A stretch of 64,000 bases of DNA from a virus. The stretch lies in IMG/VR virus record IMGVR_UViG_3300006931_000029, positions 157,124 to 221,123 of that record. The stretch is one strand, 5' to 3'. Position numbers and translations under genes: made by a program. Positions 1 through 64,000 of the stretch are shown here, piece by piece (the first letter of the stretch is position 1; each line of letters starts with the position of its first letter). Below the pieces are notes generated by a model. The model searched no databases. It saw only the letters and a program-made list of their open reading frames with translations, and was not told the DNA's origin.

Positions 1-283
1 CGATGCACCACGCGTGAAGGACTGGAATGACAGCACCTAGCGCGTAGCCTTCGCAGTAGATGGCGTCGTGCATCATGGCGTAGTTGAGAGCGTTCTTGAA
101 ACATTCCTTCAGCTTGCCAAACTTTGGGAATGATTGGTTCACGGTTCGGCAGTGCAAGCCGTGATCTAGAATGAACTGGCACGAGCTGTGGCCGTTATTG
201 CACAGCTTCTGCATCTCTGCATTGATGCGCAGGTAACCGGCAACGCTGGCGTCGGTCTGAAGTTGCATCGGATACTCTTTCAC
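1..283 (-). CDS. Phage protein of unknown function, C-terminus cut by window edge
   Basis: At least 94 residues are visible and the reading frame is still open at base 1. GTG at 283 overlaps the stop of the upstream gene (GTGA) and has GGAG eight bases before it, so I prefer it to the in-frame ATG at 268. The segment YCEGYALGAVIPVLHAW resembles a recurrent phage family with the pattern 'EGYA...HAW', whose function I do not know. It is the last visible gene of an operon that starts near 3.1 kb. Confidence 0.75.
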   Translation of the reverse strand, partial: MKEYPMQLQTDASVAGYLRINAEMQKLCNNGHSSCQFILDHGLHCRTVNQSFPKFGKLKECFKNALNYAMMHDAIYCEGYALGAVIPVLHAWCI

Positions 284-768
284 GACACGAGCTCCGTGTA
301 TTGCTTGGCGAACAGCGGGTCCATCGTATCCTTGTCAAGCGACCCGTTTTTGTCTGGTACAACGAGTCGAAGGACTGGACGGTCACACTCGGTCGCTTCG
401 ACGAAGCATGTTGGCATCGTAGCAATGTCGGCGTAGACGACGCCGGGAACGTATGGTTGGCCGATGTTTTCCGTAGCGGCGATCCGATACTTCGAAGCGA
501 TGTGGTGGAGAATGCCCATCGCATTTCGCTGGCCGATGTTGATGACGATCTGAACATCGGGAAAACCGAAGGTCTGCTTGAGACCATGCGTGTGAATGTT
601 CACCAATCCAGGAGCGGGACCGCCGTCGATGACAAGATCAATCCAAAACCCGTATCTGGCCACCTGCTCCTCCTGCCATTGACGGACCTGAGCCAGACGC
701 TCTTCGAACGTACCGGGCAAATTGCACATCGCGCACTCGGTTTTCGGTTGAGGAAGATCGGATTTCAT
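280..768 (-). CDS. DUF4262-like protein
   Basis: 162 residues. An N-terminal CxxC (ECAMCNLPG) is followed by a segment pairing 'INIHTHGLKQTFGFP' style residues (NIHTHGLKQTFGFPDVQIVI), which matches the start of DUF4262. That family is widespread in phages and actinobacteria and has no assigned biochemical role. The ATG at 768 overlaps the upstream stop as ATGA, so I chose it over an in-frame GTG at 789 that has no ribosome site. Confidence 0.75.
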   Translation of the reverse strand: MKSDLPQPKTECAMCNLPGTFEERLAQVRQWQEEQVARYGFWIDLVIDGGPAPGLVNIHTHGLKQTFGFPDVQIVINIGQRNAMGILHHIASKYRIAATENIGQPYVPGVVYADIATMPTCFVEATECDRPVLRLVVPDKNGSLDKDTMDPLFAKQYTELVS

Positions 769-1079
769 TTGAGGAATTTCTTCAGCCACTTAGGCTCGTC
801 GTTGGAGTTGATGGGTTTCGAGATGCGTAAAACTTCGGCGTTTGTCGGGTGATCTTGGCGATAGTACCGGTGGGTTTTTCCGCCGTTCGGCCAGTGGACG
901 TCGATGTAGCGGATGAACTTGGTGTCTTTAGATTTCCCGGCGTCTCGGTCAGAGGTGGTGCAGAGGATCGGATGCTGGCCATTTTCGAACTGACCGTTGT
1001 GGTAGTATTCGTAGAGAGCGGCGATTTCTTTGTCAGTAAGCAGGTAGACTATCTTGATGTTTTCTTCGGCGACTCTCAT
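765..1079 (-). CDS. Hypothetical protein, 104 aa
   Basis: A basic, aromatic-rich soluble protein (central HWPNGGKTHRYYRQDHP) with no recognised domain. It starts three bases after the upstream stop and its own stop overlaps the DUF4262 gene, so it is an internal operon member. The charged C-terminus (NDEPKWLKKFLK) may be flexible. Confidence 0.7.
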   Translation of the reverse strand: MRVAEENIKIVYLLTDKEIAALYEYYHNGQFENGQHPILCTTSDRDAGKSKDTKFIRYIDVHWPNGGKTHRYYRQDHPTNAEVLRISKPINSNDEPKWLKKFLK

Positions 1080-1082
1080 TCG

Positions 1083-1517
1083 TTATTTGCGGGGAGGACG
1101 TTCATGGATTGTTTTGAGCTCAGAAGGGACGCGGAGGACTGGAGCTACGTCTTCCAGCGTATGCCCACGGTATTTCCAGGTTGATTTACGGCGACCGTTG
1201 ACGAGTGGAATCTTATCATACGTCCACGACTGGTCGAAAACGTAAACATGAAACACGGACATCTTATTTGCAATCTCCTCAATCGTAGCGCCGAAAGTCG
1301 TGCTCGCGGATTCTTTGTCCTCCCACGGAGTGATGAAGCCGCCGAGAGTAATGCTTTCGACCATGCCCATGCTCACCAGCTTTCCTGCCAAGTCAGCTGT
1401 GTTGAAATCATTCTTCAAGACCGGAGCTACGTGTGTAGGATACCCGTCGAAGTGGAGATAGCATCCTTGATAGATGCCGTCCTTGGTCTTGGCGATGATG
1501 GCGGCGTGCGTACTCAC
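1083..1517 (-). CDS. Conserved phage protein (MSTHA...HFDGYP family)
   Basis: 144 residues. It opens MSTHAAIIAKTKDGIYQGCY and continues HFDGYPTHV, the hallmark of a common phage family in which 'CHWDGYP' follows a short beta-strand. The function is unknown; members are often early genes near the host-takeover region. The start overlaps the preceding stop by four bases. Confidence 0.8.
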   Translation of the reverse strand: MSTHAAIIAKTKDGIYQGCYLHFDGYPTHVAPVLKNDFNTADLAGKLVSMGMVESITLGGFITPWEDKESASTTFGATIEEIANKMSVFHVYVFDQSWTYDKIPLVNGRRKSTWKYRGHTLEDVAPVLRVPSELKTIHERPPRK

Positions 1518-1768
1518 GCGATTTCAGCGGCTCGGTCGAGGCGTGACGCGATGAGGTTTAAGGCTTGATCCCGAAGCTTGTCGAAGATCATGACGCGCTT
1601 GCTACGCGCAGCGCTGGTTTCCAAGCAGTCAGCGTTAAGGCAAGCCGGAATCTTCTTTGTTGGCCACGCCTTTTGATGAAAATACCGGATGACGCTGTAG
1701 TCTAGGACGTTGAAAGGCCTAGCGGTCGGTTGCCACAGCAGGATTTCGATAGCGAGTTTAGTGTTCAT
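1514..1768 (-). CDS. Hypothetical protein, 84 aa
   Basis: ATG at 1768 overlaps the stop of the 30-residue membrane peptide upstream (ATGA). The open frame extends further upstream, but that part lies inside the peptide gene. Contains MNTKLAIEILLWQPTARPF and a Cys pair (ACLNADCLE). No family recognised. Confidence 0.65.
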   Translation of the reverse strand: MNTKLAIEILLWQPTARPFNVLDYSVIRYFHQKAWPTKKIPACLNADCLETSAARSKRVMIFDKLRDQALNLIASRLDRAAEIA

Positions 1769-1857
1769 TTGAAGAATTTGAACCACATGCCGGCGACGGT
1801 CGCGAAAGCGACGACAAGCATGAGAGTTAGTACGCCGACGATTGCCAGTGGATGCAT
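1765..1857 (-). CDS. 30-residue single-pass membrane peptide
   Basis: Reads MHPLAIVGVLTLMLVVAFAT then VAGMWFKFFK. A hydrophobic helix of about 22 residues ends in a basic/aromatic tail, so it should sit in the inner membrane with its C-terminus in the cytoplasm. It starts two bases after the S24-like gene and its stop is ATGA-coupled to the next gene. It is one of three such micropeptides in the window (others at 34812 and 36139). Confidence 0.65.
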   Translation of the reverse strand: MHPLAIVGVLTLMLVVAFATVAGMWFKFFK

Positions 1858-1859
1858 GG

Positions 1860-2156
1860 TTATGAGGCAATGGCGGTTACTCGGCCGTAGATGGACGTCG
1901 TCCAGCCGTTAGTTTTTCCTTTGTTGTTGCCGATGAGAAAGCGATCGCCTTGAACTGCCTTGACGAGATGGAGGTATTGGAATCCGTTTACTTTGCAGAG
2001 AACCACGTCGCCCTTCTTGACTAATTCCAGCGCGACAGGTTCGACGGTGACCAATTGGCCGGACTCCACTTTGCCGGCCATTGAACCACCACGAGGACGG
2101 AACTGGACGGTCTTTCCAGCCTTAAGGTCGGCGATGTATGAAGTTGCCCAACTCAT
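1860..2156 (-). CDS. S24/S26 peptidase-like protein
   Basis: 98 residues. The core RPRGGSMAGKVESGQLVTV places a serine (Ser25) in the GxSM motif of the LexA/signal-peptidase fold, followed by VKKGDVVLCKV, a His-Leu-Val-Lys66 segment that could supply the general base, and IGNNKGKTNGW. Stand-alone phage members of this fold usually lack a DNA-binding domain, as here, and their targets are unknown. ATG at 2156 is ATGA-coupled to the upstream gene; the longer in-frame extension is non-coding in character. Confidence 0.75.
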   Translation of the reverse strand: MSWATSYIADLKAGKTVQFRPRGGSMAGKVESGQLVTVEPVALELVKKGDVVLCKVNGFQYLHLVKAVQGDRFLIGNNKGKTNGWTTSIYGRVTAIAS

Positions 2157-2341
2157 GGCTTGAATCCTTTTGGAACGTGGATGGTAACTCTCGACCCTCT
2201 GTAGTCGAACCAGAATTTGCCGCCGCAATTGATGAAATACCCAGCGCGGTTCTTGCGCAGACCAGCCACGTATGTCGTGAGAGACTTACGGTCTGGTTCC
2301 GGCAGAGCCGGAACGACGTCGAGTTTAAGTCGCGCGATCAT
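2153..2341 (-). CDS. Hypothetical small basic protein, 62 aa
   Basis: A short beta-rich protein (GYFINCGGKFWFDYRGSRV), coupled by ATGA overlaps at both ends. The tandem aromatic/glycine pattern suggests a small barrel, but I recognise no family. Confidence 0.65.
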   Translation of the reverse strand: MIARLKLDVVPALPEPDRKSLTTYVAGLRKNRAGYFINCGGKFWFDYRGSRVTIHVPKGFKP

Positions 2342-2676
2342 TTGGTCACAACGGTCACTGGATAAACGGTCACCTCGGCATACGTTTCGCCGCCGACCTT
2401 AGCCGTGATGACAGTTGCAATGCCGTCCTCGTTGACATTGACGTTGACTTCGTAAGCAATGTTGTCAACTGCGTCGTCATGGAACTGGCTGTTGTGCTCC
2501 TCGGCAGATGTCTGAAGTTGCTCTCTAGCGTATGCAACAGCGTCTGTTTGCGCGCCTTGGAAGACGGTGTTTCTTGAACCTTTGAGCTCGGCGATTTCTT
2601 GGTCGCTGAGGTCTGAATAGTCGCCGTTGAGGTCGTCGACGAGAACGATCTGCCACAGTTCGGGTTTGGTTTTCAT
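2338..2676 (-). CDS. Hypothetical acidic protein, 112 aa
   Basis: Acidic N-terminus (DDLNGDYSDLSDQEIAELKG), a helical middle and a beta-rich C-terminus ending VTVYPVTVVTK. ATGA overlaps at both ends show it is an internal operon gene. Function unknown. Confidence 0.7.
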   Translation of the reverse strand: MKTKPELWQIVLVDDLNGDYSDLSDQEIAELKGSRNTVFQGAQTDAVAYAREQLQTSAEEHNSQFHDDAVDNIAYEVNVNVNEDGIATVITAKVGGETYAEVTVYPVTVVTK

Positions 2677-3131
2677 TCGGCGTGGGTAGCGGGTTTCATG
2701 GAGCGGACAAGGTCTTCACGATCGAACAGGGTCGGCGCAGCGTCGAGCTTGGCGAGAAGTTCTTCGTCCTTCAGAAGGATCGACCAGCCACAAGGCAGGC
2801 AGACAGCCATCCACGTCTGACCATCGCAGAAATCGACCTCGACAACGTCGCCGACCGACAACGACCGGCAGCGATTGCCGTCGTCCGCCCAGATCGCCTC
2901 ACGTTCGTTCTGCCGAGTAGGGTCGTTGGAGACGCTGAAGAACTCTCTGGCGAAGGCGCCGGTGACCGCAACCTTTGCTACTGGGTTGATTCCGTCCATG
3001 AGGCTGAAGAAGTACCGCGCCGACGGCTGGAGCTTCACCACGCGGCTTGGAAGTTCGGCACGTGGACAACCGAAGAGACGCGCCCGGACTTCAGGCACCA
3101 CTGCTGAACGAAGAGGAGCTGGAGAGTTCAT
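2673..3131 (-). CDS. First gene of the left operon, hypothetical protein, 152 aa
   Basis: ATG at 3131 was chosen because the TTTACA/TTGGAT promoter-like element lies six bases upstream. The in-frame extension to 3212 runs through that promoter and into a terminator. Contains RCRSLSVGDVVEVDF followed by WMAVCLPCGWSILL, a pattern seen in other small phage early proteins in which 'RSLSVGDVV' precedes a glycine-tryptophan strand. Function unknown. Confidence 0.75.
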   Translation of the reverse strand: MNSPAPLRSAVVPEVRARLFGCPRAELPSRVVKLQPSARYFFSLMDGINPVAKVAVTGAFAREFFSVSNDPTRQNEREAIWADDGNRCRSLSVGDVVEVDFCDGQTWMAVCLPCGWSILLKDEELLAKLDAAPTLFDREDLVRSMKPATHAE

Positions 3132-3137
3132 GAGCCC

Positions 3138-3166
3138 ATCCAACCCACTTTGGATGGAAATGTAAA
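3138..3166 (-). promoter_or_regulatory. Leaderless-type promoter of the left operon
   Basis: TTTACA at 3161-3166 and TTGGAT at 3138-3143 are separated by 17 bases containing AAAGTGG. Six bases separate the -10-like box from the ATG at 3131, so the predicted start site falls at or next to the start codon. Confidence 0.65.
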
Positions 3167-3190
3167 CAAAAAAGTGTTGAAAAAATGAGC

Positions 3191-3226
3191 ATAAAAAAGC
3201 CGCCCTCCCCACACGGGAGGGCGGCC
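3191..3226 (-). terminator. Rho-independent terminator
   Basis: A perfect 11-bp stem (3199-3209 with 3215-3225, GC-rich) with a five-base loop, followed on the minus strand by six T. It ends transcription from the PEP-CTERM gene and insulates the left operon promoter just downstream. Confidence 0.9.
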
Positions 3227-3272
3227 CATCTATCGTCGGCGGCTAACTTTCGAAGGATTTCCGCCGAATTGG

Positions 3273-4028
3273 TTAGGCTAGGGCCGCGCTGCGCTGCCGC
3301 ATGCGGTGAAGCTTGACCAGGCCCAGCAAGAAGAAGCCAGCAGCCAAGCCATAGGTGCCGGGCTCAGGAACTGGCACGATGCCGACCGGTTGGTTGTTGA
3401 TCCGAACACCGAACACACCATCATCGAAGTCCTGAAGGCCGGGGCTGATTTGCCCGCGGTCATCAATACCGAAGATGTAGTAGGTGAAGTTGATGTCGGA
3501 GGCCGTAAATGTCGTCCAGTGAAGGATGTCATCCATCGCATACTTCACTCCGTCCGTTGACGTGTCTTGATGCCAGAAAACCAAGTCGGTTGCCGCGTTA
3601 GCACCGATGCGCCACGTTAGCGTGGAGCCGGCGCCGTAGTTGGCGTAGAGGACCTGATTGCTTGCACCGAGAAGAGACGATTCTGACCCGATGTTGTTTG
3701 CATCCGAGCTGTCCTTTGCGAGGAAAACTACGTCGGCGAAGAAGCCGGCGCCAACCTGTAGGTCCGATGGGGAGGTCGGATCAAGGTTCGGGATGTTGTT
3801 GAATGTGAGGCCTGCGTAGTTGAACGTGTGAATCTGGCCGTCGAAGTCCGGCACCGGTTGAAAGGTACCGAGATTCAAAAGCGTACTGTTCACGAACGCC
3901 GCATCCGCCTTCATCGCCGAGAACGGCGCGATAGCGGTATTGGACGAGCTGTAGATCAACTGAGCATGGGCAGAACTGGCGCAAAGCGCCAGAACGAGAC
4001 TAAGCAACTGCAGTGCGTTCTTTTTCAT
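3273..4028 (-). CDS. Secreted PEP-CTERM-anchored protein
   Basis: 251 residues. Residues 1-22 are a signal peptide (MKKNALQLLSLVLALCASSA, then HAQ as a cleavage site). The middle is a beta-rich domain with DDRGQISPG and DDGVFGVRI. The C-terminus is a textbook PEP-CTERM signal: VPVPEPGTYGLAAGFFLLGL, then basic residues KLHRMRQR. In characterised hosts the exosortase/archaeosortase family recognises this tail and processes the protein for the cell surface or EPS matrix. A strong terminator follows. No exosortase gene is visible here, so host machinery is inferred. PEP-CTERM proteins in phage genomes are unusual. Confidence 0.9.
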   Translation of the reverse strand: MKKNALQLLSLVLALCASSAHAQLIYSSSNTAIAPFSAMKADAAFVNSTLLNLGTFQPVPDFDGQIHTFNYAGLTFNNIPNLDPTSPSDLQVGAGFFADVVFLAKDSSDANNIGSESSLLGASNQVLYANYGAGSTLTWRIGANAATDLVFWHQDTSTDGVKYAMDDILHWTTFTASDINFTYYIFGIDDRGQISPGLQDFDDGVFGVRINNQPVGIVPVPEPGTYGLAAGFFLLGLVKLHRMRQRSAALA

Positions 4029-4061
4029 ATATGGTGTGATTCCCCGTATCTCTACGGAAAC

Positions 4062-4874
4062 TTAGAAGGCAGCGATGTCTGCTACCCATGGTGGCGCCAT
4101 GTTGATCCTGATCTCGGTCAAGTTCACCGACGCCATGGAGCCGAAATACTTCGGCACGCCATTGACGACGATGAACACAGGTGACCCTGAGTCACCAGCT
4201 TGAACGACCACAGGCGCCGTAGATTTGTTGCTCGCGGTGGCGACCCAACCAGCGCCGCTTGCGAAGGCGTACTTCAACAGCGTTTTGCCGGCGATTGGAC
4301 GCGTGAGACTGCCAAGACCGAATGCGACAACCTCGCGGCTCACGTACTTGTCGGCAGACTCGAGAGGAGCGATAGCGGCTGGCTTCACTCCGAGAATGTT
4401 GCGATCAAGCTGATAGCACTCGAAGTCGTCTTTCGTGAAGATGACCTTGCTGATGATCGCGACCTCGCCGCCGAAGGCGACCTTCAACCCGATGTAAGGA
4501 GCGAACGGAGCGTTGTTGTAGTGGTGAGCTGCAGCGATGACGTTCGGACGAACCAAAGCGCAGAGACGAATCTGACCACCCGGATTGATGATGCCGACTG
4601 AATCGTAGCTGTTCACCAGCGTGGTTCCACTCGTGATCAGAACCTCGGTTGGGGGTGGCTGAACGTACACGTCTGTCGTGTATGAAGGGAACGTAACCAT
4701 GACGCCGTCTTTCACCACGGGCGGCGGGAAGACAGTCACGGTTTGCTTGACCGGGTCTGGAGTGACCAGGACTTTTGTTGACGTACCAGCTGTGGACGTG
4801 ATACCGAAAAAGCTCGGGTTCAGTCCGCCGTTTGCAAGCAGTTCGTTAGCAGTTGTTGCGTTTTGAATAATCAT
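4062..4874 (-). CDS. Chymotrypsin-fold serine protease
   Basis: 270 residues. A full catalytic triad can be read: His117 in NVIAAAHHYN, Asp150 in FTKDDFECY and Ser229 in QAGDSGSPVF, the GDSGSP motif of the PA clan. An N-terminal Thr/Pro-rich stretch (about residues 28-85, with FPPPVV and VQPPPTEV) could be a linker or virion-attachment arm; no classical signal peptide is seen. It lies directly upstream of the PEP-CTERM gene. Possible roles are virion maturation or cleavage of host-surface proteins. The fold call is strong; the substrate is unknown. Confidence 0.85.
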   Translation of the reverse strand: MIIQNATTANELLANGGLNPSFFGITSTAGTSTKVLVTPDPVKQTVTVFPPPVVKDGVMVTFPSYTTDVYVQPPPTEVLITSGTTLVNSYDSVGIINPGGQIRLCALVRPNVIAAAHHYNNAPFAPYIGLKVAFGGEVAIISKVIFTKDDFECYQLDRNILGVKPAAIAPLESADKYVSREVVAFGLGSLTRPIAGKTLLKYAFASGAGWVATASNKSTAPVVVQAGDSGSPVFIVVNGVPKYFGSMASVNLTEIRINMAPPWVADIAAF

Positions 4875-4898
4875 GGTTATGGTGGGAGGACCTATCTA

Positions 4899-5786
4899 CT
4901 AGGCATTAACCTCCGCCATTTTGCTGCGAACCTTGTTAGTCATTTTGCTCCGAAGCTTAATTTGCTTCGACCACAACCAGCATCGAATACGATCAGGAAA
5001 ATTCACGGCTCTCAGCCAGAACCGGTAGAAAGGAGTGACATACTTCCATTCGCCGAGTGGGCGAGACGGGAGGTGGTTCAGCTTCTTGATGAGACGAAGC
5101 ATGCGATCGTCATCACGTTCTCTCGACGAGCACAAGTTAGCCGCACAGAGTTCTGCGCCGTGCGCAAGCGACAACAACCAAAGGTGTTCGTATCCTGCGG
5201 GGCTGAGAATGTGGTCGATTGACCGCTCGCTCAAACAACCACTCATCTTCAAGATGGTTTGCTTGAGTGGGAACTTACGCGAAGAGAATAGGTCAGTGCC
5301 GATGATAGTCATGCGCGGTGCATCGGGTTTCTGCCATGCGTCCAACGTCTGCTCTGAGCAGCGGATCAGGACGTCGAGAGCCTCGAGAGAGGAGAAACCG
5401 ACCACCGAATTGTTTGTGAGGAGACCAGAACTCCAGTCGTTCATCTTGAAGACTTCGCGGGCACAGGCTGCACGGTTTGCCTTAGGCACAGGCAGCTTGA
5501 AGTCCTGACGATTCCAAACCAGCACGTCGGAGTCGACCCAGTAGACCGCCTCGTAGAGTCCGGTCTTGAGGTGTGACCGAACAAGCTGAAGACGACAGAT
5601 GTCCGAGCGGGTAACCTTGGTGAAAGGAGCGCGGCAGTATTGCTTCGCGAAGTCGAACAGTTCGTCACCGACGTAGAGGTACTTGTAACCGCGGATGAAC
5701 GCCCACGTCTTCACGCTGCTCATGCACGCTTGAACCCAAGCTGCAGGGTTCGGACGGCTCGACTGGAGGACAAGGATTGGCTTCAT
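4899..5786 (-). CDS. GT-A-fold glycosyltransferase
   Basis: 295 residues. The N-terminus (MKPILVLQSS) starts a Rossmann-like strand, and VYWVDSDVLVWN carries the metal-binding DxD (Asp85-Ser-Asp87). Further on, 'TIIGTDLFSSRKFPL' resembles the acceptor half of GT-A enzymes. The basic C-terminus (KQIKLRSKMTNKVRSKM) could contact membrane or nucleic acid. Phage enzymes of this class add sugars to DNA, virion proteins or host glycans; nothing here decides which. It is one of three glycosyltransferases in the window. Confidence 0.75.
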   Translation of the reverse strand: MKPILVLQSSRPNPAAWVQACMSSVKTWAFIRGYKYLYVGDELFDFAKQYCRAPFTKVTRSDICRLQLVRSHLKTGLYEAVYWVDSDVLVWNRQDFKLPVPKANRAACAREVFKMNDWSSGLLTNNSVVGFSSLEALDVLIRCSEQTLDAWQKPDAPRMTIIGTDLFSSRKFPLKQTILKMSGCLSERSIDHILSPAGYEHLWLLSLAHGAELCAANLCSSRERDDDRMLRLIKKLNHLPSRPLGEWKYVTPFYRFWLRAVNFPDRIRCWLWSKQIKLRSKMTNKVRSKMAEVNA

Positions 5787-5789
5787 GGG

Positions 5790-6050
5790 TTAATCTCGGT
5801 TGAGTGCTGAAAGCATCATCTTTTTCGCTTCTTCGAACTTGAGCTTACCAGCTTCCGTCTCACCCTTCTCGACCAGTTTAACGGCTTCGAGATGGACGCG
5901 AATGGCGAGAAGCGCTTTGTCGGCTCCCATCTCGTTCGCGATGATCGCAGCAGCGATGTCCCGGTCTTGGGGCGTCCAAGACGTCGAGTGCCCGAGTCGC
6001 ACCAAGATGCGATCTGCAGACTTTACGGCTCTAGTTGGTAGAATGGCCAT
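5790..6050 (-). CDS. Hypothetical helical protein, 86 aa
   Basis: Mostly amphipathic helices (KALLAIRVHLEAVKLVEKGE), suggesting a small helical bundle. Three bases separate it from the glycosyltransferase. No family recognised. Confidence 0.65.
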   Translation of the reverse strand: MAILPTRAVKSADRILVRLGHSTSWTPQDRDIAAAIIANEMGADKALLAIRVHLEAVKLVEKGETEAGKLKFEEAKKMMLSALNRD

Positions 6051-6117
6051 TGTTTTGTCCGTGTCGCATTAGCGCGGACGATTGACACCTGTTGTAGACT
6101 TTCGATCCATGCGAAAT

Positions 6118-6160
6118 ATCACAATGTCAAAAAACGATAAAGTAAACATCAAAATGTAAA
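6118..6160 (-). promoter_or_regulatory. Promoter region of the 6.05 kb gene
   Basis: Two -35-like boxes lie in tandem, TTTACA at 6155-6160 and TTTACT at 6141-6146. The second is 17 bases from TGTGAT at 6118-6123. Seven bases later is an ATG at 6110 opening a 13-codon reading frame that ends 18 bases before the first real gene. The ATG spacing matches the leaderless elements elsewhere. The rest of 6051-6210 holds no other gene that I can support. Confidence 0.45.
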
Positions 6161-6210
6161 CAATTTTCGTTAAGAACTCGCTTCAGTTCATGCCGCTGAC
6201 TGGTGCAACT

Positions 6211-6819
6211 TCAGCCGAAAGCCGATTGGGCCGCTGGTTTCTTGCCATGAAGCATAGCACGAAGGTCTACAATCCGCTCCTTGTGACGTTTTATTTTCGT
6301 GTGACACTCCGACTCTGCCGTCGCATACATGTCCATTTGTACCTCTCGCATCCACACGCGAAGGTCGTCGTTTTTGTAGACGAACTCGAGACGCGTAAAA
6401 GCTGGATTGTGAGGCTGTAGTTCGGCTCGTTCGACGTAGAGGTTGGTGAACCGACTCGGGATGCTGATGTCCACTGTCACGCGCTTGTTCTCTTCCTCTT
6501 CGCAGTCAGCGAGAATGATGCTGTAAGTCGCCGTGATGACGCGAGGTGAACTGAAGTCGATTGAGTTTTTGTCCTGCTTCTCGTGATGACCAAGACGAAC
6601 TTTTTCGAGACTGATCGGTCCGCTCCCTCGGCTGTACGCGAACGCCAATCCCCTCGGCATTACAAACAGCCATCCATCTTCAATCGCCTTACGAATGGCG
6701 TAGTCAAGGTTCGTGCCACGAAATTTCTTGTTCAGAGTTTCGGCGGCGAGAAGCGTTTGGGCGAAAGCACCTGGCGCTGATTTGAAGACGATGGGTCTGG
6801 CTTTGGGTTTCTTGCTCAT
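6211..6819 (-). CDS. Hypothetical protein, 202 aa
   Basis: N-terminus MSKKPKARPIVFKSAPGAFA, a central beta-rich region (VTVDISIPSRFTNLYVERAEL) and a helical, basic C-terminus (CHTKIKRHKERIVDLRAML). Looks like a soluble two-domain protein. I recognise no family. Confidence 0.65.
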   Translation of the reverse strand: MSKKPKARPIVFKSAPGAFAQTLLAAETLNKKFRGTNLDYAIRKAIEDGWLFVMPRGLAFAYSRGSGPISLEKVRLGHHEKQDKNSIDFSSPRVITATYSIILADCEEEENKRVTVDISIPSRFTNLYVERAELQPHNPAFTRLEFVYKNDDLRVWMREVQMDMYATAESECHTKIKRHKERIVDLRAMLHGKKPAAQSAFG

Positions 6820-6838
6820 AGTGGTTTAGGCGACGATG

Positions 6839-7147
6839 TTAGTCTCCGTTTGCGTCGAAGGAAAGTTCAAGGATTCTGCCGCACCAACGGCACGCGTACC
6901 AGACGCTGCCTTTGTGACGCAGCCAAATCAGCCGGTTGATTCGACGAGAAAGGACGCGGCGTTTCGCAGTGGTTCTGACAGTGGTTTCTACTACCACGAA
7001 CCTGGTAGGGCGATGATCAAGCTCGTAGTCGGGATGTTGTTTGACTCGGTTACGAATCGTGGAAACATTCGAACGAACGTCAACCAAGAGCTGCTTGATT
7101 GCAAGAAGGAGGCGGCGGTTGTTAAGATCGTGCTTGTGGTCGCTCAT
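6839..7147 (-). CDS. Hypothetical basic protein, 102 aa
   Basis: Strongly basic with an isolated CRWCGR pair near the C-terminus, perhaps half of a zinc site. ATGA-coupled to the upstream gene. The opposite-strand open frame across this region is longer but lacks coupling and domain content. Confidence 0.6.
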   Translation of the reverse strand: MSDHKHDLNNRRLLLAIKQLLVDVRSNVSTIRNRVKQHPDYELDHRPTRFVVVETTVRTTAKRRVLSRRINRLIWLRHKGSVWYACRWCGRILELSFDANGD

Positions 7148-7566
7148 GCTAGTTTCCTCGGGTATTTGGCCAGCATTGCAGGCATGAGTTTGATATTAGC
7201 CGATGAATTGGCCGGATCATGCCACGCCATGAACTCTCGCACCTCCATGCAGTCGATGTCTGTTCGACCTTCAACTGACGCACGCGCGGCGATGACGTCC
7301 GGGCTGGATTCCGGGTAAGCGTCCACTCGTTTTGGTGCAAGAAATTTGTTGGCCATCGTGAGACCGCCGAGACAGAGCTTAGCGTTCTTGGCCGCCTTCT
7401 CTTCCCAGTCCGGCTTGCGATAGTCGATCTTCGTGTGACAGAAAAATGGGAAGTTGCGCCACAGATTCTCCAAGACCGTCTGCGGCGTGTAGTCGCCAAG
7501 ATAGGATGGCAATGCCGTGTGACGGAACGGACACGCCGGACACTGGACTTTGCAGGGCTTATTCAT
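7144..7566 (-). CDS. Cys-rich CPFR family phage protein
   Basis: 140 residues opening MNKPCKVQCPACPFRHTALP, then SYLGDYTP and FFCHTKIDY. The combination 'CPFR...YLGD...F.CH' marks a common phage family likely to bind a metal cluster through the N-terminal cysteines and the later Cys-His pair. Function unknown. ATGA overlaps at both ends. Confidence 0.75.
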   Translation of the reverse strand: MNKPCKVQCPACPFRHTALPSYLGDYTPQTVLENLWRNFPFFCHTKIDYRKPDWEEKAAKNAKLCLGGLTMANKFLAPKRVDAYPESSPDVIAARASVEGRTDIDCMEVREFMAWHDPANSSANIKLMPAMLAKYPRKLA

Positions 7567-7736
7567 CCGCGGCTGAGAATGAACGTCAGCTCGGCAATGT
7601 GACGTTCGGTCGATTCGGCGATACAGATTGCTTGGAATCGCGTGATGTCGGATTTTGTCTTGTCGTTTCCGGCTTCGCGCATGAGCTTAGCGAACGCGCG
7701 TTGACTCTCCAGGTACTCTGCCATTTTGGTGTCCAT
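7563..7736 (-). CDS. Small hypothetical protein, 57 aa
   Basis: Reads from MDTKMAEYLESQRAFAKLMR to AELTFILSRG. It fills the gap between its neighbours exactly and its stop is ATGA-coupled to the CPFR gene, which is strong evidence that it is translated. Mostly helical; no family recognised. Confidence 0.65.
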   Translation of the reverse strand: MDTKMAEYLESQRAFAKLMREAGNDKTKSDITRFQAICIAESTERHIAELTFILSRG

Positions 7737-7738
7737 GG

Positions 7739-7939
7739 TTAGGCTCGGCGTTCTAAAATTTTCTTCAGTGCTGTGACTCGAACGTTATTGCTAAAGACCT
7801 GCCGATCGTCCCACTTCCTGTCCCATCGAGCCCATCCACTGCCCAAAAGCACCACGCTTTCTTCAAGTTCACGGCGATTGCGCTTCGAAACGGTCCGTTG
7901 GACCAGTTGAAAGATAGGTTTGACCGTGTCACCCATCGA
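7739..7939 (-). CDS. Hypothetical basic protein, 66 aa (start uncertain)
   Basis: From MGDTVKPIFQLVQRTVSKRN to NVRVTALKKILERRA. The ATG at 7939 has CAGG eight bases upstream and overlaps the DUF4031 gene by only 11 bases. An in-frame ATG at 8062 would add a plausible helix (VTEQLKDLLKALGF) but would overlap DUF4031 by 134 bases. Confidence 0.55.
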   Translation of the reverse strand, partial: SMGDTVKPIFQLVQRTVSKRNRRELEESVVLLGSGWARWDRKWDDRQVFSNNVRVTALKKILERRA

Positions 7940-8189
7940 CCTGAATCCTAGTGCCTTGAGTAGGTCTTTCAGCTGTTCCGTCACAGATAGCGACGATGCG
8001 TCTTGAATCCACGACGGTGCAACGGGCTTGGACGGTTTTGATTTGGCGCTTCGGTATGTCATAGTGAGGATATTTGCCTGCGTGGTACCAGCAACGCTTG
8101 ATGCTAAGCTGTTCGGCCATCTTGTGCAGATTCTCGACCGAGTATGGCACGCAGACGAGGTGACGCTGGTTGTCACAGTAGAAGGTCAC
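7929..8189 (-). CDS. DUF4031 family protein
   Basis: 86 residues. The order HKMAEQLSIKRCWYHAGKYP, then HYDIPKRQ and ARCTVVDSRR, follows DUF4031, whose members are short and common in phages and mobile elements ('ELH.FA..LG...W...HYD...KR..A'). No biochemical function is established. ATGA-coupled to the lipoprotein gene upstream. Confidence 0.8.
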   Translation of the reverse strand: MTFYCDNQRHLVCVPYSVENLHKMAEQLSIKRCWYHAGKYPHYDIPKRQIKTVQARCTVVDSRRIVAICDGTAERPTQGTRIQVDG

Positions 8190-8527
8190 CGATAGAGCGG
8201 GTACTTCACGAGCGCAGCACGTTCTAACAGCTCAAGCTCGTAGGATCGTTCCCACGTTTGGCCGTCGGTCGGATGCTGGCGAATGCGGGCTTCCTCGACG
8301 GCCATGTAGCGAACCTTGTAACGCCAGATGCCGAAGACCGGATCGTAGAAACCGCCGGTCACGATACCAACTTGGCCGCTGAGCTTGTTGCGAACGGCGT
8401 CACCTTGGTTGTAGAACGGGTCGACGCCGACAGGGATGGTGGCAATCTGCGGAGACCGGATGGCCGGTTGAACGACGCAGCCGGTGAAAGATACCGACAG
8501 GAGAAGGAGTGGAAGCAGGAATTTCAT
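8186..8527 (-). CDS. Lipoprotein
   Basis: 113 residues. The N-terminus MKFLLPLLLLSVSFTGCVV is a signal peptide ending in a lipobox (SFTGC), so Cys17 should be lipidated and the protein exported. The body contains GDAVRNKLSGQVGIVTGGFY, similar to the 'G..V..KL.G..G.V' of small barrels that also occurs in non-lipidated phage proteins. Possible roles are superinfection exclusion or envelope modification. Confidence 0.8.
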   Translation of the reverse strand: MKFLLPLLLLSVSFTGCVVQPAIRSPQIATIPVGVDPFYNQGDAVRNKLSGQVGIVTGGFYDPVFGIWRYKVRYMAVEEARIRQHPTDGQTWERSYELELLERAALVKYPLYR

Positions 8528-8530
8528 GGT

Positions 8531-9100
8531 TTAGATTTTTGTGTAGCTGATGTCGTCGGTGGCCGACAAATGTTTCAGCTTGAGTTCGGCTTCGTTGACG
8601 TCGGTGACCTTTCGTTTCTCTCCGCCGACGCTGGTGATCTCGTAGGTTTCACCGCCGAGGCGGTAGCTGTTTGCCATCCTCAAGATTGTGTCTCGCATCG
8701 TATTGGCGAGATGCGTGGCATGAGGAAGAATTTCGGCTTCGATCTGACGCTTGAGCTCCATGGCGGTGCCCCGCTTGCCGTCGTGGTTATTCTTTGGACC
8801 GACGTCGGTGAGGCACAGGTAAGCGTTCATGAACGGATCAGTGTGTGCCGTCCCACAAACCATAACCGTCGCCCAGGTGCGGATGATCGTCTCACGAATT
8901 TTCGGCTCAAGCATCTCTCGTGAGATGTTGACGATCTGTTCGTCGGTGAGCTCGTAGACGTTATCGTGGGCTCGACTGATCTCAGCCAGTGCCGTCTGAA
9001 GGATGAAATTGGCCTGAATGCTGGAGAAGTTAAGGTCTTTGCTACCGACGATTTGCTGTGCAATTTCGGCGACGTTGCGCCATTGAGATGGAATGCTCAT
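8531..9100 (-). CDS. Hypothetical helical protein, 189 aa
   Basis: ATG at 9100 is ATGA-coupled to the 49-residue gene upstream; the longer in-frame N-terminus lies over that gene and was discarded. Long helices with a CLTDVGPKNNHDGKRGTAM segment in the middle. No family recognised. Confidence 0.65.
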   Translation of the reverse strand: MSIPSQWRNVAEIAQQIVGSKDLNFSSIQANFILQTALAEISRAHDNVYELTDEQIVNISREMLEPKIRETIIRTWATVMVCGTAHTDPFMNAYLCLTDVGPKNNHDGKRGTAMELKRQIEAEILPHATHLANTMRDTILRMANSYRLGGETYEITSVGGEKRKVTDVNEAELKLKHLSATDDISYTKI

Positions 9101-9246
9101 GATTCTTTCTGCATCGAAGCCTTCTTGCGAGCGAGGAGGATGTCTAGCTTTGTGAAGTGTTTCTTTGTGCGTGGCTTGGCGTTTTGAAGACGTTTGACTG
9201 CCCGTTCTGTGCGAGCGGCGTTGAGTTTTTGGCCAGCGTATTTCAT
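9097..9246 (-). CDS. Small basic protein, 49 aa
   Basis: Reads MKYAGQKLNAARTERAVKRL and ends ASMQKES. Very Lys/Arg-rich, so it may bind nucleic acid. ATGA overlaps on both sides support translation. Confidence 0.65.
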   Translation of the reverse strand: MKYAGQKLNAARTERAVKRLQNAKPRTKKHFTKLDILLARKKASMQKES

Positions 9247-9494
9247 TTGTCGGCCTTTTTGGCCAGTTCAAGCTTTAAGAGGGCAACGTCACGCTCTAGC
9301 TGCGCGATGCGTTCAAGGTCGCTGAGAGTCGACTTCGACGCTTGATGACGAGCTTCTATCGCTTTAATTTCGGCGATGAAGTCAATGTCGGACTGGCTGA
9401 CTCTGCCGTAGCTGCGCCAAATGTTAGGATCGAATGCTATCACGAGTGCGAATACGACGAGAGGCAGAAACACGACTAATGATTTAGCTTTCAT
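9243..9494 (-). CDS. Membrane-anchored coiled-coil protein, 83 aa
   Basis: ATG at 9494 is ATGA-coupled. MKAKSLVVFLPLVVFALVIA is a signal anchor, and residues 45-80 form a heptad-like coiled coil (LERDVALLKLELAKKADK). The topology resembles spanin or Rz-type subunits, but no partner is seen, so this is only one possibility. Confidence 0.65.
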   Translation of the reverse strand: MKAKSLVVFLPLVVFALVIAFDPNIWRSYGRVSQSDIDFIAEIKAIEARHQASKSTLSDLERIAQLERDVALLKLELAKKADK

Positions 9495-9835
9495 GCGATG
9501 GCAGCGTTGACTTGGTTCGCCCACTCTTTTTGCTGAGCGTCGAGTTGAATTCGAACACGAGCAGCCGACTCAGTCTCGGGCTTCGGATAACCGAGGCTCC
9601 ATGCGAGTTCGAGCGGCGTGGTATTCTTGAGAAGGACGAGCATCTCGGTAACCGTCAGGCGGGCGAAGACGAACTTCACCCAAGATTTGGCTTTCGCCAT
9701 CGGCGCACGGTACTTGAAACGAGCGATCGCCTCACGAGGTTCGTCGATGATGACGTAAACTTCAGATCGACCGGAAACCATTCCGACTCGGTTACCGTCC
9801 ACGAAGATGAGATTGGCTGCGATGGTGACTTTCAT
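9491..9835 (-). CDS. Hypothetical protein, 114 aa
   Basis: Starts with strands MKVTIAANLIFVDGNRVGMV and ends in helices. Coupled to the membrane protein downstream by ATGA. No family recognised. Confidence 0.65.
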   Translation of the reverse strand: MKVTIAANLIFVDGNRVGMVSGRSEVYVIIDEPREAIARFKYRAPMAKAKSWVKFVFARLTVTEMLVLLKNTTPLELAWSLGYPKPETESAARVRIQLDAQQKEWANQVNAAIA

Positions 9836-9841
9836 GGTCGT

Positions 9842-10045
9842 TTAGCCAACCATCATGAAGCCCGTGCCGAGAATCTCGTTGACTCCCTTTCCACCGGGGC
9901 AGATAAAGACTGCCGTCCAACGATCCTCGATCGTCTTGCAAACCAGATGACGAACCGAGAGGTTCGTGAACTTCGCCAGCGCCGTGGTCAGATTCGCTTC
10001 GGTCGCATAGCTCTTAACGTTTTTGGAGGAGATTTGGGTTGCCAT
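9842..10045 (-). CDS. Hypothetical early protein, 67 aa
   Basis: ATG at 10045 sits six bases after the -10-like box, and an in-frame ATG four codons upstream overlaps that box. Contains SVRHLVCKTIEDRWTAVFIC, a pattern ('RW.AVF') seen in small phage proteins. First gene of its operon. Confidence 0.7.
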   Translation of the reverse strand: MATQISSKNVKSYATEANLTTALAKFTNLSVRHLVCKTIEDRWTAVFICPGGKGVNEILGTGFMMVG

Positions 10046-10051
10046 GAACCC

Positions 10052-10080
10052 ATACAACCCACTTTATCTGAAAATGTAAA
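10052..10080 (-). promoter_or_regulatory. Leaderless-type promoter
   Basis: TTTACA at 10075-10080 and TTGTAT at 10052-10057 with a 17-base spacer carrying AAAGTGGG; ATG six bases later. From the -10-proximal CACTTT to the A-tract it is nearly identical, with one mismatch in 30, to the element at 49.06 kb. Confidence 0.65.
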
Positions 10081-10119
10081 CAAAAAAGTATAACAAAAGT
10101 GAGTCTAGTTTTTTACAAT

Positions 10120-11445
10120 TCAACTGATCCTGGTGACCTTCAAGAAAGACCCAACCAAGACGTTGCCCGTGCCACTGGTTGCCTTCTTCGCGGTGAGAAA
10201 CAGGTTGCACGCCGAATTGGGTGCCGTGATCAGACCACCAAACGTCACAACACCGTTCCCGACTTGTCTGATCATCGCTGTGGATTGGAAACCTTGGGCA
10301 GTGATCTGATCAACGACCCGCAGAGCATTCGCACCCAGCGTGGCCTGTGTGCCTTCCATCCATCCGTTAATGGTAGCGCCAGCGACGCTGCATTGAATAC
10401 CGAACTGAGCACCTGCCGTCGACGATGATTGAGCTCCGATAAAACCGTTGAACTCGTAGACCCCGTTAGCGACTAGGGCAACGGTCGAGTCGGTGATCGT
10501 CGTGTTGACGGTGGTGTAGGCAGCAACTACGTCTACCGTTCCCCAGATGCTCGTCGCGCCTTGAAAACCCTGTGGTCCCTGAGCTCCGGTCGTTCCTTGA
10601 CTGCCCGTAGTTCCGGTCGTCCCTTGGAATCCTTGCGAACCTTGAGTTCCAGTTCCTCCTTGCAAACCCTGGAATCCTTGAGCACCAGTGCCCGTCGCAC
10701 CTTGGAATCCCTGGAAACCCTGGTTGCCCGTCGTGCCTGTCGCACCTTGAACTCCTTGAGAACCGGTCGAACCTCCTACTCCTTGGAATCCTTGAAAGCC
10801 CTGACTTCCTGTCGAACCTGTGGCGCCTTGCAATCCCTGTGATCCGACGCCGGTTGCACCTTGGAAACCTTGACTGCCTTGCGAACCGGTCGTGCCGGTT
10901 ACGCCTTGAAAACCTTGGCGACCCTGAAATCCCTGAAAGCCTTGAGCTCCGACGTCGCCTTGAGAACCCGCGCTTCCCTGCAAACCCTGATTGCCCTGCG
11001 CCCCGGTGTTTCCAACAACGCCCTGCGATCCTTGAGAACCGACGGCTCCTTGGGCACCTGTCGCGCCCTGAGAACCTGTCGAACCACCTACTCCTTGGAA
11101 ACCCTGAGCTCCGACACCAGTCAAACCTTGAAAGCCTTGGAAACCCTGGTTTCCTTGTGAACCAATCGATCCTTGAACTCCTTGTGAACCGGTCGCTCCT
11201 TGCGACCCGACTGCGCCTTGTACGCCCTGACTGCCAGTTACGCCTTGAAAACCCTGGTTGCCTACGGCGCCTTGGAAACCCTGCAGCCCACTGGAATACG
11301 GCAGAGAATTCCAGCGCGTAACTCCGTCACCTAGCTTCCACTTGCCGGTGTCAACCTCAACGCCGAGTTCACGTTCAGCGAGAAGAGGATTGATGGCGGT
11401 GGCAAGTGCTGCCAACCCGCCACGTTGCTGCATCTGCTGGGCCAT
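10120..11445 (-). CDS. Collagen-like tail-fibre protein
   Basis: 441 residues. Residues 1-52 match the N-terminal domain of phage major tropism determinants and fibres (INPLLAERELGVEVDTGKWK, then GDGVTRWNSLPY). Residues 55-300 are an uninterrupted Gly-X-Y array dominated by GFQG, GSQG, TGxTG and VQG triplets, predicted to form a trimeric triple helix. The last 145 residues are a globular tip (NGVYEFNGFIGAQSS). Gln fills many Y positions, so stability cannot rely on hydroxyproline. Likely a receptor-binding or decorative fibre. The downstream 10046-10119 gap holds only the next promoter. Confidence 0.85.
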   Translation of the reverse strand: MAQQMQQRGGLAALATAINPLLAERELGVEVDTGKWKLGDGVTRWNSLPYSSGLQGFQGAVGNQGFQGVTGSQGVQGAVGSQGATGSQGVQGSIGSQGNQGFQGFQGLTGVGAQGFQGVGGSTGSQGATGAQGAVGSQGSQGVVGNTGAQGNQGLQGSAGSQGDVGAQGFQGFQGRQGFQGVTGTTGSQGSQGFQGATGVGSQGLQGATGSTGSQGFQGFQGVGGSTGSQGVQGATGTTGNQGFQGFQGATGTGAQGFQGLQGGTGTQGSQGFQGTTGTTGSQGTTGAQGPQGFQGATSIWGTVDVVAAYTTVNTTITDSTVALVANGVYEFNGFIGAQSSSTAGAQFGIQCSVAGATINGWMEGTQATLGANALRVVDQITAQGFQSTAMIRQVGNGVVTFGGLITAPNSACNLFLTAKKATSGTGNVLVGSFLKVTRIS

Positions 11446-11679
11446 TTAGAATGATCCGCCATCGATGGGTGTTGTTCCGCCGTAGTTCGTGTCCCACGTC
11501 CCGCCATCAATGTTGCCCATGGACGAGGCTTGAGCTCCTTGAGAGCCTTGAACACCTTGCGGTCCTGCCACTCCTTGAGGACCCTGCGGTCCAGAAGGAA
11601 TGCCCGTAAGCGTATCGCCCGGCTGAAGGAGCTCGAGGTCACCCTGCGGGGTGAGTACGAGTGGTCTCCTCTCGGACAC
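11446..11679 (-). CDS. Short collagen-like fibre accessory protein, 77 aa
   Basis: N-terminus MSERRPLVLTPQGDLELLQP is the 'PLVL..G.L..LQ.GD' attachment motif shared with the next gene upstream. About nine Gly-X-Y triplets follow (GPQGPQGVAGPQG), then a glycine-rich tail. Stop and start of adjacent genes touch. Probably a fibre or baseplate decoration subunit. Confidence 0.75.
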   Translation of the reverse strand: MSERRPLVLTPQGDLELLQPGDTLTGIPSGPQGPQGVAGPQGVQGSQGAQASSMGNIDGGTWDTNYGGTTPIDGGSF

Positions 11680-11682
11680 GCG

Positions 11683-12153
11683 TTACAGTTTGATGCTGCG
11701 GTAAGGCGCAGACAGACGTAGGTCCGTCGGCGACATTGCTTGGCCCAGCTCCACGACGAACGCACCATCGGCCGTCGGAGCTTGGTCACTGGCTTCACCA
11801 GCAACAGTATCGGAGAGGAAGTAACGAACGCCTTCGGTCAAACCGCCGGAGGTACCGAACGCCGCATCCCACGCCGCCGTCGAGGCGGTATGAACTCCGC
11901 TCAGCAACACGTCGCCGATCGCGCCTGGAGCAATGGTACCGTTGAACACAAGTCCAATGACGTCCTTCGTCGCCAGCGCGTTGGCTCGTGCCTTCTTGAT
12001 GGTGCCATCGCCGTCGTTGTAGACGGGAGTGCAGATGGCTAGTGAGCCGACTTCGTTGTTAGTCTGACGCGCTGCGTCGTAAGACTTGGTGTAATCACCA
12101 GCTTGGAGCTGCTGAAGTTCACCGTTGACGAGAACAAGTGGTTTGCGAATCAT
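11683..12153 (-). CDS. Fibre-associated virion protein, 156 aa
   Basis: Starts with the same attachment motif (MIRKPLVLVNGELQQLQAGD) and continues into a beta-rich domain with GLTEGVRYFLSDTVAGEAS and a PYRSIKL end. This pattern recurs in phage fibre and capsid-decoration proteins. It belongs to the surface cassette with its collagen-like neighbours. Confidence 0.75.
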   Translation of the reverse strand: MIRKPLVLVNGELQQLQAGDYTKSYDAARQTNNEVGSLAICTPVYNDGDGTIKKARANALATKDVIGLVFNGTIAPGAIGDVLLSGVHTASTAAWDAAFGTSGGLTEGVRYFLSDTVAGEASDQAPTADGAFVVELGQAMSPTDLRLSAPYRSIKL

Positions 12154-12159
12154 TGGAAG

Positions 12160-12636
12160 TTAGAGGAGGATTGGATTGGCGAGAGTAATAAATACCTGCG
12201 TTGGTGTGACGACGCTTCCGATCAGCTGATTCCAACCAGTCGTCGGTGGGATAGTGGAAGGCCACTTGCCATTGGCCCACAATTTTTGGCGTGCTGTCCA
12301 CTTCCACGCCGGATTTTCGCACACGCCGTAGAAGCATACGACAACGCTCATGCCGGGCCACGCTTCGTCAAGAGCAACGCCGGCCAAAAGATTCATGTTG
12401 TCGAGGTCGCTGCTGTCGCATCGATAACCGTCTGTCGTCACCAACGAATACGCCTCGATGTGGGCATTCGCCGTCATAGTGAGAAGACCGGCATTAACCG
12501 TTGACCCGACGTCGCCCGGTATACCTCCTCCACTGCCGTCAAGTCCTCTGGCGCCTTGTGGTCCTTGAGGACCAGGCGTACCTCGAGCGTCGAGGCCTCT
12601 TTCAATTCCAGGAAACGGTATTTGGACTACTTGCAC
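12160..12636 (-). CDS. Virion protein with short collagen-like stem, 158 aa
   Basis: Starts at GTG 12636 behind GGTAGG. Residues 18-42 contain Gly-X-Y triplets (GTPGPQGPQGARGLDG). The rest is a beta-rich domain similar in layout to the preceding fibre-associated protein (NAHIEAYSLVTTDGY, then LLAGVALDEAWPG). Confidence 0.75.
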   Translation of the reverse strand: MQVVQIPFPGIERGLDARGTPGPQGPQGARGLDGSGGGIPGDVGSTVNAGLLTMTANAHIEAYSLVTTDGYRCDSSDLDNMNLLAGVALDEAWPGMSVVVCFYGVCENPAWKWTARQKLWANGKWPSTIPPTTGWNQLIGSVVTPTQVFITLANPILL

Positions 12637-12656
12637 TCACTACCTACCGGCTAAAA

Positions 12657-12977
12657 TCAAGCCGTAACTTCTCGGTCAGAGACTGGAGCAGCAGGTATTA
12701 AGTTACCTGTTACAGTAGGTTCTTTCGTACCTATCGGGACTGTGACTGCTGGGGTAGTTGACTTCAGAGCGTTCATCAGAAACACGGTGAGCACGATCAA
12801 CGCTTGCGTGTTGTCGATGACCAAGATTTCACCCTTCTTGACACAGTTGACAGTCCAGACTCCGAGGATGTCGATGATGATCAACGCGCCAACCCATTGG
12901 CCCCATTTCGATGTATCGCCGAGACGAGATTTGATCGCGTCGTAGAATGACTGTAGGAAGTTCATCATGGTCATCAT
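12657..12977 (-). CDS. Two-helix membrane protein, holin candidate
   Basis: 106 residues. Two hydrophobic segments (about 26-45, WVGALIIIDILGVWTV; and about 57-74, ALIVLTVFLMNAL) flank a short charged loop. Length and topology fit class II holins, but no endolysin is visible nearby, so membrane localisation is surer than lysis. A terminator precedes it. The start could be any of several Met codons between 12977 and 12965. Confidence 0.55.
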   Translation of the reverse strand: MMTMMNFLQSFYDAIKSRLGDTSKWGQWVGALIIIDILGVWTVNCVKKGEILVIDNTQALIVLTVFLMNALKSTTPAVTVPIGTKEPTVTGNLIPAAPVSDREVTA

Positions 12978-12985
12978 TTATGCAT

Positions 12986-13018
12986 AAAAACAGGGCGACC
13001 CGTTTCCGAGTCGCCCTG
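12986..13018 (-). terminator. Rho-independent terminator
   Basis: A nine-bp perfect stem (12991-12999 with 13010-13018) with a ten-base loop and five T after it on the minus strand. It ends the operon containing the two genes between 13.0 and 14.4 kb. Confidence 0.9.
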
Positions 13019-13035
13019 GTTCAAAAACGATCTGG

Positions 13036-13518
13036 TTAGACCGTCGGCGCGTCCGGAACGACCGGAGTAGCCGGAGCATCCGGCACCACGTCGGCCAGCG
13101 CTTGCGCAGAGGCCGACAGAGAGTTCAACGAGGAAAGGAATGCCTCGTCCGTGACGTTCGGGTCTTGAGCGTCGGCGATCAACTGGTCGATCTGCGCCTG
13201 CATGGCGGTGACCTTCGCGTTGATCTCTCCGAGAGCTTCTGCGTTCTTGGCTGCGGCTGCAGCAATGGCTGTTTTGATTTCGCTGAGTTTCATATTGATT
13301 TCTTGGATTTCCTGACGTAGTGAATTCAGGTCGTCTTTGGTTGGTGCATTCAGCAAGTGGGACCTGAACCACTCGAGAATGAAAAAGAGAGCGCCATCGC
13401 CCGTGGTAGGCAATGACACTGCGGGTCCTGGCGGACCTTGTTCTCCGCGCTCTCCTGGTTGACCCTGCGGTCCTGTGTCGCCTTTTGGTCCTGGCGGACC
13501 TGGATGGTGATCGTGCAT
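13036..13518 (-). CDS. Collagen-like protein with coiled-coil stalk, 160 aa
   Basis: ATG at 13518 opens MHDHHPGPPGPKGDTGPQGQ, a canonical collagen-type Gly-Pro-X run of about ten triplets. A region follows with a long coiled coil (LRQEIQEINMKLSEIKTAIA) and a Pro/Ala C-terminus. A terminator follows. The in-frame upstream extension is antisense-like and was rejected. Probably trimeric; virion or host surface. Confidence 0.75.
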   Translation of the reverse strand: MHDHHPGPPGPKGDTGPQGQPGERGEQGPPGPAVSLPTTGDGALFFILEWFRSHLLNAPTKDDLNSLRQEIQEINMKLSEIKTAIAAAAAKNAEALGEINAKVTAMQAQIDQLIADAQDPNVTDEAFLSSLNSLSASAQALADVVPDAPATPVVPDAPTV

Positions 13519-13520
13519 GG

Positions 13521-14414
13521 TTACGGAATTATCGTGACGGTTATTTTCTGACTGACAGTGGAGCCTGCGGTGTTTGAGACCGAGCACATATAGACACCAC
13601 CGTCGGAGGCCTGCGCAGATGCGACGGAAAAGACTTGGTTCGTTGATCCTTGGATTGGCGTTCCGTTCTTGAACCATTGGAAAGAAAGTGGTGGTGATCC
13701 TTCAGAATCGGCTGATAGGGTGAGGAGTTGTCCTACCTTAACTGTCGTAGCCAAGGCGAGTTTCACTGATCCGGCTGGTGCAAATGCAACGTAGACAAAT
13801 TTGGTGCCATCGCTAGCAAGGAGTTGTCCTGCGTGATTGGCAGGATCAGGAAGTCCTGAAACACCCGGAGGTCCTTGCGGGCCGACGTCACCCTTCGGTC
13901 CTTGTACGCCGATGCCTGGCAATCCCGGGTCGCCTTGATCGCCTTTCGGACCTTGCGGGCCTGGAGGTCCTGGAATTCCGGTAGGCGGAGGAGGTGGCGT
14001 TACACCAATCGACACCGACGAACCAACCTTCGTCTTCAGCTTTGCACCATCTTCCATGGTGATGGTAACTCCAACCAAGGGCGAGAGATTGTTCGACCCG
14101 AGTGTAGCGCTGAATCCTCCGCTCACGTTGTTCGCGACGACGATCGCAATACCGCCGGCCGATTTGACTACGTTAATCTTGTCAAGGACACTGTTGACAC
14201 CTCGATCAAGCAAAACAATTTTGCCAGCCCACGCAGCGTCTGCCGATTGGCCGAGTCCGCCGTAAACCAAAACAGCTGTGGTCGCAACCTTCGGCGTGCC
14301 AGTGACGTAGACGGCAGGGTATGCGTCAGGCGTTGCAAAGACGTAGACAGCGTCTGCGGCCGCCAAAAACGGTAACAGAAATAGGAATCCCAAGAAAACG
14401 GTAAGGCGCTTCAC
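13521..14414 (-). CDS. Secreted PA-collagen-Ig domain protein
   Basis: 297 residues from GTG 14414, with AAGG six bases upstream. Residues 1-21 are a signal peptide ([20 protein letters not shown]). Residues 45-130 resemble a protease-associated (PA) domain ([20 protein letters not shown], then [11 protein letters not shown]). Residues 143-190 are collagen-like. Residues 210-297 are an Ig-like domain with the expected Trp and Cys ([21 protein letters not shown]). A signal peptide on a protein with virion-like modules suggests export to the infected-cell surface. Two bases separate it from the collagen/coiled-coil gene. Confidence 0.8.
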
Positions 14415-14664
14415 GGCACCTTATGTATCCGCTTCGTCTACTCAAAAACCGTAAAGCGACAACTGTCTACAGGTCTTACACTATCCGTAAATTTCTCGAT
14501 GTAACGATTCGATAAATTTTTTGAGCGCAACGCATTTTGAAACGGCTTACGGCGCACGCGCTGGCATAAAATTATCTGCATCAACGCTGAAAATTTTGAG
14601 CGCCGATTAGGATTCGTTTCAGGAACATTTGTTCCATCTCGCGGCTCCAGGCTGGGCTCAGAGC
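14415..14664 (-). other. 250-base gap with a possible short ORF
   Basis: No well-supported gene. A 47-codon frame from ATG 14581 to 14438 (MQIILCQRVRRKPFQNALRS) is preceded by an 18-codon frame joined by TGATG. Composition is AT-rich and no homology is evident. The strand downstream of 14500 carries TTTACG boxes but no matching -10 at the usual distance. It may be a leader for the secreted PA-collagen-Ig gene. Confidence 0.35.
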
Positions 14665-14979
14665 TCAGTCCAGAACGATCTGGCTTAGACCTTCTCCAGG
14701 TTTCCAGGTAGCGGTTGCCGTTGCCTTGCACCTCATGCAGCGGATAGGCATGTTGTCCATTTCCATGATCGGAGAAACCATCGAATGAGCTTCGTGAATC
14801 GTTCGCCAATCGTGGTCTCCTCGCTTGCACTTTAGCTCCTCTAGCCGCTTGGCAATCCTAGCGTCATCACGCTTCATCCTGCGATAATGCATCAACGTGA
14901 ACAGAAGCATCACGATCGTGGCCCAACAGCCAAGAAAGAATTCGGGCGGCGCGTTGACAAGTCTGTCCACTAAGCTCAT
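14665..14979 (-). CDS. Membrane-anchored zinc-ribbon protein, 104 aa
   Basis: A transmembrane helix near residues 14-31 (FFLGCWATIVMLLFTLMHY), a basic cytoplasmic segment, then paired cysteines (KCKRGDHDW and RCMRCKA) that could form a zinc knuckle. ATGA-coupled to the LuxR-type regulator upstream. Function unknown. Confidence 0.65.
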   Translation of the reverse strand: MSLVDRLVNAPPEFFLGCWATIVMLLFTLMHYRRMKRDDARIAKRLEELKCKRGDHDWRTIHEAHSMVSPIMEMDNMPIRCMRCKATATATWKPGEGLSQIVLD

Positions 14980-15257
14980 GGCGTAATTGTGAACTCAGCT
15001 TTGAGCACGGCCGTAGGTTTTATCACTTCGACCGTGATGACACCATAGCGCACAGCCAACCTCACAGCGTCGGCTAGGCACTTTGCATTGATCTTTTTGT
15101 AGAGGTGACCGCGCTGAGTCTCTATAGTCTTCGTGCCGACGTCGCAGACGGTTGCTATCTCCTTTGCCGATTTTCCATTCGCCATCATCTCCCAAATTTG
15201 GTACTCACGTTCCGTGATCTTGAATCCATTCACGGTAACTTTAGAGTAGACGGTCAT
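14976..15257 (-). CDS. LuxR-type HTH DNA-binding protein, 93 aa
   Basis: Residues 14-72 fit the LuxR/GerE helix-turn-helix: ITEREYQIWEMMANGKSAKE, then VCDVGTKTIETQRGHLYKKI ('T..E..V......G.S.KEIA..L..S..TV..H...I..KL'). No receiver or ligand domain is present, as in GerE-type stand-alone regulators. It could control the adjacent surface genes or host promoters. Confidence 0.85.
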   Translation of the reverse strand: MTVYSKVTVNGFKITEREYQIWEMMANGKSAKEIATVCDVGTKTIETQRGHLYKKINAKCLADAVRLAVRYGVITVEVIKPTAVLKAEFTITP

Positions 15258-15703
15258 TTTGGCGGTGGAGCGTGTGGGTCCTCGATGGCGTCTAAGCGAA
15301 TAGCTTCAGCAAGAATACGCAACGCGTTGTGAGTTCTCAGAGAACGACCGCCACCGCCAGAGGTTCTGAACCGCAACCATTCGGATGTGCCGCCAGGCAT
15401 AAGCTGTGAACCGTGGGGACGCGATGAGACATAGACATGCATATCACCATCTGGAGCACGAAGTACACCAATCTTGCCCTGGTATGTGCCGTCGTGGTCG
15501 TCGTGCAACCGCTCAAGCACGCCGTCTTCCACGCTTGTCAGCGGCCAGAATGACTCTAGGACGGTTTGAATTACCAGCTGCGGATTGACGTTGATCGCTT
15601 GCTCGATTGCCTTTCGAAGGCTTGCCAGTCTTACTGCGTGGTCGAGTGAGCGAGAGAAGGGCGTCGGCCCATCCGTTCCAGTAGGTGGAGTCTTCGAGGG
15701 CAT
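15254..15703 (-). CDS. Hypothetical protein, 149 aa
   Basis: ATGA-coupled to the LuxR-type gene. Helical N-terminus (LRKAIEQAINVNPQLVIQTV) and a C-terminus with LRFRTSGGGGRSLRTHNALR. It overlaps the gene at 15513-15770 by 191 bases in another frame, an unusually long overlap; a non-standard downstream start would reduce it, but none is obvious. Confidence 0.6.
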   Translation of the reverse strand: MPSKTPPTGTDGPTPFSRSLDHAVRLASLRKAIEQAINVNPQLVIQTVLESFWPLTSVEDGVLERLHDDHDGTYQGKIGVLRAPDGDMHVYVSSRPHGSQLMPGGTSEWLRFRTSGGGGRSLRTHNALRILAEAIRLDAIEDPHAPPPK

Positions 15704-15770
15704 CGGATACTTTGGCGTTCTGTCGTGCTTCAGCGGCCTGCTTTCTAAGCTCGTCTTCGCTGAAGGTCAC
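15513..15770 (-). CDS. Hypothetical protein, 85 aa
   Basis: GTG at 15770 overlaps the upstream stop (GTGA), giving TFSEDELRKQAAEARQNAKV and STYWNGWADALLSL. The last 35 residues are Lys/Arg/Ser-rich and coincide with the overlapping gene, so the functional part may be the N-terminal 50 residues. Confidence 0.5.
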   Translation of the reverse strand: MTFSEDELRKQAAEARQNAKVSDALEDSTYWNGWADALLSLTRPRSKTGKPSKGNRASDQRQSAAGNSNRPRVILAADKRGRRRA

Positions 15771-16207
15771 GCTAGTGAATCTTGGGGTTTCCAGGTGGTA
15801 GGACGAGAGCACCAAGCTCGGTGCATAAAATCCTTGTTGAATCCTTTGAAGAGATACTTTGGGTCCATGTCCAGCATCTTCGCCGTGACGTTGATGACCC
15901 GAGTCGTGTTGGCTTTTGAGTCACCGAACGCATGAGACACAAGCCAAATGGCGTGGACAATCTTCATCTTCCGCTTCGTCTCTTCCACCACCGCCGTCGA
16001 ATTGACGTACGTTGGATCGTACTCCCAGTCCCACTCTTGGCAGAGGTAGTCGATTGCTGCACACTCCTTGTCCGACATCTTGTACTCGGTGTCGAACGGA
16101 TAGATCATGAACTTCAACTCGCCGAAGTTCTGGGTTTCTTCAAGGAACGACCATGCCTCACCGTCGTCCTTGAACATTCTGCGGAGGTGATCGGGTGCTT
16201 GTGGCAT
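15767..16207 (-). CDS. Hypothetical protein, 146 aa
   Basis: Acidic and aromatic-rich (DYLCQEWDWEYDPTYVNSTA). No recognised domain. It begins one base from the stop of the collagen-like gene upstream and is coupled by GTGA to the next gene. Confidence 0.65.
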   Translation of the reverse strand: MPQAPDHLRRMFKDDGEAWSFLEETQNFGELKFMIYPFDTEYKMSDKECAAIDYLCQEWDWEYDPTYVNSTAVVEETKRKMKIVHAIWLVSHAFGDSKANTTRVINVTAKMLDMDPKYLFKGFNKDFMHRAWCSRPTTWKPQDSLA

Positions 16208-16208
16208 G

Positions 16209-16526
16209 TCAGAGATTGGTTAGCGAGAAACGACTCGACTTCTTCTTTGGCGGCGGTCTTGAGTCTTGTTCGAACTTGATCTCTTGGTCGATGGCGGCTG
16301 CTGAAAACGTAACGCCTTTACGGCGACGGGGCACAACTGTCTGCGATCCTTGATGACCCTGGGGTCCTGAGTACTGAACTCCTTGATGCCCTCCTCCAGA
16401 GGATTGGGAACCGGCAGAACCGCCGCCTCCGCCACCTCTGACGGCAACATAAGACACACCCCAGTTAAGTCTAGGGGCATGCGACCCAGAATCAAGCACC
16501 ACGAAATCGTCACCATTTGCGCCCAT
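16209..16526 (-). CDS. Short collagen-like protein (true start probably upstream)
   Basis: 105 residues from the first ATG, with GGGGGG and GHQGVQYSGPQGHQG repeats and a basic C-terminus. The same frame stays open upstream and reads NIGPTGCVGPVGP directly before this Met, so the collagen repeat clearly begins before it. The only candidate start there is CTG at 16595, behind AAGGGG. Likely another surface or fibre subunit. Confidence 0.65.
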   Translation of the reverse strand: MGANGDDFVVLDSGSHAPRLNWGVSYVAVRGGGGGGSAGSQSSGGGHQGVQYSGPQGHQGSQTVVPRRRKGVTFSAAAIDQEIKFEQDSRPPPKKKSSRFSLTNL

Positions 16527-16603
16527 CGGGCCAACAGGTCCGACGCAACCGGTCGGCCCGATGTTACGCGCGAATGGATTTGGATTCCTGTGCAGTTGGC
16601 CCC

Positions 16604-16804
16604 TTAGACGAAAGGGCGCACAAGGACGTCGACGAGGGCGAGGTCAGTTGGGAGTTTATCTTTGTTGTCGAGCGTGGCTTTCATCGCAGCGGCACGGTCG
16701 TCAGTGGCGATGAAACAATACGGCGGAACGATGAGCACCTCGGGTGTACCTTCTTCGCGCTGTTTGTGGGTAGGTTTCTGAACGATAGCGACTTCGTAGA
16801 GCAT
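16604..16804 (-). CDS. Hypothetical protein, 66 aa
   Basis: MLYEVAIVQKPTHKQREEGT is a typical small phage protein start, followed by VLIVPPYCFIATDDRAAAMK, a strand-helix pattern seen in stand-alone phage proteins of about this length. Function unknown. Confidence 0.65.
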   Translation of the reverse strand: MLYEVAIVQKPTHKQREEGTPEVLIVPPYCFIATDDRAAAMKATLDNKDKLPTDLALVDVLVRPFV

Positions 16805-16819
16805 AGGTTTTGGTAGAAC

Positions 16820-17149
16820 TCAACCTGATTTTCGACTGGAAATTTCCTTCAGTAAAGACCTGATGATGTCGTGGTACTCTTGCCAGTGAAGCGGCATGGT
16901 CGGAGAGTAGTATTCCACGTTGCCTAGTTTCTTCTCGATTTCAGCGTGACGCTTTGAGAGCGGTAGAGGCGCGAGTATCCAGCGACGATGATGTCCATGG
17001 ATCGTTGGTTGTTCAACGGCAAGCCCTTTCTTTACCAGGCGATTCAGTGCAGCCACTTCCCAACTTCGGACGTCTCCACCGGAAATCGGTGACAGCTGCA
17101 ACAGCTTGTAAACACGAGCCTCAAGCTCGGTGAGTTTAGGATCGCCCAT
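16820..17149 (-). CDS. Winged-helix-like protein, 109 aa
   Basis: From MGDPKLTELEARVYKLLQLS, residues 5-55 resemble a winged helix (VAALNRLVKKGLAVEQPTIH, then HHRRWILAPL as the wing). ATG 17149 is preferred to the longer frame because it leaves room for a divergent control region with the plus-strand gene at 17195. Possible transcription regulator. Confidence 0.6.
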   Translation of the reverse strand: MGDPKLTELEARVYKLLQLSPISGGDVRSWEVAALNRLVKKGLAVEQPTIHGHHRRWILAPLPLSKRHAEIEKKLGNVEYYSPTMPLHWQEYHDIIRSLLKEISSRKSG

Positions 17150-17164
17150 GAGCAGAAGAATTCG

Positions 17165-17194
17165 TTTACGTTTTAACAGACTAGTAGGTAGTCT
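17165..17194 (+). promoter_or_regulatory. Possible plus-strand promoter
   Basis: TTTACG at 17165-17170, then TAGGTAGTCT directly before the ATG at 17195. It resembles the minus-strand elements, but the -10 placement is ambiguous (TAGTCT abuts the start codon). Confidence 0.35.
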
Positions 17195-17464
17195 ATGAAA
17201 CCGATCCAACTCGTCGAGGCTCTGCTAGGTGACACGCAGCCAGTGATCGTGCAAGATCGTGTGATCCCGAACGGCGACATGGTTTGTCCTCACTGCAAGG
17301 AAAGCATCCACGAAAAGGGACTAGCGTACCGAGATGGTCAACACATCCACGGTGCCTGCGGCGGTACGGTGACTCTTCCTCCACCATCAGCGACCGAGCT
17401 GAAGTGGCTCGACCAATTCAAATCACAGGTCTCGAGTCTGAAGAATCCGCCGGCGAATATCTGA
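17195..17464 (+). CDS. Zinc-ribbon protein, 89 aa
   Basis: One of few plus-strand genes. MVCPHCKESIHEKGLAYRDG then HIHGACGG give a CxxC plus His/Cys set that could bind zinc. It is divergent from the winged-helix gene and converges with the gene at 17418, overlapping it tail to tail by 47 bases. Confidence 0.65.
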   Translation: MKPIQLVEALLGDTQPVIVQDRVIPNGDMVCPHCKESIHEKGLAYRDGQHIHGACGGTVTLPPPSATELKWLDQFKSQVSSLKNPPANI

Positions 17465-17615
17465 TTTCGATCCAGAAGCCGATCATCGGCAATGGACAGA
17501 CATAGAGGCGCTTGGCCTTCTTGTCGTAGTAGGCGCCAATCCACAGGTCGTACCACCGAAAGAAGGTTTCGACGGTGAGTTCCCAATCGCAGCGATAAGA
17601 CGAAGGCGTTTGCAC
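17418..17615 (-). CDS. Conserved phage protein, 65 aa
   Basis: The segment RWYDLWIGAYYDKKAKRLYV followed by CPLPMIGFWIEI matches a short phage family with the pattern 'W.GaYwd...r.LYvCplP'. Function unknown. Only three bases separate it from the upstream zinc-ribbon gene. Confidence 0.75.
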   Translation of the reverse strand: MQTPSSYRCDWELTVETFFRWYDLWIGAYYDKKAKRLYVCPLPMIGFWIEIRYSPADSSDSRPVI

Positions 17616-17618
17616 GGA

Positions 17619-17999
17619 CTAAACCTCTTCTTTTCCGTCACGAATCATCTGAGCGCCCGGATACTTCTCCTGCAGCTCCTTGAACTCTTTCGATAGGGTC
17701 AAGAGAGCGTCGATCTTTTGGGCTTTGAGCTGCGCCTCGATTCGATCGGTGATGATGTTGACCAGCTCCTTCAGCGAACTGTGATTTGGATCGTCGAGGT
17801 TTCGATTGTCTACTGTGTTGGCGTAATTTTCCGCCCAGATACCCAAGATTCTGAGGTCCTGAACATTGATGACGATCGTCGCATCATTCTTCGGATCACA
17901 CGGGATGTCCTTCGTCCCACAAGCCGGACAACTCGTTGCTCCTTTCAACTCGTCAGCGGTGAAAGATTTATTGCAACGAATACAACGGGCGGCGTCCAT
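17619..17999 (-). CDS. Zinc-ribbon and helix protein, 126 aa
   Basis: Residues 6-33 hold CIRCNKSF and CPACGTKDIPC, a zinc ribbon. It is followed by VINVQDLRILGIWAENYANT, a helix motif common in phage proteins of this layout ('W.ELR.L..WAE..A'). The C-terminus is a coiled coil. Confidence 0.7.
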   Translation of the reverse strand: MDAARCIRCNKSFTADELKGATSCPACGTKDIPCDPKNDATIVINVQDLRILGIWAENYANTVDNRNLDDPNHSSLKELVNIITDRIEAQLKAQKIDALLTLSKEFKELQEKYPGAQMIRDGKEEV

Positions 18000-18002
18000 G
18001 TC

Positions 18003-18227
18003 CTACTTATCGACGCGAAACGCATTGCGAATCTCGTCCCGCTCCTTCGTCCAGTCTTTGCACCAGTCAATGATCGGTTGTCGGGCGGTAGGAACTTCCA
18101 TTCCAATCATGATAACGAACTCTTGCAGCGCATACTCCATGGCGAGAACTCTGGCTTCCCAATGAGTCTGCGGCTCACAGCCAGGCGGTTCCTGGCTGGG
18201 AAGGCCTCGGTCTTCGTTAATGTCCAC
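18003..18227 (-). CDS. Hypothetical protein, 74 aa
   Basis: Helical and Trp-rich C-terminal half (IIDWCKDWTKERDEIRNAFR). Overlaps the upstream phosphatase by 11 bases. No family recognised. Confidence 0.65.
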   Translation of the reverse strand: MDINEDRGLPSQEPPGCEPQTHWEARVLAMEYALQEFVIMIGMEVPTARQPIIDWCKDWTKERDEIRNAFRVDK

Positions 18228-18816
18228 CTGACGAGAACGCCTTCACCAAGTCCAGATATGGTTGCGACATCTTGTGAGCTGCCGTCCTCGACGCCCAATC
18301 GATGGCCGTGTCAAGACTCATGCTCATGTTTCGAATAGCGTATGCAGCAGCGACAGCCCCGGTCCGGTCTGTACCGTTCAAGCAGTGAACGTAGATTTTC
18401 TTCGCGCTCATCTCATTCAGTCGGCTGATGAAATCGATCAGCCCTTCGAAGTCGTAGGACTGTGCCGAAGGACCGGTGACGTCCGGCGTCGTACCGCCTT
18501 CGATCGGCCACCAACAGAGAAGCCTGTTTTGATAAGGCATCGCGTGCATCAAAGCAGGGTCCCACTGAGGATCGAGAAACGGCGGAGCACTACGGGTGAA
18601 CTTGCAGGCGTAGGTGCGCTCGAGAACCTCTAGCAGGTCAACCTCGCCGGTGTTATCGGTCAGACAGATTTGAATCAAACCGGATTTCTCAGAACCGATC
18701 AACGAATCGAGCTGAGCAAAGTCGACTTCTCGGTCCTTGTTCAGTGGGAAGTTGCCACGCCAAAGATTGCCATGGATTTCGGAGACGCGAGCCGGATCAA
18801 GGATGGGATTGTTCAT
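18217..18816 (-). CDS. Protein-tyrosine/dual-specificity phosphatase
   Basis: 199 residues. The signature IYVHCLNGTDRTGAVAAAYA contains the CX5R loop with nucleophile Cys145 and Arg151, typical of cysteine phosphatases. The WPIEGGTTPD region could hold the general-acid Asp. Substrates may be phosphotyrosine, phosphoserine or a small molecule. With the pseudokinase at 56.4 kb it suggests phosphate-based signalling, but nothing links the two directly. Confidence 0.8.
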   Translation of the reverse strand: MNNPILDPARVSEIHGNLWRGNFPLNKDREVDFAQLDSLIGSEKSGLIQICLTDNTGEVDLLEVLERTYACKFTRSAPPFLDPQWDPALMHAMPYQNRLLCWWPIEGGTTPDVTGPSAQSYDFEGLIDFISRLNEMSAKKIYVHCLNGTDRTGAVAAAYAIRNMSMSLDTAIDWASRTAAHKMSQPYLDLVKAFSSGGH

Positions 18817-19196
18817 GGTTGTGTTCGTTCGCCTCTGCGCATCTTCATTTCAGCTTCTCGCGACTCCTTGAGAGCATGATAGCTCTCACGGTCAGTCTTG
18901 AGATGGTTAAGAAGCCAAGCTTCAGTCATGTTGCTGGCGAAGATTTCTGCCTCCTCATAGTCAGTGAAAACCCACGGATGGGTCAAGCACCAATGACGTG
19001 GATTAAACGTCGCCGTGTATGACTTCGTCAACCTCAACCAAACGCCAGATGACACGCGTCGAAATTCAATGATGCTCCCACCTGGATACGGTATTACCCG
19101 TGCTTCCAACCGAGGGATAGGAATAGCTGGAAGCGTGTTGAGCGGTGAGGAGATTCGCCGCTTCCACCAAACTCGAAGTATGCGCAGCCATCTCAC
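18813..19196 (-). CDS. Hypothetical basic protein, 127 aa
   Basis: Arg/Trp-rich N-terminus (MRWLRILRVWWKRRI) could be membrane-peripheral. Beta-rich middle (GSIIEFRRVSSGVWLRLTKS) and a highly charged helical tail. ATGA overlaps at both ends. Confidence 0.65.
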   Translation of the reverse strand: MRWLRILRVWWKRRISSPLNTLPAIPIPRLEARVIPYPGGSIIEFRRVSSGVWLRLTKSYTATFNPRHWCLTHPWVFTDYEEAEIFASNMTEAWLLNHLKTDRESYHALKESREAEMKMRRGERTQP

Positions 19197-19555
19197 TTTT
19201 TCTTAAACGCTTCCAGTTCCGGCGGGCCATAGACGTTGTCGACGGCTGAGTTTGCCGTATACCGAGCGTCGCTCGATCCAGCGCCATTGTCAATCGCCTT
19301 GTTGAAGACTGACCACCAGAGAACTGCTCGGTCGCCGGCAACCACCATAGTCGTGGGAAGCGGAAGCTTCGCCGGTTGCTTTGCGTCCTTGTCCATGTAG
19401 ACGATGATGTCCGGACCAGGAAAATAGACGTGAACGTAAGCGTTCACCAGCAGCGTTCCGCAGATGAACAATACCGCAAGGGCGATTGCCACGTCGCGAG
19501 GATCGAAATACTGCCACCAGCGTTTGCGTGGCGGCGGGTTGCTGAGCTGCTTCAT
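19193..19555 (-). CDS. Single-pass membrane protein, 120 aa
   Basis: A basic N-terminus (PPPRKRWWQYFDPRDV) precedes one hydrophobic helix (AIALAVLFICGTLLVNAYVH). The remaining 80 residues are predicted periplasmic. Function unknown. Confidence 0.65.
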   Translation of the reverse strand: MKQLSNPPPRKRWWQYFDPRDVAIALAVLFICGTLLVNAYVHVYFPGPDIIVYMDKDAKQPAKLPLPTTMVVAGDRAVLWWSVFNKAIDNGAGSSDARYTANSAVDNVYGPPELEAFKKK

Positions 19556-20067
19556 GGTTCGATGATCTTAGCGATTGTGGCTAGCGCTTCCTTTGTAGAG
19601 TGGTGCATTCCAGTCGTGAGGTAATCAGAAATCCGCTTAGCCTTCTGCTCAGGAGAACTGTCTGGCCATTTGGCCTCCGGAATCTTGGATGCGTCTGTCA
19701 GCAGGGTGATGCCGTGAACGCCATGAAAATCAGCACGAACTCGGATGACGTTTGATTCGATCGTCTTGAACAAATAGCCCTGCGGACATTCCTTGATCAA
19801 GTTTTCAACGTCGTCCTTGTTGATGCAACCGTACTCCGACCGGTCCGGATTGTCGCCGTTCAGTATTTTGAATGGCCGAGTGAGGAAGCTGTTGTTCAGC
19901 CCGATGATCGAAATGAACTTGGTGGATGGACCGTAAGCAGTCAGCGTGCCGGCTCTAGGATCATTCCACCAGACGGCGCAGCTCCTGCACTCGCACCACT
20001 TGGGATTCTCAGCGATGCGGCTGGGAACCACCAAGCTGCCACAAGAGTGGCAAAACATCATCTTCAT
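19552..20067 (-). CDS. Zinc-ribbon protein, 171 aa
   Basis: MKMMFCHSCGSLVVPSRIAE and WCECRSC supply four cysteines for an N-terminal ribbon, as in many phage proteins that start 'C..CG...I.P'. The larger C-terminal part (GYLFKTIESNVIRVRADFHG) is unassigned. Confidence 0.65.
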   Translation of the reverse strand: MKMMFCHSCGSLVVPSRIAENPKWCECRSCAVWWNDPRAGTLTAYGPSTKFISIIGLNNSFLTRPFKILNGDNPDRSEYGCINKDDVENLIKECPQGYLFKTIESNVIRVRADFHGVHGITLLTDASKIPEAKWPDSSPEQKAKRISDYLTTGMHHSTKEALATIAKIIEP

Positions 20068-20351
20068 TTGCCGAACCCGCCGCCACCCTTCTTGAAGTCG
20101 TCGACAGTGATGTCGCTGGCCCTGAAGACGACGAGAGGATAGTAAGGAGCGAAGATTGACACGCTCTCGTTGCTATTGCGATGCCACCGCGCGAACAGAG
20201 CCATCTGAACTTCCAGGAGTCTGGTCATGTCCCTGTCCACCTCCGGTGAAAGTGGAACGGTCACACTGGGATAAACCAGTCTCAGCCGAAGTTCCTCAGC
20301 TGAAAGTTCCTCATCAGTCCACTCTGAATAACGGTGTGCAACGACTCTCAT
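20064..20351 (-). CDS. Hypothetical protein, 95 aa
   Basis: ATG at 20351 is ATGA-coupled, giving MRVVAHRYSEWTDEELSAEE. Ends in a glycine-rich FKKGGGGFGK tail. No family recognised. Confidence 0.65.
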   Translation of the reverse strand: MRVVAHRYSEWTDEELSAEELRLRLVYPSVTVPLSPEVDRDMTRLLEVQMALFARWHRNSNESVSIFAPYYPLVVFRASDITVDDFKKGGGGFGK

Positions 20352-20773
20352 TTGGTATGGGTGCCCTCTACTCCGCGGGCTAGACGGTCTTTGGTTCTCT
20401 TCTGTAACCACTCGAGTGCAGATTCCAGATGCTTCAGAGCCTCAGCGTTTTCCACACAGGCGTATTTGCCTGGGATGCTGAAGTTGAACGAGCTGTCCTC
20501 GTTGCGGGCGTACTGGAATCCCCGCATGCGATCGATGGCAACGGCGATAATCGCTTCGTTCGTAATGCCGTTACGGTCGGCTGGGGTTTGAATCGGTCCG
20601 TTTTGGAACCGAAGGTTCACGCCGAACGGTACGCGCTCACCAGCAATCGCGCCGGCTTCGCCAATGATGTCGTACTTGTGGTTGGCACCGCCAGGACCTG
20701 GCGCGTCAACAGCTGCGATTTCGATGGCTTCGTTGAGACCGCCGACAATGTGATTTGAGATGATGCGTTTCAT
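20348..20773 (-). CDS. Conserved phage protein, possible Acb2/Tad1-hairpin family
   Basis: 141 residues with hallmark segments MKRIISNHIVGGLNEAIEIA, DAPGPGGANHKYDI, LRFQNGPIQTP, RNGITNEAIIAVAIDRMRGF and a closing RTKDRLARGVEGTHTK. The family is extremely common in phages. I believe the C-terminal hairpin with RGVEGT is the one grouped with the Acb2/Tad1 nucleotide-signal sponges that block CBASS and Thoeris, but I cannot check that here. The conserved-family call is strong; the anti-defence role is tentative. Confidence 0.75.
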   Translation of the reverse strand: MKRIISNHIVGGLNEAIEIAAVDAPGPGGANHKYDIIGEAGAIAGERVPFGVNLRFQNGPIQTPADRNGITNEAIIAVAIDRMRGFQYARNEDSSFNFSIPGKYACVENAEALKHLESALEWLQKRTKDRLARGVEGTHTK

Positions 20774-21148
20774 TTAGTAGGGTGGATTTTTGGTTAGTTC
20801 CTCAGCGATGCAGAACTTTCCCCTTACTCTTGTCATCAAAACCTCTTTCGCAATGTCCGGTCCGGCGGCGAAGTCGCAGTGAGCCATGCTCTGTGGAAAA
20901 CCAGTTGCTTCGAAGGCCCACTTAGTCAGGTCGTCTAGCGTAGCCAACGTCTCAGCTGTCGGTCCCCATTCGTCATGAATGATCCAGACGTCTGGCCTTC
21001 CGTACAATCGAACGGTCAGCCTGTTCGCTTGATGAATCCAATAGGAGCGGCGTCGCCTGCTGCGTTGGCGATCGACGTTGCGGTACGCTCTGGCAATCTT
21101 GTGCAGTAGCCGAGAACGAGTACACGCGTCTAGTTTTGGTGTCTTCAT
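20774..21148 (-). CDS. Hypothetical protein, 124 aa (start uncertain)
   Basis: From MKTPKLDACTRSRLLHKIAR; a GTG at 21184 or TTG at 21199 could extend it into the 100-base gap upstream (GRKLGHIGFT). Contains WIIHDEWGPTAETLATLDDL. The basic N-terminal helices suggest nucleic-acid contact. No family recognised. Confidence 0.6.
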   Translation of the reverse strand: MKTPKLDACTRSRLLHKIARAYRNVDRQRSRRRRSYWIHQANRLTVRLYGRPDVWIIHDEWGPTAETLATLDDLTKWAFEATGFPQSMAHCDFAAGPDIAKEVLMTRVRGKFCIAEELTKNPPY

Positions 21149-21248
21149 CGTGAAGCCAATGTGGCCGAGCTTTCGCCCGGCCACAAGGTCCAGCTTCAAC
21201 TTACGGACACCGGCAAACGCCGGGCCGCTCAAGTGATAAGAACAGCGA

Positions 21249-21605
21249 TCAGGCTTTCTTAGCCTTGGGTGGCACCACAGACACAGAGACCAGCATGCCA
21301 TAGGTCCGATTGTGGCGGGCGAAACGGCGTCCGGACATAAGTTTGGCAGTCGCGAGGCTGACGAACTCGAACGTCTCCTCTGTGCCGTCTGCGTGTGTGA
21401 CGACCGTCTTGACGGAACCGAACTCCGCCTTCAACTGAACGAGAATGGTCTCAACGGCGTTGACGGCACTGGCGAGTTTCTTGTAGCCTTCACCGCCGCC
21501 ACCTTGATTGCGGTTGTTGCCGCCCTGAAAATGGAAGAACCATTCCGGCTTCCAGATTTTGGATTTTGCTTTGCGTACTTTACCGTGGAAGACTTCGATG
21601 TGCAT
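21249..21605 (-). CDS. DUF1508-like protein, 118 aa
   Basis: The pattern EWFFHFQGGNNRNQGGGGEG then YKKLASAVNAVETILVQLKA resembles DUF1508/YegP repeats, in which 'W.w.l....g.....sgEgY.....a...I..v' folds as a small alpha/beta unit. Only one repeat is present. It lies one base after the ACP gene. ATG at 21605 was chosen; the longer frame lies inside the ACP gene. Confidence 0.65.
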   Translation of the reverse strand: MHIEVFHGKVRKAKSKIWKPEWFFHFQGGNNRNQGGGGEGYKKLASAVNAVETILVQLKAEFGSVKTVVTHADGTEETFEFVSLATAKLMSGRRFARHNRTYGMLVSVSVVPPKAKKA

Positions 21606-21606
21606 G

Positions 21607-22038
21607 TTAGCTTGATGTTGGGATTGTGGTGCCGCCGGAAGCGATATAGTCGAGCACGTGACCGTAGGTCTTGAACTTCTCTGCGTGCTCTTCAGGAATT
21701 TCGCCACCGATTTGGTCTTTGAACTCCTCCTCGATCGCCATAAGCAACTCGACCATGTCGAGTGAGTCGCAACCAAGATCGTCAAAGGTGGCAGAACCAA
21801 CCACCTGGTCGGAGTTCAGGTTCAGCTGATTGACGAAGATTTCTCGGAGCTTAGTGTCGACTTCTTGGCGTTCCATAGCGGTTTGAGGTTGGATGAATAA
21901 GGCGTGGTGAAAAGCTTTGAGTAGAAGAACTCGGTCGAAGTTGCTGATAGTTGGATCGATTCCCAGTGGAAGCCTGACGTAGTTCAGCGCAAACAGAAGC
22001 CACTCGCGTTCCTCGCGTAGGCGTTGCAGCTCGTCCAT
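21607..22038 (-). CDS. Acyl carrier protein with N-terminal extension
   Basis: 143 residues. Residues 55-135 form an ACP: TKLREIFVNQLNLNSDQVVG, then FDDLGCDSLDMVELLMAIEE, with Ser92 of the DSL motif as the phosphopantetheine site. The start at 22038 overlaps the upstream stop as TAATG, so the 54-residue N-terminal extension (helical, with LLKAFHHALFIQ) is probably translated. A second start at Met55 would give a normal-length ACP. ACPs in phages are rare; possible uses are lipid modification or binding a host synthase. Confidence 0.85.
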   Translation of the reverse strand: MDELQRLREEREWLLFALNYVRLPLGIDPTISNFDRVLLLKAFHHALFIQPQTAMERQEVDTKLREIFVNQLNLNSDQVVGSATFDDLGCDSLDMVELLMAIEEEFKDQIGGEIPEEHAEKFKTYGHVLDYIASGGTTIPTSS

Positions 22039-22313
22039 TACGGAAGCCTCTTGGAGAGTTCCTTCCGCTTCGTAGTTTCAAAGTCGTCCGGTTCCGCCTC
22101 CACAATCTTGGAAAGCTCTGCAAGATCACCGAGAATTTGTCGGTATTCTGGAAAGATGAAGCTGATGATTAGCACGCGGAAACTGCCAATCTCTGCAGTG
22201 CGAGCAAGGATGATGTTGAGGATGGCCTTCTTCATCTCCTTGTTGCTCATGTGATCCGCGGAGCGCATGTAGTATTCCAGGAGCTGCGGGACGGTTTGGC
22301 GTCTGTCTTTCAT
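22038..22313 (-). CDS. Hypothetical protein, 91 aa
   Basis: Mixed helices with a hydrophobic stretch (FRVLIISFIFPEYRQILGDL) and a basic C-terminus. Coupled to the ACP gene by TAATG, so the two products may work together. Confidence 0.65.
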   Translation of the reverse strand: MKDRRQTVPQLLEYYMRSADHMSNKEMKKAILNIILARTAEIGSFRVLIISFIFPEYRQILGDLAELSKIVEAEPDDFETTKRKELSKRLP

Positions 22314-22555
22314 TTGCGTGATCCTCCTTCAACTGTTGATGTGACTATCTTGCCGCCGAGAACCGTGGCGCCCCAACCTCCGTTGAGAGCGCTAGTCGAG
22401 ATGATGTAGCCGAGGTAGCCGTCAACTCCGAAGCAGTAGGAAACCTGTTCACCTCGGTACATGAAGACGCCCTTCGGTCCTCCTGCGGCGTGAACGGCGG
22501 TTGGCGCGTCGATCCATTGGGCGTTTGGCGACGTCGTGTATTCATGCCGACTCAT
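22310..22555 (-). CDS. Hypothetical protein, 81 aa
   Basis: Gly/Tyr-rich strands (VDGYLGYIISTSALNGGWGA). ATGA overlaps on both sides. No family recognised. Confidence 0.65.
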   Translation of the reverse strand: MSRHEYTTSPNAQWIDAPTAVHAAGGPKGVFMYRGEQVSYCFGVDGYLGYIISTSALNGGWGATVLGGKIVTSTVEGGSRK

Positions 22556-23178
22556 ACCAGTCCTGCGTCAGTTGCCTTCTGAACAATCTCAGTGGAGTCA
22601 TCCAGCGAGAATTCTCCGGTGGTCATCAGTTTCTCGACCGTAATACCCTTCAAGAACTGCGGACCTGTGAATCCTGCTTTGATCAGACGCGCTATCATCG
22701 CAAGTGAGACACCTAACACGCTCCGGAAAGCAGACGCGTCCCGGTTTGATGAGTCTAGCGATTCGTCGAGGTCTCGCTCCTCGTCCTGCCGTTCGATGAA
22801 GTCTTTCGCCAGCTTCGCCATGTTCAACTTGTCGATCCTGCCTTTGATGACGTACGAGTTGTCACCCATGCCGATCGGCTCCTTGAGGGCGTACTCCGAT
22901 CGAGAAAGGATTGCTTTCAATTCACCGATGTTGAACTCGTCTCTGAACAAGTCGATGGCTCCATCTCGATAGTCAGGAACGGTGTACAGCTCGACGGCCA
23001 GTTTTTCTAGTTCGGCCCAGCGGTCAAACAAGATAACCGAATGATGCTCCTCGTTGCGGTGTTCTCGGCGGAACATCACCAGTGACCGATGTACGCGATG
23101 CAGCGTAAGTGCGGGACAGGATTCTGCCGCCTTCTCCGCTGCCAAAAGTGCGGCGGCACGGAAATACAGATTGAGCAT
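22552..23178 (-). CDS. Hypothetical helical protein, 208 aa
   Basis: N-terminus rich in Ala and Leu (LYFRAAALLAAEKAAESC) and long acidic helices (RQDEERDLDESLDSS). The C-terminus has repeated helix-turn units (LIKAGFTGPQFLKGITVEKL). No family recognised. A GTTTACC 30 bases upstream lacks a -10 at the usual distance. Confidence 0.65.
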   Translation of the reverse strand: MLNLYFRAAALLAAEKAAESCPALTLHRVHRSLVMFRREHRNEEHHSVILFDRWAELEKLAVELYTVPDYRDGAIDLFRDEFNIGELKAILSRSEYALKEPIGMGDNSYVIKGRIDKLNMAKLAKDFIERQDEERDLDESLDSSNRDASAFRSVLGVSLAMIARLIKAGFTGPQFLKGITVEKLMTTGEFSLDDSTEIVQKATDAGLV

Positions 23179-23224
23179 GTCTGCGTAGAACGTAACCTGG
23201 ATAGGTAAACGATTCCAGACTAAG

Positions 23225-23455
23225 TTATGTTTCGCTAATGTCTATCTCAACCTTGACCGTTCCGTCGGCACACTTAACCTCCATCAAACGGATCGTGCGA
23301 CCTTGAAGAATGAGAATGACGAGAGTGGCACGGCGATGGCGGTTAAAATCCCTTTCCCATGAACAGCCAGCCGATTCAACTAAGGCGCTGAGCGCTTCGT
23401 GAGCCATCGCCATCTCTTCTTTGGTAAAATCCAGTGAATCAGCCATCTTGCTCAT
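23225..23455 (-). CDS. Hypothetical protein, 76 aa
   Basis: Helical first half (FTKEEMAMAHEALSALVESA) and a beta-hairpin second half (TIRLMEVKCADGTVKVEIDI). ATGA-coupled upstream; 46 bases separate it from the next gene. Confidence 0.6.
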   Translation of the reverse strand: MSKMADSLDFTKEEMAMAHEALSALVESAGCSWERDFNRHRRATLVILILQGRTIRLMEVKCADGTVKVEIDISET

Positions 23456-23718
23456 GACGCAGATAACGTTCGAAACTTCTTCTCGTTTGCCAGTATCAAC
23501 CGGAGTTTGGCCTGCGTTTCAAGATAGTGCTTGATGGTTGCAACCGTCCAACCGAAGACAGTCGCCTGTTCCCAGAGAGCCATCAAGATGTGCACGTGCT
23601 GGTTTGCATTGTGCACGGACATCCCTGAGCAGTAAAGGTTTACCTGCCGGAGAAGTTCGTTAGGATGCTCAAAGTAGTTGTCCACCTCACTCGGGTTCTT
23701 TGCGCTCTCTTCGTGCAT
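23452..23718 (-). CDS. Hypothetical helical protein, 88 aa
   Basis: Helix-rich with HNANQHVHILMALWEQATVF. Overlaps its upstream neighbour by 32 bases. No family recognised. Confidence 0.6.
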   Translation of the reverse strand: MHEESAKNPSEVDNYFEHPNELLRQVNLYCSGMSVHNANQHVHILMALWEQATVFGWTVATIKHYLETQAKLRLILANEKKFRTLSAS

Positions 23719-23896
23719 CGTCAGACTTATCGGTAACTATCGGAGTGACCGCGATTCCATGCATGTCGATTAGCGCCACGCCATCGTCCACCATGAAGGC
23801 GTGGTCGTAGCCAGCTGCCTTCAACTTGTTAGCGATCTCGTCGAAGGCTGGTTTGCTGATCTCAAGTCTGGCGAAGGTGTGAGTGATCCTCAACAT
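23687..23896 (-). CDS. Hypothetical protein, 69 aa
   Basis: From MLRITHTFARLEISKPAFDE to a charged tail; contains IANKLKAAGYDHAFMVDDGV. ATG 23896 lies eight bases after a weak -10-like box, so it is probably first in its operon. Confidence 0.65.
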   Translation of the reverse strand: MLRITHTFARLEISKPAFDEIANKLKAAGYDHAFMVDDGVALIDMHGIAVTPIVTDKSDDARRERKEPE

Positions 23897-23904
23897 AGCG
23901 ATGG

Positions 23905-23932
23905 ACAGAACTTGGTCTGACGCGCTTGTAAA
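23905..23932 (-). promoter_or_regulatory. Weak copy of the leaderless-type promoter
   Basis: TTTACA at 23927-23932, a 16-base spacer, then TTCTGT at 23905-23910, with eight bases to ATG 23896. The -10 box is a poor match. Confidence 0.35.
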
Positions 23933-23953
23933 CAAAAACTTGTAGACAACGTG

Positions 23954-24424
23954 TTAATAGCCGCGCAGTTCGTCTCGAACTTCCATCAACAAATGGCCCA
24001 ACTTATTTTGGCCAACGCCGTCGCACACGCCCCAAAAGTGGTCGCTCCACCAATTTTTCTCTTCAAGAAATTTCTGCCCCGTGTCCAGCAGCGCTCGCCT
24101 CATCTGTTCGTTGGCGTACTTGGCCCGAAGCACGTCGCGCATGACGTCGACCTTCCGGGTCTCCCAATCGGCGGTAAGCTTTGCCGTCTGCCCTTTGGTC
24201 TTTGCCTGGAATGGTGAGCAGCCCTTGAAGTAAGACCGAGCATTCGGCCAATGATCTTCCTTTGGCCACTTCGCCGCCTGGTAGGCGTTCTCGCTGGACG
24301 GAAAGAACTCGCCCTCGTAGTGGAGGGGAGTCGGAAACATGTTCGACAACCAGCGATACGGGCCGAAGAACCCTCGAATCACCAGGTCGTTGTGGACGTA
24401 CTCGAAGTCAGGTGGGATTCTCAC
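23954..24424 (-). CDS. NADAR-family protein (YbiA-like)
   Basis: 156 residues. RGFFGPYRWLSNMFPTPLHY, then FPSSENAYQAAKW with conserved Glu45, and DHFWGVCDGVGQNKLGHLLM reproduce the NADAR fold. Characterised members hydrolyse N-glycosidic bonds of riboflavin intermediates or remove ADP-ribose from nucleic acids (DarT-NADAR systems). No DarT-like partner is adjacent. In a phage it could reverse host ADP-ribosylation or act on NAD-derived signals. Confidence 0.9.
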   Translation of the reverse strand: MRIPPDFEYVHNDLVIRGFFGPYRWLSNMFPTPLHYEGEFFPSSENAYQAAKWPKEDHWPNARSYFKGCSPFQAKTKGQTAKLTADWETRKVDVMRDVLRAKYANEQMRRALLDTGQKFLEEKNWWSDHFWGVCDGVGQNKLGHLLMEVRDELRGY

Positions 24425-24441
24425 CTGACAGAGAACGAAAA

Positions 24442-24672
24442 CTAGTCCTCAATCAATTTGCTGACAAGAGATTCGGCAGCTTTCCTGCCGGTCTTGATCT
24501 TGCGCCACTTCGATTGGGCGGGATCGTCATTGGTGAACATCACGCGCTTCACGCGGCCATCGGCCAATCGAATGCGCACGCCATCGTCTTTGTCGTGGCC
24601 GATCAAACCGACCACCTTGCCGACGCCAAATTCTGGATGTTTCACGTCGTCACCGACTTGGACCATGAGCAT
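24442..24672 (-). CDS. Tudor/CarD-like small barrel protein, 76 aa
   Basis: The core VGDDVKHPEFGVGKVVGLIG, then VRIRLADGRVKRVMF, matches the barrel of the CarD N-terminus and the UvrD C-terminal Tudor domain ('G..V.H..FG.G.V'). Those domains often contact RNA polymerase. ATG 24672 lies six bases downstream of a -10-like box. A role in transcription is a guess from fold. Confidence 0.7.
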   Translation of the reverse strand: MLMVQVGDDVKHPEFGVGKVVGLIGHDKDDGVRIRLADGRVKRVMFTNDDPAQSKWRKIKTGRKAAESLVSKLIED

Positions 24673-24678
24673 GATGAC

Positions 24679-24707
24679 TAATTACTCTGTCAGGAAACGG
24701 GTGTAAA
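24679..24707 (-). promoter_or_regulatory. Leaderless-type promoter
   Basis: TTTACA at 24702-24707 and TAATTA at 24679-24684 with a 17-base spacer; six bases to ATG 24672. It lacks the AAAGTG box, but the geometry is the same. Confidence 0.55.
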
Positions 24708-24710
24708 CGC

Positions 24711-25394
24711 CTAACTGACGCCGGCGTGGAGTTGGCGCATCTGATCCGGCGAGAGCCAGTGGTATCCGAGTTGGGTTCTTGCGAAAGACATCGGATGGTT
24801 CAGGGTTTCCGGCGCCATCGTGTGGAGCAGGAAGGTGTCGTACATCAAGACGTCACCGATGGCCCGCCACCAATAGCCGATCGTCACGTCCGCGTAACCG
24901 TTCCAGGTTGGGTTTGGATGGTTGCCAATGTAGTCGAACAGGCGTTTAACCAGCGCGGCGCTGATGGCAAATCCCGCACCTCCGGCGTAGTACTGGACGT
25001 GGATGTCGGTCTTCTCACCGTGCATGCTGTCTCTGTACTTGTCCTTGTCCGGTGAAAACCAGAATGGCCAGCCAGTTGCGATCGACCGTCCTGGTTGCCG
25101 ACCCACCATTACCTCCTCGAGATGGAGGACCAGGTTGTTGACGAGCACGTAGCCATCATCATCGGCGAAGTAGTACCAGTCTTGGGTCGGATCGTAGTTG
25201 CTCCTGTCTTTGAAGAAGGCAACGTACTTCAACGCCATGTTGTCGTAGCCGATGGCCGTGCCATAGCCGACCTTCTCGGGACCGGGTTCGTCGCTGAGGA
25301 AGACGAAGTTTTGTCCCTTCAACCAAGTCTCTCGCTGGGCTTTCTGCCGCTCAAGGTACTTTTCGCAAGTCAGTAGGACGTATTTGATCTTCAC
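24711..25394 (-). CDS. Fringe/GT31-like glycosyltransferase
   Basis: 227 residues. MKIKYVLLTCEKYLERQKAQ and RETWLKG resemble the start of the fringe/beta-1,3-galactosyltransferase fold. WYYFADDDGYVLVNNLVLHL carries the metal-binding DDD (78-80). YYAGGAGFAISAALVKRL and TWNGYADVTIGYWW match the acceptor side. This family is typical of eukaryotes and rare in phages. Donor and acceptor are unknown. ATGA-coupled to the upstream gene. Confidence 0.8.
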   Translation of the reverse strand: MKIKYVLLTCEKYLERQKAQRETWLKGQNFVFLSDEPGPEKVGYGTAIGYDNMALKYVAFFKDRSNYDPTQDWYYFADDDGYVLVNNLVLHLEEVMVGRQPGRSIATGWPFWFSPDKDKYRDSMHGEKTDIHVQYYAGGAGFAISAALVKRLFDYIGNHPNPTWNGYADVTIGYWWRAIGDVLMYDTFLLHTMAPETLNHPMSFARTQLGYHWLSPDQMRQLHAGVS

Positions 25395-25888
25395 GGCTGC
25401 TTGCGTTTGCGCGTGGGTAAAACGTATCCCTGAGCTTTAGCAAAATCTCTCAGCTGGTTCGCCGCCGCTTCAATCTCTGCATCGGTCACGCCGTCGTCGG
25501 TGTCGTCCCAAATGGCGGAAATTTGTTGCTGGTAATACTCGGTGTCTGAGAAGTCTACCACCGATTCTCCGGTCTTCAAACTGTCCAGATTGACCTTGGA
25601 AAAGATACGAAATAGCTCCTCGACTGGAGGAAGTTTTCTCTTCTCCGGAGCGTTATTCGACGCCCATGCCTTCAGCTTATCGATCTCGTCGGCGCCATAA
25701 GCTTGGTCTTCGTCTTCTTGCTGAATCGAATTCCAGTCATCGTCGTCCAGCGCCAAGATAAGGCGTTTGAGTTCGGCCTCGTCCTTGATCCTCACGCCTA
25801 ACTCGATCGCCAACCGATGAGCCAAGCTCAGAATCGGATCGATGTGGTTCTCCGCAAGCAGCTTCTCGACGAGGTCTTCTGGTTTCAT
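25391..25888 (-). CDS. Acidic protein, 165 aa
   Basis: Strongly acidic (LDDDDWNSIQQEDEDQAYGA, AIWDDTDDGVTDAEIE) with a basic tail RKRKQP. The charge pattern resembles DNA mimics, but no family is recognised. First gene of the operon that contains the fringe-like transferase. Confidence 0.65.
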   Translation of the reverse strand: MKPEDLVEKLLAENHIDPILSLAHRLAIELGVRIKDEAELKRLILALDDDDWNSIQQEDEDQAYGADEIDKLKAWASNNAPEKRKLPPVEELFRIFSKVNLDSLKTGESVVDFSDTEYYQQQISAIWDDTDDGVTDAEIEAAANQLRDFAKAQGYVLPTRKRKQP

Positions 25889-25895
25889 GGCTGTG

Positions 25896-25924
25896 TTTTA
25901 ACCACTTCAGCTGCGTTTTGTAAA
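25896..25924 (-). promoter_or_regulatory. Leaderless-type promoter
   Basis: TTTACA at 25919-25924 and TTAAAA at 25896-25901 with a 17-base spacer including GAAGTG; seven bases to ATG 25888. Confidence 0.55.
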
Positions 25925-25926
25925 CA

Positions 25927-26571
25927 TTATTTCCTCAGCCATCCGGTATGGTTCGGAGTCTGCCAGTTAGGAAGGTAGCCGATCTTCCTGAAGTGGTCGT
26001 GCACTGCCTTCTGGACTCCGGTGTAACCCCAATCGTCGACGATCAAGATGCCGCCCGGTACCAGTTTGTCCCACAGATAGTCCATGGCCACAACCGTCGG
26101 GTCGTGCATGTCCATATCAAGGCGGAGCATTGCAATCGGACCTGGTTGATTGTCCGGCAACGGCAGAGTGTTCTGAATCCATCCCTCGACCAACCGGAAC
26201 TGTTCGAATGGCAGGTTCAGCTCGATGATGTGGTTCTCGACGTCGGTTCGCCGGTGCGCCGTGATCCCACTCGACACGAGGAGGTCTTCAGGTAGTTCGC
26301 GATTCGGGTCGAGCTTGTCGCCGAATCCCGGCTGGTATTCGTCGTGGCGACCGGCCAGTTGAATGCCTTCGAAAGAATCGTAACCCCAAACCGTCTTCGT
26401 CTTGGCCGCGAGGTGCATTGCAATGATGGATGAACCCATCGCGACGCCGCACTCAACCAAATCTCCTTCCAGGTTAGACGCTTCTTGTGCGAGACGATAC
26501 GTCTCTTGAAGCGTGGATTCGAAACCGTAGAAACGGTGGAGGATTTTCTTGAGGATTTCCTGGTCGGTCAT
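25927..26571 (-). CDS. TylF/MycF-type methyltransferase
   Basis: 214 residues. DLVECGVAMGSSIIAM is the SAM-binding loop. MLRLDMDMHDPTVVAMDYLW, then VPGGILIVDDWGYTGVQKAV carries the metal-binding acidic residues of the macrocin O-methyltransferase family. These enzymes methylate sugar hydroxyls, so it could cap glycans made by the nearby transferases. The stop lies near the next promoter. Confidence 0.85.
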   Translation of the reverse strand: MTDQEILKKILHRFYGFESTLQETYRLAQEASNLEGDLVECGVAMGSSIIAMHLAAKTKTVWGYDSFEGIQLAGRHDEYQPGFGDKLDPNRELPEDLLVSSGITAHRRTDVENHIIELNLPFEQFRLVEGWIQNTLPLPDNQPGPIAMLRLDMDMHDPTVVAMDYLWDKLVPGGILIVDDWGYTGVQKAVHDHFRKIGYLPNWQTPNHTGWLRK

Positions 26572-27362
26572 TCGTTAAGTACCGGCTTGGTCTTCTTCCA
26601 CTCCTCGATCAGGTAGCAGAGGCGCTCGTACTCCAGCTCGTCGATACTCAACAGCGTGAGCCACGTCTTGAAGTAGTTGTCCAACTCTTGGGCGCGAGGA
26701 TGCGTCTGCTTGTGATAAATCTCAAAGTCCTTCCTGTTTTGAACCTTGTCGGCGATCAGCATCTGCTTCACCTCGGGCAGTGGCGACATGGTCAAACTCT
26801 GCAACTCGTCGAAGCTGAGGTAGGAGTTGGCCGTGCGACGGTACTCCATGGCGAGGATGATGACGCTGATGCCATCGTTAGCCACGCCGTGAACCAGCCA
26901 GTTTCGATGAACCGAATCCAGGTCCATGGAGTGTTCCAGGTTCACGTCGTCTTGCACGAACGGGTGCAGGCAAAAGGCCATCATCGCATTTGGCGTGGCT
27001 CCGATCGCCTTCAAGACGACGATCCCTTCGTCGATGTGGTTGATGTACGGAACGCCGGACCGCTGGGCTTTCTTCTCGGCGTAGAATCCTTTGATCGCTG
27101 CGTACGAGCAGGACTTGGTAACGTCCCACGCGATCGGTTCGACGGGCTCCATCTCGTCGTAGCAATAGGCGCCGGTGTGTTGGCTTTCGTCGTGCTTGAC
27201 GAACCAAACGTCGCCTCCGTGACCGGGCACGTGACCGACAACGGTACCCTTTATGCCGATCTCTCGGCACTCTAGATGCCGAGGCACGATCATCATTCCG
27301 TCTGTGGTTCCGAGTTTAGCAATCCTGACCTTCAAGTAGGGTTTGACGTCGTTGCAGTTCAT
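26568..27362 (-). CDS. HD-like phage protein (PYINHIDEG family)
   Basis: 264 residues. AQRSGVPYINHIDEGIVVLK, AFCLHPFVQDD and ILAMEYRRTANSYL define a recurrent phage family. Its His-Ile-Asp and His-Pro motifs recall the RelA/SpoT-type HD hydrolase fold ('SGVPY..H...V'). Metal ligands appear only partly conserved, so catalysis is uncertain. ATGA-coupled to the TylF-type gene downstream. Confidence 0.7.
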   Translation of the reverse strand: MNCNDVKPYLKVRIAKLGTTDGMMIVPRHLECREIGIKGTVVGHVPGHGGDVWFVKHDESQHTGAYCYDEMEPVEPIAWDVTKSCSYAAIKGFYAEKKAQRSGVPYINHIDEGIVVLKAIGATPNAMMAFCLHPFVQDDVNLEHSMDLDSVHRNWLVHGVANDGISVIILAMEYRRTANSYLSFDELQSLTMSPLPEVKQMLIADKVQNRKDFEIYHKQTHPRAQELDNYFKTWLTLLSIDELEYERLCYLIEEWKKTKPVLNE

Positions 27363-27628
27363 GCTGGGTTGGTGGCTTCTTCGAAGTTAGTTGTGAGAAA
27401 GTGTGGCGCAAGACCACCGATCATCGTCAAGAAGATAGGCGATCCGTTGTTGAGTGCTTCGAGCTGCTCCTTCGACGGAGTGTGGGCGACAACGCACATC
27501 TGCAATCCATCGCATGAGCCTTGGCTGATAGGACCGATGAACCCAGGAATTGTGCGAACCTGACTCTCAGCGAGTCCTGCTGGCGGACCAAAGTCAGTGT
27601 TGGCCTGTGGGAATTTGGTGAATTGCAT
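27359..27628 (-). CDS. Conserved phage protein, 89 aa
   Basis: FGPPAGLAESQVRTIPGFIG then CVVAHTPSKEQLEALNNGSP matches a short phage family in which a Pro-rich start is followed by 'W.PT.EEL..L..G'. Function unknown. ATGA-coupled to the HD-like gene. Confidence 0.7.
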   Translation of the reverse strand: MQFTKFPQANTDFGPPAGLAESQVRTIPGFIGPISQGSCDGLQMCVVAHTPSKEQLEALNNGSPIFLTMIGGLAPHFLTTNFEEATNPA

Positions 27629-27806
27629 CGAGTCTTTCTTTTCCTGCCGGCGTGATCCAGTAGCCCATGCCGATCTTAGTGGCGTACTTCAAACTTTCCA
27701 GATGGACGCACGACTTTGGGTTGAACCTGTAGGACTTGCGGTTGAGGTTGTGAGCCCGCATGTCCGTCAACGCAAGCAACTGGCGAGTGGTCAATTGAGT
27801 GTTCAT
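27594..27806 (-). CDS. Winged-helix-like small protein, 70 aa
   Basis: MNTQLTTRQLLALTDMRAHN, then YWITPAGKERLDAI resembles the recognition helix and wing of phage wHTH proteins ('T..G...L'). Overlaps its downstream neighbour by 35 bases. Confidence 0.65.
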   Translation of the reverse strand: MNTQLTTRQLLALTDMRAHNLNRKSYRFNPKSCVHLESLKYATKIGMGYWITPAGKERLDAIHQIPTGQH

Positions 27807-27988
27807 GGTAGGAGTTTCTCCACTTCATCTATCCTACCGGCGTCTACGGCGTCTCGAGGAGAGCAACCTAAGTCAGGATGGACTGTGAACCACCACCTCA
27901 TCGAAGGAATCCTCTTGCCCAAATCCAACAGGCGTTGAGCCATACCGTCGTCCATCGGCAGCGTGTTGCTGTTGGTATTCGTAACCAC
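27803..27988 (-). CDS. Small protein with Xre/MbcA-like C-terminal motif, 61 aa
   Basis: WWFTVHPDLGCSPRDAVDAG then RIDEVEKLLP resembles the ParS/Xre toxin-binding segment ('W...P...LGG.SP.D....G..D.V..LL'), but the rest of an antitoxin is missing. ATGA-coupled to the wHTH gene. It shares 116 bases with the Cys-rich frame upstream. Confidence 0.55.
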   Translation of the reverse strand: MVTNTNSNTLPMDDGMAQRLLDLGKRIPSMRWWFTVHPDLGCSPRDAVDAGRIDEVEKLLP

Positions 27989-28304
27989 GTTCAGAAGAAC
28001 TTAACCGCCGACGCCTAGCGGCGCGTTGCTTGGCACATTTGTCTTCGGCGCAAGCGTCGCAGAGTTTGCCGTGTCCGCCGATTGGCCCATAGTACCGTGC
28101 TGGTCGATAGCACCGGGGCTTGGAGCAATAGACTTCCGGTTTATCGTGCAAAACTGACAGAACGAAACTGGTATGGGTGGTGGAAGTGGCATGACCAGCA
28201 TGGATTGGTCGCAGCGACACTGCAGAATCTTTCCACCATTCAGCAATTTGCGTCCGAAGGGAATCATAAAACACGCACAGCCGATCTAGCTGGTCGACGG
28301 GCAT
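27873..28304 (-). CDS. Cys-rich zinc protein (frame and start uncertain)
   Basis: Up to 143 residues. YCSKPRCYRPARYYG and KLCDACAEDKCAKQRAARRR give a plausible zinc site followed by a basic tail. The first 45 residues look less protein-like, and another frame in the same region also carries Cys pairs (ILQCRC, FCQFC), so a sequencing error or later start is possible. Confidence 0.45.
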   Translation of the reverse strand: MPVDQLDRLCVFYDSLRTQIAEWWKDSAVSLRPIHAGHATSTTHTSFVLSVLHDKPEVYCSKPRCYRPARYYGPIGGHGKLCDACAEDKCAKQRAARRRRLSSSERGYEYQQQHAADGRRYGSTPVGFGQEDSFDEVVVHSPS

Positions 28305-28539
28305 TCACCCTCGTTAAGAACACCTGTCATCCCAAACCAGATCGGCTATGCGGCCCGTCACGCACGACGGGTTGTGGCCCTTTGGTTGCGCCAGTGTGCA
28401 GGGTATAGCGATGAGCTGCAGTCTCGTTCGCATCTGCTCCTAAAGCCTGTCCAACCGGGACTTTTATGACTATGACAGGTTAACCCACCCGTCGATTCGA
28501 GGATGAACCGGGTTTCGCTAAACTGTGCCAGAGAGAACG
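28305..28539 (-). other. Gap without a well-supported gene
   Basis: A 65-codon frame starting at GTG 28555 runs through part of it (MEDQIAFSLAQFSETRF), but its composition is Ser/Arg-rich with no recognisable fold. I looked for tRNA T-arm and anticodon-arm patterns on both strands and saw none that were convincing. Confidence 0.4.
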
Positions 28540-28731
28540 CTATTTGATCCTCCACGGCGGGCGACTGCGCAACGCGTGCAGCACATCAATTCCCATCCAG
28601 ATAAAGCCGATGATGAGGCAAGCCCTCAGAAAGCCAGGTGTTGCAGTATCGAGCACGTAAAACGTGGCAGCTGCAATGCACATCGCAAGGATACCGCATA
28701 GAAACAACCAGAGAATCCACTCAGTCTTCAT
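28540..28731 (-). CDS. Two-helix membrane protein, 63 aa
   Basis: MKTEWILWLFLCGILAMCIA and FLRACLIIGFIWMGIDVL form two transmembrane helices with a short loop; basic C-terminus RSRPPWRIK in the cytoplasm. Overlaps the upstream gene by 11 bases. Confidence 0.65.
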   Translation of the reverse strand: MKTEWILWLFLCGILAMCIAAATFYVLDTATPGFLRACLIIGFIWMGIDVLHALRSRPPWRIK

Positions 28732-29059
28732 CGTGGAGTATTTCTATGAAACGTTCCGCTCGTTCCTGTTCATCCATCACAAAGTTGACGAAGTCGTATG
28801 ACTTTGTCGGCCACTCGAGAACCTGAGCCGACGTCATCGACGAACCCTCAGGTGGTTTCATACACGACATCTTCCTGACAGACTTCATCGCCAAGCGGTC
28901 GTCGTCATCGACCCGCACATCGACGATGTCAAGCGCGTCTTCCTCAAGATCGTTGTAGATGCCGTTGTCGTCGCTGATCTCTGTTGCGCGACCCTCCTCG
29001 GGGTTCAAGAGCATCAAGTGACCTAGCGCGTCTCGGTAAACTGCTCCGCGGAAGGTCAT
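28721..29059 (-). CDS. Acidic protein, 112 aa
   Basis: ATG 29059 is ATGA-coupled; the longer frame was rejected. Acidic centre (YNDLEEDALDIVDVRVDDDD) and Met-rich region. No family recognised. Confidence 0.65.
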   Translation of the reverse strand: MTFRGAVYRDALGHLMLLNPEEGRATEISDDNGIYNDLEEDALDIVDVRVDDDDRLAMKSVRKMSCMKPPEGSSMTSAQVLEWPTKSYDFVNFVMDEQERAERFIEILHDED

Positions 29060-29229
29060 CGTTTGCGATTGCGTAGATGCCAAATCAACGGCATGGCGGT
29101 TGCAAAGCCTAGCCACGGAATCCATATCAGTAACGCCCATGCGTGGAACGTAGTCACGAGACAGGCCAGCGCAAACGGTACCCACGCTGCAATCAGCATG
29201 CCGATGAAAGGATTAGCTGGAGCTTTCAT
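29056..29229 (-). CDS. Two-helix membrane protein, 57 aa
   Basis: MKAPANPFIGMLIAAWVPFA, then helices through WALLIWIPWLGFATAMPLIW and a basic end HLRNRKR. Coupled to the next gene by ATGA. Possibly works with the similar membrane protein at 28540. Confidence 0.65.
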   Translation of the reverse strand: MKAPANPFIGMLIAAWVPFALACLVTTFHAWALLIWIPWLGFATAMPLIWHLRNRKR

Positions 29230-29674
29230 GTTTGGCTGGAAGCAGAAACTCCTTGGCAAAATCTCGGTTATTCAATCCAGTGTATTTCCAATCGTCAACG
29301 TCTTGTCTCGACGGTGTGACTGGTTGACCGTTGTGAGTCCACACAATCTTGGCTAACGTCATGCTTTCGATCCGCGCAAGATACTCCAACACTTTGGCGA
29401 GATGAGTCAGTTCCACCGTCTCAGCGGCGGGCTCAGTGTCTACGTTCGGCTCTTCACGCTTGAAGATACGGATGAGCTGACCCATCTTGATGTTGTTGTA
29501 GACAATGGCCGACTGGCGTCCTTGATGGAAGTTCACGCCGTAGTAGTCGTTCCTCTCCTTGCACCAGGCGATCCATTCGTCGCAGCTGGCAAGCTCCGCC
29601 TTGTACTCGCGTTCGTACAGCGCCTCAAAATCAGCCAGAGACTTAGGGTGAACGTATGGCGTCGGCGAACTCAT
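29213..29674 (-). CDS. Hypothetical protein, 153 aa
   Basis: Helical with DFEALYEREYKAELASCDEW and a beta segment near RQSAIVYNN. Overlaps the membrane gene downstream by 17 bases. No family recognised. Confidence 0.65.
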   Translation of the reverse strand: MSSPTPYVHPKSLADFEALYEREYKAELASCDEWIAWCKERNDYYGVNFHQGRQSAIVYNNIKMGQLIRIFKREEPNVDTEPAAETVELTHLAKVLEYLARIESMTLAKIVWTHNGQPVTPSRQDVDDWKYTGLNNRDFAKEFLLPAKHESSS

Positions 29675-29685
29675 GTTGGTTAGAA

Positions 29686-30057
29686 CTAACCCTGTGACGG
29701 GTCTCCGTCCATGTCCAATATCCGAGTGGGACGTGGGAATTCGGTGATGTAGAGATGCCGACCTACTTCCTTCGCCACGATTATCGGTCGTGCACCACCG
29801 ACCGGATAGATGTCAAGGATATAGGAGCCGAAGTCCAACCATGAATGCTCCCATAGCTTCGACGGCACGTACCAGCCACGAACCACTGTGCCTTTGCCCG
29901 TCCACTCATGGAAAGTCTTCGCTGCGGTGTGGCAATCAGAGATTCCTTCCAGCATGTTCAACGCTGTCCACGCGTCAGCCAACAGCTCGTCGATCTCGGC
30001 CGGCGTACTCGGCAAGTCGCCAGAGACCTGAGCGTAAGGCGTGAACGTCGGTTTCAT
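29686..30057 (-). CDS. Hypothetical protein, 123 aa
   Basis: Contains TFHEWTGKGTVVRGWYVPSK then GSYILDIYPVGGARPIIVAK, an aromatic-rich alpha/beta layout. ATGA-coupled upstream. No family recognised. Confidence 0.65.
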   Translation of the reverse strand: MKPTFTPYAQVSGDLPSTPAEIDELLADAWTALNMLEGISDCHTAAKTFHEWTGKGTVVRGWYVPSKLWEHSWLDFGSYILDIYPVGGARPIIVAKEVGRHLYITEFPRPTRILDMDGDPSQG

Positions 30058-30248
30058 TCTTCGACGTTAACGTAATGGTAAGGAACAGGCGGCGTGCCCT
30101 TCTCCTGAATACGAAAGTTGCGTGCGCCCGCCTCCACTAAATCTTGAATCGTAGCTTCAGGGTCAATGAAAATCCTAACGCCTCGCCCATCGATCATCTC
30201 GAGTTGCTCAGGGCGGGTACGGATTTCGTGAATGACTTTCTTCTTCAT
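30054..30248 (-). CDS. Hypothetical protein, 64 aa
   Basis: MKKKVIHEIRTRPEQLEMID followed by GVRIFIDPEATIQDLVEAGA. A compact alpha/beta small protein, ATGA-coupled downstream. No family recognised. Confidence 0.6.
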   Translation of the reverse strand: MKKKVIHEIRTRPEQLEMIDGRGVRIFIDPEATIQDLVEAGARNFRIQEKGTPPVPYHYVNVEE

Positions 30249-30249
30249 G

Positions 30250-30453
30250 CTATTCGTGTCGTGGAACCGATTGAGGATAGATGGACAAGTAGTGGGCAGG
30301 ACACATGCAGTGGCGTTTGAACTCGACCTCTCGGTGTGCAGACATTACTGTTTCAAGTACGTCCCTCGGGTGACACGGGAATCGTATCGAGACTTCGCCC
30401 TTGCCACGGCAGTCGTTGCATTCCCAACCGAAGACCTGAGAAGTTGGCGTCAC
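30250..30453 (-). CDS. Zinc-knuckle protein, 67 aa
   Basis: ECNDCRGKGEVSIRFPCHP and HCMCPAHYL provide several Cys/His pairs. The CxxCxGxG element resembles one DnaJ-type zinc repeat. ATGA-coupled upstream. Confidence 0.6.
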   Translation of the reverse strand: MTPTSQVFGWECNDCRGKGEVSIRFPCHPRDVLETVMSAHREVEFKRHCMCPAHYLSIYPQSVPRHE

Positions 30454-30872
30454 AACTGTGGCAGTTCCGGGTTTGGATCGGGCATCCAGTGAGTGACGTG
30501 TTCAGTCTTCAACCAGTAACGGCCGCCGTCCGGAGCTGAGAAGTATGGATACCGCTTGTCATTGTCGGCGAAGAAGAAACCACCACGATAGACGTGTCCA
30601 TACCTGATGAAGCGAACCATATCGCCTGCGTGAGGAATCGGTGCGCCATCCACGATTTTGATCCACGCGTCGGTGTAGACACCTAGCTCCTCCATGCGAT
30701 CGGCAATAACCTTTCGGCGCTCATCAGGTTTCAAACCCTCCTTTGGTTTGCACGTCTCGGTTCCGATGAGTCGACGAGTCTTTGCATCGAACGTCCAAAC
30801 TGTCAACATGCGACAGTTTGCGTGGATTTTGTAACCGTGGTAGAAGGCACCGGACGCTTTAGCTGGAGGCAT
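30450..30872 (-). CDS. Hypothetical protein, 140 aa
   Basis: Beta-rich N-terminus (MLTVWTFDAKTRRLIGTETC) and an aromatic C-terminus (GFFFADNDKRYPYFSAPDGG). No family recognised. Confidence 0.65.
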   Translation of the reverse strand: MPPAKASGAFYHGYKIHANCRMLTVWTFDAKTRRLIGTETCKPKEGLKPDERRKVIADRMEELGVYTDAWIKIVDGAPIPHAGDMVRFIRYGHVYRGGFFFADNDKRYPYFSAPDGGRYWLKTEHVTHWMPDPNPELPQL

Positions 30873-30875
30873 AAA

Positions 30876-31115
30876 TTATGCTGGCGTTGCTTTGTCGATG
30901 ATCTCGGCCAGCTCACGGTGGTCCGCTGTCCGCAGGTCTTTGCCGCGCCGACGAAGCTCTTCGTTCGTCTTGATCAACGTCTCAGTCACGCGACCGTGGG
31001 TCTCTTCTGACCCACCCAAGACGGTGAAGCTGTCTGCCTTCGTGATCCTCTTGTGACCGTCGTGGTTGTCCAGCCCGAGTCCAAGAAGATGTGGATTTTG
31101 GTTGTGTCGGCTCAT
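30876..31115 (-). CDS. Conserved phage protein, 79 aa
   Basis: From MSRHNQNPHLLGLGLDNHDG; the segment HKRITKADSFTVLGGSEETH followed by helices matches a short phage family ('hkRit.g..F.l.GGs...H'). ATG 31115 is ATGA-coupled; the upstream extension was dropped. Confidence 0.75.
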   Translation of the reverse strand: MSRHNQNPHLLGLGLDNHDGHKRITKADSFTVLGGSEETHGRVTETLIKTNEELRRRGKDLRTADHRELAEIIDKATPA

Positions 31116-31504
31116 GGAGTAAGAATCGGGATACGGTCCTTCTTGAACGTAACCCAGGTGATTTGAAGTGTTGGATTGGAGCAGCCCTTCGGTCCCCATT
31201 CGCTGGAAACTTTCAGGACTTCGGTGTTGTTGGCACGGTACTGCCTAACTCGATCGTTGAACACTTCTTCGTCATCTGGTCCGTGAACTTCAACCTCCAC
31301 TCCATTGACCGTAACGAAGGCGTCAGTGTTGGTCGGGAAAATCAAGCCGTCTCCACCGAAACCCTGCTCACGCAACCGCTTGCAAACGGCCTGCGCATGG
31401 AAGAAATTAGGATGTTTGTCAGTTGAGGAATTGTCTTCGTTGCCGAGGCTGACCGTTTCTGGCCACCACGCCTTCGACACGAATTCAACTTGGTATGCTG
31501 ACAT
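31112..31504 (-). CDS. Hypothetical protein, 130 aa
   Basis: MSAYQVEFVSKAWWPETVSL, then VTVNGVEVEVHGPDDEEVF. ATG 31504 directly follows a TTGTTTACA sequence, which therefore cannot be an ordinary -35 box for this start. No family recognised. Confidence 0.65.
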   Translation of the reverse strand: MSAYQVEFVSKAWWPETVSLGNEDNSSTDKHPNFFHAQAVCKRLREQGFGGDGLIFPTNTDAFVTVNGVEVEVHGPDDEEVFNDRVRQYRANNTEVLKVSSEWGPKGCSNPTLQITWVTFKKDRIPILTP

Positions 31505-31532
31505 TGTAAACAAGAACTTGCCAGACTCCAGA

Positions 31533-32003
31533 TTATGAAGCCTTGCGTGGACGGATGGTGACTTTTATGCCTTTCGATGCATAAAGTCTGTTGATCAAGT
31601 CATCGGCAACCCAATTCTGTTCACGAGGAATCCACGTGAGAATCATCTCGGAACGCCACAGCTTTCTGCATTCCTCCCGCAGAGTGTAGAGAGCCGGCAC
31701 GTTGCACTGCCATTTCTCGGTGAACTGGTTCACGACCAGCTGTGAATCCATGAACAAGGCGATCGGCTGAGGCTTTGCGTTCTGCGAAAGCCATTGCAAC
31801 GTGCCTCTCAACGCCCGCCACTCGGCAACGTTGTTCGTCATCCCGTTCCCGTTGCCAAGTATGAGAGCTGCCTGCTTCAGTGGCTTGGGTCGTGGATCGT
31901 CCTTACCGCCGGACACAGCGCCTTCGAAGGCTGCGAACGCGCACGCGCCGTATCCACCCGGATTGAATGGTTCACAAGCTCCATCGATGAAGACCGTAAT
32001 CAT
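31533..32003 (-). CDS. rnhA: Ribonuclease HI
   Basis: 156 residues. Catalytic acids can be placed: Asp7 (FIDGACEPFNPGG), Glu61 (NNVAEWRALRGTL), Asp86 (FMDSQLVVNQF) and Asp134 (REQNWVADDL). The 'NPGG' and 'NN.AE' motifs match the RNase H family that degrades RNA in RNA-DNA hybrids. It could remove Okazaki primers during phage replication. ATGA-coupled to the next gene. Confidence 0.9.
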   Translation of the reverse strand: MITVFIDGACEPFNPGGYGACAFAAFEGAVSGGKDDPRPKPLKQAALILGNGNGMTNNVAEWRALRGTLQWLSQNAKPQPIALFMDSQLVVNQFTEKWQCNVPALYTLREECRKLWRSEMILTWIPREQNWVADDLINRLYASKGIKVTIRPRKAS

Positions 32004-32584
32004 GCGACCGCCTTTTTCTTTTTAGCTTCGTCGATAGCTTGGATGCAGTGGTGAAAGTTGGATGAGTCGCACGAAGCCCGGCGGCTACCGTTGTCGTACG
32101 TGCCTGTGAAGTGTTCCTTGAGCCACGCCTCCACGAACTTGTGATTGACCATCCTGCTACAGGCGTCGTAGAAGCAAACGAGGAACCCGTCAATCTCCAC
32201 CCACTGCACCTCGATGTTAACCGGTTGTCTGTAGACCTCGCCGACCCGAACCAACCAACCAGGGCTTATCTGCTTCCAGTCGTATGCACGTTCGCTGAGT
32301 GGGCCGAATCGCTTCACTGAGTCATCGATCCCTTTCAGGTACGACTTCGCCAGGCATAAGCCGGACGGGTTGTCTCGGTAGTTGCATTCGAGGAAGTCCA
32401 CCATCTCCCTCAGGGCGTTAGTGTAACCGAACCGTGCCTCCCTAGCATAGCGAGACCAGAACTGCTGCACCTCGTTACCCGTAGCTTCGACGATGAACAG
32501 CGTTTCTTTCAACCGTGTCTCGGCCGTATCATTCGGCCGGTAGTTACGGTTCGGATACTCGGGAGCTGGAAGCGGATTGATCAT
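32000..32584 (-). CDS. Hypothetical protein, 194 aa
   Basis: ATG 32584 (MINPLPAPEYPNRNYRPNDT) overlaps the previous stop as ATGA; the long upstream frame is antisense-like. Contains RLKETLFIVEATGNEVQQFW and, later, EVQWVEIDGFLVCFYDACSR. No family recognised. Confidence 0.65.
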   Translation of the reverse strand: MINPLPAPEYPNRNYRPNDTAETRLKETLFIVEATGNEVQQFWSRYAREARFGYTNALREMVDFLECNYRDNPSGLCLAKSYLKGIDDSVKRFGPLSERAYDWKQISPGWLVRVGEVYRQPVNIEVQWVEIDGFLVCFYDACSRMVNHKFVEAWLKEHFTGTYDNGSRRASCDSSNFHHCIQAIDEAKKKKAVA

Positions 32585-32820
32585 GGTACGAACGCCATCG
32601 TGTATGTTGCACCGCCTTCGAAGGTGATGGTTAACCCGTCCTTGGTCCTCAGTGACGACGTCACCTTCACGCCGTACATCGGCGCCAACTCCAGTACCAG
32701 CTTCTCGTTTCGTGCCATCATCTCGGGAATTGTGACCGGGTCGTCGGCCTTCGTCGCTTCGATGTGGCGGTTGACTGCTTCTCGAAGGGCTGTTACGTTT
32801 CTCTTCTGTTCGGCATCCAT
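32581..32820 (-). CDS. Hypothetical protein, 79 aa
   Basis: MDAEQKRNVTALREAVNRHI, then a beta-rich end (DGLTITFEGGATYTMAFVP). TAATG coupling to the upstream gene fixes the start. Confidence 0.65.
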   Translation of the reverse strand: MDAEQKRNVTALREAVNRHIEATKADDPVTIPEMMARNEKLVLELAPMYGVKVTSSLRTKDGLTITFEGGATYTMAFVP

Positions 32821-33032
32821 TAGAGAAATGAGTTGCGAAGGTACAGCTTGCGAAGCTCCTCTGAGCTGGCAACTTTCACGCACGACGGAGGACACTCAGG
32901 CGCACTGAGTCCTGCTCGCATCTGGCGACCCGCCTTACGCGCCGAGGCACGAAAACCTTTTGGCAGTTTTGGCACCTCAACCGTGACAGGTTTTCCATTA
33001 CGATGCTTGAGCTTGGTGAGTTTGATTTTCAT
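32820..33032 (-). CDS. Small basic protein, 70 aa
   Basis: MKIKLTKLKHRNGKPVTVEV with an Arg/Lys-rich centre. Could bind nucleic acid. Overlaps its neighbours by one to four bases. Confidence 0.6.
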   Translation of the reverse strand: MKIKLTKLKHRNGKPVTVEVPKLPKGFRASARKAGRQMRAGLSAPECPPSCVKVASSEELRKLYLRNSFL

Positions 33033-33298
33033 GCCAGTTTAGTGTAGATTTCCACTTCCCATCTGTCGATTGATCCCATCGTGACTCGGATCAGGAGCTC
33101 GCCGACCTTCTCCTCCACCGTGTCTCCACGGCCACCATTCATAGCGTCCGTGTATGCCCTAGAACACGCCGACCGAATGGCCCTGATCATAGGCGCAGTG
33201 ACAACTAGAGTGTGGTTCTCCAGCCTATTGAACACCGCCTCAGCGGCTTTCTGGGATGGCGTGGATTGACTTGCTAGGTCCGGCAAAATGATCTTCAT
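33029..33298 (-). CDS. Hypothetical protein, 89 aa
   Basis: MKIILPDLASQSTPSQKAAE, helices in the middle and a strand at the end (WEVEIYTKLA). Probably first gene of the operon that runs down through RNase HI. Confidence 0.65.
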   Translation of the reverse strand: MKIILPDLASQSTPSQKAAEAVFNRLENHTLVVTAPMIRAIRSACSRAYTDAMNGGRGDTVEEKVGELLIRVTMGSIDRWEVEIYTKLA

Positions 33299-33307
33299 GA
33301 ACGAATG

Positions 33308-33335
33308 ACCATCCCAAAGTTCCTAAAAATGTAAA
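33308..33335 (-). promoter_or_regulatory. Weak copy of the leaderless-type promoter
   Basis: TTTACA at 33330-33335, 16-base spacer, then GATGGT at 33308-33313; nine bases to ATG 33298. The -10 match is poor. Confidence 0.35.
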
Positions 33336-33339
33336 CAAT

Positions 33340-33564
33340 TTAGTGCCGCACCTGTCGTTTTCTGGCTGCGCGTATCATCTTGTGGGCGTATCCACGCAGC
33401 AAGCACGGGACTTTGCTGCCGATGTCCACGATGAAGGTGCCAGTGGTGCCAGAACCAGCCGGATCAACGTGCACCTTCCGAACGACTGGAAACTCAGTGT
33501 GCACCAGCTTTAGCTGCACGCTCAACGGCCGTTGCAATGAGGTCAAGGGTATCCGCTCGCTCAT
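33340..33564 (-). CDS. Hypothetical protein, 74 aa
   Basis: MSERIPLTSLQRPLSVQLKL, beta-rich, with GTTGTFIVDIGSKVPCLLRG and a basic tail. Overlaps the upstream gene by 71 bases in a different frame. Confidence 0.6.
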   Translation of the reverse strand: MSERIPLTSLQRPLSVQLKLVHTEFPVVRKVHVDPAGSGTTGTFIVDIGSKVPCLLRGYAHKMIRAARKRQVRH

Positions 33565-33913
33565 TTTGCCAGACGCCGTTGTGCATCACTCTATTTCTCT
33601 CACGGTTAGCCAAAGCCCGAAGCTCAACGGCGAGCGCTACTCGAGGAGCATCAGCTGGGTTGAAGTGGTCGTTGGCCAAGTCACAGATTTCTTTCTTTAT
33701 GGGCGTGCGGTCCAACGCCGCCTTGACCATGTCGATCTCTCTGATATACATCTTGATCAGGCGGAGCGCGTCTGTCAAATCGTTTACGACGTACGCACCA
33801 AAGGCTCCTGTCGGCCTAGATAATTTCTTGCGCAGGTCGTCGTACTCTTGTTGCAACCGTTGACAGATGTCTTTCGCCTCGTCCAACGTGATAGTTTCAG
33901 GCGAATAGGTCAT
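33494..33913 (-). CDS. Hypothetical helical protein, 139 aa
   Basis: Long helices throughout (DEAKDICQRLQQEYDDLRKK) with an Ala-rich C-terminus. ATGA-coupled to the upstream gene. No family recognised. Confidence 0.65.
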   Translation of the reverse strand: MTYSPETITLDEAKDICQRLQQEYDDLRKKLSRPTGAFGAYVVNDLTDALRLIKMYIREIDMVKAALDRTPIKKEICDLANDHFNPADAPRVALAVELRALANRERNRVMHNGVWQNERADTLDLIATAVERAAKAGAH

Positions 33914-34356
33914 AGTCCATTTGCGAGAACGAATTTGTCGACCACGGCTTGGCTGATCGTCTCCTCGTTCATCTGCTGAAGAATGACTTCCACAATCTTG
34001 GACGATAACCCTCGGTCACCGTAAATTTTGCGATAGCGTACCACGTCTGGCATCTTCGAGATGAGATTGCAAACCGAAGCAGGAACGTTGACGTCCGGAT
34101 TCCCACTGGCTACGATGGCGAAGCCGTGATTCAAGTCATTCCTCCATCGGTGGGAGGACGTAGGCATCTCAGGTTTCTTCCGATGGTCAACGATCTTGCC
34201 GACCTCAATCACTGCCGCACCCTTCATGTGCTTGATATTTTCCATGGTCCAACCCGGAGGTGGATTGCCCATGAAGATCGCCTCGACCATTTCGGCGGCG
34301 GTGTCCGTAACGTGGGCTTCAACCCCACTCGGTTTGCTAGCGACGAGGATAAACAT
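33910..34356 (-). CDS. Hypothetical protein, 148 aa
   Basis: Starts MFILVASKPSGVEAHVTDTA and includes VVRYRKIYGDRGLSSKIVEV, a helix-rich C-terminal part. No family recognised. Confidence 0.65.
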   Translation of the reverse strand: MFILVASKPSGVEAHVTDTAAEMVEAIFMGNPPPGWTMENIKHMKGAAVIEVGKIVDHRKKPEMPTSSHRWRNDLNHGFAIVASGNPDVNVPASVCNLISKMPDVVRYRKIYGDRGLSSKIVEVILQQMNEETISQAVVDKFVLANGL

Positions 34357-34358
34357 GA

Positions 34359-34808
34359 CTATTCGAATTCTGAATTTTTACGTTTGCCGTCGTCCCACTT
34401 TGTGTGATCCCAACCGTAGTGCTTGCAGATGAGGACGAGATTGTCTTTGCCGTAGTGCTGGTATTCGCTTAGGTCTGGGAATTTGTCGTCGTCGCCCAGC
34501 AACCAAATCCACGCCATGTAGTGTTCCATCGATCGCTGAGCCGACAGGCCACGGCAATTGTTCGCCTTATCCCAGGCAAATTCCATGTACTCCTCCATCT
34601 TTTTCAAGACGGCTTCGCGTGTCAGTTCGTAGTGAATCCACTTCTCCTCGGTGTGATCCGGATGAGCAGGTTCCTTGATGAACTGCTTCGCGTATTCCCA
34701 TGGCAAGTGAGCCATGAAGTCGGAACGTCGGTAACCGAAGAAGTCTTCAACGCAGCCGTCGAGGCTATAGTTCTTGATCTCTTGGACGATTTCTTCGTAA
34801 GTGCGCAT
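34359..34808 (-). CDS. Conserved phage protein, 149 aa
   Basis: Acidic and aromatic: SLDGCVEDFFGYRRSDFMAH, RSMEHYMAWIWLLGDDDKF, and CKHYGWDHTKWDDGKRKN. The 'RSi.H...WlWLlGD' element is common in phage proteins. Function unknown. Confidence 0.7.
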   Translation of the reverse strand: MRTYEEIVQEIKNYSLDGCVEDFFGYRRSDFMAHLPWEYAKQFIKEPAHPDHTEEKWIHYELTREAVLKKMEEYMEFAWDKANNCRGLSAQRSMEHYMAWIWLLGDDDKFPDLSEYQHYGKDNLVLICKHYGWDHTKWDDGKRKNSEFE

Positions 34809-34811
34809 GTG

Positions 34812-34901
34812 TTATGAATAGACAACGAGGGCGAACGCCGCCAGACCTACGGCAAGAAGAATGATCATGACGGCGATGAAGAGCTTAACTTCCTGTTTCA
34901 T
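34812..34901 (-). CDS. 29-residue single-pass membrane peptide
   Basis: MKQEVKLFIAVMIILLAVGL then AAFALVVYS. One hydrophobic helix after a short charged N-terminus. Overlaps the upstream gene by 17 bases. Similar to the micropeptides at 1765 and 36139. Confidence 0.55.
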   Translation of the reverse strand: MKQEVKLFIAVMIILLAVGLAAFALVVYS

Positions 34902-35340
34902 GGACGGGCTTCTTTTCCGTCTCCCATTCCGGTAGACCGTAGAGTCCCTGAGCATTGCGCGTGAGTTTGCCTTCCTTCACCAGTTGATCGAGATTCACCT
35001 TGAGATGAGCCATCTCTCGCTCGCGCTTTGTGGATTTCACGGCTTTGACCACCCGCTGGCAGGAAACTGTTGGCGTCTCAACGCCCGGTTCAAACGCGTG
35101 GCCATATCCTCGGACAGTCCTATTCCCTTCGTCATGGATCGCCATGTGCTGAGACCAGCCGCAGACTTTACACGGGTTCACCTTGTCCCTGGCAGGTACC
35201 GAGCTGTTGTTGCGCACGTGCCACTTCTCGTTGAACCCATTCCAGACGTAACGGTCCCACCAAACGTCAGAGACCCAGCGTCCCTGATACCGGATGAGTC
35301 GACCCTTTCGGTCACCGTCAACAACCATGGTTTTCTTCAT
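34885..35340 (-). CDS. Hypothetical protein with CxxC, 151 aa
   Basis: From MKKTMVVDGDRKGRLIRYQG; a single CKVCGW pair may bind metal, and the basic C-terminus (KSTKREREMAHLKVNLDQLV) looks wHTH-like. ATGA-coupled upstream. Confidence 0.65.
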   Translation of the reverse strand: MKKTMVVDGDRKGRLIRYQGRWVSDVWWDRYVWNGFNEKWHVRNNSSVPARDKVNPCKVCGWSQHMAIHDEGNRTVRGYGHAFEPGVETPTVSCQRVVKAVKSTKREREMAHLKVNLDQLVKEGKLTRNAQGLYGLPEWETEKKPVHETGS

Positions 35341-35615
35341 CTCGGATGCTTCTTCTCCCACTCCTCAATTTGACTGTCCGGCTTCCAGATTGGGGTTACG
35401 TCAGCAACCTTGCGAACGTAGCACGTACTCATTCCCTCAGGAACCATGATCAGGGTGAACGACTCCTTGCAAATGCTGCACGCGCTCTTCGCGCCGATCT
35501 CTACCTGCTTGCCTTCGTACTCTGCCGCCACCGTGGCGGCGCAGCACCGAAAGACGCCACCCTTCTCTATGGCTGTCTTTTCAAGATCGTACGTTTTCGT
35601 GTTGGGTGTGCTCAT
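35337..35615 (-). CDS. Cys-rich protein, 92 aa
   Basis: FRCCAATV and SACSICKESF supply two Cys pairs for a probable zinc ribbon. ATGA-coupled downstream. No family recognised. Confidence 0.6.
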   Translation of the reverse strand: MSTPNTKTYDLEKTAIEKGGVFRCCAATVAAEYEGKQVEIGAKSACSICKESFTLIMVPEGMSTCYVRKVADVTPIWKPDSQIEEWEKKHPR

Positions 35616-35624
35616 TTGATTGGC

Positions 35625-35876
35625 TTATATTCGGCCGACGTTGAAGTCTTTGTCGAACTGTTTCTCGCGGCGCGTGCGGCGATCGCCTTCACGCTTCACC
35701 ACCTTCATGGCGACCGGCTTCACCTTCAGCACAAACGGTTGCTCGCTGTTCATCCTAGGCAGACATGCATGGCAGGAGACAAACACGTTGTTCCTGGCTT
35801 CGGCGTTCAGCGACCACAGGTAGACTTCCTTGGGTGGTTTGCCGCAGATGTAACAGAGAAGTTTGAGCGTCTTCAC
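35625..35876 (-). CDS. Zinc-binding protein, 83 aa
   Basis: Start GTG 35876 overlaps the previous stop (GTGA). LLCYICGKPPKEVYLWSLNA and VSCHACLPRM form a four-Cys site; basic C-terminus. Confidence 0.65.
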   Translation of the reverse strand: MKTLKLLCYICGKPPKEVYLWSLNAEARNNVFVSCHACLPRMNSEQPFVLKVKPVAMKVVKREGDRRTRREKQFDKDFNVGRI

Positions 35877-36142
35877 GGCTTCTTCAGGCACGGGCAATCG
35901 GGATGATGAATGATTCCACCGTTGCCGTACACGACGAACTTGTGGCCGTCGTGTTCCACGGTAGCCAGCATGAAGACGTATCCGCCGTGTATCGACGCAT
36001 GAGCGTACGTGGCAGACTCCGGCGGCTTCTCGACTACGTTCACTTGAGGGGTCTTGTGGTCGTCCGCCAGCTTACTGATAAGGGTGCCAACGCCGAAGAT
36101 GAAAACCACAGCGGCAGCTCCAAACGCGATAAAGGTCTTCAT
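35873..36142 (-). CDS. Membrane-anchored protein, 89 aa
   Basis: MKTFIAFGAAAVVFIFGVGT is a signal anchor. The exported part ends in HHPDCPCLKKP, a His-Asp-Cys cluster that could bind metal. Coupled to genes on both sides. Confidence 0.65.
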   Translation of the reverse strand: MKTFIAFGAAAVVFIFGVGTLISKLADDHKTPQVNVVEKPPESATYAHASIHGGYVFMLATVEHDGHKFVVYGNGGIIHHPDCPCLKKP

Positions 36143-36231
36143 GGCAGGTTAATCTGGATGGTGTGAATGATGGCCGCCAGCAGGAACGCTACGGTCCAAG
36201 CAATCTTAAATCCGGTGCGACAGGTCTTCAT
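36139..36231 (-). CDS. 30-residue single-pass membrane peptide
   Basis: MKTCRTGFKIAWTVAFLLAA then IIHTIQINLP. Basic N-terminus followed by one helix. ATGA overlaps on both sides support real translation. Confidence 0.6.
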   Translation of the reverse strand: MKTCRTGFKIAWTVAFLLAAIIHTIQINLP

Positions 36232-36503
36232 GTGAGCGTGAGTCGTTTACGTTTCTTGACCCGCATCCTGACCGGGGCTTCCTGCCTGGGCAACTTCCTG
36301 TAGAAATCACCGAGACAGTTGATCGATCCACAGGCGCACTCGAACGGAACCAGGATAGCAGGAACGCCTTCACGCTTGCACTGAGCGTGGGCTACCGATT
36401 CCTCCCACCGACGCCGGCGCATCCGCCACTGAGGAAGGAAGACACGGCCACCACGATCCAGGTGCGCCATGTTGTGTACGTGCACTTGAGCTTCCTTGTT
36501 CAC
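36228..36503 (-). CDS. Hypothetical basic protein, 91 aa
   Basis: Start GTG 36503. Contains WRMRRRRWEESVAHAQCKRE, CACGSINCLGDFYRK and a Lys/Arg-rich tail. The Cys cluster may bind metal. A seven-codon frame (ATG 36523, MRTRNYP) ends in a GTGA overlap with this start. Confidence 0.6.
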   Translation of the reverse strand: MNKEAQVHVHNMAHLDRGGRVFLPQWRMRRRRWEESVAHAQCKREGVPAILVPFECACGSINCLGDFYRKLPRQEAPVRMRVKKRKRLTLT

Positions 36504-36537
36504 GGATAGTTGCGGGTCCTCATGGTAAAACGATTAC

Positions 36538-36566
36538 ATTTCAGGGCAGCCGATGGGCAATGTAAA
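36538..36566 (-). promoter_or_regulatory. Promoter-like element before a seven-codon leader frame
   Basis: TTTACA at 36561-36566 and TGAAAT at 36538-36543 with a 17-base spacer. Fourteen bases lead to the short frame starting at 36523. Weaker than the best copies. Confidence 0.35.
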
Positions 36567-36614
36567 CAATAAAGCGAACGCTTGGACGCACTAAATCGTT
36601 GGTGACAGCCCGGC

Positions 36615-38141
36615 TTATTGCCGCTTTGCTGACATTTCAGCGAACGTTAGGTCGTCAATCGCATCCTGTGCGGAACTGCTGTACCGACCAGCTACCCGTA
36701 GCTCGCCCCGAATACGTTCCAGCTGAGACCGTGTGAGTTGGAGGGAGATAGATGGCTCTGGCCCCGAATTGGGATCATCGCGCTTGGACGCACCCGCCTC
36801 AGCCCATCCACCTTGACCAGCCTTTTCATTCCACGTAAACCCATGTTCGTCCCTCACTATGGAATCGGGTCCAAATTTACGCTCGGACGCACTTGGTCCG
36901 CCTTCACGCTTTCCTTGATCCACTATCTCACTATCGCCAGTCTGTCGCTCGTCGCTCACGTGTGGCGCATGGTCGCCTTCAATCGTACCACGCAATGGTG
37001 CAGTTGCATTGGCCCGCTTCATCAGCTCCATAGCGAGAAGCTTGCTACCATGGCGCTCTATGCCAATAGAAGCGCCCATGAGCAACACATTCTCGATCAG
37101 CACCGTTGCCTCCACGTCATTCATCCTGTTCAGCAGTGGATCATTCTGGACCACCTGACGCGCAATCCGGACCGTCTCATTCACGATGTCTTCCTCGTGT
37201 TTACGCAGCAGGTCTCCCTCACGCACCAGCTCAGCAGCCAACTTGGATTTCTCCTTCAGCGCATCAGCCAGCAGTTTGCTCGAGTGGACTTCCATGGCAA
37301 TGGAAGCTCCAATGAGCATGGTCGTCTCGCTCATGACCTTGGCTTCGGGGGATCGGTTCAGCTCCCAATTCTTCATCAGCGAGTTGTCCTGGATGAACAA
37401 GGCCGAACACCGTTTGATCTCGTCGATGATCGCCCGCTCGTCTGCCATCAATTGAGCCAAGCTCGGTTTTCCTTCGCCGTTCAACGCTCTGAGCAGCATG
37501 TCCACTTGCTCTCCTCGCAAGGCGTTCTTGCCGTCTGGGGTGACAATGGCGAACGGTTTTCCGTTGAACCTGAGGCTTGCCCGGTAGCGGCTGTACGTCC
37601 ACGGGTTGTCACCTTGGAGGTGCATTGGTGGTTCGGACAGCAGGTCGTTCGCGTCGCCTCCCGCGGCCAGAATCTCGGCCAACGGCGGCATCGCTGCAAT
37701 GATGTCGCTCGCGGTTTCGAGGTTGGTTCGTTGGGTCGGAGGTTCGGCTCCGGGGGTATTCGGGCTCGAACCTATAGTAGTTGCGCGCGCGATCGCGGCC
37801 CGGAACTGAGCCTCAACACTAGGGACCAGAGGTTCTGGTAAGGCCAACAACCGCTCTCTCGACAGCTCAACAAACAGATTGTGAGCAAAGTCCGGCAGTA
37901 TCCCACCAGGTTTGGCCATAGCCGGCTGGTAGTTCTCGCACCGCATGGAATAGCCATGCTCGTACTTCATGAACTGCAACCATGACGAATCTTCGCCGTG
38001 TGGCTTGTGGAAAAGGATGGCGAAGAAGAGGTCGATGACCGCAGCTTCTGGTGCCAACCCACGCCCGACCGGCGGCGAACCTGGTAAGTCAGTGCAGTCT
38101 GCTTGAAAGCCTTGGTCGGACTTGGTGATGGAAATCTTCAT
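36615..38141 (-). CDS. Internally repeated protein, 508 aa
   Basis: N-terminus MKISITKSDQGFQADCTDLP resembles a HicB-type strand-helix start. A Pro/Thr linker near 130-150 precedes helical regions. Two related helical units are visible, SETTMLIGASIAMEVHSSKL and ENVLLMGASIGIERHGSKLL, about 85 residues apart, so an ancient duplication is likely. The C-terminal 100 residues are charged, with a terminal helix (RSQLERIRGELRVAGRYSSS). A long antisense frame over this gene is a shadow. Function unknown. Confidence 0.75.
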   Translation of the reverse strand: MKISITKSDQGFQADCTDLPGSPPVGRGLAPEAAVIDLFFAILFHKPHGEDSSWLQFMKYEHGYSMRCENYQPAMAKPGGILPDFAHNLFVELSRERLLALPEPLVPSVEAQFRAAIARATTIGSSPNTPGAEPPTQRTNLETASDIIAAMPPLAEILAAGGDANDLLSEPPMHLQGDNPWTYSRYRASLRFNGKPFAIVTPDGKNALRGEQVDMLLRALNGEGKPSLAQLMADERAIIDEIKRCSALFIQDNSLMKNWELNRSPEAKVMSETTMLIGASIAMEVHSSKLLADALKEKSKLAAELVREGDLLRKHEEDIVNETVRIARQVVQNDPLLNRMNDVEATVLIENVLLMGASIGIERHGSKLLAMELMKRANATAPLRGTIEGDHAPHVSDERQTGDSEIVDQGKREGGPSASERKFGPDSIVRDEHGFTWNEKAGQGGWAEAGASKRDDPNSGPEPSISLQLTRSQLERIRGELRVAGRYSSSAQDAIDDLTFAEMSAKRQ

Positions 38142-38623
38142 GTGGTTACCGCGGCGGTGATTGGTTTGGCCTGAGGGCGCAATGGCCCGATCCAGAAATA
38201 ATTCTTGAAGTTTTCGTTGCGCACCGAGTTGGCGTACGGGTAGTGGAAGGCAAGACCGCCGGTAGTTTCCTTGGTGAGTTCACCGACCACCATCTTGCCG
38301 GATTCCTTGTGGATGCACCAATAGAAACCGGGGATCGTCGGACCAGGACCATTGAATGGTTGGGTGGATGCGCCAGACGGTTGACGTCGAAGGAGGTTGG
38401 CTGATTCAATCAGCGCCTTGAATTCGGGTGTGTAGTCCGGACGGATGCCCTCCTGCACGATGGCAGTGAGAAGCAGATCGACAGCCGATTGATAGGCTTC
38501 GATCCGATCGATGAGATTGTCGACTCGTGCTTTGACGTCGTCGGCGATTTCGCGCGGGACTTCCAGGTAGAGAGCTTGAACAGCTTGTCTAACCGGGTTT
38601 ATGTGGCGGTCTAGGTGTTGCAT
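38138..38623 (-). CDS. Hypothetical protein, 161 aa
   Basis: From MQHLDRHINPVRQAVQALYL; helical first half, then GFYWCIHKESGKMVVGELTK and KNYFWIGPL, a beta-rich tail. A GTG at 38701 would extend it 26 residues but would lie within the upstream gene. ATGA-coupled to the 508-residue protein gene. Confidence 0.65.
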   Translation of the reverse strand: MQHLDRHINPVRQAVQALYLEVPREIADDVKARVDNLIDRIEAYQSAVDLLLTAIVQEGIRPDYTPEFKALIESANLLRRQPSGASTQPFNGPGPTIPGFYWCIHKESGKMVVGELTKETTGGLAFHYPYANSVRNENFKNYFWIGPLRPQAKPITAAVTT

Positions 38624-38852
38624 GACTGGAAGGCTTGGACAGGAACGATTCGATGGTGCAGCCTGATCCACCGTTGGATCGCTGCAACCGTTGAAACTCA
38701 CGCCATTTCCGGCGGAACCTGCTGTGGTTCACTGGCGTGAGGAGACTGAGTAAGAGTTGTGACGCGTCCTTGTAGACGTAGAAGTCCTTCAATTCTTTGC
38801 CGCTGCACGCGTCTTCGATGCGGCTGAGAGATTCTTGAATCGGCGTTTTCAT
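38589..38852 (-). CDS. Hypothetical protein, 87 aa
   Basis: MKTPIQESLSRIEDACSGKE, helical. ATG 38852 overlaps the upstream stop as ATGA. The long in-frame extension was rejected. No family recognised. Confidence 0.65.
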   Translation of the reverse strand: MKTPIQESLSRIEDACSGKELKDFYVYKDASQLLLSLLTPVNHSRFRRKWREFQRLQRSNGGSGCTIESFLSKPSSHATPRPPHKPG

Positions 38853-39145
38853 TCTGAGATTTCCACCACCGGTTTCCGCTTGACAAAGTCCTCGATCCCG
38901 TTGAACATCCGGTTGGATTGCCTCAGGTCGTCGTCCTTCTTGAACTCCGCAAACAACCGATCGAACCGCATGCGAGCGTAGTCTGGCATGAGCGCTAGAG
39001 CCAAGTGCAGGGCCGACATGACTTCGTAGTAGTCGTTGTGTTCGGGACCCCGGCAGAATGAGCCAACGACTCTTAAGGAGCGCGCGACGGTCCCGGACTT
39101 TGGAAGTTTCGGCGTTGTCAGTGGTTGTGGTTTGCGTTTCGGCAT
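38849..39145 (-). CDS. Hypothetical protein, 98 aa
   Basis: Basic start MPKRKPQPLTTPKLPKSGTV then helices (SALHLALALMPDYARMRFDR). Overlaps the upstream gene by 28 bases. Confidence 0.6.
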   Translation of the reverse strand: MPKRKPQPLTTPKLPKSGTVARSLRVVGSFCRGPEHNDYYEVMSALHLALALMPDYARMRFDRLFAEFKKDDDLRQSNRMFNGIEDFVKRKPVVEISE

Positions 39146-39435
39146 GGAGGGTCTTTGGCGAGTTCACGCGTGATGTCAGTCATGTCTATCCCATTTGGAT
39201 AGTTCGGGTGTGGTTTGAAACCGGTGGCAAGGTCGCGTGCTGTGGCTTCCTTCGGACGCTTTAGCATCTTCCTGGAAACCCAGAGCTGAAACAGCAGAGC
39301 TAGGATCAACAGAATCGCGTTGAACCACGTCGCCCATAGCGGTTCACGACGGAAGAATGCGCCGTAAATCGTCATTGCTGCCGACACGAACATGATGGCG
39401 TTAGCGATCGACCACGATCTGTGAGCGGGTGTCAT
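39118..39435 (-). CDS. Two-helix membrane protein, 105 aa
   Basis: MTPAHRSWSIANAIMFVSAA and WFNAILLILALLFQLWVS are transmembrane helices; the C-terminus has TGFKPHPNYPNGIDMTD. ATG 39435 is ATGA-coupled to the gene upstream. Confidence 0.65.
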   Translation of the reverse strand: MTPAHRSWSIANAIMFVSAAMTIYGAFFRREPLWATWFNAILLILALLFQLWVSRKMLKRPKEATARDLATGFKPHPNYPNGIDMTDITRELAKDPPCRNANHNH

Positions 39436-39749
39436 TGTGGTGGATTCGATGTATTGGGCGTGGTTGAATTCCATCGACCAGTTTGACCGGTTTGCACGGT
39501 CTTCTTCACCTTCAAATTCGATCTTCCTTTGAGGAGGATTGCCCACGCCACCCGCCAAAAGACCTTGAACAAACGCCATCTAGCGCTACGAGTTGTAGCG
39601 GTGATGCGATAAAGATTGTGCTCTCCGGTGTCGACGACCATCTCAGTTTGAATAGAATCCATGCACCGCTCGGCGCTCCTGAACGCGTTGTCGACTTCTC
39701 GCATGGCTTTGTCCATGTGTCGAGATACGTCTTTCCAGTCCTGGTTCAT
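39432..39749 (-). CDS. Hypothetical basic protein, 105 aa
   Basis: MNQDWKDVSRHMDKAMREVD, a helix, then RSARWRLFKVFWRVAWAILL, which may be amphipathic. ATG 39749 overlaps the stop of the 16-codon leader frame as ATGA, so its translation may depend on that leader. Confidence 0.6.
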   Translation of the reverse strand: MNQDWKDVSRHMDKAMREVDNAFRSAERCMDSIQTEMVVDTGEHNLYRITATTRSARWRLFKVFWRVAWAILLKGRSNLKVKKTVQTGQTGRWNSTTPNTSNPPQ

Positions 39750-39796
39750 GGCAATAGCCCAAGACGGGCCGGCTTGAATGTTGGAACAATTCCCAT
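39746..39796 (-). CDS. 16-residue leader peptide candidate
   Basis: MGIVPTFKPARLGLLP ends in an ATGA overlap with the next gene. Its ATG lies 9-10 bases after a weak -10-like box, the usual position of start codons at these elements. Too short to judge by composition. Confidence 0.4.
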   Translation of the reverse strand: MGIVPTFKPARLGLLP

Positions 39797-39806
39797 GTGG
39801 CCAAGA

Positions 39807-39834
39807 ACTTGTCCTGGCCAAACGGAAATGTAAA
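39807..39834 (-). promoter_or_regulatory. Weak copy of the leaderless-type promoter
   Basis: TTTACA at 39829-39834, 16 bases, then ACAAGT at 39807-39812 (or CAAGTT with 17). It leads to the 16-codon frame at 39796. Confidence 0.35.
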
Positions 39835-39836
39835 CA

Positions 39837-40235
39837 TCAAACCTGAACGATTGCTACAAATTTTCCGCCACCAAAATCCAAGACCATCTCGTTGTCCGAC
39901 TCTTGATCGAATTCACTGGCTTGGTCTGAGGTAATCAGGTAGACGTAGTAAGAACCGACCATCAAGCAGGTCTTGCCTTGGGCATCAACCAGCGGAAATC
40001 CACGCGCGATCTCTCCAAGGATGGGTTTCTCACCAGACCGGAACTGCGGTGGCACGGCGTTAGTCTTTCGCATGCCCACCAGTAGTTTGCCAACGTTGGC
40101 CTGAAGTGTTTCGCGAATCTTTTCGGCGTGAGCTTTATCTGGCTGAGGTTCCGTTGGTTGGACGTCGGACGGCTTGACGGCTTCGACCGCAGGTTGAGTA
40201 GCCTCAATCGGATTTGTTTTGCGTTTTCTGGCCAT
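39837..40235 (-). CDS. Hypothetical protein, 132 aa
   Basis: Basic and Pro-rich start (MARKRKTNPIEATQPAVEAV), then SYYVYLITSDQASEFDQESD and a strand at the end (GGGKFVAIVQV). Follows the LemA pair in the same operon. No family recognised. Confidence 0.65.
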   Translation of the reverse strand: MARKRKTNPIEATQPAVEAVKPSDVQPTEPQPDKAHAEKIRETLQANVGKLLVGMRKTNAVPPQFRSGEKPILGEIARGFPLVDAQGKTCLMVGSYYVYLITSDQASEFDQESDNEMVLDFGGGKFVAIVQV

Positions 40236-40242
40236 GAGATAA

Positions 40243-41433
40243 CTACCACTCCCGTCGCTGTGCGCGCGGCATACTTTGCCACTCTTTCGCGATCTTCTTA
40301 AACTCATTCGCATTTGCCCACCACCAGAAAAGCGACTGAGCGATAACGGCTACGACGAGATAGGTTACAATCGACCAAGTTGGAGCAGGAACTCGAATGT
40401 AATCGAACTTCTTCCAATCCTTGATGACGTAGTCGGCCTTGATCTCCGCCTCGATGAGCGGCAGCGTTGCTTCAGAGATTCCCTTTTCAAGGATGAGTGA
40501 TTCGAGTTGGCGTAGACACGTTTTCTTTTCAGTCCAGCCGAAAGCTCGCACCCATGTCGGCGCTGAATTGAGCCCGCCCCAGCAGATAACGACATCATTC
40601 TTCTTTCCACCGATCCACGCAGCTTCTTGCCATTGACCAGCCATGCTATCCCGATCCCCGAAGCCAACCAGTATTACGTTCACTTTCTTGGTCGGACCGA
40701 GCCTGGCGTTCATCTGGTCGAAGGCGAACAGGTTGACGAGAGTTGCTGATCCGAGCAATCGATCCGACATGAACGCGTTCTTGTTTTCAGGATAAGGAAA
40801 GACCTTAGTTCCAACCGGCACTGGAGAATACGAGAACGTGGTTGGAGTCGCCTTGATCCTATTCTCAAATGAGACGAGTTTCGTAACCGGCCAAATGTAG
40901 CCGGTTTTGTTGTTCATGACATAGTCGTTCGGATCGCCACCGATCATCTTCGAGGCATGTTCGCCGGTCGTGCGCTTGCCAGGAACGGCCTTTACGCCAC
41001 CCCACGTTTTTGCGATCGTGTAATACTCGTCTTTGCTGATCGAATGGCTCGTGTCGATGTTGCTGTTGACGTGATACTCGTCGTCGTGCCAGCGGCGTTC
41101 ACTTGACCAGTGGTCGAATACCTGGCGCGTGCTGTACTCCGGATTGCCCTTCGAATCGGTGCCGGACTGGTAAGTCTCGGTGCGGTAAACAGCTTCCTCG
41201 TAGTACTCCTGCCAGCGACCGATGTGGCGACCATCCACTAGCTGTCCGCTCCACGTCTCCACGTCTGACGTTTGGCCGAACAACGCCATCGCATGGAAAA
41301 TTCCGGCCATGGCGAATCCGATCGCCGTGCCGCCCAACCATTCCTGCCAGACCACCTGCTTGCCGGTGGCCCACAGAAGACCGCCGACAAGAAATGGAAT
41401 GACAGCGAAGACGTAGAACCAAATGACGTCCAC
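40243..41433 (-). CDS. Large membrane protein partnered with LemA
   Basis: 396 residues. Two or three N-terminal helices (FYVFAVIPFLVGGLLWATGK, then GTAIGFAMAGIFHAMALFGQ), a long soluble region rich in Trp/Tyr (about 60-345), and a C-terminal helix (SIVTYLVVAVIAQSLFWWWA). The soluble part includes VNVILVGFGDRDSMAGQWQE, and GGLNSAPTWVRAFGW. I recall similar LemA/membrane-protein pairs in large phages, but no function is established. One base from LemA. Confidence 0.75.
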   Translation of the reverse strand: MDVIWFYVFAVIPFLVGGLLWATGKQVVWQEWLGGTAIGFAMAGIFHAMALFGQTSDVETWSGQLVDGRHIGRWQEYYEEAVYRTETYQSGTDSKGNPEYSTRQVFDHWSSERRWHDDEYHVNSNIDTSHSISKDEYYTIAKTWGGVKAVPGKRTTGEHASKMIGGDPNDYVMNNKTGYIWPVTKLVSFENRIKATPTTFSYSPVPVGTKVFPYPENKNAFMSDRLLGSATLVNLFAFDQMNARLGPTKKVNVILVGFGDRDSMAGQWQEAAWIGGKKNDVVICWGGLNSAPTWVRAFGWTEKKTCLRQLESLILEKGISEATLPLIEAEIKADYVIKDWKKFDYIRVPAPTWSIVTYLVVAVIAQSLFWWWANANEFKKIAKEWQSMPRAQRREW

Positions 41434-41434
41434 G

Positions 41435-41986
41435 TTATTTCTTCTTGAGGTCGACGTCGTCGTCCTTGCCGGTCTTGAACGCAGTATCGGTTCTAGACGA
41501 GGTGACGAGCTTCACGTTGATCTTCTCGAAGCCGAACATTCGCAACAGGATATTGGAGGGAAAGACGTCGAGCATCGTGTTGTACTCTCGGCCGATGTCG
41601 ACTAGAGCCACCTGATTTGCTGTCCACTCGTCGCGAGAACCAGTGATGATGTTTTGCAGATTCTTGAACACCGACGTATCGACCTGAGGAATCGCCTCAC
41701 GAACGGCATTGATGAACGATCCGCTGTTTCCACCGGATCGGGCTTGAGCATAGCCGACAAAGATTTCCTTCAGCGCGTCCTTCTGCGCGTCGGTCACTTG
41801 GGCCGACTGGCTGATCTTCTTCCACATGTTGTCGAAGACCGTCGTATTCGCTTGCTCCTTGGCAGAGATTTGGTTCTTGAGCGACTGAGCCCGGTTGTAA
41901 ATGCCGACACCCCACATTGCGCCGATGCCAGCGAACAGAATAAAGCCACCGACGAGGATGGCTCCGATGATTAGGAATTTTTTCAT
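41435..41986 (-). CDS. LemA-family membrane protein
   Basis: 183 residues. One N-terminal helix (FLIIGAILVGGFILFAGIGA), then the LemA pattern: YNRAQSLKNQISAKEQANTT, then QVALVDIGREYNTMLDVFPS. LemA proteins are membrane-tethered helical bundles of unknown mechanism, common in bacteria. Here the gene is followed at once by the large membrane protein, suggesting a complex. Confidence 0.85.
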   Translation of the reverse strand: MKKFLIIGAILVGGFILFAGIGAMWGVGIYNRAQSLKNQISAKEQANTTVFDNMWKKISQSAQVTDAQKDALKEIFVGYAQARSGGNSGSFINAVREAIPQVDTSVFKNLQNIITGSRDEWTANQVALVDIGREYNTMLDVFPSNILLRMFGFEKINVKLVTSSRTDTAFKTGKDDDVDLKKK

Positions 41987-42002
41987 GTTTTGTTGGATAA
42001 AA

Positions 42003-42293
42003 TCAGCTGAGAGCTTCGATGACGAGAACGGTTTTGCCGGCTTCGGCAGTTTTGCTCACACCTCGATCTAGTTCGGCAAGGCGCATGTACGACGGACCTT
42101 CCCACGAGTAGTAGTAGGCTCCGGTTGCATTCACCCAATCCAGAATGGCCTTGTTCCAGATGTCGGGATCGATTCCCATCCACTTGTTTTGACCAAACAA
42201 CGCGTCGAGCAGAGTGCAAACGTGAACGACGGAGACGCCATCACGGGTTTCTTCAGTCACAGCTTCCACGGTAACCGTATTAACAGAGCTCAT
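42003..42293 (-). CDS. Hypothetical protein, 96 aa
   Basis: MSSVNTVTVEAVTEETRDGV, then DIWNKAILDWVNATGAYYYS and a strand (GKTVLVIEALS). First gene of the LemA operon, with ATG eight bases after the -10-like box. Confidence 0.65.
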   Translation of the reverse strand: MSSVNTVTVEAVTEETRDGVSVVHVCTLLDALFGQNKWMGIDPDIWNKAILDWVNATGAYYYSWEGPSYMRLAELDRGVSKTAEAGKTVLVIEALS

Positions 42294-42301
42294 TGCCCAC
42301 G

Positions 42302-42329
42302 ATTCAAACAACTTAAGGGAAAATGTAAA
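42302..42329 (-). promoter_or_regulatory. Leaderless-type promoter of the LemA operon
   Basis: TTTACA at 42324-42329 and TTGAAT at 42302-42307 with a 16-base spacer; eight bases to ATG 42293. Confidence 0.6.
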
Positions 42330-42334
42330 CAAAA

Positions 42335-42745
42335 ATGTTTACGGACTTGGAGGTTCTTTCTGGCGTGCATTTCGTCACCATTTACACTAAGGTTGGCCCG
42401 AAGCTATCGAACTGGCTGACGGCGAAAGGTGTGACCGACGACGAGTGGTTGAAGTGGTGTCTTCGAGACCGAGATTCGAAGGACTTCACCGCAATTGTCG
42501 ATGAGCTGGAAGAGGCAGCAACAGCTGCCGAGGTCTTAGTTTCGCCGATCCTTGAGGTGGAACGCTACATCATGGAATCCACGGAGAAAGTCGAACTGCT
42601 TATTGAACGCAGAAAGCTGGTATTAACGTCGAGACCGAAGCACTACGCTAGCTCGGAACTCATTTCGAGATTCATCTCAAAGTGGTTTGAGATTTTGGAC
42701 AAAGAAGCCGCTAGCGATCTTTCCGCCACACGACCCACTTCTTAA
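42335..42745 (+). CDS. Plus-strand hypothetical helical protein, 136 aa
   Basis: MFTDLEVLSGVHFVTIYTKV followed by long helices (RYIMESTEKVELLIERRKLV). It diverges from the LemA operon and overlaps the 3' end of the sigma gene by 35 bases, tail to tail. Composition is protein-like, and no better minus-strand gene occupies the space. Ribosome site weak. Confidence 0.6.
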   Translation: MFTDLEVLSGVHFVTIYTKVGPKLSNWLTAKGVTDDEWLKWCLRDRDSKDFTAIVDELEEAATAAEVLVSPILEVERYIMESTEKVELLIERRKLVLTSRPKHYASSELISRFISKWFEILDKEAASDLSATRPTS

Positions 42746-43619
42746 GCTGGTTGATAGCGTCCTGCCGTATCTGACAGATACGCGATTCAGTGACCTTGAA
42801 CTCCTCAGCTATCTGCCACAGTCGCATGCCCTCGAAGTAGTTCATCCGCAAGATGGTTTGCCATTGGTCGGGTAACCGGCTGATGTGGGTTTTCAGCAAG
42901 CCAACCAGCTCTGCTTCCTGCATTGAGTCTCTTGCAAGAACGTCCTGGGTGTCTGCCAGAGACTCGTGAAGAGATACGCCGTGTTCCTCACTTTCGCTGA
43001 TGAAATCGATAGACGTGAACGTTTGAGGACGGGCTTCTTCGACCATTTTTCTGTACTCGGTTGGCGTCAAGTTCATCTCGGCCATGATCTCGGTCGCCGT
43101 CGGGTCTCGTTGCAGTTTTTGCGTCAACGTTGCGACAACTTCTTTTAGAACCCGGTTTCTAGCTCGAGCTCGACGAGGAACCCAATCCATCCTCCTAAGC
43201 TCGTCTAGGATAGCTCCTCGAATTCTCATGGAAGCGTACCCTTTGAACGAAGAAGCTCTGGCAGCGTCGTACTTCTTCGCTGCCGCCATCAACCCGGTTA
43301 TTCCTACGCTGTGCAGGTCGTCTGCGTCGATGTGTGCAGGAAGATTTAGTTTGATCCGGTCCACGACCTGTCGGACGAGGTACATGTGTTGCACAAGAAA
43401 ATCTCCGCTAGTTGCCTCCGCGGTTACTTCTTGCCTCTTCCTCTTAGGTTTAACGATCAGCTCGTGAGGAGCTTGGTTCACCTGCTCCCTAGGAACGACC
43501 GGTTGAAAAATGTCAAGGCGGTGCCGAGGCGCCACCATGATCGGTGGACCGTCGACGACAACTTGAATAATCTCGAAAGCGTCGTCCTCGACTGTGAGTA
43601 GGACGAGCGTTGAGTTCAC
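42711..43619 (-). CDS. FliA/WhiG-type RNA polymerase sigma factor
   Basis: 302 residues. Region 2 (about 75-150): LPAHIDADDLHSVGITGLMA, KKYDAARASSFKGYASMRIR, GAILDELRRMDWVPRRAR. Region 3 (155-205): QKLQRDPTATEIMAEMNLTP. Region 4 (235-297): MRLWQIAEEFKVTESRICQI. All match the sigma-28 family, which lacks region 1.1. Residues 1-72 are an extra N-terminal part not found in FliA and might bind polymerase or an anti-sigma. The next gene downstream is on the opposite strand. Coupled by ATGA to the DUF2325-like gene upstream. It could drive phage-specific promoters. Confidence 0.9.
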   Translation of the reverse strand: MNSTLVLLTVEDDAFEIIQVVVDGPPIMVAPRHRLDIFQPVVPREQVNQAPHELIVKPKRKRQEVTAEATSGDFLVQHMYLVRQVVDRIKLNLPAHIDADDLHSVGITGLMAAAKKYDAARASSFKGYASMRIRGAILDELRRMDWVPRRARARNRVLKEVVATLTQKLQRDPTATEIMAEMNLTPTEYRKMVEEARPQTFTSIDFISESEEHGVSLHESLADTQDVLARDSMQEAELVGLLKTHISRLPDQWQTILRMNYFEGMRLWQIAEEFKVTESRICQIRQDAINQLKKWVVWRKDR

Positions 43620-44464
43620 GACATGGAGTTGAGGTCCACGAGTTTTCGCATAACATCCTCCACCGTGTCGCAGTGGATGACGCGATCCTTCGAGGAAAAC
43701 TTCTTTTGAATCTGTTCGACTTGAAAACGCGTGATGAGTCCGTCCATAATGACGGCGTAATCGACCACAACGGCAGGAGTGTTTCTGGTATTGGCGTCGC
43801 AGAACGTGGCGTCTATTCTCAAGAGGTTTTTGGACTTCTCTTGCACGATAGACTGAGCTGTCGGTAACAATCCAAGAACCAGCACCCGACGTCGACCATC
43901 CTCAGCGGGACTCGGGTCGACGACCGAAGCAGCCTTGATGACGATCGGCTCCGGCACAGGCGCAACAGCTTCCACTCTGACCACTTCTGGCGGTAACTTT
44001 GGAAGGGATGGTAGACCAACGCCGGACTTGAGCAAGCGGTCCAGGGCAAAGCCGTACAACACCGGCGTAGGAACCTCGGCAAGGATACGTGTGAGGTCCG
44101 GCTTTTCTGCCTTTGGCACTCTGAACTCGATGACGAACGGCGCGCCTGCTGGTTTAGAAGGAGCAGCCGACACTTCGACTTCGGGCTCAGGAGTCGGTCG
44201 CGGTGCGCTGACGGGTGCAGCTCCACCGGCCACAGACCTGTCAAAGTAGCGCTTCTCGAACTGCTTTAAGGCCATCTTGATGTCGTTCTGGGCTTCCCAG
44301 TTCAACAGAGAAAATGCTTTGATGTCTCGGCGCCGTTCTGGAGGAAAGGCCTCTTCCATCGCCTTAGTGAGAACCTCGGTGATCGGCGCCATCATATCGC
44401 GAATGCGCGCTTCGAGGAATTTCTCAGCTAGGGCTTTTGTCTCAGCGGGTGTCCATCGGATCAT
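43616..44464 (-). CDS. DUF2325-like protein with Pro-rich linker
   Basis: 282 residues. Helical N-terminus, then a Pro/Ala/Val-rich linker (about 80-110). The C-terminal 85 residues, RRRVLVLGLLPTAQSIVQEK, DYAVIMDGLITRFQVEQIQK and VIHCDTVEDVMRKLVDL, resemble the DUF2325-type domain seen near replication and regulation genes on plasmids and phages ('v.v.G..p.q......aD.vi.m...i'). The stop overlaps the sigma gene, so it could regulate the sigma factor. Confidence 0.65.
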   Translation of the reverse strand: MIRWTPAETKALAEKFLEARIRDMMAPITEVLTKAMEEAFPPERRRDIKAFSLLNWEAQNDIKMALKQFEKRYFDRSVAGGAAPVSAPRPTPEPEVEVSAAPSKPAGAPFVIEFRVPKAEKPDLTRILAEVPTPVLYGFALDRLLKSGVGLPSLPKLPPEVVRVEAVAPVPEPIVIKAASVVDPSPAEDGRRRVLVLGLLPTAQSIVQEKSKNLLRIDATFCDANTRNTPAVVVDYAVIMDGLITRFQVEQIQKKFSSKDRVIHCDTVEDVMRKLVDLNSMS

Positions 44465-44470
44465 CGTGGC

Positions 44471-45226
44471 CTAGATTGGGTTGTAGCCAAGAACTGGAGT
44501 CCACTTTGTCGAGAGTCTTTTCAAGTCTCGGGCGACTAGAGCGTTGTCGAACAGCGCGTGATTGTTTTGAATTGAACCGAATTTGAAGTGAAGACAGTCC
44601 ATCCCGAGCAGCACACTCTGAAGTCCGGCATGCTTTGCCTTAAGAGCGTAGTCGTCCCACCAGTACCATCCTTCGTAGTCCATGTCAGGACCGCCGATTT
44701 TTTCGATGAGCTTTCTGGTATAGACAACCGGACCTGTGTTCATCTGAGACCGAGGAACATATTCGCCGATGGCAAGCTTCTTCCTTGCCGTATCCGACGA
44801 ACTGAATGGCGATGACACCATGTTAGTGTAGTTTCGCTCGTAACCGTCGCGACCGCTGATCCATCCTAGGTTGTCACCGTACTCTTCCATGATCCGGCGG
44901 ATGTCGTCGACGATGGTTTTACCTACGAATTTGTTGTCGTCGTGAGGCACGATTAGATAGTCACAGTCGGTGTCCATGAACCGACTGATAAGACGGCTGT
45001 GGACGCCGTGCTCCAGGACGTGAGTGCTTGAAGAATCGTACGACCACGAGTAGTCGATCAGGAGAGTGGGCGCTAGCTCGAGGAAATTGAGCATCGACCG
45101 GTCAGTGCACGCCTCGAAAAAGAAAGAGACGTGACTGCCCTTTGGGAAACAATCGGTAATGCCGGTGATCATCCACTCGATCATGTCCTGCTTGCCGAAA
45201 ACGCCAACACCAATCATTGCCTTCAT
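44471..45226 (-). CDS. GT2-like glycosyltransferase
   Basis: 251 residues from ATG 45226, ATGA-coupled to the methyltransferase. Motifs include DTDCDYLIVPHDDNKFVGKT (an Asp-rich metal site), NTGPVVYTRKLIEKIGGPDM, and YWWDDYALKAKHAGL (a WWDD/ED-type catalytic motif), as in GT-A family 2 enzymes. Likely acts on a surface polysaccharide or glycoprotein. The sixteen extra in-frame residues upstream were rejected. Confidence 0.8.
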   Translation of the reverse strand: MKAMIGVGVFGKQDMIEWMITGITDCFPKGSHVSFFFEACTDRSMLNFLELAPTLLIDYSWSYDSSSTHVLEHGVHSRLISRFMDTDCDYLIVPHDDNKFVGKTIVDDIRRIMEEYGDNLGWISGRDGYERNYTNMVSSPFSSSDTARKKLAIGEYVPRSQMNTGPVVYTRKLIEKIGGPDMDYEGWYWWDDYALKAKHAGLQSVLLGMDCLHFKFGSIQNNHALFDNALVARDLKRLSTKWTPVLGYNPI

Positions 45227-45786
45227 AGTTTTTTCGCGACGGTTAGCGAAAAACCTTCGCCGATGATTTGCCACGCAGATTGGTCGTAGACTTTTTCCTG
45301 AGCAACTCTCGACGGTCCAGGATGGAACTTAGGTCCTCCTGGCCGTGACATTCTGGAATCATGAATAGCGAAGATTCCTCCCTGCTTAAGTAAGGGAACC
45401 CATTGGTTGTAGTCTCTCAGCACCGCCTCGTAAGCATGGTCGCCGTCGATAAACAAGAAGTCCAGTGGTTCTGTCCACGTAGGAGCAATCTTTTCCGAGA
45501 AATCTTTGACAAACGTCCAGCGCGAACCGAACGGCTTGAGATTGTTCAGCAGGCGTGGTTCATTACCCTTAAGGCTTGACTCCATTGAATCAGCGACTAG
45601 TGGATCGACTGACGTGAGATGAAGATCGGACACTGTCAAGATAACGCACGAGCTGAATCCGTCAAGACAGCCAATCTCTACGCCCTTGCCGCCGACTCCG
45701 GCTAAAACACGTTTGAACAGATCGCATTCTTCACCAGCAAGTCCGGAAAACGTGAGCGGGTCAAGATGCGGGATTTCGAGTGCCAT
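45223..45786 (-). CDS. Class I SAM-dependent methyltransferase
   Basis: 187 residues from ATG 45786, behind AGGTAGGAAA. VEIGCLDGFSSCVIL is motif I, and LDFLFIDGDHAYEAVLRDYN with QGGIFAIHDSRM is typical of the Methyltransf_24/cephalosporin-hydroxylase-like group, which often methylates sugars. Directly coupled to the glycosyltransferase, so the pair probably builds and caps one glycan. Confidence 0.85.
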   Translation of the reverse strand: MALEIPHLDPLTFSGLAGEECDLFKRVLAGVGGKGVEIGCLDGFSSCVILTVSDLHLTSVDPLVADSMESSLKGNEPRLLNNLKPFGSRWTFVKDFSEKIAPTWTEPLDFLFIDGDHAYEAVLRDYNQWVPLLKQGGIFAIHDSRMSRPGGPKFHPGPSRVAQEKVYDQSAWQIIGEGFSLTVAKKL

Positions 45787-46012
45787 TTTCCTACCTAAGG
45801 ACAGCAAACCGGCGCAAGAACAAAAACTAGCGATCCAGGTTTCAACCCAGACTATGAAGTTTCATCGGATAAATCAAGGATGTTCAACGCTTAACCAATA
45901 GGTATGAATGGAACCATTGCTTACCTGATGGAACTAACGCTACGATGATCTATCGCACTCCCCCTACGTTCGAAAGACTAATTGGCAACGCGCACAGACC
46001 CGCTCAAGACTT
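45787..46012 (-). other. Leader/intergenic gap
   Basis: About 226 bases with no supported gene on either strand. It contains only very short minus-strand frames and no TTTACA element at the right distance. It probably holds the control region or 5' leader of the methyltransferase/glycosyltransferase operon. Confidence 0.4.
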
Positions 46013-46351
46013 CTATGAAGCGTGGCGTGCGAGTTCCAGTATGTCGATCTCCTCGCGGAGACGAAAATACTCCGATGTCCACTCCTTGGAGCCTCTCAAC
46101 ACCCCTATCGAATTGATAGAGCACTGGTGCAGAGAGCACAATGGGCGGAGATAGGGTTCGACAGTACAACCGTTCGCTCCCATGAACGGTAGGTTAGGGT
46201 GATTGGTTGGTTGGAGAGTAATGCCGAAGCGCGTCTGTGCGTAATCTTTGGCCATCTGGCAATACTCTCGGTCGCAACAACGGTTGGGCCGAATCTCCTC
46301 GATGATGTTGCAGTGCGGCGTGCCGCATTTGGCACAGGTATGATCGGCCAT
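46013..46351 (-). CDS. Cys-rich zinc protein, 112 aa
   Basis: MADHTCAKCGTPHCNIIEEI, RPNRCCDREYCQMA, and NLPFMGANGCTVEPYLRPLC with SLHQC match a phage family with up to ten conserved Cys ('CAkCG...CC...YC...G..P.LPFMG..GC...P..RP.C..H.C'). Function unknown. The open frame extends upstream of ATG 46351, but no standard start is better placed. Confidence 0.75.
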   Translation of the reverse strand: MADHTCAKCGTPHCNIIEEIRPNRCCDREYCQMAKDYAQTRFGITLQPTNHPNLPFMGANGCTVEPYLRPLCSLHQCSINSIGVLRGSKEWTSEYFRLREEIDILELARHAS

Positions 46352-46388
46352 CTTTCGCCATAGAGCGATCAGCTCTGGCGTCTCTTGT

Positions 46389-46592
46389 CTAAGAGGTTTG
46401 AGAATCGGTGTGAGGGATTCGGACGACAATGCCTGGTCCGACGGCTTGCTGGTCGTCGATCTTGACGCCGATGGAACGGAGGAATTGCCGGTTTTTCTCG
46501 GCCTGTGGGAATCTGGTTTTGTGTCCGCTGCGGAGGGCATAGGTGGTTTCGACCAGCAGGTCAGTAAGGGTTTTTTCGAGCTCGGTCATCAT
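46389..46592 (-). CDS. Hypothetical protein, 67 aa
   Basis: MMTELEKTLTDLLVETTYAL, helix then strands (GPGIVVRIPHTDSQTS). ATGA-coupled upstream. Confidence 0.6.
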   Translation of the reverse strand: MMTELEKTLTDLLVETTYALRSGHKTRFPQAEKNRQFLRSIGVKIDDQQAVGPGIVVRIPHTDSQTS

Positions 46593-46789
46593 GGCGCTTT
46601 CTTGAGAGAATTCTTGACGTCGCGCCGAAAGCCTTCGCCCTTATCGCACTGGAAGTTGCGACCATTGCCCATGCTGTACGACGTGAGACAAGTCGAGCAG
46701 CGGAATGATCCGCCTTTCGTGCCCTTGGCGTACGGGATAAACTCCCATGTGTGACCGTTAACGTCGGCTGGTTTTTCGTTAGGAAACAT
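46589..46789 (-). CDS. Zinc-ribbon protein, 66 aa
   Basis: GGSFRCSTCLTSYSMGNGRN and FQCDKG give an FRC..C site plus a later Cys. Small and coupled to neighbours. No family recognised. Confidence 0.6.
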   Translation of the reverse strand: MFPNEKPADVNGHTWEFIPYAKGTKGGSFRCSTCLTSYSMGNGRNFQCDKGEGFRRDVKNSLKKAP

Positions 46790-47111
46790 TGGAGAGAGCG
46801 GTTCGGAGTGCCTTGGTTACTTCTACGGCAGAAGGGTACCCGAAAAGGCGTAGTTGATCTCGAACAGCGACAGTTGGTTCGTAAGCCGTTCCGAGAAGTC
46901 TTGGACCACCGACTGACATTGGGACTTGAAGACCGGAGACGATTGCTCCTAGGTTGGCGATGATCTTTTCCTGCTCTGGTGTGAATTGTTTAGGCATGAG
47001 AATGATTGGTCCGCGAGCTGCGATCCGTCCGCAACCTTCGCAAGGATGAGTCAGGTGTGATTTGCAACCTCGATGGTGGCACGGTTCACCGTCTTTTAGA
47101 TGAGACCGCAT
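46779..47111 (-). CDS. Cys/His-rich protein, 110 aa
   Basis: EPCHHRGCKSHLTHPCEGCG is a compact Cys/His cluster that recurs in phages ('CHHRGC.sH..HPCEGCGR'). A helical region follows. Overlaps the downstream gene by 11 bases and the upstream gene by 16. Confidence 0.7.
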   Translation of the reverse strand: MRSHLKDGEPCHHRGCKSHLTHPCEGCGRIAARGPIILMPKQFTPEQEKIIANLGAIVSGLQVPMSVGGPRLLGTAYEPTVAVRDQLRLFGYPSAVEVTKALRTALSNVS

Positions 47112-47350
47112 GCTGCTTCAAGTTCGTGGCCTTCTCGAACTGAGCGCTCGTGCAGCGCTGTTTCGTCTTTCGTGGCTGGACGCATTTTATCGAAGTCGAA
47201 CAACTTGCTGCCGGCCGGTTGGACTACGACGCCGGGAACCCCATCTAGGCGAAACGTTTCGATTCCCAGCGCCATCAAAACGTTGTCGACTCCGACCACG
47301 TCAACCAACGACATCAGGCGTTCTTCTTCGGTCGGGATGTATCGTTCCAT
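47096..47350 (-). CDS. Hypothetical protein, 84 aa
   Basis: MERYIPTEEERLMSLVDVVG, then GVPGVVVQPAGSKLFDFDKM. ATG 47350 is preferred because it lies seven bases after the -10-like TAGGAT. First gene of its operon. Confidence 0.65.
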   Translation of the reverse strand: MERYIPTEEERLMSLVDVVGVDNVLMALGIETFRLDGVPGVVVQPAGSKLFDFDKMRPATKDETALHERSVREGHELEAACGLI

Positions 47351-47357
47351 GACGGCC

Positions 47358-47385
47358 ATCCTACACTTCAGTTGTATTTTGTAAA
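47358..47385 (-). promoter_or_regulatory. Leaderless-type promoter
   Basis: TTTACA at 47380-47385 and TAGGAT at 47358-47363 with a 16-base spacer including GAAGTG; seven bases to ATG 47350. Confidence 0.65.
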
Positions 47386-47405
47386 CAAAAAAGAATAGAA
47401 AAGTT

Positions 47406-47765
47406 TCACAGCTGAACTTTCTCGACGTGCTGGGTAAAGATAGCCCAGATAGCGTCGGTGCTTGAATCACGGACTCCCGACCAGTCGCCTTCCATTGCCA
47501 TCTCTGGATGGTCGGTCATGCTAGCGATCTTCGGGTCGGTCCAGACAGTAAGCGAACGGATAGCGCCGAGTGGCAACCACATACCGAAGGCACAGAGGTC
47601 AGAAGTGCATTCGATTTTGACGTCGAAATCTCGGTTTGACTTACGTTCGATGCTGACAACCTTGGCGTTCGTCATGCCCATATTTTGGGCAAGGTCCACG
47701 AAGATGCGATCAGCTAGAAGTCTCTCGGCTGGGCGGAGGTTGATGTCGATTTCAGACGGGTTCAT
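47406..47765 (-). CDS. Hypothetical protein, 119 aa
   Basis: MNPSEIDINLRPAERLLADR, then MGMTNAKVVSIERKSNRDFD. Overlaps the upstream gene by 14 bases. No family recognised. Confidence 0.65.
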   Translation of the reverse strand: MNPSEIDINLRPAERLLADRIFVDLAQNMGMTNAKVVSIERKSNRDFDVKIECTSDLCAFGMWLPLGAIRSLTVWTDPKIASMTDHPEMAMEGDWSGVRDSSTDAIWAIFTQHVEKVQL

Positions 47766-48003
47766 CGGGAAGAGAGATGAGATGGTTGATCGCTGCAACG
47801 GCCTTGAGAAAGTTCTCGACGTTGGCGACGAGGAACTGGCCGCTAGGAAAGAGATTGTCCGTAACGTCCTTGTGGTCTTTGTTGAACACGCGGAGCTCTG
47901 GAATTCTGCTCATGATGGTGGTACAGCTGATCTTGAAACCCTCGTGTTCGAAAACGGCTTGGGCTTCTTGCGGCGTAGAGTCGATGGCGTAGATGCGGAG
48001 CAT
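47752..48003 (-). CDS. Hypothetical protein, 83 aa
   Basis: Alpha/beta (MLRIYAIDSTPQEAQAVFEH, KISCTTIMSRIPELRVF). One base from the upstream gene. No family recognised. Confidence 0.6.
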   Translation of the reverse strand: MLRIYAIDSTPQEAQAVFEHEGFKISCTTIMSRIPELRVFNKDHKDVTDNLFPSGQFLVANVENFLKAVAAINHLISLPDEPV

Positions 48004-48004
48004 G

Positions 48005-48511
48005 TTATTTGAGGAGAAGTTGAGGTGCTGGAAGCGAGAGATTCATCTTGAGTTGGACGGGTTTTGGCATGAACCACGCTTTGACTTCTTTCCACGAACC
48101 CTTGACAACCGGTTCATCCCAATTATTTGCACAAAAGACTTCCCAACCGGCGAAGCCCCATGCGTTACGGTTAACAGCGAAGAGCACGTCACCTGATTTA
48201 CGGTCGCAAATCTTGAAGCTATCGTAGGTCGGGAATTTTGCAGCTGGGCAGTTGTTTTTGAAGAAGACGTAGCAATCTTCGGCCTTGAACTTCTCCGAGT
48301 GGATGATGCTCTTAGCGGCACTCCACAGCCGCTTGCCGCGATTGAACAGGCTGCTCTCGGAGCAGAACCAGTCGTACCATAGCCCGAGAACATTGGCTTC
48401 GTTCGCTTCGTGCTTGAGAAGTTGCTGGACTAGATTGCTTTTATTCGAGCCACTTCCGTCGATGTTTAGCATCGACTTGTTGGCAACGACATGAAATGAT
48501 GATGAGGCCAT
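48005..48511 (-). CDS. Hypothetical protein, 168 aa
   Basis: Aromatic and Cys-containing: LWYDWFCSESSLFNRGKRLW, then CYVFFKNNCPAAKFPTYDSF. Long helices in the first half. It is the second gene of the DUF262 operon. Confidence 0.65.
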   Translation of the reverse strand: MASSSFHVVANKSMLNIDGSGSNKSNLVQQLLKHEANEANVLGLWYDWFCSESSLFNRGKRLWSAAKSIIHSEKFKAEDCYVFFKNNCPAAKFPTYDSFKICDRKSGDVLFAVNRNAWGFAGWEVFCANNWDEPVVKGSWKEVKAWFMPKPVQLKMNLSLPAPQLLLK

Positions 48512-48518
48512 GGTAGGA

Positions 48519-49052
48519 TTATTTCTTGGAGCGTTCCTGTTCCCAAAGGGCGGTGACGCGATCGATTTCAGATTGAGCGTGAGGAGTTCCGCCGGTGTTC
48601 ATCTCGAGGTACCATTGAAGCACGTCCGCGTACGACGAAAGACTTCCGACTTGAAAGATCAAGCTGGTGCGGCGAGCGATGGTATCGAAATCGTCGTAGT
48701 CGAGGAACGAGTGACCGAAGACAGGGATTTCTCCGCGCAGCATCTTGCGAACAGCCGTGAGACGCTGGAGACCATCGACGAGGTACATCGGTCCCTCAAA
48801 ATTGTTTTGCCAACCGCGGCAGTTGAAGATGATGGTACGGCCAGACTCGCCGCCGCGGATCAGAAACTCGCAGAAGGCGATCTGTTGTTCGCGAGACCAG
48901 ACGTGGCCACGCTGAAATTCAGGTTCGAGGATAAGCGGGCAGGTCCGCCGACCTTCGTCAGACCAACGACCGATCGTGAATTCAACTTCAGCGACCGTCA
49001 CGTCGATGCGGTAGTGGGCTTGTTTGAGTTGAGGGATGGCCGAAAGTTTCAT
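48519..49052 (-). CDS. DUF262 (ParB/GmrS N-terminal-like) protein
   Basis: 177 residues. LEPEFQRGHVWSREQQIAFC and MYLVDGLQRLTAVRKMLRGE are the hallmark 'P.FQR...W....Q' and 'DGLQRLT' of DUF262, a ParB/sulfiredoxin-like NTP-binding fold used in GmrSD-type restriction and regulatory proteins. The nuclease half is missing, so it may be a decoy or a stand-alone NTP-sensing protein. ATG 49052 is six bases after the promoter -10 box. Confidence 0.85.
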   Translation of the reverse strand: MKLSAIPQLKQAHYRIDVTVAEVEFTIGRWSDEGRRTCPLILEPEFQRGHVWSREQQIAFCEFLIRGGESGRTIIFNCRGWQNNFEGPMYLVDGLQRLTAVRKMLRGEIPVFGHSFLDYDDFDTIARRTSLIFQVGSLSSYADVLQWYLEMNTGGTPHAQSEIDRVTALWEQERSKK

Positions 49053-49058
49053 GCGAAC

Positions 49059-49087
49059 ATTCAACCCACTTTATTTGAAAATGTAAA
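49059..49087 (-). promoter_or_regulatory. Leaderless-type promoter of the DUF262 operon
   Basis: TTTACA at 49082-49087 and TTGAAT at 49059-49064 with a 17-base spacer including AAAGTGGG; six bases to ATG 49052. Nearly identical to the copy at 10.05 kb. Confidence 0.65.
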
Positions 49088-49133
49088 CAAAAAAGTGTAC
49101 GGCTCCGCTACTTTATTTTTTACAATTGGAAAC

Positions 49134-49334
49134 CTATCTCGGCGCCAATCCGAACCGCTTCCGATGGCCAAAAGCGGATAAGTCCAGAAATTGGCTTTCG
49201 CGTACGCAGTCTACCTCCGCCAAGAAATTTACTAACTGCATCACGTCGCCAGGACGGAGACGAAGCGGACCTTGTTTTTTATCGGCCTCGATGAGTCGTT
49301 CGAACACGCTCTTTTCAGCTTTAGATTTTGGCAT
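49134..49334 (-). CDS. Hypothetical basic protein, 66 aa
   Basis: MPKSKAEKSVFERLIEADKK, then RLRPGDVMQLVNFLAEVDCV. Helical; last gene of its operon, with the next promoter just downstream. Confidence 0.6.
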   Translation of the reverse strand: MPKSKAEKSVFERLIEADKKQGPLRLRPGDVMQLVNFLAEVDCVRESQFLDLSAFGHRKRFGLAPR

Positions 49335-49521
49335 TTGAATCTAGCTCCCAGAAATCTGTGTGCCAGCCGGTATTGCAGGTCGACAGCGCGTAGCCGTCAA
49401 CGTGAACTAGAAGCTGGCCGCGGCGCGTGTATCGAATAACCGTTCCCTTATTTCCCCTAGGCATGACGCGAGTTCGTTCGCCTGCTTCAGTTTTCCTCAC
49501 TCGTTCGCCTGGGTGCAACAT
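49321..49521 (-). CDS. Hypothetical protein, 66 aa
   Basis: MLHPGERVRKTEAGERTRVM, then NKGTVIRYTRRGQLLVHVDG: a small beta-barrel style pattern like KOW/SH3 folds. ATG 49542 would add seven residues but more overlap. Confidence 0.6.
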   Translation of the reverse strand: MLHPGERVRKTEAGERTRVMPRGNKGTVIRYTRRGQLLVHVDGYALSTCNTGWHTDFWELDSNAKI

Positions 49522-49837
49522 TGCCGTTCTGACGCCGTTCATTTTTGTGGATATTGTAGACCTTCTTCCTGATGTGCGGAGCCGTCGGTCGATAGATCGT
49601 GATGATGAGATTTTGCTTGACGACCAAAACGAAGCCTCGTCCGTAGATTTTAGAGACGTCCGATTTGGGATCGCTTTTGAGTTTCTTGCCGTTGAGGAAG
49701 CAGTATTCGACTTTGGTCCTGGCGCGTTCCGGCGACTTGCAACCGGTGCGCTCCATGTAACGCTTGACAGCGTGAGCAGAGACAACAGGGATTTGCACAC
49801 TCAATCTACAGGCGAGAGACTCTTTCGTCGATTGCAT
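49487..49837 (-). CDS. Conserved phage protein, 116 aa
   Basis: IPVVSAHAVKRYMERTGCKS, then GRGFVLVVKQNLIITIYRPT resembles a family with the pattern 'HA..RY.ER' followed by a beta-rich end, similar to RelE-like toxins of phage origin. No catalytic set can be confirmed. Overlaps both neighbours by about 32-35 bases. Confidence 0.65.
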   Translation of the reverse strand: MQSTKESLACRLSVQIPVVSAHAVKRYMERTGCKSPERARTKVEYCFLNGKKLKSDPKSDVSKIYGRGFVLVVKQNLIITIYRPTAPHIRKKVYNIHKNERRQNGNVAPRRTSEEN

Positions 49838-50036
49838 TTGGCAGGTCCTGCATGGCTTCGAATTGCTTTGGTGAGAGGACTTCTAGCTGTCCTCCGGTTT
49901 TGTGATCGAACACTAAACGACCTTTCTTCGTGGGTACATCTCCCGCTTTCTTCAAACACGAAACGCACATGGTTGCGTCTGGAACAGCTTCCAAACGTTC
50001 CGGTGGAATCGGGTTCTTGCAGCGGGAGCAGTTCAT
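49806..50036 (-). CDS. TraR/DksA-type zinc-finger protein, 76 aa
   Basis: MNCSRCKNPIPPERLEAVPD and MCVSCLKKAG form the C4 zinc finger of the TraR/DksA family. Short phage members can bind the secondary channel of RNA polymerase, but this one lacks the long coiled coil, so binding is uncertain. ATGA-coupled to the HD gene. Confidence 0.75.
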   Translation of the reverse strand: MNCSRCKNPIPPERLEAVPDATMCVSCLKKAGDVPTKKGRLVFDHKTGGQLEVLSPKQFEAMQDLPNAIDERVSRL

Positions 50037-50608
50037 CGAAGGGCGGCGTATGGTTTCCGTTCGAAGAGAATGTAGTGAGCGAGAAGGTACTTGGTGCGCA
50101 TCGCCTTCTGACGACCCTTGCTCGGAATGCCCTTGATGTCTTCCCAGTTCACGTTCATGTCTTCCTCCTTTACCAACAGGACGATCCAGTCGCCATCGTC
50201 TCTGATCGAAATGATGTAGTCAAGGTAGTCTCCGCCGGTTGTGTTGGACAACTTGTCGATGCACTTGATGGCGAGGTCAACGGCAACGGCAGGAATGCCT
50301 TCGGCTAACCAACGATCCCTCAAAGGAAATCCTGGTTTGTCTTCCTTCACATCGTGGCCGATAGCGGTCAACAAAGCGACAAGGAGAAACATAGATGTGT
50401 CGTCAGCCAGACCATAGAAACCGGCGACCAACTTAACCTCAGGATACGCCATCGAACTGATCTTGTCGTGAACGCGTCGTGCCACCTCAACCGGATGCTC
50501 GACGTACGGCGTTGTCTGGTCGGCTCGGAACTGGTCGGCGTGTGCGTCTCGGACTACGACTTCGGCGCGATAGAAATGTTTGCTGACGTCTGCGAGGGAT
50601 ATGCTCAT
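50033..50608 (-). CDS. HD-domain alarmone hydrolase-like protein
   Basis: 191 residues from ATG 50608 (ATGA-coupled). Segments TTPYVEHPVEVARRV, VALLTAIGHDVKEDKPGFPL, and DKLSNTTGGDYLDYIISIRD follow the order of SpoT/MESH1 hydrolases ('PY..HP..VA', 'AA.LHD..ED', 'LT....Y....I'). The HD pair (His-Asp) is present in GHDVKED. It might degrade (p)ppGpp or another nucleotide signal; no synthetase domain is seen. Confidence 0.75.
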   Translation of the reverse strand: MSISLADVSKHFYRAEVVVRDAHADQFRADQTTPYVEHPVEVARRVHDKISSMAYPEVKLVAGFYGLADDTSMFLLVALLTAIGHDVKEDKPGFPLRDRWLAEGIPAVAVDLAIKCIDKLSNTTGGDYLDYIISIRDDGDWIVLLVKEEDMNVNWEDIKGIPSKGRQKAMRTKYLLAHYILFERKPYAALR

Positions 50609-51474
50609 GGTTGGAGATTGACGATTCGGTAGGTTTGTCCAGCGGAGTCTTTCCACTCTTCGGGACCAACCCACGTCGACTTGATTTTGATTTTGCGGAT
50701 GTTGCCTTGTGCGTCTCTGCGAAACCGTTCAGATTTCAGCATGCGTTCGTGCGCTCGGCGGGTATGCGCTATGCGAGTGATTTCTCTGCTAGGGTCTTGG
50801 TTGACCGTTGCGCCACGAACAACCATCTTATCGTTCGCTGCGTGCGTCCGATGAATTACTGTGTAGTGCTCCCGAGCTTTTGCCCACTGAACGGATTTTC
50901 CGGGGCGGGTCGGTTCAACCTTGGCGACGAAATTACCAGGGCGAAGGTACTCAAGCGAAATAGATTCAAGGCAGACGATGAGAATCGTGACGGCGCGATC
51001 AAGTGCGGCTTGGGCCGTCGGTTCAAGAATCTGAGAACCGTATGGACCTTTCGTGATCTCCTTGCCGTTGTCATGGCGGAATGCCCGACTGTTCCAGTCA
51101 GCGACGCCAGGTTTAGGCGTGGCGTTGAGGAACACCTTCAGGATCATTTTCTTTCCATCGATGTTGTTGGTCACGACAGCCACGGTTCGAAGCATCGCGT
51201 CGTGCCGTTCGCAGACCCCGTAGTGCGTTCCCCACTTAGTCCGAATCCAGTACCGGAAAGATTGGAATGGCGTTTCAAAAACCTTTCCGAAGAAGTTCAG
51301 CGTAGTGCTGAGCCGCGCATCCATCTGCTCCTTCGTCTCGTTGCCGAAGTCATACGTGATCAACGGCCACGTCTTGAAATGCTCTAGCTGCTTCATCGTC
51401 TCGGCCCGACCTGCGTCAGGGTAGGCGATGTCGATTGCTCGAACAAGCTCTTCGTTAATGGTGATCGGATTCAC
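50605..51474 (-). CDS. Hypothetical protein with basic C-terminus, 289 aa
   Basis: Start GTG 51474 lies seven bases after a -10-like box. The last 80 residues (ITRIAHTRRAHERMLKSERF and IKSTWVGPEEWKDSAG) match a phage family pattern in which 'RR.H.R.L' precedes 'TWVG..EW'. The rest (FQSFRYWIRTKWGTHYGVCE) is unassigned. First gene of the operon that holds the HD and TraR/DksA-type genes. Confidence 0.7.
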   Translation of the reverse strand: MNPITINEELVRAIDIAYPDAGRAETMKQLEHFKTWPLITYDFGNETKEQMDARLSTTLNFFGKVFETPFQSFRYWIRTKWGTHYGVCERHDAMLRTVAVVTNNIDGKKMILKVFLNATPKPGVADWNSRAFRHDNGKEITKGPYGSQILEPTAQAALDRAVTILIVCLESISLEYLRPGNFVAKVEPTRPGKSVQWAKAREHYTVIHRTHAANDKMVVRGATVNQDPSREITRIAHTRRAHERMLKSERFRRDAQGNIRKIKIKSTWVGPEEWKDSAGQTYRIVNLQP

Positions 51475-51481
51475 TTAGACC

Positions 51482-51509
51482 ACCATACCGTTGGGACGGA
51501 TTTTGTAAA
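51482..51509 (-). promoter_or_regulatory. Leaderless-type promoter
   Basis: TTTACA at 51504-51509 and TATGGT at 51482-51487 with a 16-base spacer; seven bases to a GTG start at 51474. Confidence 0.6.
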
Positions 51510-51523
51510 CAAAAATTTATGGC

Positions 51524-52063
51524 TTATGCCCAAAAGACACCCCTGTCGATCAAGTTGTCGATGTCGACTCCATGGGAGTAACCCTTCTGACTAATCCAGC
51601 AACGATGGCGCGCGTCTTCTGTAGGAAATCCCCATGGCCATTCGTTCGCGATCGACGTGAGCGTAATCAACTCCTGATCCTGTCCGTAAAGGCGGTGAAG
51701 AGTGTAGCACCACATCACGGCGTCGCCCGGCCCTTTGCAGAGATTTAACACGTAAAAGAAAACCTCAATGGTCAACTGCGTAGACTCGTGCATTCTACCT
51801 GCGAAGACTTTGAAACCAAAGCCTTCAGAGACTTTAGCAATGACGGAGGCGTGACGATTGTTCGCTAGATTAGTACGATCAAACGGCGTCAACTTGCCTT
51901 CTTTTTCATCTTCGCTCTCGGCGGCCAAAAGCTGCAGAAACATCAAGCTCTGGTCCGGGGTCATCGGCTCGATGTCCTCCTTAGCTCGAAAGTCGAGCAA
52001 CGATTTCAAGACGATCTTCTCGCCTGTTTTCGGACTGATAGTGATGTCTGGTTTGTCGCTCAT
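51524..52063 (-). CDS. Hypothetical protein, 179 aa
   Basis: Acidic start (MSDKPDITISPKTGEKIVLK), helices in the middle, and an aromatic end (SIANEWPWGFPTEDARHRCW). ATGA-coupled upstream. No family recognised. Confidence 0.65.
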   Translation of the reverse strand: MSDKPDITISPKTGEKIVLKSLLDFRAKEDIEPMTPDQSLMFLQLLAAESEDEKEGKLTPFDRTNLANNRHASVIAKVSEGFGFKVFAGRMHESTQLTIEVFFYVLNLCKGPGDAVMWCYTLHRLYGQDQELITLTSIANEWPWGFPTEDARHRCWISQKGYSHGVDIDNLIDRGVFWA

Positions 52064-52455
52064 TTGATGTTGAGAAGTTTCTTGGCTGCTGCTTCGACCT
52101 GAGGATCAAGCCAGTCCTTTTTAGAAGGAAGATCGGAGATGATCTGGCGCAAAAGGCTCTCCGCTAGATTCTCACCGTTCAAGGGTTGACGACCGACCAC
52201 GGCGTTGTTTAGAATCGTTGTTGCGTCGAGAGCCGTTGAATCCATCGCCATTTGAAGCTGCTCAAAGCTTCCGCAGTCCTTACGAGCGTCAAAGTTATCG
52301 GGCAAGATGGCGATCGCCTGCACCTCGATGTAGGTCTTTCCCTTGAGCGGGCCTTTAGTGACGTGACCGCGGTAATTTACCCGGTCCCATGTCCATCTAA
52401 TTATTGCCGGAAGATTGGCGGGCTTTTCTGGAAGATCGATTCTCTTCGACGACAT
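52060..52455 (-). CDS. Hypothetical protein, 131 aa
   Basis: MSSKRIDLPEKPANLPAIIR, then IRWTWDRVNYRGHVTKG, and helical C-terminus. Overlaps the upstream membrane gene by 59 bases in another frame. Confidence 0.6.
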   Translation of the reverse strand: MSSKRIDLPEKPANLPAIIRWTWDRVNYRGHVTKGPLKGKTYIEVQAIAILPDNFDARKDCGSFEQLQMAMDSTALDATTILNNAVVGRQPLNGENLAESLLRQIISDLPSKKDWLDPQVEAAAKKLLNIK

Positions 52456-52633
52456 AGTAGGCAGCGGTTGAAGCCAGGACTTGGCCAGTTGTGAGAAGGA
52501 AAGCTAGAAGGAGTTTGAACCAGACGCTAATCGACTGACCGAATGGTAACATCAACGTCAGGATGTAGACCGCGCCTACGTTGAACAGAAAGGCGAAGGC
52601 GGTGAGCGTGGTTGAGATAGGGGGCGACTTCAA
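52397..52633 (-). CDS. Two-helix membrane protein, 78 aa
   Basis: A TTG start at 52633 overlaps the upstream stop (TTGA). TTLTAFAFLFNVGAVYILTL and WFKLLLAFLLTTGQVLASTA are transmembrane helices; the tail is basic and Ser-rich. A TTG start is unusual but fits the coupling. Confidence 0.6.
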   Translation of the reverse strand: MKSPPISTTLTAFAFLFNVGAVYILTLMLPFGQSISVWFKLLLAFLLTTGQVLASTAAYYVVEENRSSRKARQSSGNN

Positions 52634-53052
52634 GGTTTGGTTTTCTTCCGATGATCGTAGACGATGTGCTTCTGTTCTTCGGCATGCATGCGAGGAGCGA
52701 AGACGTGGCACTTCCCATCGTCTAGCAAGAACTCACGGTGGATCGTGTCGGCAGGAAGATTGGCGTCAGGCTTGGACATTTCAACAACGGCTGTTTCTGG
52801 TTTTTGAACCAATTCGCCTTTCCACATTCTTCCGCTTACCTTGGGAACGACCGGAGCTTCGTCTCGCTGTTGTCGTTTGCCGGCTTTCGAGACATAGGTC
52901 TTGAGCAGGATTTCCAAACTACCTGCTTTCTCGATACGACCTCGAATGTACTCAGGATCGGAATAAACGACCTCGTCTCCAGTGACTGAACACTTCAGCG
53001 TGAGAGGGCAGGGAAAGCCAAGAGTCGGGTTGATCGGGTTGATGCCGCTCAT
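52630..53052 (-). CDS. Hypothetical protein, 140 aa
   Basis: FPCPLTLKCSVTGDEVVYSD then PEYIRGRIEKAGSLEILLKT shows a CxL..C start followed by a helix, a layout of phage zinc-knuckle proteins. Basic tail. ATGA-coupled to the HU-like gene. Confidence 0.65.
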   Translation of the reverse strand: MSGINPINPTLGFPCPLTLKCSVTGDEVVYSDPEYIRGRIEKAGSLEILLKTYVSKAGKRQQRDEAPVVPKVSGRMWKGELVQKPETAVVEMSKPDANLPADTIHREFLLDDGKCHVFAPRMHAEEQKHIVYDHRKKTKP

Positions 53053-53264
53053 GTGAGGAACGACTTTGAAGGAACGAACTTCACTACTGATCGGGCCTGA
53101 ACCTTGACGATTTGACCGCTCGGCAAACGCTGGTTGCCGGCTTTCTTCTTCACGATCTTGAAGGTGCCGAAACCGCGGATTGACAGCTTTCCGTTCTGGC
53201 GAACGGATTGCCGGATGTCACTCAGAAAATTCTGCAGATTTGGTGCAAGAGGCTTGACGATCAT
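53049..53264 (-). CDS. HU/IHF-family DNA-binding protein
   Basis: 71 residues. KLSIRGFGTFKIVKKKAGNQ, then VKVQARSVVKFVPSKSFLT matches the beta-arm and C-terminal part of HU/IHF ('GFGTF.v..R..R.grNP.TG..i.i.a...p.F.pgK.l'). Several consensus residues differ: the 'RNP.TG' tip is replaced by NQRLPSG. HU-like proteins bend and compact DNA. First gene of its operon. Confidence 0.8.
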   Translation of the reverse strand: MIVKPLAPNLQNFLSDIRQSVRQNGKLSIRGFGTFKIVKKKAGNQRLPSGQIVKVQARSVVKFVPSKSFLT

Positions 53265-53270
53265 GAAGCC

Positions 53271-53298
53271 ATCCTACACTTTGGTTGGAATTTGTAAA
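53271..53298 (-). promoter_or_regulatory. Leaderless-type promoter of the HU-like operon
   Basis: TTTACA at 53293-53298 and TAGGAT at 53271-53276 with a 16-base spacer that includes AAAGTG; six bases to ATG 53264. Confidence 0.65.
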
Positions 53299-53327
53299 CA
53301 AAAAAGTGTTGGCCTATTTCAGCCAAA

Positions 53328-53831
53328 CTAGCGCTTTGCGGTCCCAACTCCATCGTTTTTCTCGATGATGTCTAGGAACGCAAATGTTTTTCCTGAGTAC
53401 GCGTAGCCCAGCAAGATCGATTCAAACTCCTGGTCTGTGATCCACGAAAAACCCTGCTCCTTCACATACTCAATTGCGCCGTCGGGATTGAAACGCACCA
53501 GTCGTTGATTGACGAGCCGAGCTTCAGATGGAATCTTCACCACGATTGGTAGTGTCACGACGCTCGCGACTCGCACGAACGGAGACGTGCGGTGCCAACC
53601 AGGGTGTTGAACCGTCACAGACCCGTCGCTCGAGTCGTACGCCAACCCAACGTGGTTGAGCGAAATATGGTTCAAGCAGAGAATGTAGAAAAGTGGAGCG
53701 CCGAAAACCAGGATTACGGCTAAAGCGATGAGAGACCAACGAAGTATAGAGCGCATAGTACTGCCAGGAGAACGATAAATCTCCTCCAGCGCCGGGTCAT
53801 ACCCGAGTTTTGCTGAAGGAGATTTGCTCAT
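53328..53831 (-). CDS. Membrane-anchored SPFH/prohibitin-like protein
   Basis: 167 residues. One N-terminal helix (WSLIALAVILVFGAPLFYIL) followed by ISLNHVGLAYDSSDGSVTVQ, then HPGWHRTSPFVRVASVVTLP, the 'vg.v......G....GWH...P' pattern of short SPFH-like proteins found in phages. The domain is truncated relative to bacterial flotillins. Function unknown. Confidence 0.65.
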   Translation of the reverse strand: MSKSPSAKLGYDPALEEIYRSPGSTMRSILRWSLIALAVILVFGAPLFYILCLNHISLNHVGLAYDSSDGSVTVQHPGWHRTSPFVRVASVVTLPIVVKIPSEARLVNQRLVRFNPDGAIEYVKEQGFSWITDQEFESILLGYAYSGKTFAFLDIIEKNDGVGTAKR

Positions 53832-53834
53832 TGG

Positions 53835-53951
53835 TTAAGAAGCCGGAGCTTCGGTTGGAGCTGGCGTGGCTGGTGTCGGTTCGGCCGGTGCAGGCGTTGC
53901 GACTTTCGGTTTGCCAGCTGAGGTTTCGTTATCTTCTGCGGGAGCGCCCAT
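53835..53951 (-). CDS. Pro/Ala/Thr-rich peptide, 38 aa
   Basis: MGAPAEDNETSAGKPKVATP, then PAEPTPATPAPTEAPAS. Low-complexity, acidic start and Pro-rich tail. It fits exactly between its neighbours (three bases to the next ATG). Possibly a flexible linker protein; translation is inferred from spacing. Confidence 0.5.
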   Translation of the reverse strand: MGAPAEDNETSAGKPKVATPAPAEPTPATPAPTEAPAS

Positions 53952-53968
53952 GGTGATGTCCTGTTGGT

Positions 53969-55300
53969 TTACGTTAATGAGCCAACAGCGACGGTTTCTT
54001 TGTCGTCAGCCGTTGGCCCGAAAGAGAGAAGACGCGGAACAATTCCGGTGGTGGCTTTGATCTCTGTCAATAACCAGTCAATGGTTCCTACGTCTTTGTA
54101 GACCGGTTTTGCGTTCTCAAGAGCTTGTGTAACTTTGGCCCGTGCAAACAAATCCCGAGAACTAGAATGATCGAGACGCATGGTAGACCTATCCGGCAAT
54201 CTGTACTCTGAGCAGACCTTCAGTTCGCCAAGTGAACTTACCCGATCCAAGCATGTCACGGCTAGGTAGTCCATCTTGCCGGCGACGTCGCACGCGTACT
54301 TCAATGCCACAGTGTCGAGCCAACCAGCCCTCATGCCACCTTGCCATCGGTTGTGGACGTTGTGCTGCTCTGGAAGTCTGCGCGTCATATCCTCGTCATA
54401 AGCAACAAAGGGACCCGCGCCATGTCTCGTGCTGTAGGCTCGCGTTACGCCGATCTTGGTAACCTCTCCGCCATAGCCGATCTCGTCCAACATTTCGTCG
54501 GCGTTGGCGAACGTCGTTGTGCTCCACGTGGTATGAGGATGAAAACCGTACCACTCGTCTAACAACACGCCTTGAGCGCCTTCGAAGACGATTGGTCTGT
54601 CTTGGTTGGCGATGTCTCTCCACGTGTTGCGCGGCACGATATGAACCTCTTGGACGAAACTTTGATAAATTCCTAGAAAGAAGTCGATGACTGATCCGTC
54701 AACGAAGCAATCCTCAAACTCCTGCATCGCGTCTGGATGAAACGACGCGCCATCGAGCATCCTCTTCAACTTGGCGCATTTGTGCTCTCTCAAGAGCTTT
54801 AGTTTCTGTCTGACGAGGTCTGGATAGAATAAATCTCCAGCTCGGATAACGAACTGAGGATTCAACATGACGTCCTCCATCGTCTCGCCGATGCCGATGC
54901 CGCACGTTCCGTGGGCTCCGTCACCGCGGTGCAGCTCAATGATTCGGTTCGCCGCTTGTTGAAAAGGGCTGATGATAGGCGCCTCGTGATCTATGAAAGT
55001 GCGAGCCATCGGCTTCGACACGCCAAGCGTCTCGAGATGCGCGGCTTCCTTCATCATAGCCTTTGGAGCGATCAGCACGTGTTTCGACAGGAACGTGGTG
55101 GTATCGTCCACGAACATGCCGCTGCCGAACTGAGAAAATTTGTGGCTTCGTCCATCACTTGTGACGACGTGGTGGGCCGCCTGAGCGCCACCGTTAAACC
55201 GGACCACAGTTCCAGCGCCCACCTTGCGGACAAGGTAATCGACGGTCGTTCCTTTGCCTTGGTCTCCATATCCAAGGTCGACGACGATGTAGGCTTTCAT
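53969..55300 (-). CDS. purA: Divergent adenylosuccinate synthetase
   Basis: 443 residues, close to the bacterial PurA length. VDLGYGDQGKGTTVDYL keeps Asp13, Gly15, Lys16 and Gly17 of the GDEGKG loop but has Gln14 instead of Glu. GGAQAAHHV keeps His43 (E. coli His41). PIVFEGAQGVLLDEWYG keeps the GAQG IMP-binding loop, and STRHGAGPF and GWLDTVALKYA are retained. The 'TTGRGIG' region is changed to GTCGIGIGETMED. Normal PurA joins IMP and aspartate. In PurZ of 2-aminoadenine phages the Asp13 position is Ser, so Asp13 here favours IMP-like chemistry. The substrate is uncertain because many IMP-pocket residues differ. Confidence 0.85.
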   Translation of the reverse strand: MKAYIVVDLGYGDQGKGTTVDYLVRKVGAGTVVRFNGGAQAAHHVVTSDGRSHKFSQFGSGMFVDDTTTFLSKHVLIAPKAMMKEAAHLETLGVSKPMARTFIDHEAPIISPFQQAANRIIELHRGDGAHGTCGIGIGETMEDVMLNPQFVIRAGDLFYPDLVRQKLKLLREHKCAKLKRMLDGASFHPDAMQEFEDCFVDGSVIDFFLGIYQSFVQEVHIVPRNTWRDIANQDRPIVFEGAQGVLLDEWYGFHPHTTWSTTTFANADEMLDEIGYGGEVTKIGVTRAYSTRHGAGPFVAYDEDMTRRLPEQHNVHNRWQGGMRAGWLDTVALKYACDVAGKMDYLAVTCLDRVSSLGELKVCSEYRLPDRSTMRLDHSSSRDLFARAKVTQALENAKPVYKDVGTIDWLLTEIKATTGIVPRLLSFGPTADDKETVAVGSLT

Positions 55301-55342
55301 AAAAGTGAGGCCGCCAAGAGTAGGGGTGTCGTCTTGGCGGCC
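55301..55342 (-). terminator. Possible terminator between vWA and PurA-like genes
   Basis: An 11-bp perfect stem (55309-55319 with 55332-55342) followed by TCACTTTT on the minus strand. The T-run is short and interrupted, so it may attenuate rather than stop. Confidence 0.5.
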
Positions 55343-55360
55343 GGTCGCTCGGTCGGTGTG

Positions 55361-56356
55361 TCAGGTCAGGCGACCATCATCGCCAGCGGTTGGAACCGCC
55401 GCTGGGAGATTGCTTGCCGCCGCCTTGGCGGTAATGGCACGAGACGTCGAAACAACGGCCAGTGCCGAACTTGCTGCGCGAATAGCGCCAGAATCTGCGC
55501 CTGCACTGTGTAGGTCGTCTGCTCCGTCCTTGATACTGGCGATGGCTCCTTCGACGAGGCCGATCGTCATGACGATGGTTTCACAAACAGCGTCGGCGTC
55601 AGGAAGCATGATGACTCGTTCGCCGAGAAGTTTCTTCCAGCGCTTGGCGATCTCCGGCATCGAACCAGTGCTCGTGGTTGGGATGATGTGGAACCACTCG
55701 TAGCGAGTCAGAAGCTCCTTGGTGATTTGCTCGAGTGTAACACTCGCCTCGAGTTTGTCACCAATTAGCTGCTCCACCTGTTCGCGATCGACCTTCGGAT
55801 ATGGCATCTCGTCACCGATGGTGAAGAGGTACGCTTTTTCCTGCCGCTTGTCCCAGCAGTCGAGGTCGGTTCGACGAGCGAAATAGAAGGGGATGAGCTC
55901 GTAGGATTCCGTGTTCTGGCCACCGCCACCGCCCTCGAGGAAGAATTTCCCGAGGTTATCGTCCATCTCCAAGCCGGATTCGAACTGACCGATCTGCAGA
56001 GGGACGCTATCGGTTGTGGCATCGCCGACGGCGCCGAAGAGAATTTGCGGGTCTTGCACGTAACTCTTGGCCAGCAGAATGTGCATGAGTTGACCGAGTT
56101 TCTTTTGGAGGACGACAGGGATTCCTCCCATAGAGCCAGTGACATCGAAAACGACGGCAATGGCGCGCGAATTTGGGTGAGCGGCGCTGTCGCGAGATTC
56201 ACGGCGCTTGTCCTTGATGTTCATGTCGGCGTGAACCACTCGCGGCCCACCTGACGATTTGACTGAGTGGTCGTAGGCGAATGCCGACGCTCCCGTTGCG
56301 GCGCGGTGTGTGGTCCGCGCTGTGTAATCCTTGTCTGACCAGCTTGTTGATCCCAT
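55361..56356 (-). CDS. von Willebrand factor A domain protein
   Basis: 331 residues. AIAVVFDVTGSMGGIPVVLQ contains the metal-ion site DxTxS (Asp71, Thr73, Ser75), followed by HILLAKSYVQDPQILFGAVG and YLFTIGDEMPYPKV, typical of stand-alone vWA folds. The C-terminal 70 residues are Ala/Ser-rich. vWA proteins usually assemble complexes; the next gene encodes a kinase-like protein, a pairing seen in conflict systems. 16 bases from the pseudokinase gene. Confidence 0.85.
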   Translation of the reverse strand: MGSTSWSDKDYTARTTHRAATGASAFAYDHSVKSSGGPRVVHADMNIKDKRRESRDSAAHPNSRAIAVVFDVTGSMGGIPVVLQKKLGQLMHILLAKSYVQDPQILFGAVGDATTDSVPLQIGQFESGLEMDDNLGKFFLEGGGGGQNTESYELIPFYFARRTDLDCWDKRQEKAYLFTIGDEMPYPKVDREQVEQLIGDKLEASVTLEQITKELLTRYEWFHIIPTTSTGSMPEIAKRWKKLLGERVIMLPDADAVCETIVMTIGLVEGAIASIKDGADDLHSAGADSGAIRAASSALAVVSTSRAITAKAAASNLPAAVPTAGDDGRLT

Positions 56357-56372
56357 GGTGATTTCTCCTGCG

Positions 56373-57509
56373 TTATGCCCCTGCTAGTGCTGGGACGTTA
56401 AAGATGCGAAACTTTGGTTTGCCGAAATTCTTCTCGAGCATTTTCTTCCAGTTGGTGGCCAACTCGAGAGCGTCGTTAGGACGACGATGAGGTGCCGGGA
56501 TTAGGCAAGAACGAAGAAAGCGTTGCATTTCAATCGGTACGCCAGCTGGAAAGACGGGATTGTGCGGTACGTTAGTTGCAGCACCGAGTAGGATCGACAA
56601 CGTGAACGCAGCCATGTAGATGTCCACGGCAGGAGTTGCTCCCATGCTTTTCAAAACTTCCGGTGGATAGAGAGCGATCCATTTTTTCGATATGGCCTTG
56701 ATTGGTTCACCAATCGGAACCGAATAGCACCAGTCCACCAGCACCAGCCCGTGGTTCTCAGCGCAAATCAAAGCGTGATCAGGCGTAAACGCTCCGTGGA
56801 CAATACCAGAAGCGTGGACAAGTCCAAGCGTCGTCCATGTCCGACTGCCCATCCATGCCACGTCTCGTGGATCGAGTGGAGCCATCTTGTACGCGTCGAG
56901 AATGTGGTTCATGCTCGTCAACCCTTCTGCTGGAATGAAGACGTTAGCCACTCGTTTTTTGTTGGCGACGTCTGCGACCGTAATGGATTCCAATAGTCGC
57001 GGAATTCTGAACTCCATGTCCTTGTCTTTCGCCAACTTTTCAATGGACGTCCGCTCCGCAGTCATCAGGTCATTATTCTTCGGATTGCGTACGACTTTGA
57101 CGTATGCCTCGTGGGTATCTCCGTCTTCAGAGTATTGAGCCTTGAGCACATCAGCAAGGTCACCTGTCAGCGACAATGGTTCCCCAACAACGTAGATTCG
57201 TTTCTTCGAATGGATGGTAACAGCCTCCGGAGCTGTGGCGACCACTGCCACCTTTCTGTCACCGTAAGTCTTAGCTTCGATCTTGGCCTCGGCCTGACCC
57301 CACCACTTGGCGAGAAGTTGAAACGCACCGTCGGCGACCTTCTTGTCTTTCGGGTCCGTGTAGCGATCGGCGTGGCAAACCTTAGCGAATTGGTGATAGA
57401 GTTTCTTGCCGGCCTTCATCGGGTCGGCAGAGCTCAGCTTCCCAAAGACGTCTTCAGGGCATTTCGCCTTGTTGAGTTGCTTGCGAACGTTATCGAGTTC
57501 AGGATTCAT
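56373..57509 (-). CDS. J-domain-like/pseudokinase fusion protein
   Basis: 378 residues. Residues 30-70 resemble the end of a J-domain (AGKKLYHQFAKVCHADRYTD; His-Ala-Asp 46-48 instead of HPD). Residues 100-370 follow a protein kinase fold: Lys138 in AYVKVVRN, Glu152, IVHGAFTPDHALICAENHGL, and DW at 259-260. The catalytic HRD Asp is replaced (HGAF), so phosphotransfer is doubtful. DIYMAAFTLS is the lobe-stabilising helix. Probably a scaffold coupled to the vWA protein and to chaperone activity. It overlaps the Toprim gene by 11 bases. Confidence 0.75.
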   Translation of the reverse strand: MNPELDNVRKQLNKAKCPEDVFGKLSSADPMKAGKKLYHQFAKVCHADRYTDPKDKKVADGAFQLLAKWWGQAEAKIEAKTYGDRKVAVVATAPEAVTIHSKKRIYVVGEPLSLTGDLADVLKAQYSEDGDTHEAYVKVVRNPKNNDLMTAERTSIEKLAKDKDMEFRIPRLLESITVADVANKKRVANVFIPAEGLTSMNHILDAYKMAPLDPRDVAWMGSRTWTTLGLVHASGIVHGAFTPDHALICAENHGLVLVDWCYSVPIGEPIKAISKKWIALYPPEVLKSMGATPAVDIYMAAFTLSILLGAATNVPHNPVFPAGVPIEMQRFLRSCLIPAPHRRPNDALELATNWKKMLEKNFGKPKFRIFNVPALAGA

Positions 57510-58398
57510 CGTCTTTTGCTTCTGGGAGCTCTTCGACTATGGTTTGCAGAAGGTCTTGGTCTTGCTGTTGGCGTTGCTCCATCTCGCGCCACGCGGACAT
57601 GTCTAGAAACTGCTTCACTCCGTTTTCAACCAGAGCTATAAGTGTCTTCGGCTCGAGAGCGTCTAGTTCCCAACTGCTATCGCCGAATTGTTCTCGGTAT
57701 GCCGCGGCTCGGCTGTCATCCATCTTCACCGGGTTTTCTGGGAGTTGATGGCGCTGGACTTGGTCGTAATTCAACGCGAGTCGAACGACGTCAACTGGGC
57801 CGTCGCTGTAGCGCTCGAGTCTATCTCTTACGTCACGAGACATGTCCAAACCGGACGGGTCGTGGTCACCCAAGTAGAGCACATGAACGTCTTTTCCTTC
57901 GACATCGCGCTGCGACTGAATGAACTTTCCTCGCGAGTACATCGATGACACGGACGAGTAACCTTTGTTGGCCGTAAAAGCAACTCCCCATTTTTCGCAG
58001 ACCGGCGCCAGCACGCCTTCCAGGGCTTGCTTCTCAACCATGACCTCGACGTAATGCTGTTGCTGTTTCCACCGAGCTAAACGAAAATGTTCAGTCAAGT
58101 GCTGCAGATACGACTTGAGACTCTTATATTCCGGAATCGAGTGAGTCACGCGTCCGCGGTCTTCGATGGCGTCCCAATCTAGCATGCCGCCTTCTCTTGA
58201 TTCAGAGATAACGGTAGCGAACGCTTCGTAGTTTTGCGGCGTATTTTTCATCCAGTTCTTCGCCACAAACTGGTAGTAAAGCTGGCGAACCGTAAGCTTG
58301 AAACCCTGTGAGAGATAGTCTTGGCACAAGCCGTCGGCTTTCGCGATAATGTCGATCGCTCGTTCACCAAACTTCTTCTCTCTGAAGCATTCTTTCAT
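57499..58398 (-). CDS. Toprim-like protein (TopoVI-A/Spo11-like core)
   Basis: 299 residues. FKLTVRQLYYQFVAKNWM is a motif of a phage Toprim family. VEVMVEKQALEGVLAPVCEK carries Glu122, and VLYLGDHDPSGLDMSRDVRD carries Asp178 and Asp180, the acidic set of Toprim folds. The WHD/Tyr nucleophile of TopoVI-A is not evident, so strand cleavage is unproven. First gene of the cluster with the pseudokinase, vWA and PurA-like genes. Confidence 0.8.
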   Translation of the reverse strand: MKECFREKKFGERAIDIIAKADGLCQDYLSQGFKLTVRQLYYQFVAKNWMKNTPQNYEAFATVISESREGGMLDWDAIEDRGRVTHSIPEYKSLKSYLQHLTEHFRLARWKQQQHYVEVMVEKQALEGVLAPVCEKWGVAFTANKGYSSVSSMYSRGKFIQSQRDVEGKDVHVLYLGDHDPSGLDMSRDVRDRLERYSDGPVDVVRLALNYDQVQRHQLPENPVKMDDSRAAAYREQFGDSSWELDALEPKTLIALVENGVKQFLDMSAWREMEQRQQQDQDLLQTIVEELPEAKDDES

Positions 58399-58408
58399 GG
58401 ACGGGTTT

Positions 58409-58436
58409 AGGCTAGCGTTGTCCTTGAGTTTGTAAA
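58409..58436 (-). promoter_or_regulatory. Leaderless-type promoter of the Toprim/pseudokinase/vWA cluster
   Basis: TTTACA at 58431-58436 and TAGCCT at 58409-58414 with a 16-base spacer; ten bases to ATG 58398. Confidence 0.5.
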
Positions 58437-58446
58437 CAAAAATAAA

Positions 58447-58962
58447 TCACTTGCCGTACCACGCCGTGATCGGTCGTATTGCGAACGGAGCAGAGTGGCC
58501 ATGCATCGGAATGTGACCCCAATCGCCGGTGTAGATTCGCCAACCTCTGTTGTTGCTCCCATCGTGGTCGCACCAGCCGTCCCAACCGTAATCGTGGCGT
58601 AGGCACGCGTAGGCGTCGTACGTTGCGGTGAGGCCATCCCTGGTTTCAGGAAGTGGCGGTGGAGTGACCTTGTCAGCGGCTTCCGAATTGAGGTAGTTGT
58701 AGACGAAAGCAGCAAGTTTTTGAGGATCGTAACCCTCGCCAAACGGAAATCGTTGCGTCAACTTATCGTTGTGATCGATCGGATACTGATACAAGACAAG
58801 GCCGAGGTGAGGATCGATTCGATAGCCCGTGAAGCCTCCGTACCCTTCGCTCTTCTTCGCGTGAACCTGCGGCCACCGAAATTCTCTGCGGAAGATGAAT
58901 TCGAGGATGCCGACCAGTTGAGCTTGGTTATCGCCTGTGACGTTGAATCTGTGGTTGTCCAT
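58447..58962 (-). CDS. Hypothetical protein, 171 aa
   Basis: Aromatic and Gly-rich (EGYGGFTGYRIDPHLGLVLY, YACLRHDYGWDGWCDHDGSN). TAATG coupling to the DUF2786 gene. No family recognised. Confidence 0.65.
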   Translation of the reverse strand: MDNHRFNVTGDNQAQLVGILEFIFRREFRWPQVHAKKSEGYGGFTGYRIDPHLGLVLYQYPIDHNDKLTQRFPFGEGYDPQKLAAFVYNYLNSEAADKVTPPPLPETRDGLTATYDAYACLRHDYGWDGWCDHDGSNNRGWRIYTGDWGHIPMHGHSAPFAIRPITAWYGK

Positions 58963-59798
58963 TACTTCAGGGCAGTGTTGATTTTGATCTTCTTGCCGGC
59001 GCGACGGCCCTCGGCAACAGAGCCGAAATCGTCTAGATTTCCTTCACTGACTTTGAAGTATTTCAACCGAGGATGGTAACCCTTGACGGCTTGATCGACC
59101 TTCTCTTTTTCGCCGATCAAAATCATGGCGACGGATTTGCCTGCATCAGCGTGCGACAGTTCGGCTTGCGCTTCGGCTTCGACTTTTCCCTTCTCGATGT
59201 CAAGCTTCTCATTGAGACCTTGGTAGACACCGTAGAAGAAGCTGTTACGGCTTGACATCGGTGCGTCGACGGCCTTCCGGTGTTTGTGCCAAAGGTCAAT
59301 GAATTCGCGATGGAGAAAGCCGTAGACGTAGATGGCAATGTGAACGTTGGTCTGTCGACCGATGAAGCTTAACGATTTCACGGTACCCGTCTTCTTGATT
59401 CCTTTGTCGACGTAGTCAGTCCAATCTGAACACTCGATGATCTTCACGCCGAAATACGACTTGAGAATCCACGTGATGAACTTATGACAGGATGGAAGTC
59501 TAGCTGCGCAAACTCCGCCTCCCTCGCGAGAAGGCCTGAACGGTTGCTGGACGATCGGCTCACCGGCTGACGTGTCCTCCGTCATGTCAATTGAGGCAAG
59601 GTCAATCCCGTGCTTCAGTGCAAGTCGTTGTGCGGCCATGAGCGCACCTTCGGCTTCGGCTTGTGTCGATCCTTTCGATGTCTCAGCTCGAGAAAGGAGC
59701 TTTTTGATCTTCTCGAGAATCTCGGTGTTCGCGACCGACATCGCCGGATGGTTCTCCGGTTTCAACCCTTCTGGTGCCTTCTCTGGTGCGTCGCTCAT
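58962..59798 (-). CDS. DUF2786 family protein
   Basis: 278 residues from ATG 59798. ILEKIKKLLSRAETSKGSTQ, AEAEGALMAAQRLALKHGID is DUF2786 ('i..kI.kLL..a....g.t..EA..A...a..l...h'). The larger C-terminal half has a helical, basic core. DUF2786 proteins occur in phages and mobile elements; function unknown. Confidence 0.85.
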   Translation of the reverse strand: MSDAPEKAPEGLKPENHPAMSVANTEILEKIKKLLSRAETSKGSTQAEAEGALMAAQRLALKHGIDLASIDMTEDTSAGEPIVQQPFRPSREGGGVCAARLPSCHKFITWILKSYFGVKIIECSDWTDYVDKGIKKTGTVKSLSFIGRQTNVHIAIYVYGFLHREFIDLWHKHRKAVDAPMSSRNSFFYGVYQGLNEKLDIEKGKVEAEAQAELSHADAGKSVAMILIGEKEKVDQAVKGYHPRLKYFKVSEGNLDDFGSVAEGRRAGKKIKINTALK

Positions 59799-59814
59799 TG
59801 TAGTCAAGAACTAG

Positions 59815-60165
59815 TCAGACCCCAGGATTCGTTATCTTGGGCGGCGTGATTTCGTTCAATTTGTTGAGAATTTTCCTGATAGCCAGTTGAATGCCCATTC
59901 CACGCTGGGCTTTGTCGAGTTCGAGAAACTGAGATTGCTCAGCTATCTTGGCCAGCGTGTCTAACTCTCGCCACGTGAGCTGGTTTTCGTTGTCCGGAAA
60001 AACACTGGACGCATTCACTATTCCGTAGAGAAATCCTCCAACTTGAGACGCGCGTTGACACACGCCGTCATAGTGTTTCTGCGAGCACTCAACTAGCAAC
60101 TCAATCTCGTCAGGAGAAAAGGTAACCCACGCTTTTGGTTGAAAAGTGACAGACAAGAGATTCAT
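59815..60165 (-). CDS. Hypothetical protein, 116 aa
   Basis: MNLLSVTFQPKAWVTFSPDE, then helices (RELDTLAKIAEQSQFLELDK). No family recognised. Follows the DUF932 gene with a 77-base gap. Confidence 0.65.
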   Translation of the reverse strand: MNLLSVTFQPKAWVTFSPDEIELLVECSQKHYDGVCQRASQVGGFLYGIVNASSVFPDNENQLTWRELDTLAKIAEQSQFLELDKAQRGMGIQLAIRKILNKLNEITPPKITNPGV

Positions 60166-60199
60166 TTCGGTGCAGGCCTCCTAGTCGGAGGGCTGTAGC

Positions 60200-60232
60200 G
60201 AAACCCGGCGAGGCCACACGCCCCGCCGGATT
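60200..60232 (-). terminator. Weak terminator or hairpin after the DUF932 gene
   Basis: CCGGCG at 60205-60210 pairs with CGCCGG at 60224-60229, with extra inner pairs. On the minus strand it is followed by only three T. Could be partial or regulatory. Confidence 0.3.
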
Positions 60233-60242
60233 CCATGGCTGT

Positions 60243-61166
60243 TTAGTTGAGAAGCAGGTCGACGGCGGCCGTCTGCAGGCCAATACCGTAACCGATCATG
60301 TTGGTCTCGAAGCGGGATTCGGCAGCACGCTTAGCGCGAACCGGTTTCTCGTGCGAGAGGAACTGCGTGACCGCGTTTAACGCGTCGGCGCGGGTCTTAC
60401 CCTCGTTGCCGATACCGTTGCGGAAGAGCTCGAACACCTTTGTGCGGGTGTTGGTGACACGTTTGCCTTCGCCGGGCATCCAAACCTCGACGAATTTCTT
60501 CGCGTCGCCTTCGGACATCTTGACGGACTGGAGTTGGTTGTAGACCTTCTGGAACTCCTGCGCATGCTTGTCGGCGAGACCGACGATGCGGTGAGCTTGT
60601 TCAATTTTGTCCTTGAAGTTTTTCGTGTGACGGATAACGACCATCGATTTGGCCTCACCGAGGGCGGCCGACAGCGTGTTCATGCAAACCACGCGAGTGG
60701 AGACGAAGCGAACTGAAACCGGTTTGGTGCCGTCGTGACTGAGATAAACGAGGAAGTACTGCTTGAGTCCGTCGTTTTTGCCAGAGAGAAAGTACTCCTT
60801 CTTGAGGCTGGCGAGGAACCAAACGATCTTGCCGTTGCGGAGTGAACCGGCCGTCTCGTAGACTGCGTCGTCACCGATAACCGGATCGAGGATGTTGAGA
60901 CCGTCGACGTTCTGGATCGGCGTGTAGCGGGTGCCCACGATTCCGAGGGGCTCGCCAGTGTCAGCGCGAACGATTCCGAAGTGGTCGGGGAAGGATTTGC
61001 CGTCAGCAACGCGGATGCGTTTCTTTGAAACTTCCCAGTTCAGTTTGGCCTGAGCGAGAGCGGCTTCCGCCGTAAGAGCACCTTGGACAACGGTGCCGAG
61101 TTTGTGCCACGGGACGATACCGTTAGCAGAGACCATGTGGTCATTTTCCTGGAGTTCGTGAGCCAT
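60243..61166 (-). CDS. DUF932 (phage/plasmid-like) protein
   Basis: 307 residues. IVPWHKLGTVVQGALTAEAA, IVGTRYTPIQNVDGLNILDP, VRFVSTRVVCMNTLSAALGE match the DUF932 family shared by phages and plasmids. Members are abundant in early regions; function unknown. The start is preceded by a leader of about 50 bases, unlike the leaderless genes. Confidence 0.9.
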   Translation of the reverse strand: MAHELQENDHMVSANGIVPWHKLGTVVQGALTAEAALAQAKLNWEVSKKRIRVADGKSFPDHFGIVRADTGEPLGIVGTRYTPIQNVDGLNILDPVIGDDAVYETAGSLRNGKIVWFLASLKKEYFLSGKNDGLKQYFLVYLSHDGTKPVSVRFVSTRVVCMNTLSAALGEAKSMVVIRHTKNFKDKIEQAHRIVGLADKHAQEFQKVYNQLQSVKMSEGDAKKFVEVWMPGEGKRVTNTRTKVFELFRNGIGNEGKTRADALNAVTQFLSHEKPVRAKRAAESRFETNMIGYGIGLQTAAVDLLLN

Positions 61167-61219
61167 ATTGATTCGAGTTTTTAACGTTTAACAGACTTGA
61201 TTTGCTTTCAACGAAAGTA

Positions 61220-61247
61220 AGCCTAAACTTTCTTTCAGCAATGTAAA
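61220..61247 (-). promoter_or_regulatory. Promoter of the DUF932 gene with a longer leader
   Basis: TTTACA at 61242-61247 and TAGGCT at 61220-61225 with a 16-base spacer; the ATG is 53 bases downstream, so this copy is not leaderless. Confidence 0.6.
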
Positions 61248-61261
61248 CAAAAAAGTGCGAA

Positions 61262-61441
61262 CTATTTTTCGGTATGTTCTTGGCTAGATTGGATTTCCCT
61301 GATTTCCGTGTCGTGGGTAAAATCAGCTCTAGCACAGGCCAGAAGCAACTTTACGATCATGAGAAGCACCAGACAGATGGCGAATAGGCCGAGAAAGTTG
61401 ATGAACCTCTGTTCGCTAGGCGAGTATTCTCCGGGGCTCAT
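61262..61441 (-). CDS. Single-pass membrane protein, 59 aa
   Basis: MSPGEYSPSEQRFINFLGLF, then AICLVLLMIVKLLLACARAD and a charged tail. ATGA-coupled to the preceding gene. Confidence 0.65.
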   Translation of the reverse strand: MSPGEYSPSEQRFINFLGLFAICLVLLMIVKLLLACARADFTHDTEIREIQSSQEHTEK

Positions 61442-61959
61442 GTTTCGTATGGAGCAATGCCGCCAGTGGTGTAGTAGCCGTTGACGTTGAGCATCATTCC
61501 TGATTTTGACTTTCTCGGTGTCGGCGTACGACCAACGCTGAAGAGGAACTCGGCCACGAGTTGGCGACTGGACATTTCCTCGATGTCTGGATCACGGCGA
61601 CCCATCAACACGGAAGCCACAGTGCAGAAAGCAGTGGCTTCATCATTGAAAGCAATTCCATCGCCTGAGCGATTAAAATTCTTCGCGTCAAATTTGAAAC
61701 CGGAGGCTTCGAGGCGGTAGAGCGAATTGAGAAACCCGGTTGCCGACATGTCTTTGAGCTCGTTGAGCATCTTGACAAATTCCTCAGCGGCGTCGTTGCC
61801 CAATTCGGCGACAATTCCATCGTACACCATCTTGATGTGCTTCGGGCCAAGATCGCCACGGTTAACGCCGCGACCCGAGTAATACTCTGGACGAGCGGAC
61901 AAGCGACCATCCGTGTGTTTGTGGATGATCGCGCGAACGGACATTTTTTCAGTTGACAT
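61438..61959 (-). CDS. Conserved phage protein, 173 aa
   Basis: SARPEYYSGRGVNRGDLGPK, then YDGIVAELGNDAAEEFVKML and SATGFLNSLYRLEASGF match a phage family ('PeYYSGRG...sDL...L...Y..I..E.G...A..FV.M'). Function unknown. Confidence 0.8.
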   Translation of the reverse strand: MSTEKMSVRAIIHKHTDGRLSARPEYYSGRGVNRGDLGPKHIKMVYDGIVAELGNDAAEEFVKMLNELKDMSATGFLNSLYRLEASGFKFDAKNFNRSGDGIAFNDEATAFCTVASVLMGRRDPDIEEMSSRQLVAEFLFSVGRTPTPRKSKSGMMLNVNGYYTTGGIAPYET

Positions 61960-61961
61960 GG

Positions 61962-62417
61962 TTAAACTCTAGTTGCGCATTCGGGTCCGAGACCCAGTTC
62001 GATACTCTCTGGAACAGTGAGCTTACGCCCACAACGGCCGCAGCGACCCTCGTGCCACAATTCGCAGTTCGGAAGCTCCTGACCTGCGAGAACTCGCTCG
62101 ACTACCCACCTAGCTGCCTTAGCGGATGGCGCGTCCGGCGTAATCTTCGATCGGACGCCGTGCGAGTAAGTCCCATTGGCGAAAATCGTGCCGACAAACT
62201 GGTATGAATGCTCGTTGTCCGAACCGTTAAGGACTGAGACGAAGTGCGGCGATTGAGCGGTCGGTTTGCGAACCTTCAGCGTGAATCGCGTCTGGGTTTT
62301 ACCTGACCGGACCGTGAAAGTAGCGTTACCAGCGAGCAGAAACTGCTTTAAGTTTGCCGGAGCAACTTGAGCAGGAGCAGCGGGGTCCAGTCCAGGTAGG
62401 GAAGGAGTGTCAACCAT
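61962..62417 (-). CDS. DUF6011-like zinc protein, 151 aa
   Basis: The C-terminus GRCGRCGRKLTVPESIELGL, then GPECATRV is the DUF6011 Cys4 signature. The middle (FTLKVRKPTAQSPHFVSVLN) is the usual RNA/DNA-modification-like beta region of that family. ATG 62417 lies seven bases after a -10-like box. Confidence 0.8.
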   Translation of the reverse strand: MVDTPSLPGLDPAAPAQVAPANLKQFLLAGNATFTVRSGKTQTRFTLKVRKPTAQSPHFVSVLNGSDNEHSYQFVGTIFANGTYSHGVRSKITPDAPSAKAARWVVERVLAGQELPNCELWHEGRCGRCGRKLTVPESIELGLGPECATRV

Positions 62418-62424
62418 AAAAACC

Positions 62425-62453
62425 ATTCAACCCACTTTGTTCTGAAATGTAAA
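62425..62453 (-). promoter_or_regulatory. Leaderless-type promoter
   Basis: TTTACA at 62448-62453 and TTGAAT at 62425-62430 with a 17-base spacer including AAAGTGGG; seven bases to ATG 62417. Confidence 0.65.
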
Positions 62454-62515
62454 CAAAAAAGTGTAGGTAATTTTAGGTGTCTTTCGGCTCAGCTGGAAGT
62501 AGGTTCTTCTAGACT

Positions 62516-63235
62516 ATGGCTGACTACCCGGAGCTTCTGGCACCCATTCCAGTTTCATTCCTTACCGACTTCGTCCGAGACTTTCAAAAGAACCGGCTAG
62601 ATGGGCCGCTGTCTCAAGCAGCCAACGATTTAGTTCGAGACGTTCTATTTCGAGCTTCACTCGAAGACGCCGTTGAAACTAGGATCGAGCTCAATAACCG
62701 GATTCAACAGGAGGAAAGAGCGCCAACTGACGAAGAATTGCGGCAAGAAGAGGCAGACAAGCATGCCGATCCAATTCTCGATGTCCTCGATAACGTGGTC
62801 GAGGGAATCCTCAAAGGCGAGAGTCTCGAAAAGCATCACGACCAAATTCGCAAGTACATCCTGAACCAGCAGGATCGGTCTGAGTTAATCGCCAATCTTC
62901 TTCTCACAAAGGACTACCGCCGACTCGTCTCCTTCGTGAAGGTTCGAGATGTCCTCGAACAACGGCTACTAGAGGCAGCGACAAGAGCGGATTTGAACAT
63001 CTCCGAGATGATGGCGATGATGACGATCGTCAATGCAGGTGCCGACAAGCTGTCGAACAAGGTGGAAGCCGGAGCGTCCAACATCTCTGACGTAATTGCT
63101 CTCATGACGAAGGTTGACTACACGCTGCAGGAAAACGATTCGAAGATGAAAGAGAAATTGAAGAAGACGTCGCCTTCTGGACGAGAAATTGTTCGTCGCG
63201 TCATCCACAAGCTCAAGAAGGTTTCAGAGGAATAG
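62516..63235 (+). CDS. Plus-strand helical protein, 239 aa
   Basis: MADYPELLAPIPVSFLTDFV, then long acidic helices (NRIQQEERAPTDEELRQEEA) and two similar helical segments (LNISEMMAMMTIVNAGADKL, ASNISDVIALMTKVDYTLQE) that look like an internal repeat. First gene after the strand switch. A TTCTAGACT sequence abuts the ATG. No family recognised. Confidence 0.75.
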   Translation: MADYPELLAPIPVSFLTDFVRDFQKNRLDGPLSQAANDLVRDVLFRASLEDAVETRIELNNRIQQEERAPTDEELRQEEADKHADPILDVLDNVVEGILKGESLEKHHDQIRKYILNQQDRSELIANLLLTKDYRRLVSFVKVRDVLEQRLLEAATRADLNISEMMAMMTIVNAGADKLSNKVEAGASNISDVIALMTKVDYTLQENDSKMKEKLKKTSPSGREIVRRVIHKLKKVSEE

Positions 63236-63497
63236 TCTTCCTCAGCGCCGTGAGTGCCGACGTAGGAGACATGAACAGGGTGCCGCCACGCTTACCTGGA
63301 CGTCTCCATCTCCACTGGTAAATGGAATCGGCAGGATGCACCGGTTCGGGTGTCCATCCGGCTTTCTTTAGTTCAGCCGCCGTCTCTAGGTCGCCATCGT
63401 AGATGATTTTCGAGGCAGATGCTTGAAGCTGTTCGAAATAAGACTCCCGCTGGAGCGGCGTCATCTTCGCAATTTCCTTCCACGGTTTGTCCGGCAT
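63213..63497 (-). CDS. Hypothetical protein, 94 aa
   Basis: MPDKPWKEIAKMTPLQRESY, then TPEPVHPADSIYQWRWRRPG. Overlaps the plus-strand gene tail to tail by 23 bases. ATG 63497 is five bases from the promoter -10 box. Confidence 0.65.
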   Translation of the reverse strand: MPDKPWKEIAKMTPLQRESYFEQLQASASKIIYDGDLETAAELKKAGWTPEPVHPADSIYQWRWRRPGKRGGTLFMSPTSALTALRKTIPLKPS

Positions 63498-63502
63498 TCT
63501 CC

Positions 63503-63530
63503 AGCTTACCCCGCCTTGGAAAAACGTAAA
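63503..63530 (-). promoter_or_regulatory. Leaderless-type promoter
   Basis: TTTACG at 63525-63530 and TAAGCT at 63503-63508 with a 16-base spacer; five bases to ATG 63497. Confidence 0.5.
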
Positions 63531-63558
63531 CAAAAAATTTCCTCGGTAGATAGGCAAC

Positions 63559-64000
63559 ATGTCATTCCTGACAGAAGATCAGCTGGACAACCAGATCGAC
63601 CTCCCAGTTTCCGCTCCCACGATTTTGATCGAACAGCAGAAATGGATCATCGTGTCTTCTATCAAGGTCGTTGACCCGATGCAGCTGAACCTACGCTGGC
63701 TTCAGATTCAGCTGGTTGAGGTTGTGAATCCGTTTACAGACGGAACCGTCACGGTCACTCCAAATGCCCAAGGGCTTTGCGTGTTTCCGCCGTCGGACAT
63801 CATTCTGGACAACGCTGACTATGGCCTGGCGTATCTTGGTCTCTACCGAGGATTCTCACCTGCCGTCACTCCCCTTTCTCAGTCTTTGCAGGAACCGCCT
63901 CTGATCGTGGGTGGAGTAAATGCCACCGCAGCCGCCATCGCTGCCAGGAACGTCACGCCTACCGTTTATGCCACGGCCGGCGTCTACAGCTTTGTGCTGG
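63559..64000 (+). CDS. Plus-strand gene running off the right edge, likely structural
   Basis: ATG 63559 follows GATAGGCAAC. 147 codons stay open to the edge: MSFLTEDQLDNQIDLPVSAP, LIEQQKWIIVSSIKVVDPMQ, then a beta-rich region and AATAAAIAARNVTPTVYA-like segments. The strand-rich composition suits a virion protein; I recognise no family. Confidence 0.7.
   Translation, partial: MSFLTEDQLDNQIDLPVSAPTILIEQQKWIIVSSIKVVDPMQLNLRWLQIQLVEVVNPFTDGTVTVTPNAQGLCVFPPSDIILDNADYGLAYLGLYRGFSPAVTPLSQSLQEPPLIVGGVNATAAAIAARNVTPTVYATAGVYSFVL

Follow-up and report, generated by a model that had tools for sequence, protein, structure and literature searches.

The window, the whole stretch of DNA analysed here, comprises 64,000 nucleotides and corresponds to positions 157124-221123 of a viral record (G000) that is 224,954 bases long. 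The record belongs to an uncultured 225-kb tailed phage with a contractile tail, which encodes a sheath protein, a family A DNA polymerase, an NAD-dependent ligase and a Ro-like RNA-binding protein, and carries a tmRNA gene together with more than 30 tRNA genes. The minus strand holds 261 of its 319 gene calls. Genes were called with our own gene caller, and the P values given below are nominal, coming from several motif explorations. The window includes a complete sigma factor gene (42711-43619, minus strand), whose product belongs to the FliA/WhiG family (Pfam regions 2, 3 and 4; NCBIfam FliA_WhiG 1e-62) and whose start overlaps the preceding stop by 4 bases. Another gene (53969-55300, minus strand) encodes a PurZ/PurA-like adenylosuccinate synthetase, which matches the PHROG family 2-aminooxy adenylosuccinate synthetase at 4e-77. 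It shares about 40% identity with the enzymes of Bxz1-like mycobacteriophages; this phage may have a modified adenine. Elsewhere in the record, a tRNA with the amber-reading anticodon CTA lies at L015:12581-12656 (plus strand; tRNA-Pyl in the ARAGORN call); despite this tRNA, TAG ends about 12% of called genes (30/244).

Comparison of the terminase and other proteins revealed no close cultured relative of this phage: the best cultured terminase matches, from Vibrio phages and the Thermus phage phiLo, are about 26-29% identical, the distant likeness to the phiLo enzyme being about 29%. A terminase-based search recovered nine related contigs. Those used below are G006 (44 kb, 50% GC, terminase 73-76% identical), G008 and G009 (157 and 172 kb, 68% GC, about 51-56%) and G004 (110 kb, 60% GC, about 50%).

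The repeated element and the start codons

A preliminary description of the window drew attention to a recurring minus-strand element consisting of TTGTTTACA, a spacer of 16-17 bases and a -10-like box, which at ten sites ends 6-8 bases before an ATG or GTG. Element, spacer and gap were confirmed at all ten when the sites were re-read, and likewise at an eleventh site, where the gap is 5 bases. The gap is 6 bases at 3138 (promoter 3132..3169; TTGTTTACA, spacer 17, TTGGAT, ATG at 3131 of the ORF 2673-3131), 10052 (10046..10083; TTGTTTACA, 17, TTGTAT, ATG at 10045), 24679 (24673..24710, a weak member; GCGTTTACA, 17, TAATTA, ATG at 24672), 49059 (49053..49090; TTGTTTACA, 17, TTGAAT, ATG at 49052) and 53271 (53265..53301; TTGTTTACA, 16, TAGGAT, ATG at 53264). 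It is 7 bases at 25896 (25889..25927; ATGTTTACA, 17, TTAAAA, ATG at 25888), 47358 (47351..47388; TTGTTTACA, 16, TAGGAT, ATG at 47350), 51482 (51475..51512; TTGTTTACA, 16, TATGGT, GTG at 51474) and 62425 (62418..62456; TTGTTTACA, 17, TTGAAT, ATG at 62417), and 8 bases at 42302 (42294..42332; TTGTTTACA, 16, TTGAAT, ATG at 42293). The site with a gap of 5 is 63503 (63498..63533; TTGTTTACG, 16, TAAGCT, ATG at 63497). The -35 is thus imperfect in three of the eleven (24679, 25896 and 63503).

Five further sites in the window were absent from the earlier list. Two of them precede start codons at somewhat larger distances: 33338 (33299..33338, minus strand; TTGTTTACA, 16, GATGGT, gap 9, ATG at 33298) and 58439 (58399..58439, minus strand; TTGTTTACA, 16, TAGCCT, gap 10, ATG at 58398 of the DNA topoisomerase-like ORF 57499-58398), where the gap is 7-10 depending on the box chosen. 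The site at 23935 has a weak box, and that at 6163 consists of tandem half-sites. The fifth, 36569 (36538..36569, minus strand; TTGTTTACA, 17, TGAAAT), is an exception to the start-abutting arrangement, with a probable leader before the ORF 36228-36503. The two exceptions already named, 61220 and 31505, do depart from it: the former (61220..61250, minus strand; TTGTTTACA, 16, TAGGCT) is probably followed by a leader of about 45 bases and then by the ORF 60243-61166, and the latter (31483..31513, minus strand; TTGTTTACA, 16, TTGAAT) has its box just 2 bases from an in-frame GTG.

Exact TTGTTTACA occurs 31 times in the whole 225-kb record, 26 of them on the minus strand. A site was regarded as start-coupled when an ATG- or GTG-led frame of at least 40 codons begins 28-32 bases downstream, as is the case for 21 of the 31 (15 at 29 or 30 bases), leaving about 10 that are not. 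The expectation is 1.6 for random positions (P = 2e-20) and 2.4 when positions are sampled within 100 bases upstream of genes (P = 8e-17). An equally good fit to random intergenic sequence, which was to have spoken against the element, was not seen in this whole-record scan. Scanning the record with a matrix of the element brought out a few more sites that differ at one base, including window positions 63533 and 25926, and one probably at the start of the ligase gene (record 84602).

AAAGTG, which had been described as frequent in the spacer, turned out to be a minority feature, present at 5 of the 31 exact sites. It co-occurs with CACTTTT upstream (Fisher p = 4e-5): ACTTT(T) precedes the -35 at eight sites of the record, six of which also have AAAGTG or AAAGTT after it, as against 0/23 of those without it (p 4e-5). 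The result is an inverted repeat, (C/T)ACTTTT ... AAAGTG/AAAGTT, around the -35, with arms 19-20 bases apart, found in the window at 3169, 10083, 49090, 53301, 61250 and 62456 (all minus strand), and it may be an operator in this subset.

Since the tests of start distance and of the -10 were built around an element that an earlier reader had picked out, the relatives serve as the independent test of both. The start-codon spacing is significant in G006 (5/7) and G008 (9/18) and not in G004 (3/20). The orthologous pair G006:7500 and G000:109645, with proteins 39% identical, shares its -35, a spacer of 16 bases and a gap of 7 while differing in the -10 (TACGAT vs TATGGT); in the pair G008:636 and G000:27568 the element is retained and the distance is not. 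The geometry thus tends to be kept, not always. A scan of viral contigs for TTTTTTGTTTACA...AAAGTG yielded 10 stretches on contigs not known as kin, most of them not start-coupled. No host assignment was accepted: the sole genome match covers 42 residues, on a 3.4-kb contig from a bin of Limisphaerales, and in Verrucomicrobiota genomes the TTGTTTACA-to-ATG pattern barely exceeds the reversed control.

Promoter character and translation context

Is the element a transcription signal? In the usual register TTGTTTACA reads TTTACA as a -35, and the -10 is of the type T(A/T)NNNT. A generic sigma-70 -10 matrix, not fitted here, gives its top score to the hexamer ending 6-7 bases before the start codon, and beats same-base shuffles at 18/21 sites in G000 (p 3e-5), 5/5 in G006 (p 0.03) and 8/9 in G008 (p 0.03). 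The hexamers of the two relatives are often near-canonical (CATAAT, GATAAT, TACGAT), and those of G000 are looser (TTGAAT, TAGGAT, TATGGT) and match TATAAT poorly. The -35/-10 spacing is that of a sigma-70 (primary sigma) promoter, whose hexamers are 16-18 bases apart, and the -10 stands above shuffles in all three phages and is weak in G000.

The element is also found where no start codon follows closely. At record position 62914 it lies upstream of the tmRNA gene (62476-62830; tmRNA and element, L012:2476-2914), which encodes the tag GNTIVKAFARSNELRLAA and heads a long tRNA array (L011:14203 to L012:2209), the tmRNA-tRNA region as a whole spanning record 54203-62914. It further precedes leadered genes, at window positions 61250 and 36569 and at record 129929, where it is conserved in a relative (L032). 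Its presence ahead of the tmRNA-tRNA array and of leadered genes marks it as a transcription signal, and leaderless placement is usual for it and not obligatory. The same observation makes it very improbable that the element is a translation signal inside a normal mRNA leader with the promoter further upstream, a reading to which the fixed distance to the start codon and the absence of Shine-Dalgarno signals in the phage would lend themselves, and against which the hexamer 6-7 bases before the ATG also counts, as it acts like a -10 box.

No Shine-Dalgarno signal was detected at called starts in the four phages, that is, G000 and its relatives. In G000 the signal was counted at 25/165 operon-internal genes, against 28 and 29 in controls, and at 16/154 operon-first genes, against 14 and 14; the same count at annotated starts of phage phiYS40 gave 6/20 vs 0/20, a positive control whose detection indicates that the test is valid. 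The preliminary description had also held that genes inside operons rely on overlap coupling instead. Overlap is indeed common, -4 (59/220) and -1 (11/220) being the commonest same-strand distances, but it does not stand in for Shine-Dalgarno starts, a signal that is missing from every gene class of G000. Among operon-first genes that lack the motif, -10 boxes are not in excess at gaps of 5-8, so the leaderless geometry is confined to this promoter class and not general in the phage. A phage-encoded IF3 or S21 might promote leaderless translation; no gene for either was found.

The reading proposed at the outset, a promoter that places the transcription start near or at the start codon, remains the best supported by the sequences, given the fixed geometry of -35, -10 and ATG, its recurrence in two relatives that differ in GC content, the tmRNA-tRNA array and a likeness to phiYS40. 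We consider it probable that the element is a sigma-70-type promoter set such that mRNAs begin at the start codon, or no more than a few bases away, and are leaderless. Given this placement of TTGTTTACA, the 16-17 base spacer and the loose -10, about 20-25 transcription units of G000 would begin as leaderless mRNAs, the ribosome would bind the 5'-terminal AUG or GUG directly, and downstream genes of the operon would be reached via stop-start overlap. The same promoter would also serve the tmRNA-tRNA array and some leadered genes. Against a leaderless reading stand the roughly ten exact sites that are not start-coupled, the poor match of the G000 -10 boxes to TATAAT, the gaps of 5, 8 and 9-10, which would give a leader of a few bases or a start within the codon, and G004, in which the spacing is absent and TGTTTACA is otherwise used.

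Candidate readers and regulators of the element

What reads the element? It is possible, though on balance unlikely, that these leaderless promoters are read by phage machinery, either the FliA/WhiG-type sigma factor or an activator that binds TTGTTTACA instead of a -35, like T4 MotA at its box, and form one temporal gene class. With a complete sigma gene in the window, its product is a putative reader of one class of phage promoters. The nine bases of the -35 are well conserved and preceded by a run of T, whereas the -10 is loose. Moreover, the 8-mer TGTTTACA ranks first in over-representation in G000 (43 vs 2.3 expected), G008 (25 vs 0.2) and G004 (34 vs 0.6). However, FliA-type promoter patterns (a TAAA(G) -35 and a GCCGATAA -10) are not enriched over a reversed control, and the element has neither of these sigma-28 boxes. 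No sigma gene was detected in G006, G008 or G009, which carry the element, although these records may be incomplete, and a TTTACA-17-TATAAT-like arrangement is also that of an ordinary primary-sigma promoter. Because relatives without a detected sigma gene carry the same element, the host primary sigma is most likely its reader. As for polymerases, no multisubunit enzyme (beta-subunit domain) was found in the phage, and a search for a single-subunit enzyme gave no match there or in the control genomes.

Rather more doubtful is the view that TTGTTTACA serves chiefly as an operator for some phage regulator, asymmetric and repeated like a stoperator, and overlaps the -35 where the regulator acts. 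In its favour are the genome-wide over-representation and the copies of TGTTTACA in G004, about two thirds of which lie inside genes, often antisense and with no tie to start codons (for example L045:3794 and L046:3080, among loci L042-L047). Because it is over-represented and, in G004, mostly away from starts, a DNA-binding protein for TGTTTACA is plausible in this lineage; a phage regulator may also bind it, and such a protein might act at the -35 as activator or repressor. The CACTTTT/AAAGTG inverted repeat around a subset of sites and reverse-orientation GTAAACA near the starts of three G000 genes point in the same direction. An operator, however, needs no fixed distance to a -10 and a start codon such as G000, G006 and G008 have, and the operator and promoter readings are compatible, so both can hold. 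In the three genes just mentioned, GTGTTCTT is followed by GTAAACA 5-9 bases before the ATG (L009:2351-2380, L009:6693-6722 and L016:12170-12201), which could represent a further class of promoters or operators carrying the motif in reverse; three genes are too few to establish it.

A combination of these views is conceivable and is put forward tentatively: in this lineage without Shine-Dalgarno signals, TTGTTTACA could be both the -35 of a leaderless class and the binding site of the phage's own sigma factor or regulator. A single factor could then jointly switch the leaderless set and the tmRNA-tRNA array.

Comparison with known systems

A leaderless promoter of the kind proposed here has a close counterpart in the large Thermus myophage phiYS40, whose middle and late mRNAs are mostly leaderless according to a review (PMC3594737). 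Several starts re-read in its genome (DQ997624) have TTGAC separated by 17-18 bases from a TANNNT box that lies 6-7 bases before the ATG, with a distance from -35 to start codon equal to that in G000. Unlike G000, phiYS40 has the -35 TTGAC(A), not TTGTTTACA, and some Shine-Dalgarno signals where G000 has none; no close relation between the two phages was found. Among bacteria, leaderless genes are taken to be marked by TA-like signals some 10-12 bp ahead of the start (PMC3160421), and nearly a third of the ORFs of Deinococcus radiodurans have a -10 box about 6-7 bp upstream (PMC12340547). Deinococcus-Thermus shares with G000 this position of the -10 and leader-free transcripts, which in G000 are predicted, whereas there the genes are cellular and the -35 is often dispensable, and here a phage uses a strict 9-base -35. 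The sites of G000 have the marks of phiYS40- and Deinococcus-type starts, a -10 box 6-7 (5-8) bases before the start and no Shine-Dalgarno signal.

T4 middle promoters combine a MotA box near -30/-35 with a host-type -10. The pairing of a repeated box at that position with a host-type -10 is common to T4 and G000; the sequence and spacing of the T4 box differ, and T4 middle mRNAs have leaders with Shine-Dalgarno signals. The stoperators of cluster A mycobacteriophages are many copies of one asymmetric site across the genome (PMC9283540). The element resembles them in being an asymmetric site in many genome copies. Stoperators, to our knowledge, are not set at a constant distance from start codons.

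Because the geometry matches that of phiYS40 and Deinococcus, the principle is already known. What is added is the -35 sequence, the lineage, the absence of Shine-Dalgarno signals, the link to the tmRNA-tRNA array, the confinement of the leaderless geometry to one promoter class, the FliA/WhiG-type sigma gene and the over-representation of TGTTTACA in this phage and two relatives. Leaderless promoters of phages would thereby be extended beyond Thermus phages to an uncultured lineage without a Shine-Dalgarno signal, and a precise motif would be at hand for correcting start codons in such phages. These sites would also provide a natural promoter set for testing how the ribosome chooses 5'-terminal start codons, and a promoter class tied to a phage tmRNA-tRNA array.

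Follow-up and report, generated by a model that had tools for sequence, protein, structure and literature searches.

Within a 64,000-nt window of IMG/VR record IMGVR_UViG_3300006931_000029 (positions 157,124 to 221,123), we identified three consecutive minus-strand genes encoding, in order, a protein with a J-domain and a pseudokinase domain (JPK; 56373..57509, 378 aa; phrog_3043, E 4.2e-33), a vWA protein (55361..56356, 331 aa; phrog_2971, E 1.7e-69) and a paralogue of PurA (53969..55300, 443 aa; Pfam Adenylsucc_synt, E 3.5e-67). The gaps between them are 16 nt (JPK to vWA) and 60 nt (vWA to PurA paralogue), and the JPK gene overlaps by 11 nt with an upstream Toprim (topoisomerase-VI-A-like) gene on the same strand (57499..58398, 299 aa). 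A preliminary description of this DNA had proposed a three-gene unit of vWA, J-domain/pseudokinase and Toprim proteins. All three ORFs lie on the minus strand where it placed them, the vWA-JPK pairing stood, and the Toprim assignment was borne out by a match to phrog_6247 (E 3.2e-96) and by the presence of E122 and D178-x-D180; however, the boundary was wrong, as the PurA paralogue had been missed and the Toprim gene lies outside the conserved module. Promoter and terminator signals in a scan of positions 53200-59000 were no better than those of shuffled sequences, and megablast of the module region against phage records returned no match.

Pfam vWA models matched none of the 47 members of the vWA family, and we therefore relied on fold comparison, in which the AlphaFold model (pLDDT 92) matched integrin I/vWA domains by Foldseek. 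The MIDAS motif of the window protein (DVTGS, residues 71-75; 56132..56146, minus strand) is intact, and the D71-x-T73-x-S75 and D182 residues are conserved across the family (47/47 for D71, T73 and D182; 46/47 for S75). The second core protein is thus modelled as a vWA fold with an intact MIDAS, as had been proposed. The JPK protein, in turn, is predicted to join a J-domain (approximately residues 1-80; 57270..57509, minus strand), recognized from the helix layout (helices 30-45 and 53-78) and from DnaJ Pfam matches in 34 of the 61 family members, to a protein-kinase fold without the HRD catalytic Asp (approximately residues 97-372; 56394..57221, minus strand), placed by residue counts and fold comparison (model pLDDT 94; VIA Z 26.4 to PknA). 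The HRD Asp was lost in 59 of 61 JPK proteins, including the window copy, which reads HGA, and both of those that retain it are without the K, E and DFG Asp; K-E-D was kept in 37/61. The preliminary description had also noted that HRD and HPD are both altered, which is true of the window protein but does not extend to the system, as the J-domain HPD was kept in 55 of 61 JPK proteins and the window copy (HAD) is an exception. We read these motifs in their usual senses, with MIDAS denoting metal-dependent binding, HRD and DFG the kinase motifs and HPD the J-domain motif that lies between helices II and III; alternative chemistries are known among pseudokinases.

Gene order was counted in locus sets that include the best 80 of 463 and the best 80 of 441 relatives and in which vWA is present by construction, leaving out 13 loci that were duplicates or the window's own copy (L003, L012, L034, L038, L045, L052, L057, L062, L064, L065, L072, L079 and L089). 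Among these best-matching relatives, 64 of 82 phage loci preserved the order JPK > vWA > PurA; vWA followed by PurA was preserved in 79 of those 82, and in 77 of 80 genome loci. The expectation that vWA and J-domain/pseudokinase genes would keep their order in relatives was likewise confirmed, the two forming a conserved pair. Reverse retrieval with PurA alone recovered vWA in 76 of 80 viral loci, the other four ending at contig edges (by eye, about 24 of these 80 contigs were already in the earlier viral locus sets). JPK was not found in 14/82 phage loci and 28/80 reverse-test loci, and is therefore non-essential to the core, whose invariant members are the vWA protein and the PurA paralogue. 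As a negative control, we inspected 16 loci of canonical purA and found neither vWA nor JPK nearby in any of them, while vWA was present at 12 of the 14 loci where these genomes hold a second PurA. Additionally, the distance matrices of JPK, vWA and PurA correlated at r 0.86-0.90 across 85 loci, values that none of 1000 permutations reached. We are confident that JPK > vWA > PurA paralogue constitutes a mobile three-gene module. Exceptions were a Gemmataceae genome in which vWA and the module PurA are separate (L118/L204) and one locus (L066) with JPK-vWA and no PurA. The Toprim gene was rejected as a member or partner, since among 181 other loci it adjoined the module just once, in L031. No general fifth gene emerged either: no bacterial flank family (names judged by eye) occurred in more than 16 of 88 loci, except for a cluster of antisense-type ORFs in 30, no further conserved family was seen in bacterial or phage flanks, and the window genes beyond the module did not recur around it elsewhere.

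JPK was present in 191 of 50,697 phage records, a count that takes in duplicates of a single phage. It had been thought that no known phage system has this combination of genes; JPK-vWA-PurA is in fact carried by Bixzunavirus mycobacteriophages (gene order read in three records), although as a unit it had gone unnoticed there. A scan of viral contigs with a single JPK sequence gave no matches, and an alignment query did better. In bacteria, copies lie on chromosomes and plasmids, and the module, for which a host-takeover or anti-defence role had been suggested, is therefore not a phage-only takeover complex. The bacterial form is usually a four-gene operon with an NrtR/AraR-type Nudix-winged-helix regulator placed first or divergently; the NrtR-type gene headed the operon in 60 of the 80 most window-like bacterial loci. 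In one actinobacterial family, 43 of the 150 genomes were carriers. At E 1e-10, a phylum-wide JPK profile matched 131 of 296 genomes, of which only G001 and G220 (E 1e-124 and 1e-108) had true JPK by score, the rest being general kinases at about 60 bits or less. The PurA tree contained seven changes between phages and bacteria, amounting to several exchanges, and the deepest module diversity lay in phages, with the genome side comprising only the 80 most window-like loci.

The PurA paralogue matched E. coli PurA over its full length and fold (hhalign probability 100, E 1.8e-48), and Asp13, Lys16, His41, Gln224, Thr239 and Asp333 were kept in 55 of 55 paralogues; apart from R303 and Asp13, we take the residue roles to be those of E. 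coli PurA (His41 and Lys16, like Asp13, being catalytic and Asp333 lying at the guanine site). In contrast, residues of the substrate site have changed. N38 was replaced by Q and V273 by H in 55/55 paralogues and T301 by Q in 53/55, R143 was kept in only 3/55, and R303, R305 and K140 were lost family-wide, R303 falling outside the six commonest residues listed; the role of R303 in PurA is as given in passages of PMC8342488. Canonical PurA was also present in 16 of 16 genomes carrying the paralogue, which split from it as a separate clade (SH-aLRT 100). These substrate-site changes, the coexisting canonical enzyme and the separate clade rule out a housekeeping PurA identity.

All 7 Nudix genes that were scanned scored above the Pfam cut-off for NrtR_WHD, which Tsukamurella and Rhodococcus plasmid copies did not reach, and the closest solved structures were AraR and other Nudix-winged-helix regulators. 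The module-linked genes thus share the Nudix and NrtR_WHD domains of NrtR/AraR regulators, and differ in lying in an operon with JPK-vWA-PurA; by eye, the Nudix box is degenerate in some of them. On alphaproteobacterial plasmids the regulator gene is placed divergently, which suggests a regulator that binds its own operator and may be released by an ADP-ribose-like ligand. The regulator is missing from most phage copies and does not adjoin the window's module. A NADAR gene lies elsewhere in the window, NADAR adjoins the module in two Vibrio phages and in L021 and L092, and phmmer placed it near the module in 7 of 183 loci, some matches being weak. Regulator homology and these scattered NADAR genes point to a possible link between the module and NAD/ADP-ribose.

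We found no PADLOC or NCBIfam system naming this module and no published description of it in the open-licence PMC literature; PADLOC 2.0.0 gave no matches for vWA and PurA, and only weak kinase-domain matches for JPK (E 1e-6 to 6e-8). The TerY-P triad consists of vWA, kinase and PP2C genes and includes an active Ser/Thr kinase. The module resembles it in having a vWA gene beside a kinase-fold gene, but its kinase is a pseudokinase that has lost the HRD Asp and carries a J-domain, PurA takes the place of the third gene, and our family comparison of the flanks revealed no conserved third phosphatase gene. The ARG-centred ADP-ribose systems, which include a Nudix transcription factor and a vWA chaperone in passages of PMC9503650, share with the module a Nudix-HTH regulator with vWA, occurrence in actinobacteria and planctomycetes, and a NADAR link. 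However, no ARG, phosphatase or SseB/TY-chaperone was seen among our flank families as a conserved partner, and those passages contain no mention (0 hits) of adenylosuccinate synthetase or a J-domain.

Taken as a whole, these observations are best explained by a regulated module that modifies nucleotides in conflict or stress, a reading to which we assign a probability of roughly 0.45. Its biochemistry, which we propose tentatively from sequence, would run as follows. The PurA paralogue would be an active, GTP-dependent enzyme whose acceptor is not IMP and is activated at an oxo or carboxyl group; aspartate would not be used in the usual way, and the product would therefore be a modified nucleotide or a metabolite resembling one. 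The vWA protein, by metal-dependent binding through its MIDAS, and JPK, by recruiting Hsp70 through its J-domain and binding nucleotide without HRD catalysis, may hold, fold or gate this enzyme. Relatives of the bacterial Nudix-winged-helix protein sense ADP-ribose or similar ligands, and the protein itself would report the state of that nucleotide pool and switch the operon. In phages, the effector genes would have been retained and the regulator lost from most copies, probably so that the virus can alter or protect the infected cell's nucleotide/NAD pool. A fuller version is conceivable, with the odds somewhat against it: that this is an undescribed phage and bacterial nucleotide stress/conflict system, in which JPK and vWA control a PurA whose acceptor site has been remodelled and which produces a new metabolite derived from a purine or from ADP-ribose, bacteria having an NrtR-type sensor and phages only the maker. 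PHROG 2971, 3043 and 1211, each "unknown" or misleadingly named, are joined into one unit; it occurs in some 190 records of mycobacteriophages, as well as in other large phages and in bacteria of several phyla, and given its occurrence in mycobacteriophages, M. smegmatis phages offer an immediate means of testing the module. If the proposal is correct, the paralogue would give the PurA fold a third fate in addition to those of PurA and PurZ, and JPK would be a case of a pseudokinase bringing Hsp70 to a metabolic enzyme.

The module might instead have begun on the host side, as a module for anti-phage defence or stress in bacteria that phages then captured, to use against competing phages or to shield the infected cell. 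Its patchy, accessory spread (the 43/150 carriers in one family and true JPK in 2/296 genomes phylum-wide), plasmid carriage, own regulator and the several exchanges between phages and bacteria that the PurA tree shows all fit this origin, which we nevertheless consider rather unlikely, as no PADLOC match rose above noise, the unit has no effector such as a nuclease, and the deepest diversity is in phages (against a genome scan of the 80 most window-like loci). Ordinary auxiliary purine biosynthesis, in which a phage PurA raises AMP supply and the other two genes are chaperones, agrees with the six residues kept in every paralogue; the family-wide changes at Asn38, Val273, Thr301, Arg303, Arg305, Arg143 and Lys140, the canonical PurA already present in 16 of 16 bacterial carriers and the separate clade make it improbable. 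A PurZ-like role in 2-aminoadenine DNA is called to mind by the phrog_1211 label "2-aminooxy adenylosuccinate synthetase" and by distant homology (NCBIfam PurZ, E 1.8e-10, far below the cut-off), and PurZ of S-2L and phiVC8 is, like the paralogue, a phage enzyme of the PurA superfamily. Yet phage PurZ has Ser at the Asp13 position in 147 of 147 sequences, according to passages of PMC12884076, whereas the module enzyme keeps Asp in 55/55 and has other partner genes, so that we rejected modified DNA of this kind as exceedingly improbable.

Two further alternatives bear on the partners of the vWA protein. The J-domain and vWA proteins could be a chaperone set that folds phage proteins for virion assembly or host takeover, PurA being incidental, and jumbo-phage vWA-MoxR pairs and DnaJ proteins are proposed to act in virion assembly in passages of PMC7824862; but the invariant pair is vWA with PurA rather than vWA with the J-domain, and the same operon occurs in bacteria with a Nudix regulator, leaving this explanation little chance. 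The complex of vWA, J-domain/pseudokinase and Toprim proteins put forward in the preliminary description is very improbable, as the arrangement was found in only 2 of 182 loci, the window and L031. In its favor are the shared strand, the 11-nt overlap of the Toprim and JPK genes, and the gene order in L031, which is also Toprim, JPK, vWA, PurA.

The virus record is 224,954 bases long, of which the window is bases 157124-221123, and four consecutive minus-strand genes within it encode a Toprim/topoisomerase-VI-A-like protein (58398-57499; phrog_6247), the J-domain pseudokinase JPK (57509-56373; phrog_3043), which overlaps the Toprim gene by 11 nt, a vWA protein (56356-55361; phrog_2971) after a 16-nt gap, and a PurA paralogue (55300-53969; phrog_1211; Pfam Adenylsucc_synt, E 3.5e-67) after a 60-nt gap. 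The conserved unit is JPK, vWA and PurA paralogue, in that order. The preliminary description had proposed a module of vWA, JPK and Toprim; its first two members stood, but it stopped before the PurA gene and missed it. We rejected the Toprim protein as a member because, among 181 other loci, a relative lay near the module only in L031, just upstream of JPK; it has 76 relatives in phage records, and most of those listed belong to phages of other kinds. When 13 further window neighbours were compared with the module loci, only one had a relative near the module, a single one in locus L044. The window also encodes, all on the minus strand, an HU/IHF-type DNA-binding protein (53049-53264; PF00216, E 7.2e-12), proteins of the DUF2786/DUF7168, DUF932 and DUF6011 families, whose genes lie upstream of Toprim (58962-59807, 60243-61166, 61962-62426), and tail-fibre-type proteins and an RNA polymerase sigma-factor-like protein (10120-11445, 13521-14414 and 42711-43619).

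Loci were gathered from viral sequences by JPK (5) or vWA (best 80 of 463) and from genomes by vWA (best 80 of 441), and their neighbouring genes were scored with profiles. The predicted recurrence of the JPK-vWA order in other phages was borne out, as it lay within JPK-vWA-PurA in 64 of the 82 phage loci left once 13 duplicates were removed; the others were vWA-PurA (12), JPK-vWA (3), Nudix-vWA-PurA (2) and Nudix-vWA-PurA-JPK (1). The 80 best genome loci comprised Nudix-JPK-vWA-PurA (60), Nudix-vWA-PurA (6), JPK-vWA-PurA (6), vWA-PurA (5), vWA alone (2) and Nudix-JPK-vWA (1). Eight plasmid loci carried JPK (8/8), Nudix (7/8) and PurA (6/8), with JPK, vWA and PurA adjacent on plasmids of Rhodococcus, Tsukamurella, Allorhizobium and Acetobacter. 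Of 50,697 phage records, 191 contained JPK and 207 vWA; the mycobacteriophages ET08, Tonenili and Dandelion have the order kinase, vWA, PurA, with the vWA annotated as hypothetical, and Vibrio, Rhizobium and gut phages lack JPK and have PurA after vWA. In phages without JPK, a conserved methionine-rich protein is encoded directly upstream of vWA (L004 7217-7930; L005 6636-7427; L006; L008; L094).

Because vWA had been the bait, we also retrieved 80 viral loci by the PurA paralogue, and vWA was present in 76, the remaining four having PurA less than 1 kb from a contig end. JPK was present in 52 of the 80, and the firm core is therefore vWA plus PurA. As a control, neither vWA nor JPK lay near canonical purA (within ~1.4 kb) in any of 16 loci, and vWA was found at 12 of 14 second-PurA loci in the same genomes, the exceptions being a further PurA-like copy (L203) and a Gemmataceae copy away from its vWA (L204). 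That Gemmataceae genome, with vWA and module-type PurA at separate places (L118 and L204), is an exception to the operon. Distance matrices of JPK, vWA and PurA correlated across 85 loci (r 0.86-0.90; 0 of 1000 permutations as high).

We compared 55 diverse module PurA proteins with 17 canonical PurA (E. coli and 16 from module-carrying genomes), numbering residues as in E. coli PurA without Met. Residues G12, D13, K16, H41, Q224, T239 and D333, with the catalytic D13 and H41 among them, were kept in 55/55, and substrate residues were changed: N38 to Q (55/55), V273 to H (55/55) and T301 to Q (53/55), with R143 kept in 3 of 55, K140 lost, R305 replaced and R303 replaced by many residues. Given the usual roles of these residues in PurA, the GTP-using oxygen-activating machinery therefore looks intact, and the acceptor and amino-acid sites look rebuilt. 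R303 of PurA is stated to contact both the aspartate and the O2' of the IMP ribose (PMC8342488). Canonical PurA was also present in 16/16 tested genomes (44-51% identity to E. coli) and was separated from module PurA in the tree (SH-aLRT 100). The window protein grouped with Chloroflexota copies (SH-aLRT 96 in the first tree, 87 in a larger one), and phage and bacterial labels changed 7 times, so that the module has moved repeatedly between phages and bacteria. Identity with PurZ of aminoadenine phages was rejected, since position 13 is Ser in 147/147 PurZ (PMC12884076), whereas all 55 module proteins have Asp; '2-aminooxy adenylosuccinate synthetase' is thus a misleading name for these phage genes. 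The same source puts the PurA homologues of phages at 481 and, in the section concerned, deals with the PurZ group and not with the rest (PMC12884076). In one phage clade (L069 3675-4424 and relatives), PurA is followed, often at a distance of no more than 35 nt, by an R2K-type ATP-grasp gene, and a DNA ligase gene is close by; the two families occur in 15 and 16 of 78 loci. The ATP-grasp gene may extend the ligase chemistry.

The MIDAS-bearing vWA of the preliminary description was confirmed: the AlphaFold model (pLDDT 92) matched vWA folds, integrin I-domains among them (best E 2.1e-5), and D71, T73 and D182 were kept in 47/47 members and S75 in 46/47, although no Pfam vWA-domain model recognised the 47 members scanned. 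The ET08 vWA (L001 7086-8870; 594 aa) has an insert, intein-like by eye, that interrupts the conserved region ahead of the GDE motif; the Tonenili protein is a plain 340-aa form without it.

In the JPK model (pLDDT 94), helices 30-45 and 53-78 flank the HPD position and precede a kinase fold that matches PknB (TM 0.77 by target) and PknA (chain 6b2q_C; VIA Z 26.4, rmsd 2.1 over 240 residues). The profile of the family further hits DnaJ domains of known structure (6iws, E 5.8e-9), and 34 of 61 members have a Pfam DnaJ match. HRD and HPD had both been described as altered; loss of the HRD Asp holds family-wide (59/61), but HPD is kept in 55/61 (19/19 bacterial members), and HAD in the window protein is the sole such case among the 61. 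The 61 members include a putative nucleotide-binding group of 37, with Lys, Glu and DFG-Asp all intact, and a further-decayed group of 16, in which all three are lost. Known pseudokinases are able to do other chemistry, so calling the kinase 'dead' denies it no more than standard kinase activity.

The bacterial operon begins with a gene for a protein that combines a Nudix domain and an NrtR winged helix, above the Pfam cut-off in 7/7 scanned (one from viral locus L030), whose closest solved relative is AraR (E 1.2e-56); it is divergent on alphaproteobacterial plasmids. Its relatives sense ADP-ribose (PMC9503650), and NADAR genes adjoin the module in two Vibrio phages and also in L021 and L092; the window encodes a NADAR-family protein ~30 kb from the module (23954-24424, minus strand; PF08719, E 8.9e-20). 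The regulator's relatives and the NADAR genes point weakly to NAD/ADP-ribose chemistry. Another Nudix protein is encoded elsewhere in the record (48656-48988), beyond the window.

From the sequences we tentatively propose, with a probability of roughly 0.4, that the PurA paralogue would be a GTP-using enzyme making a new nucleotide-like product, that vWA and JPK with Hsp70 would gate it, and that the Nudix regulator would report the product. Somewhat less likely is a defence or stress system, more narrowly understood, that was captured; the two readings overlap. No PADLOC or NCBIfam system matches the module. No description of it was found in the open-licence literature, and a subscription paper could still hold one; we rate the operon as new as a system, each domain being known.

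The module is accessory: vWA occurred in 43 of 150 genomes of one actinobacterial family, and true JPK in 2 of 296 phylum-wide, the centre included. Among the best 80 of 463 vWA-fetched viral contigs, 38 had a length of 100 kb or more and 18 of 200 kb or more.
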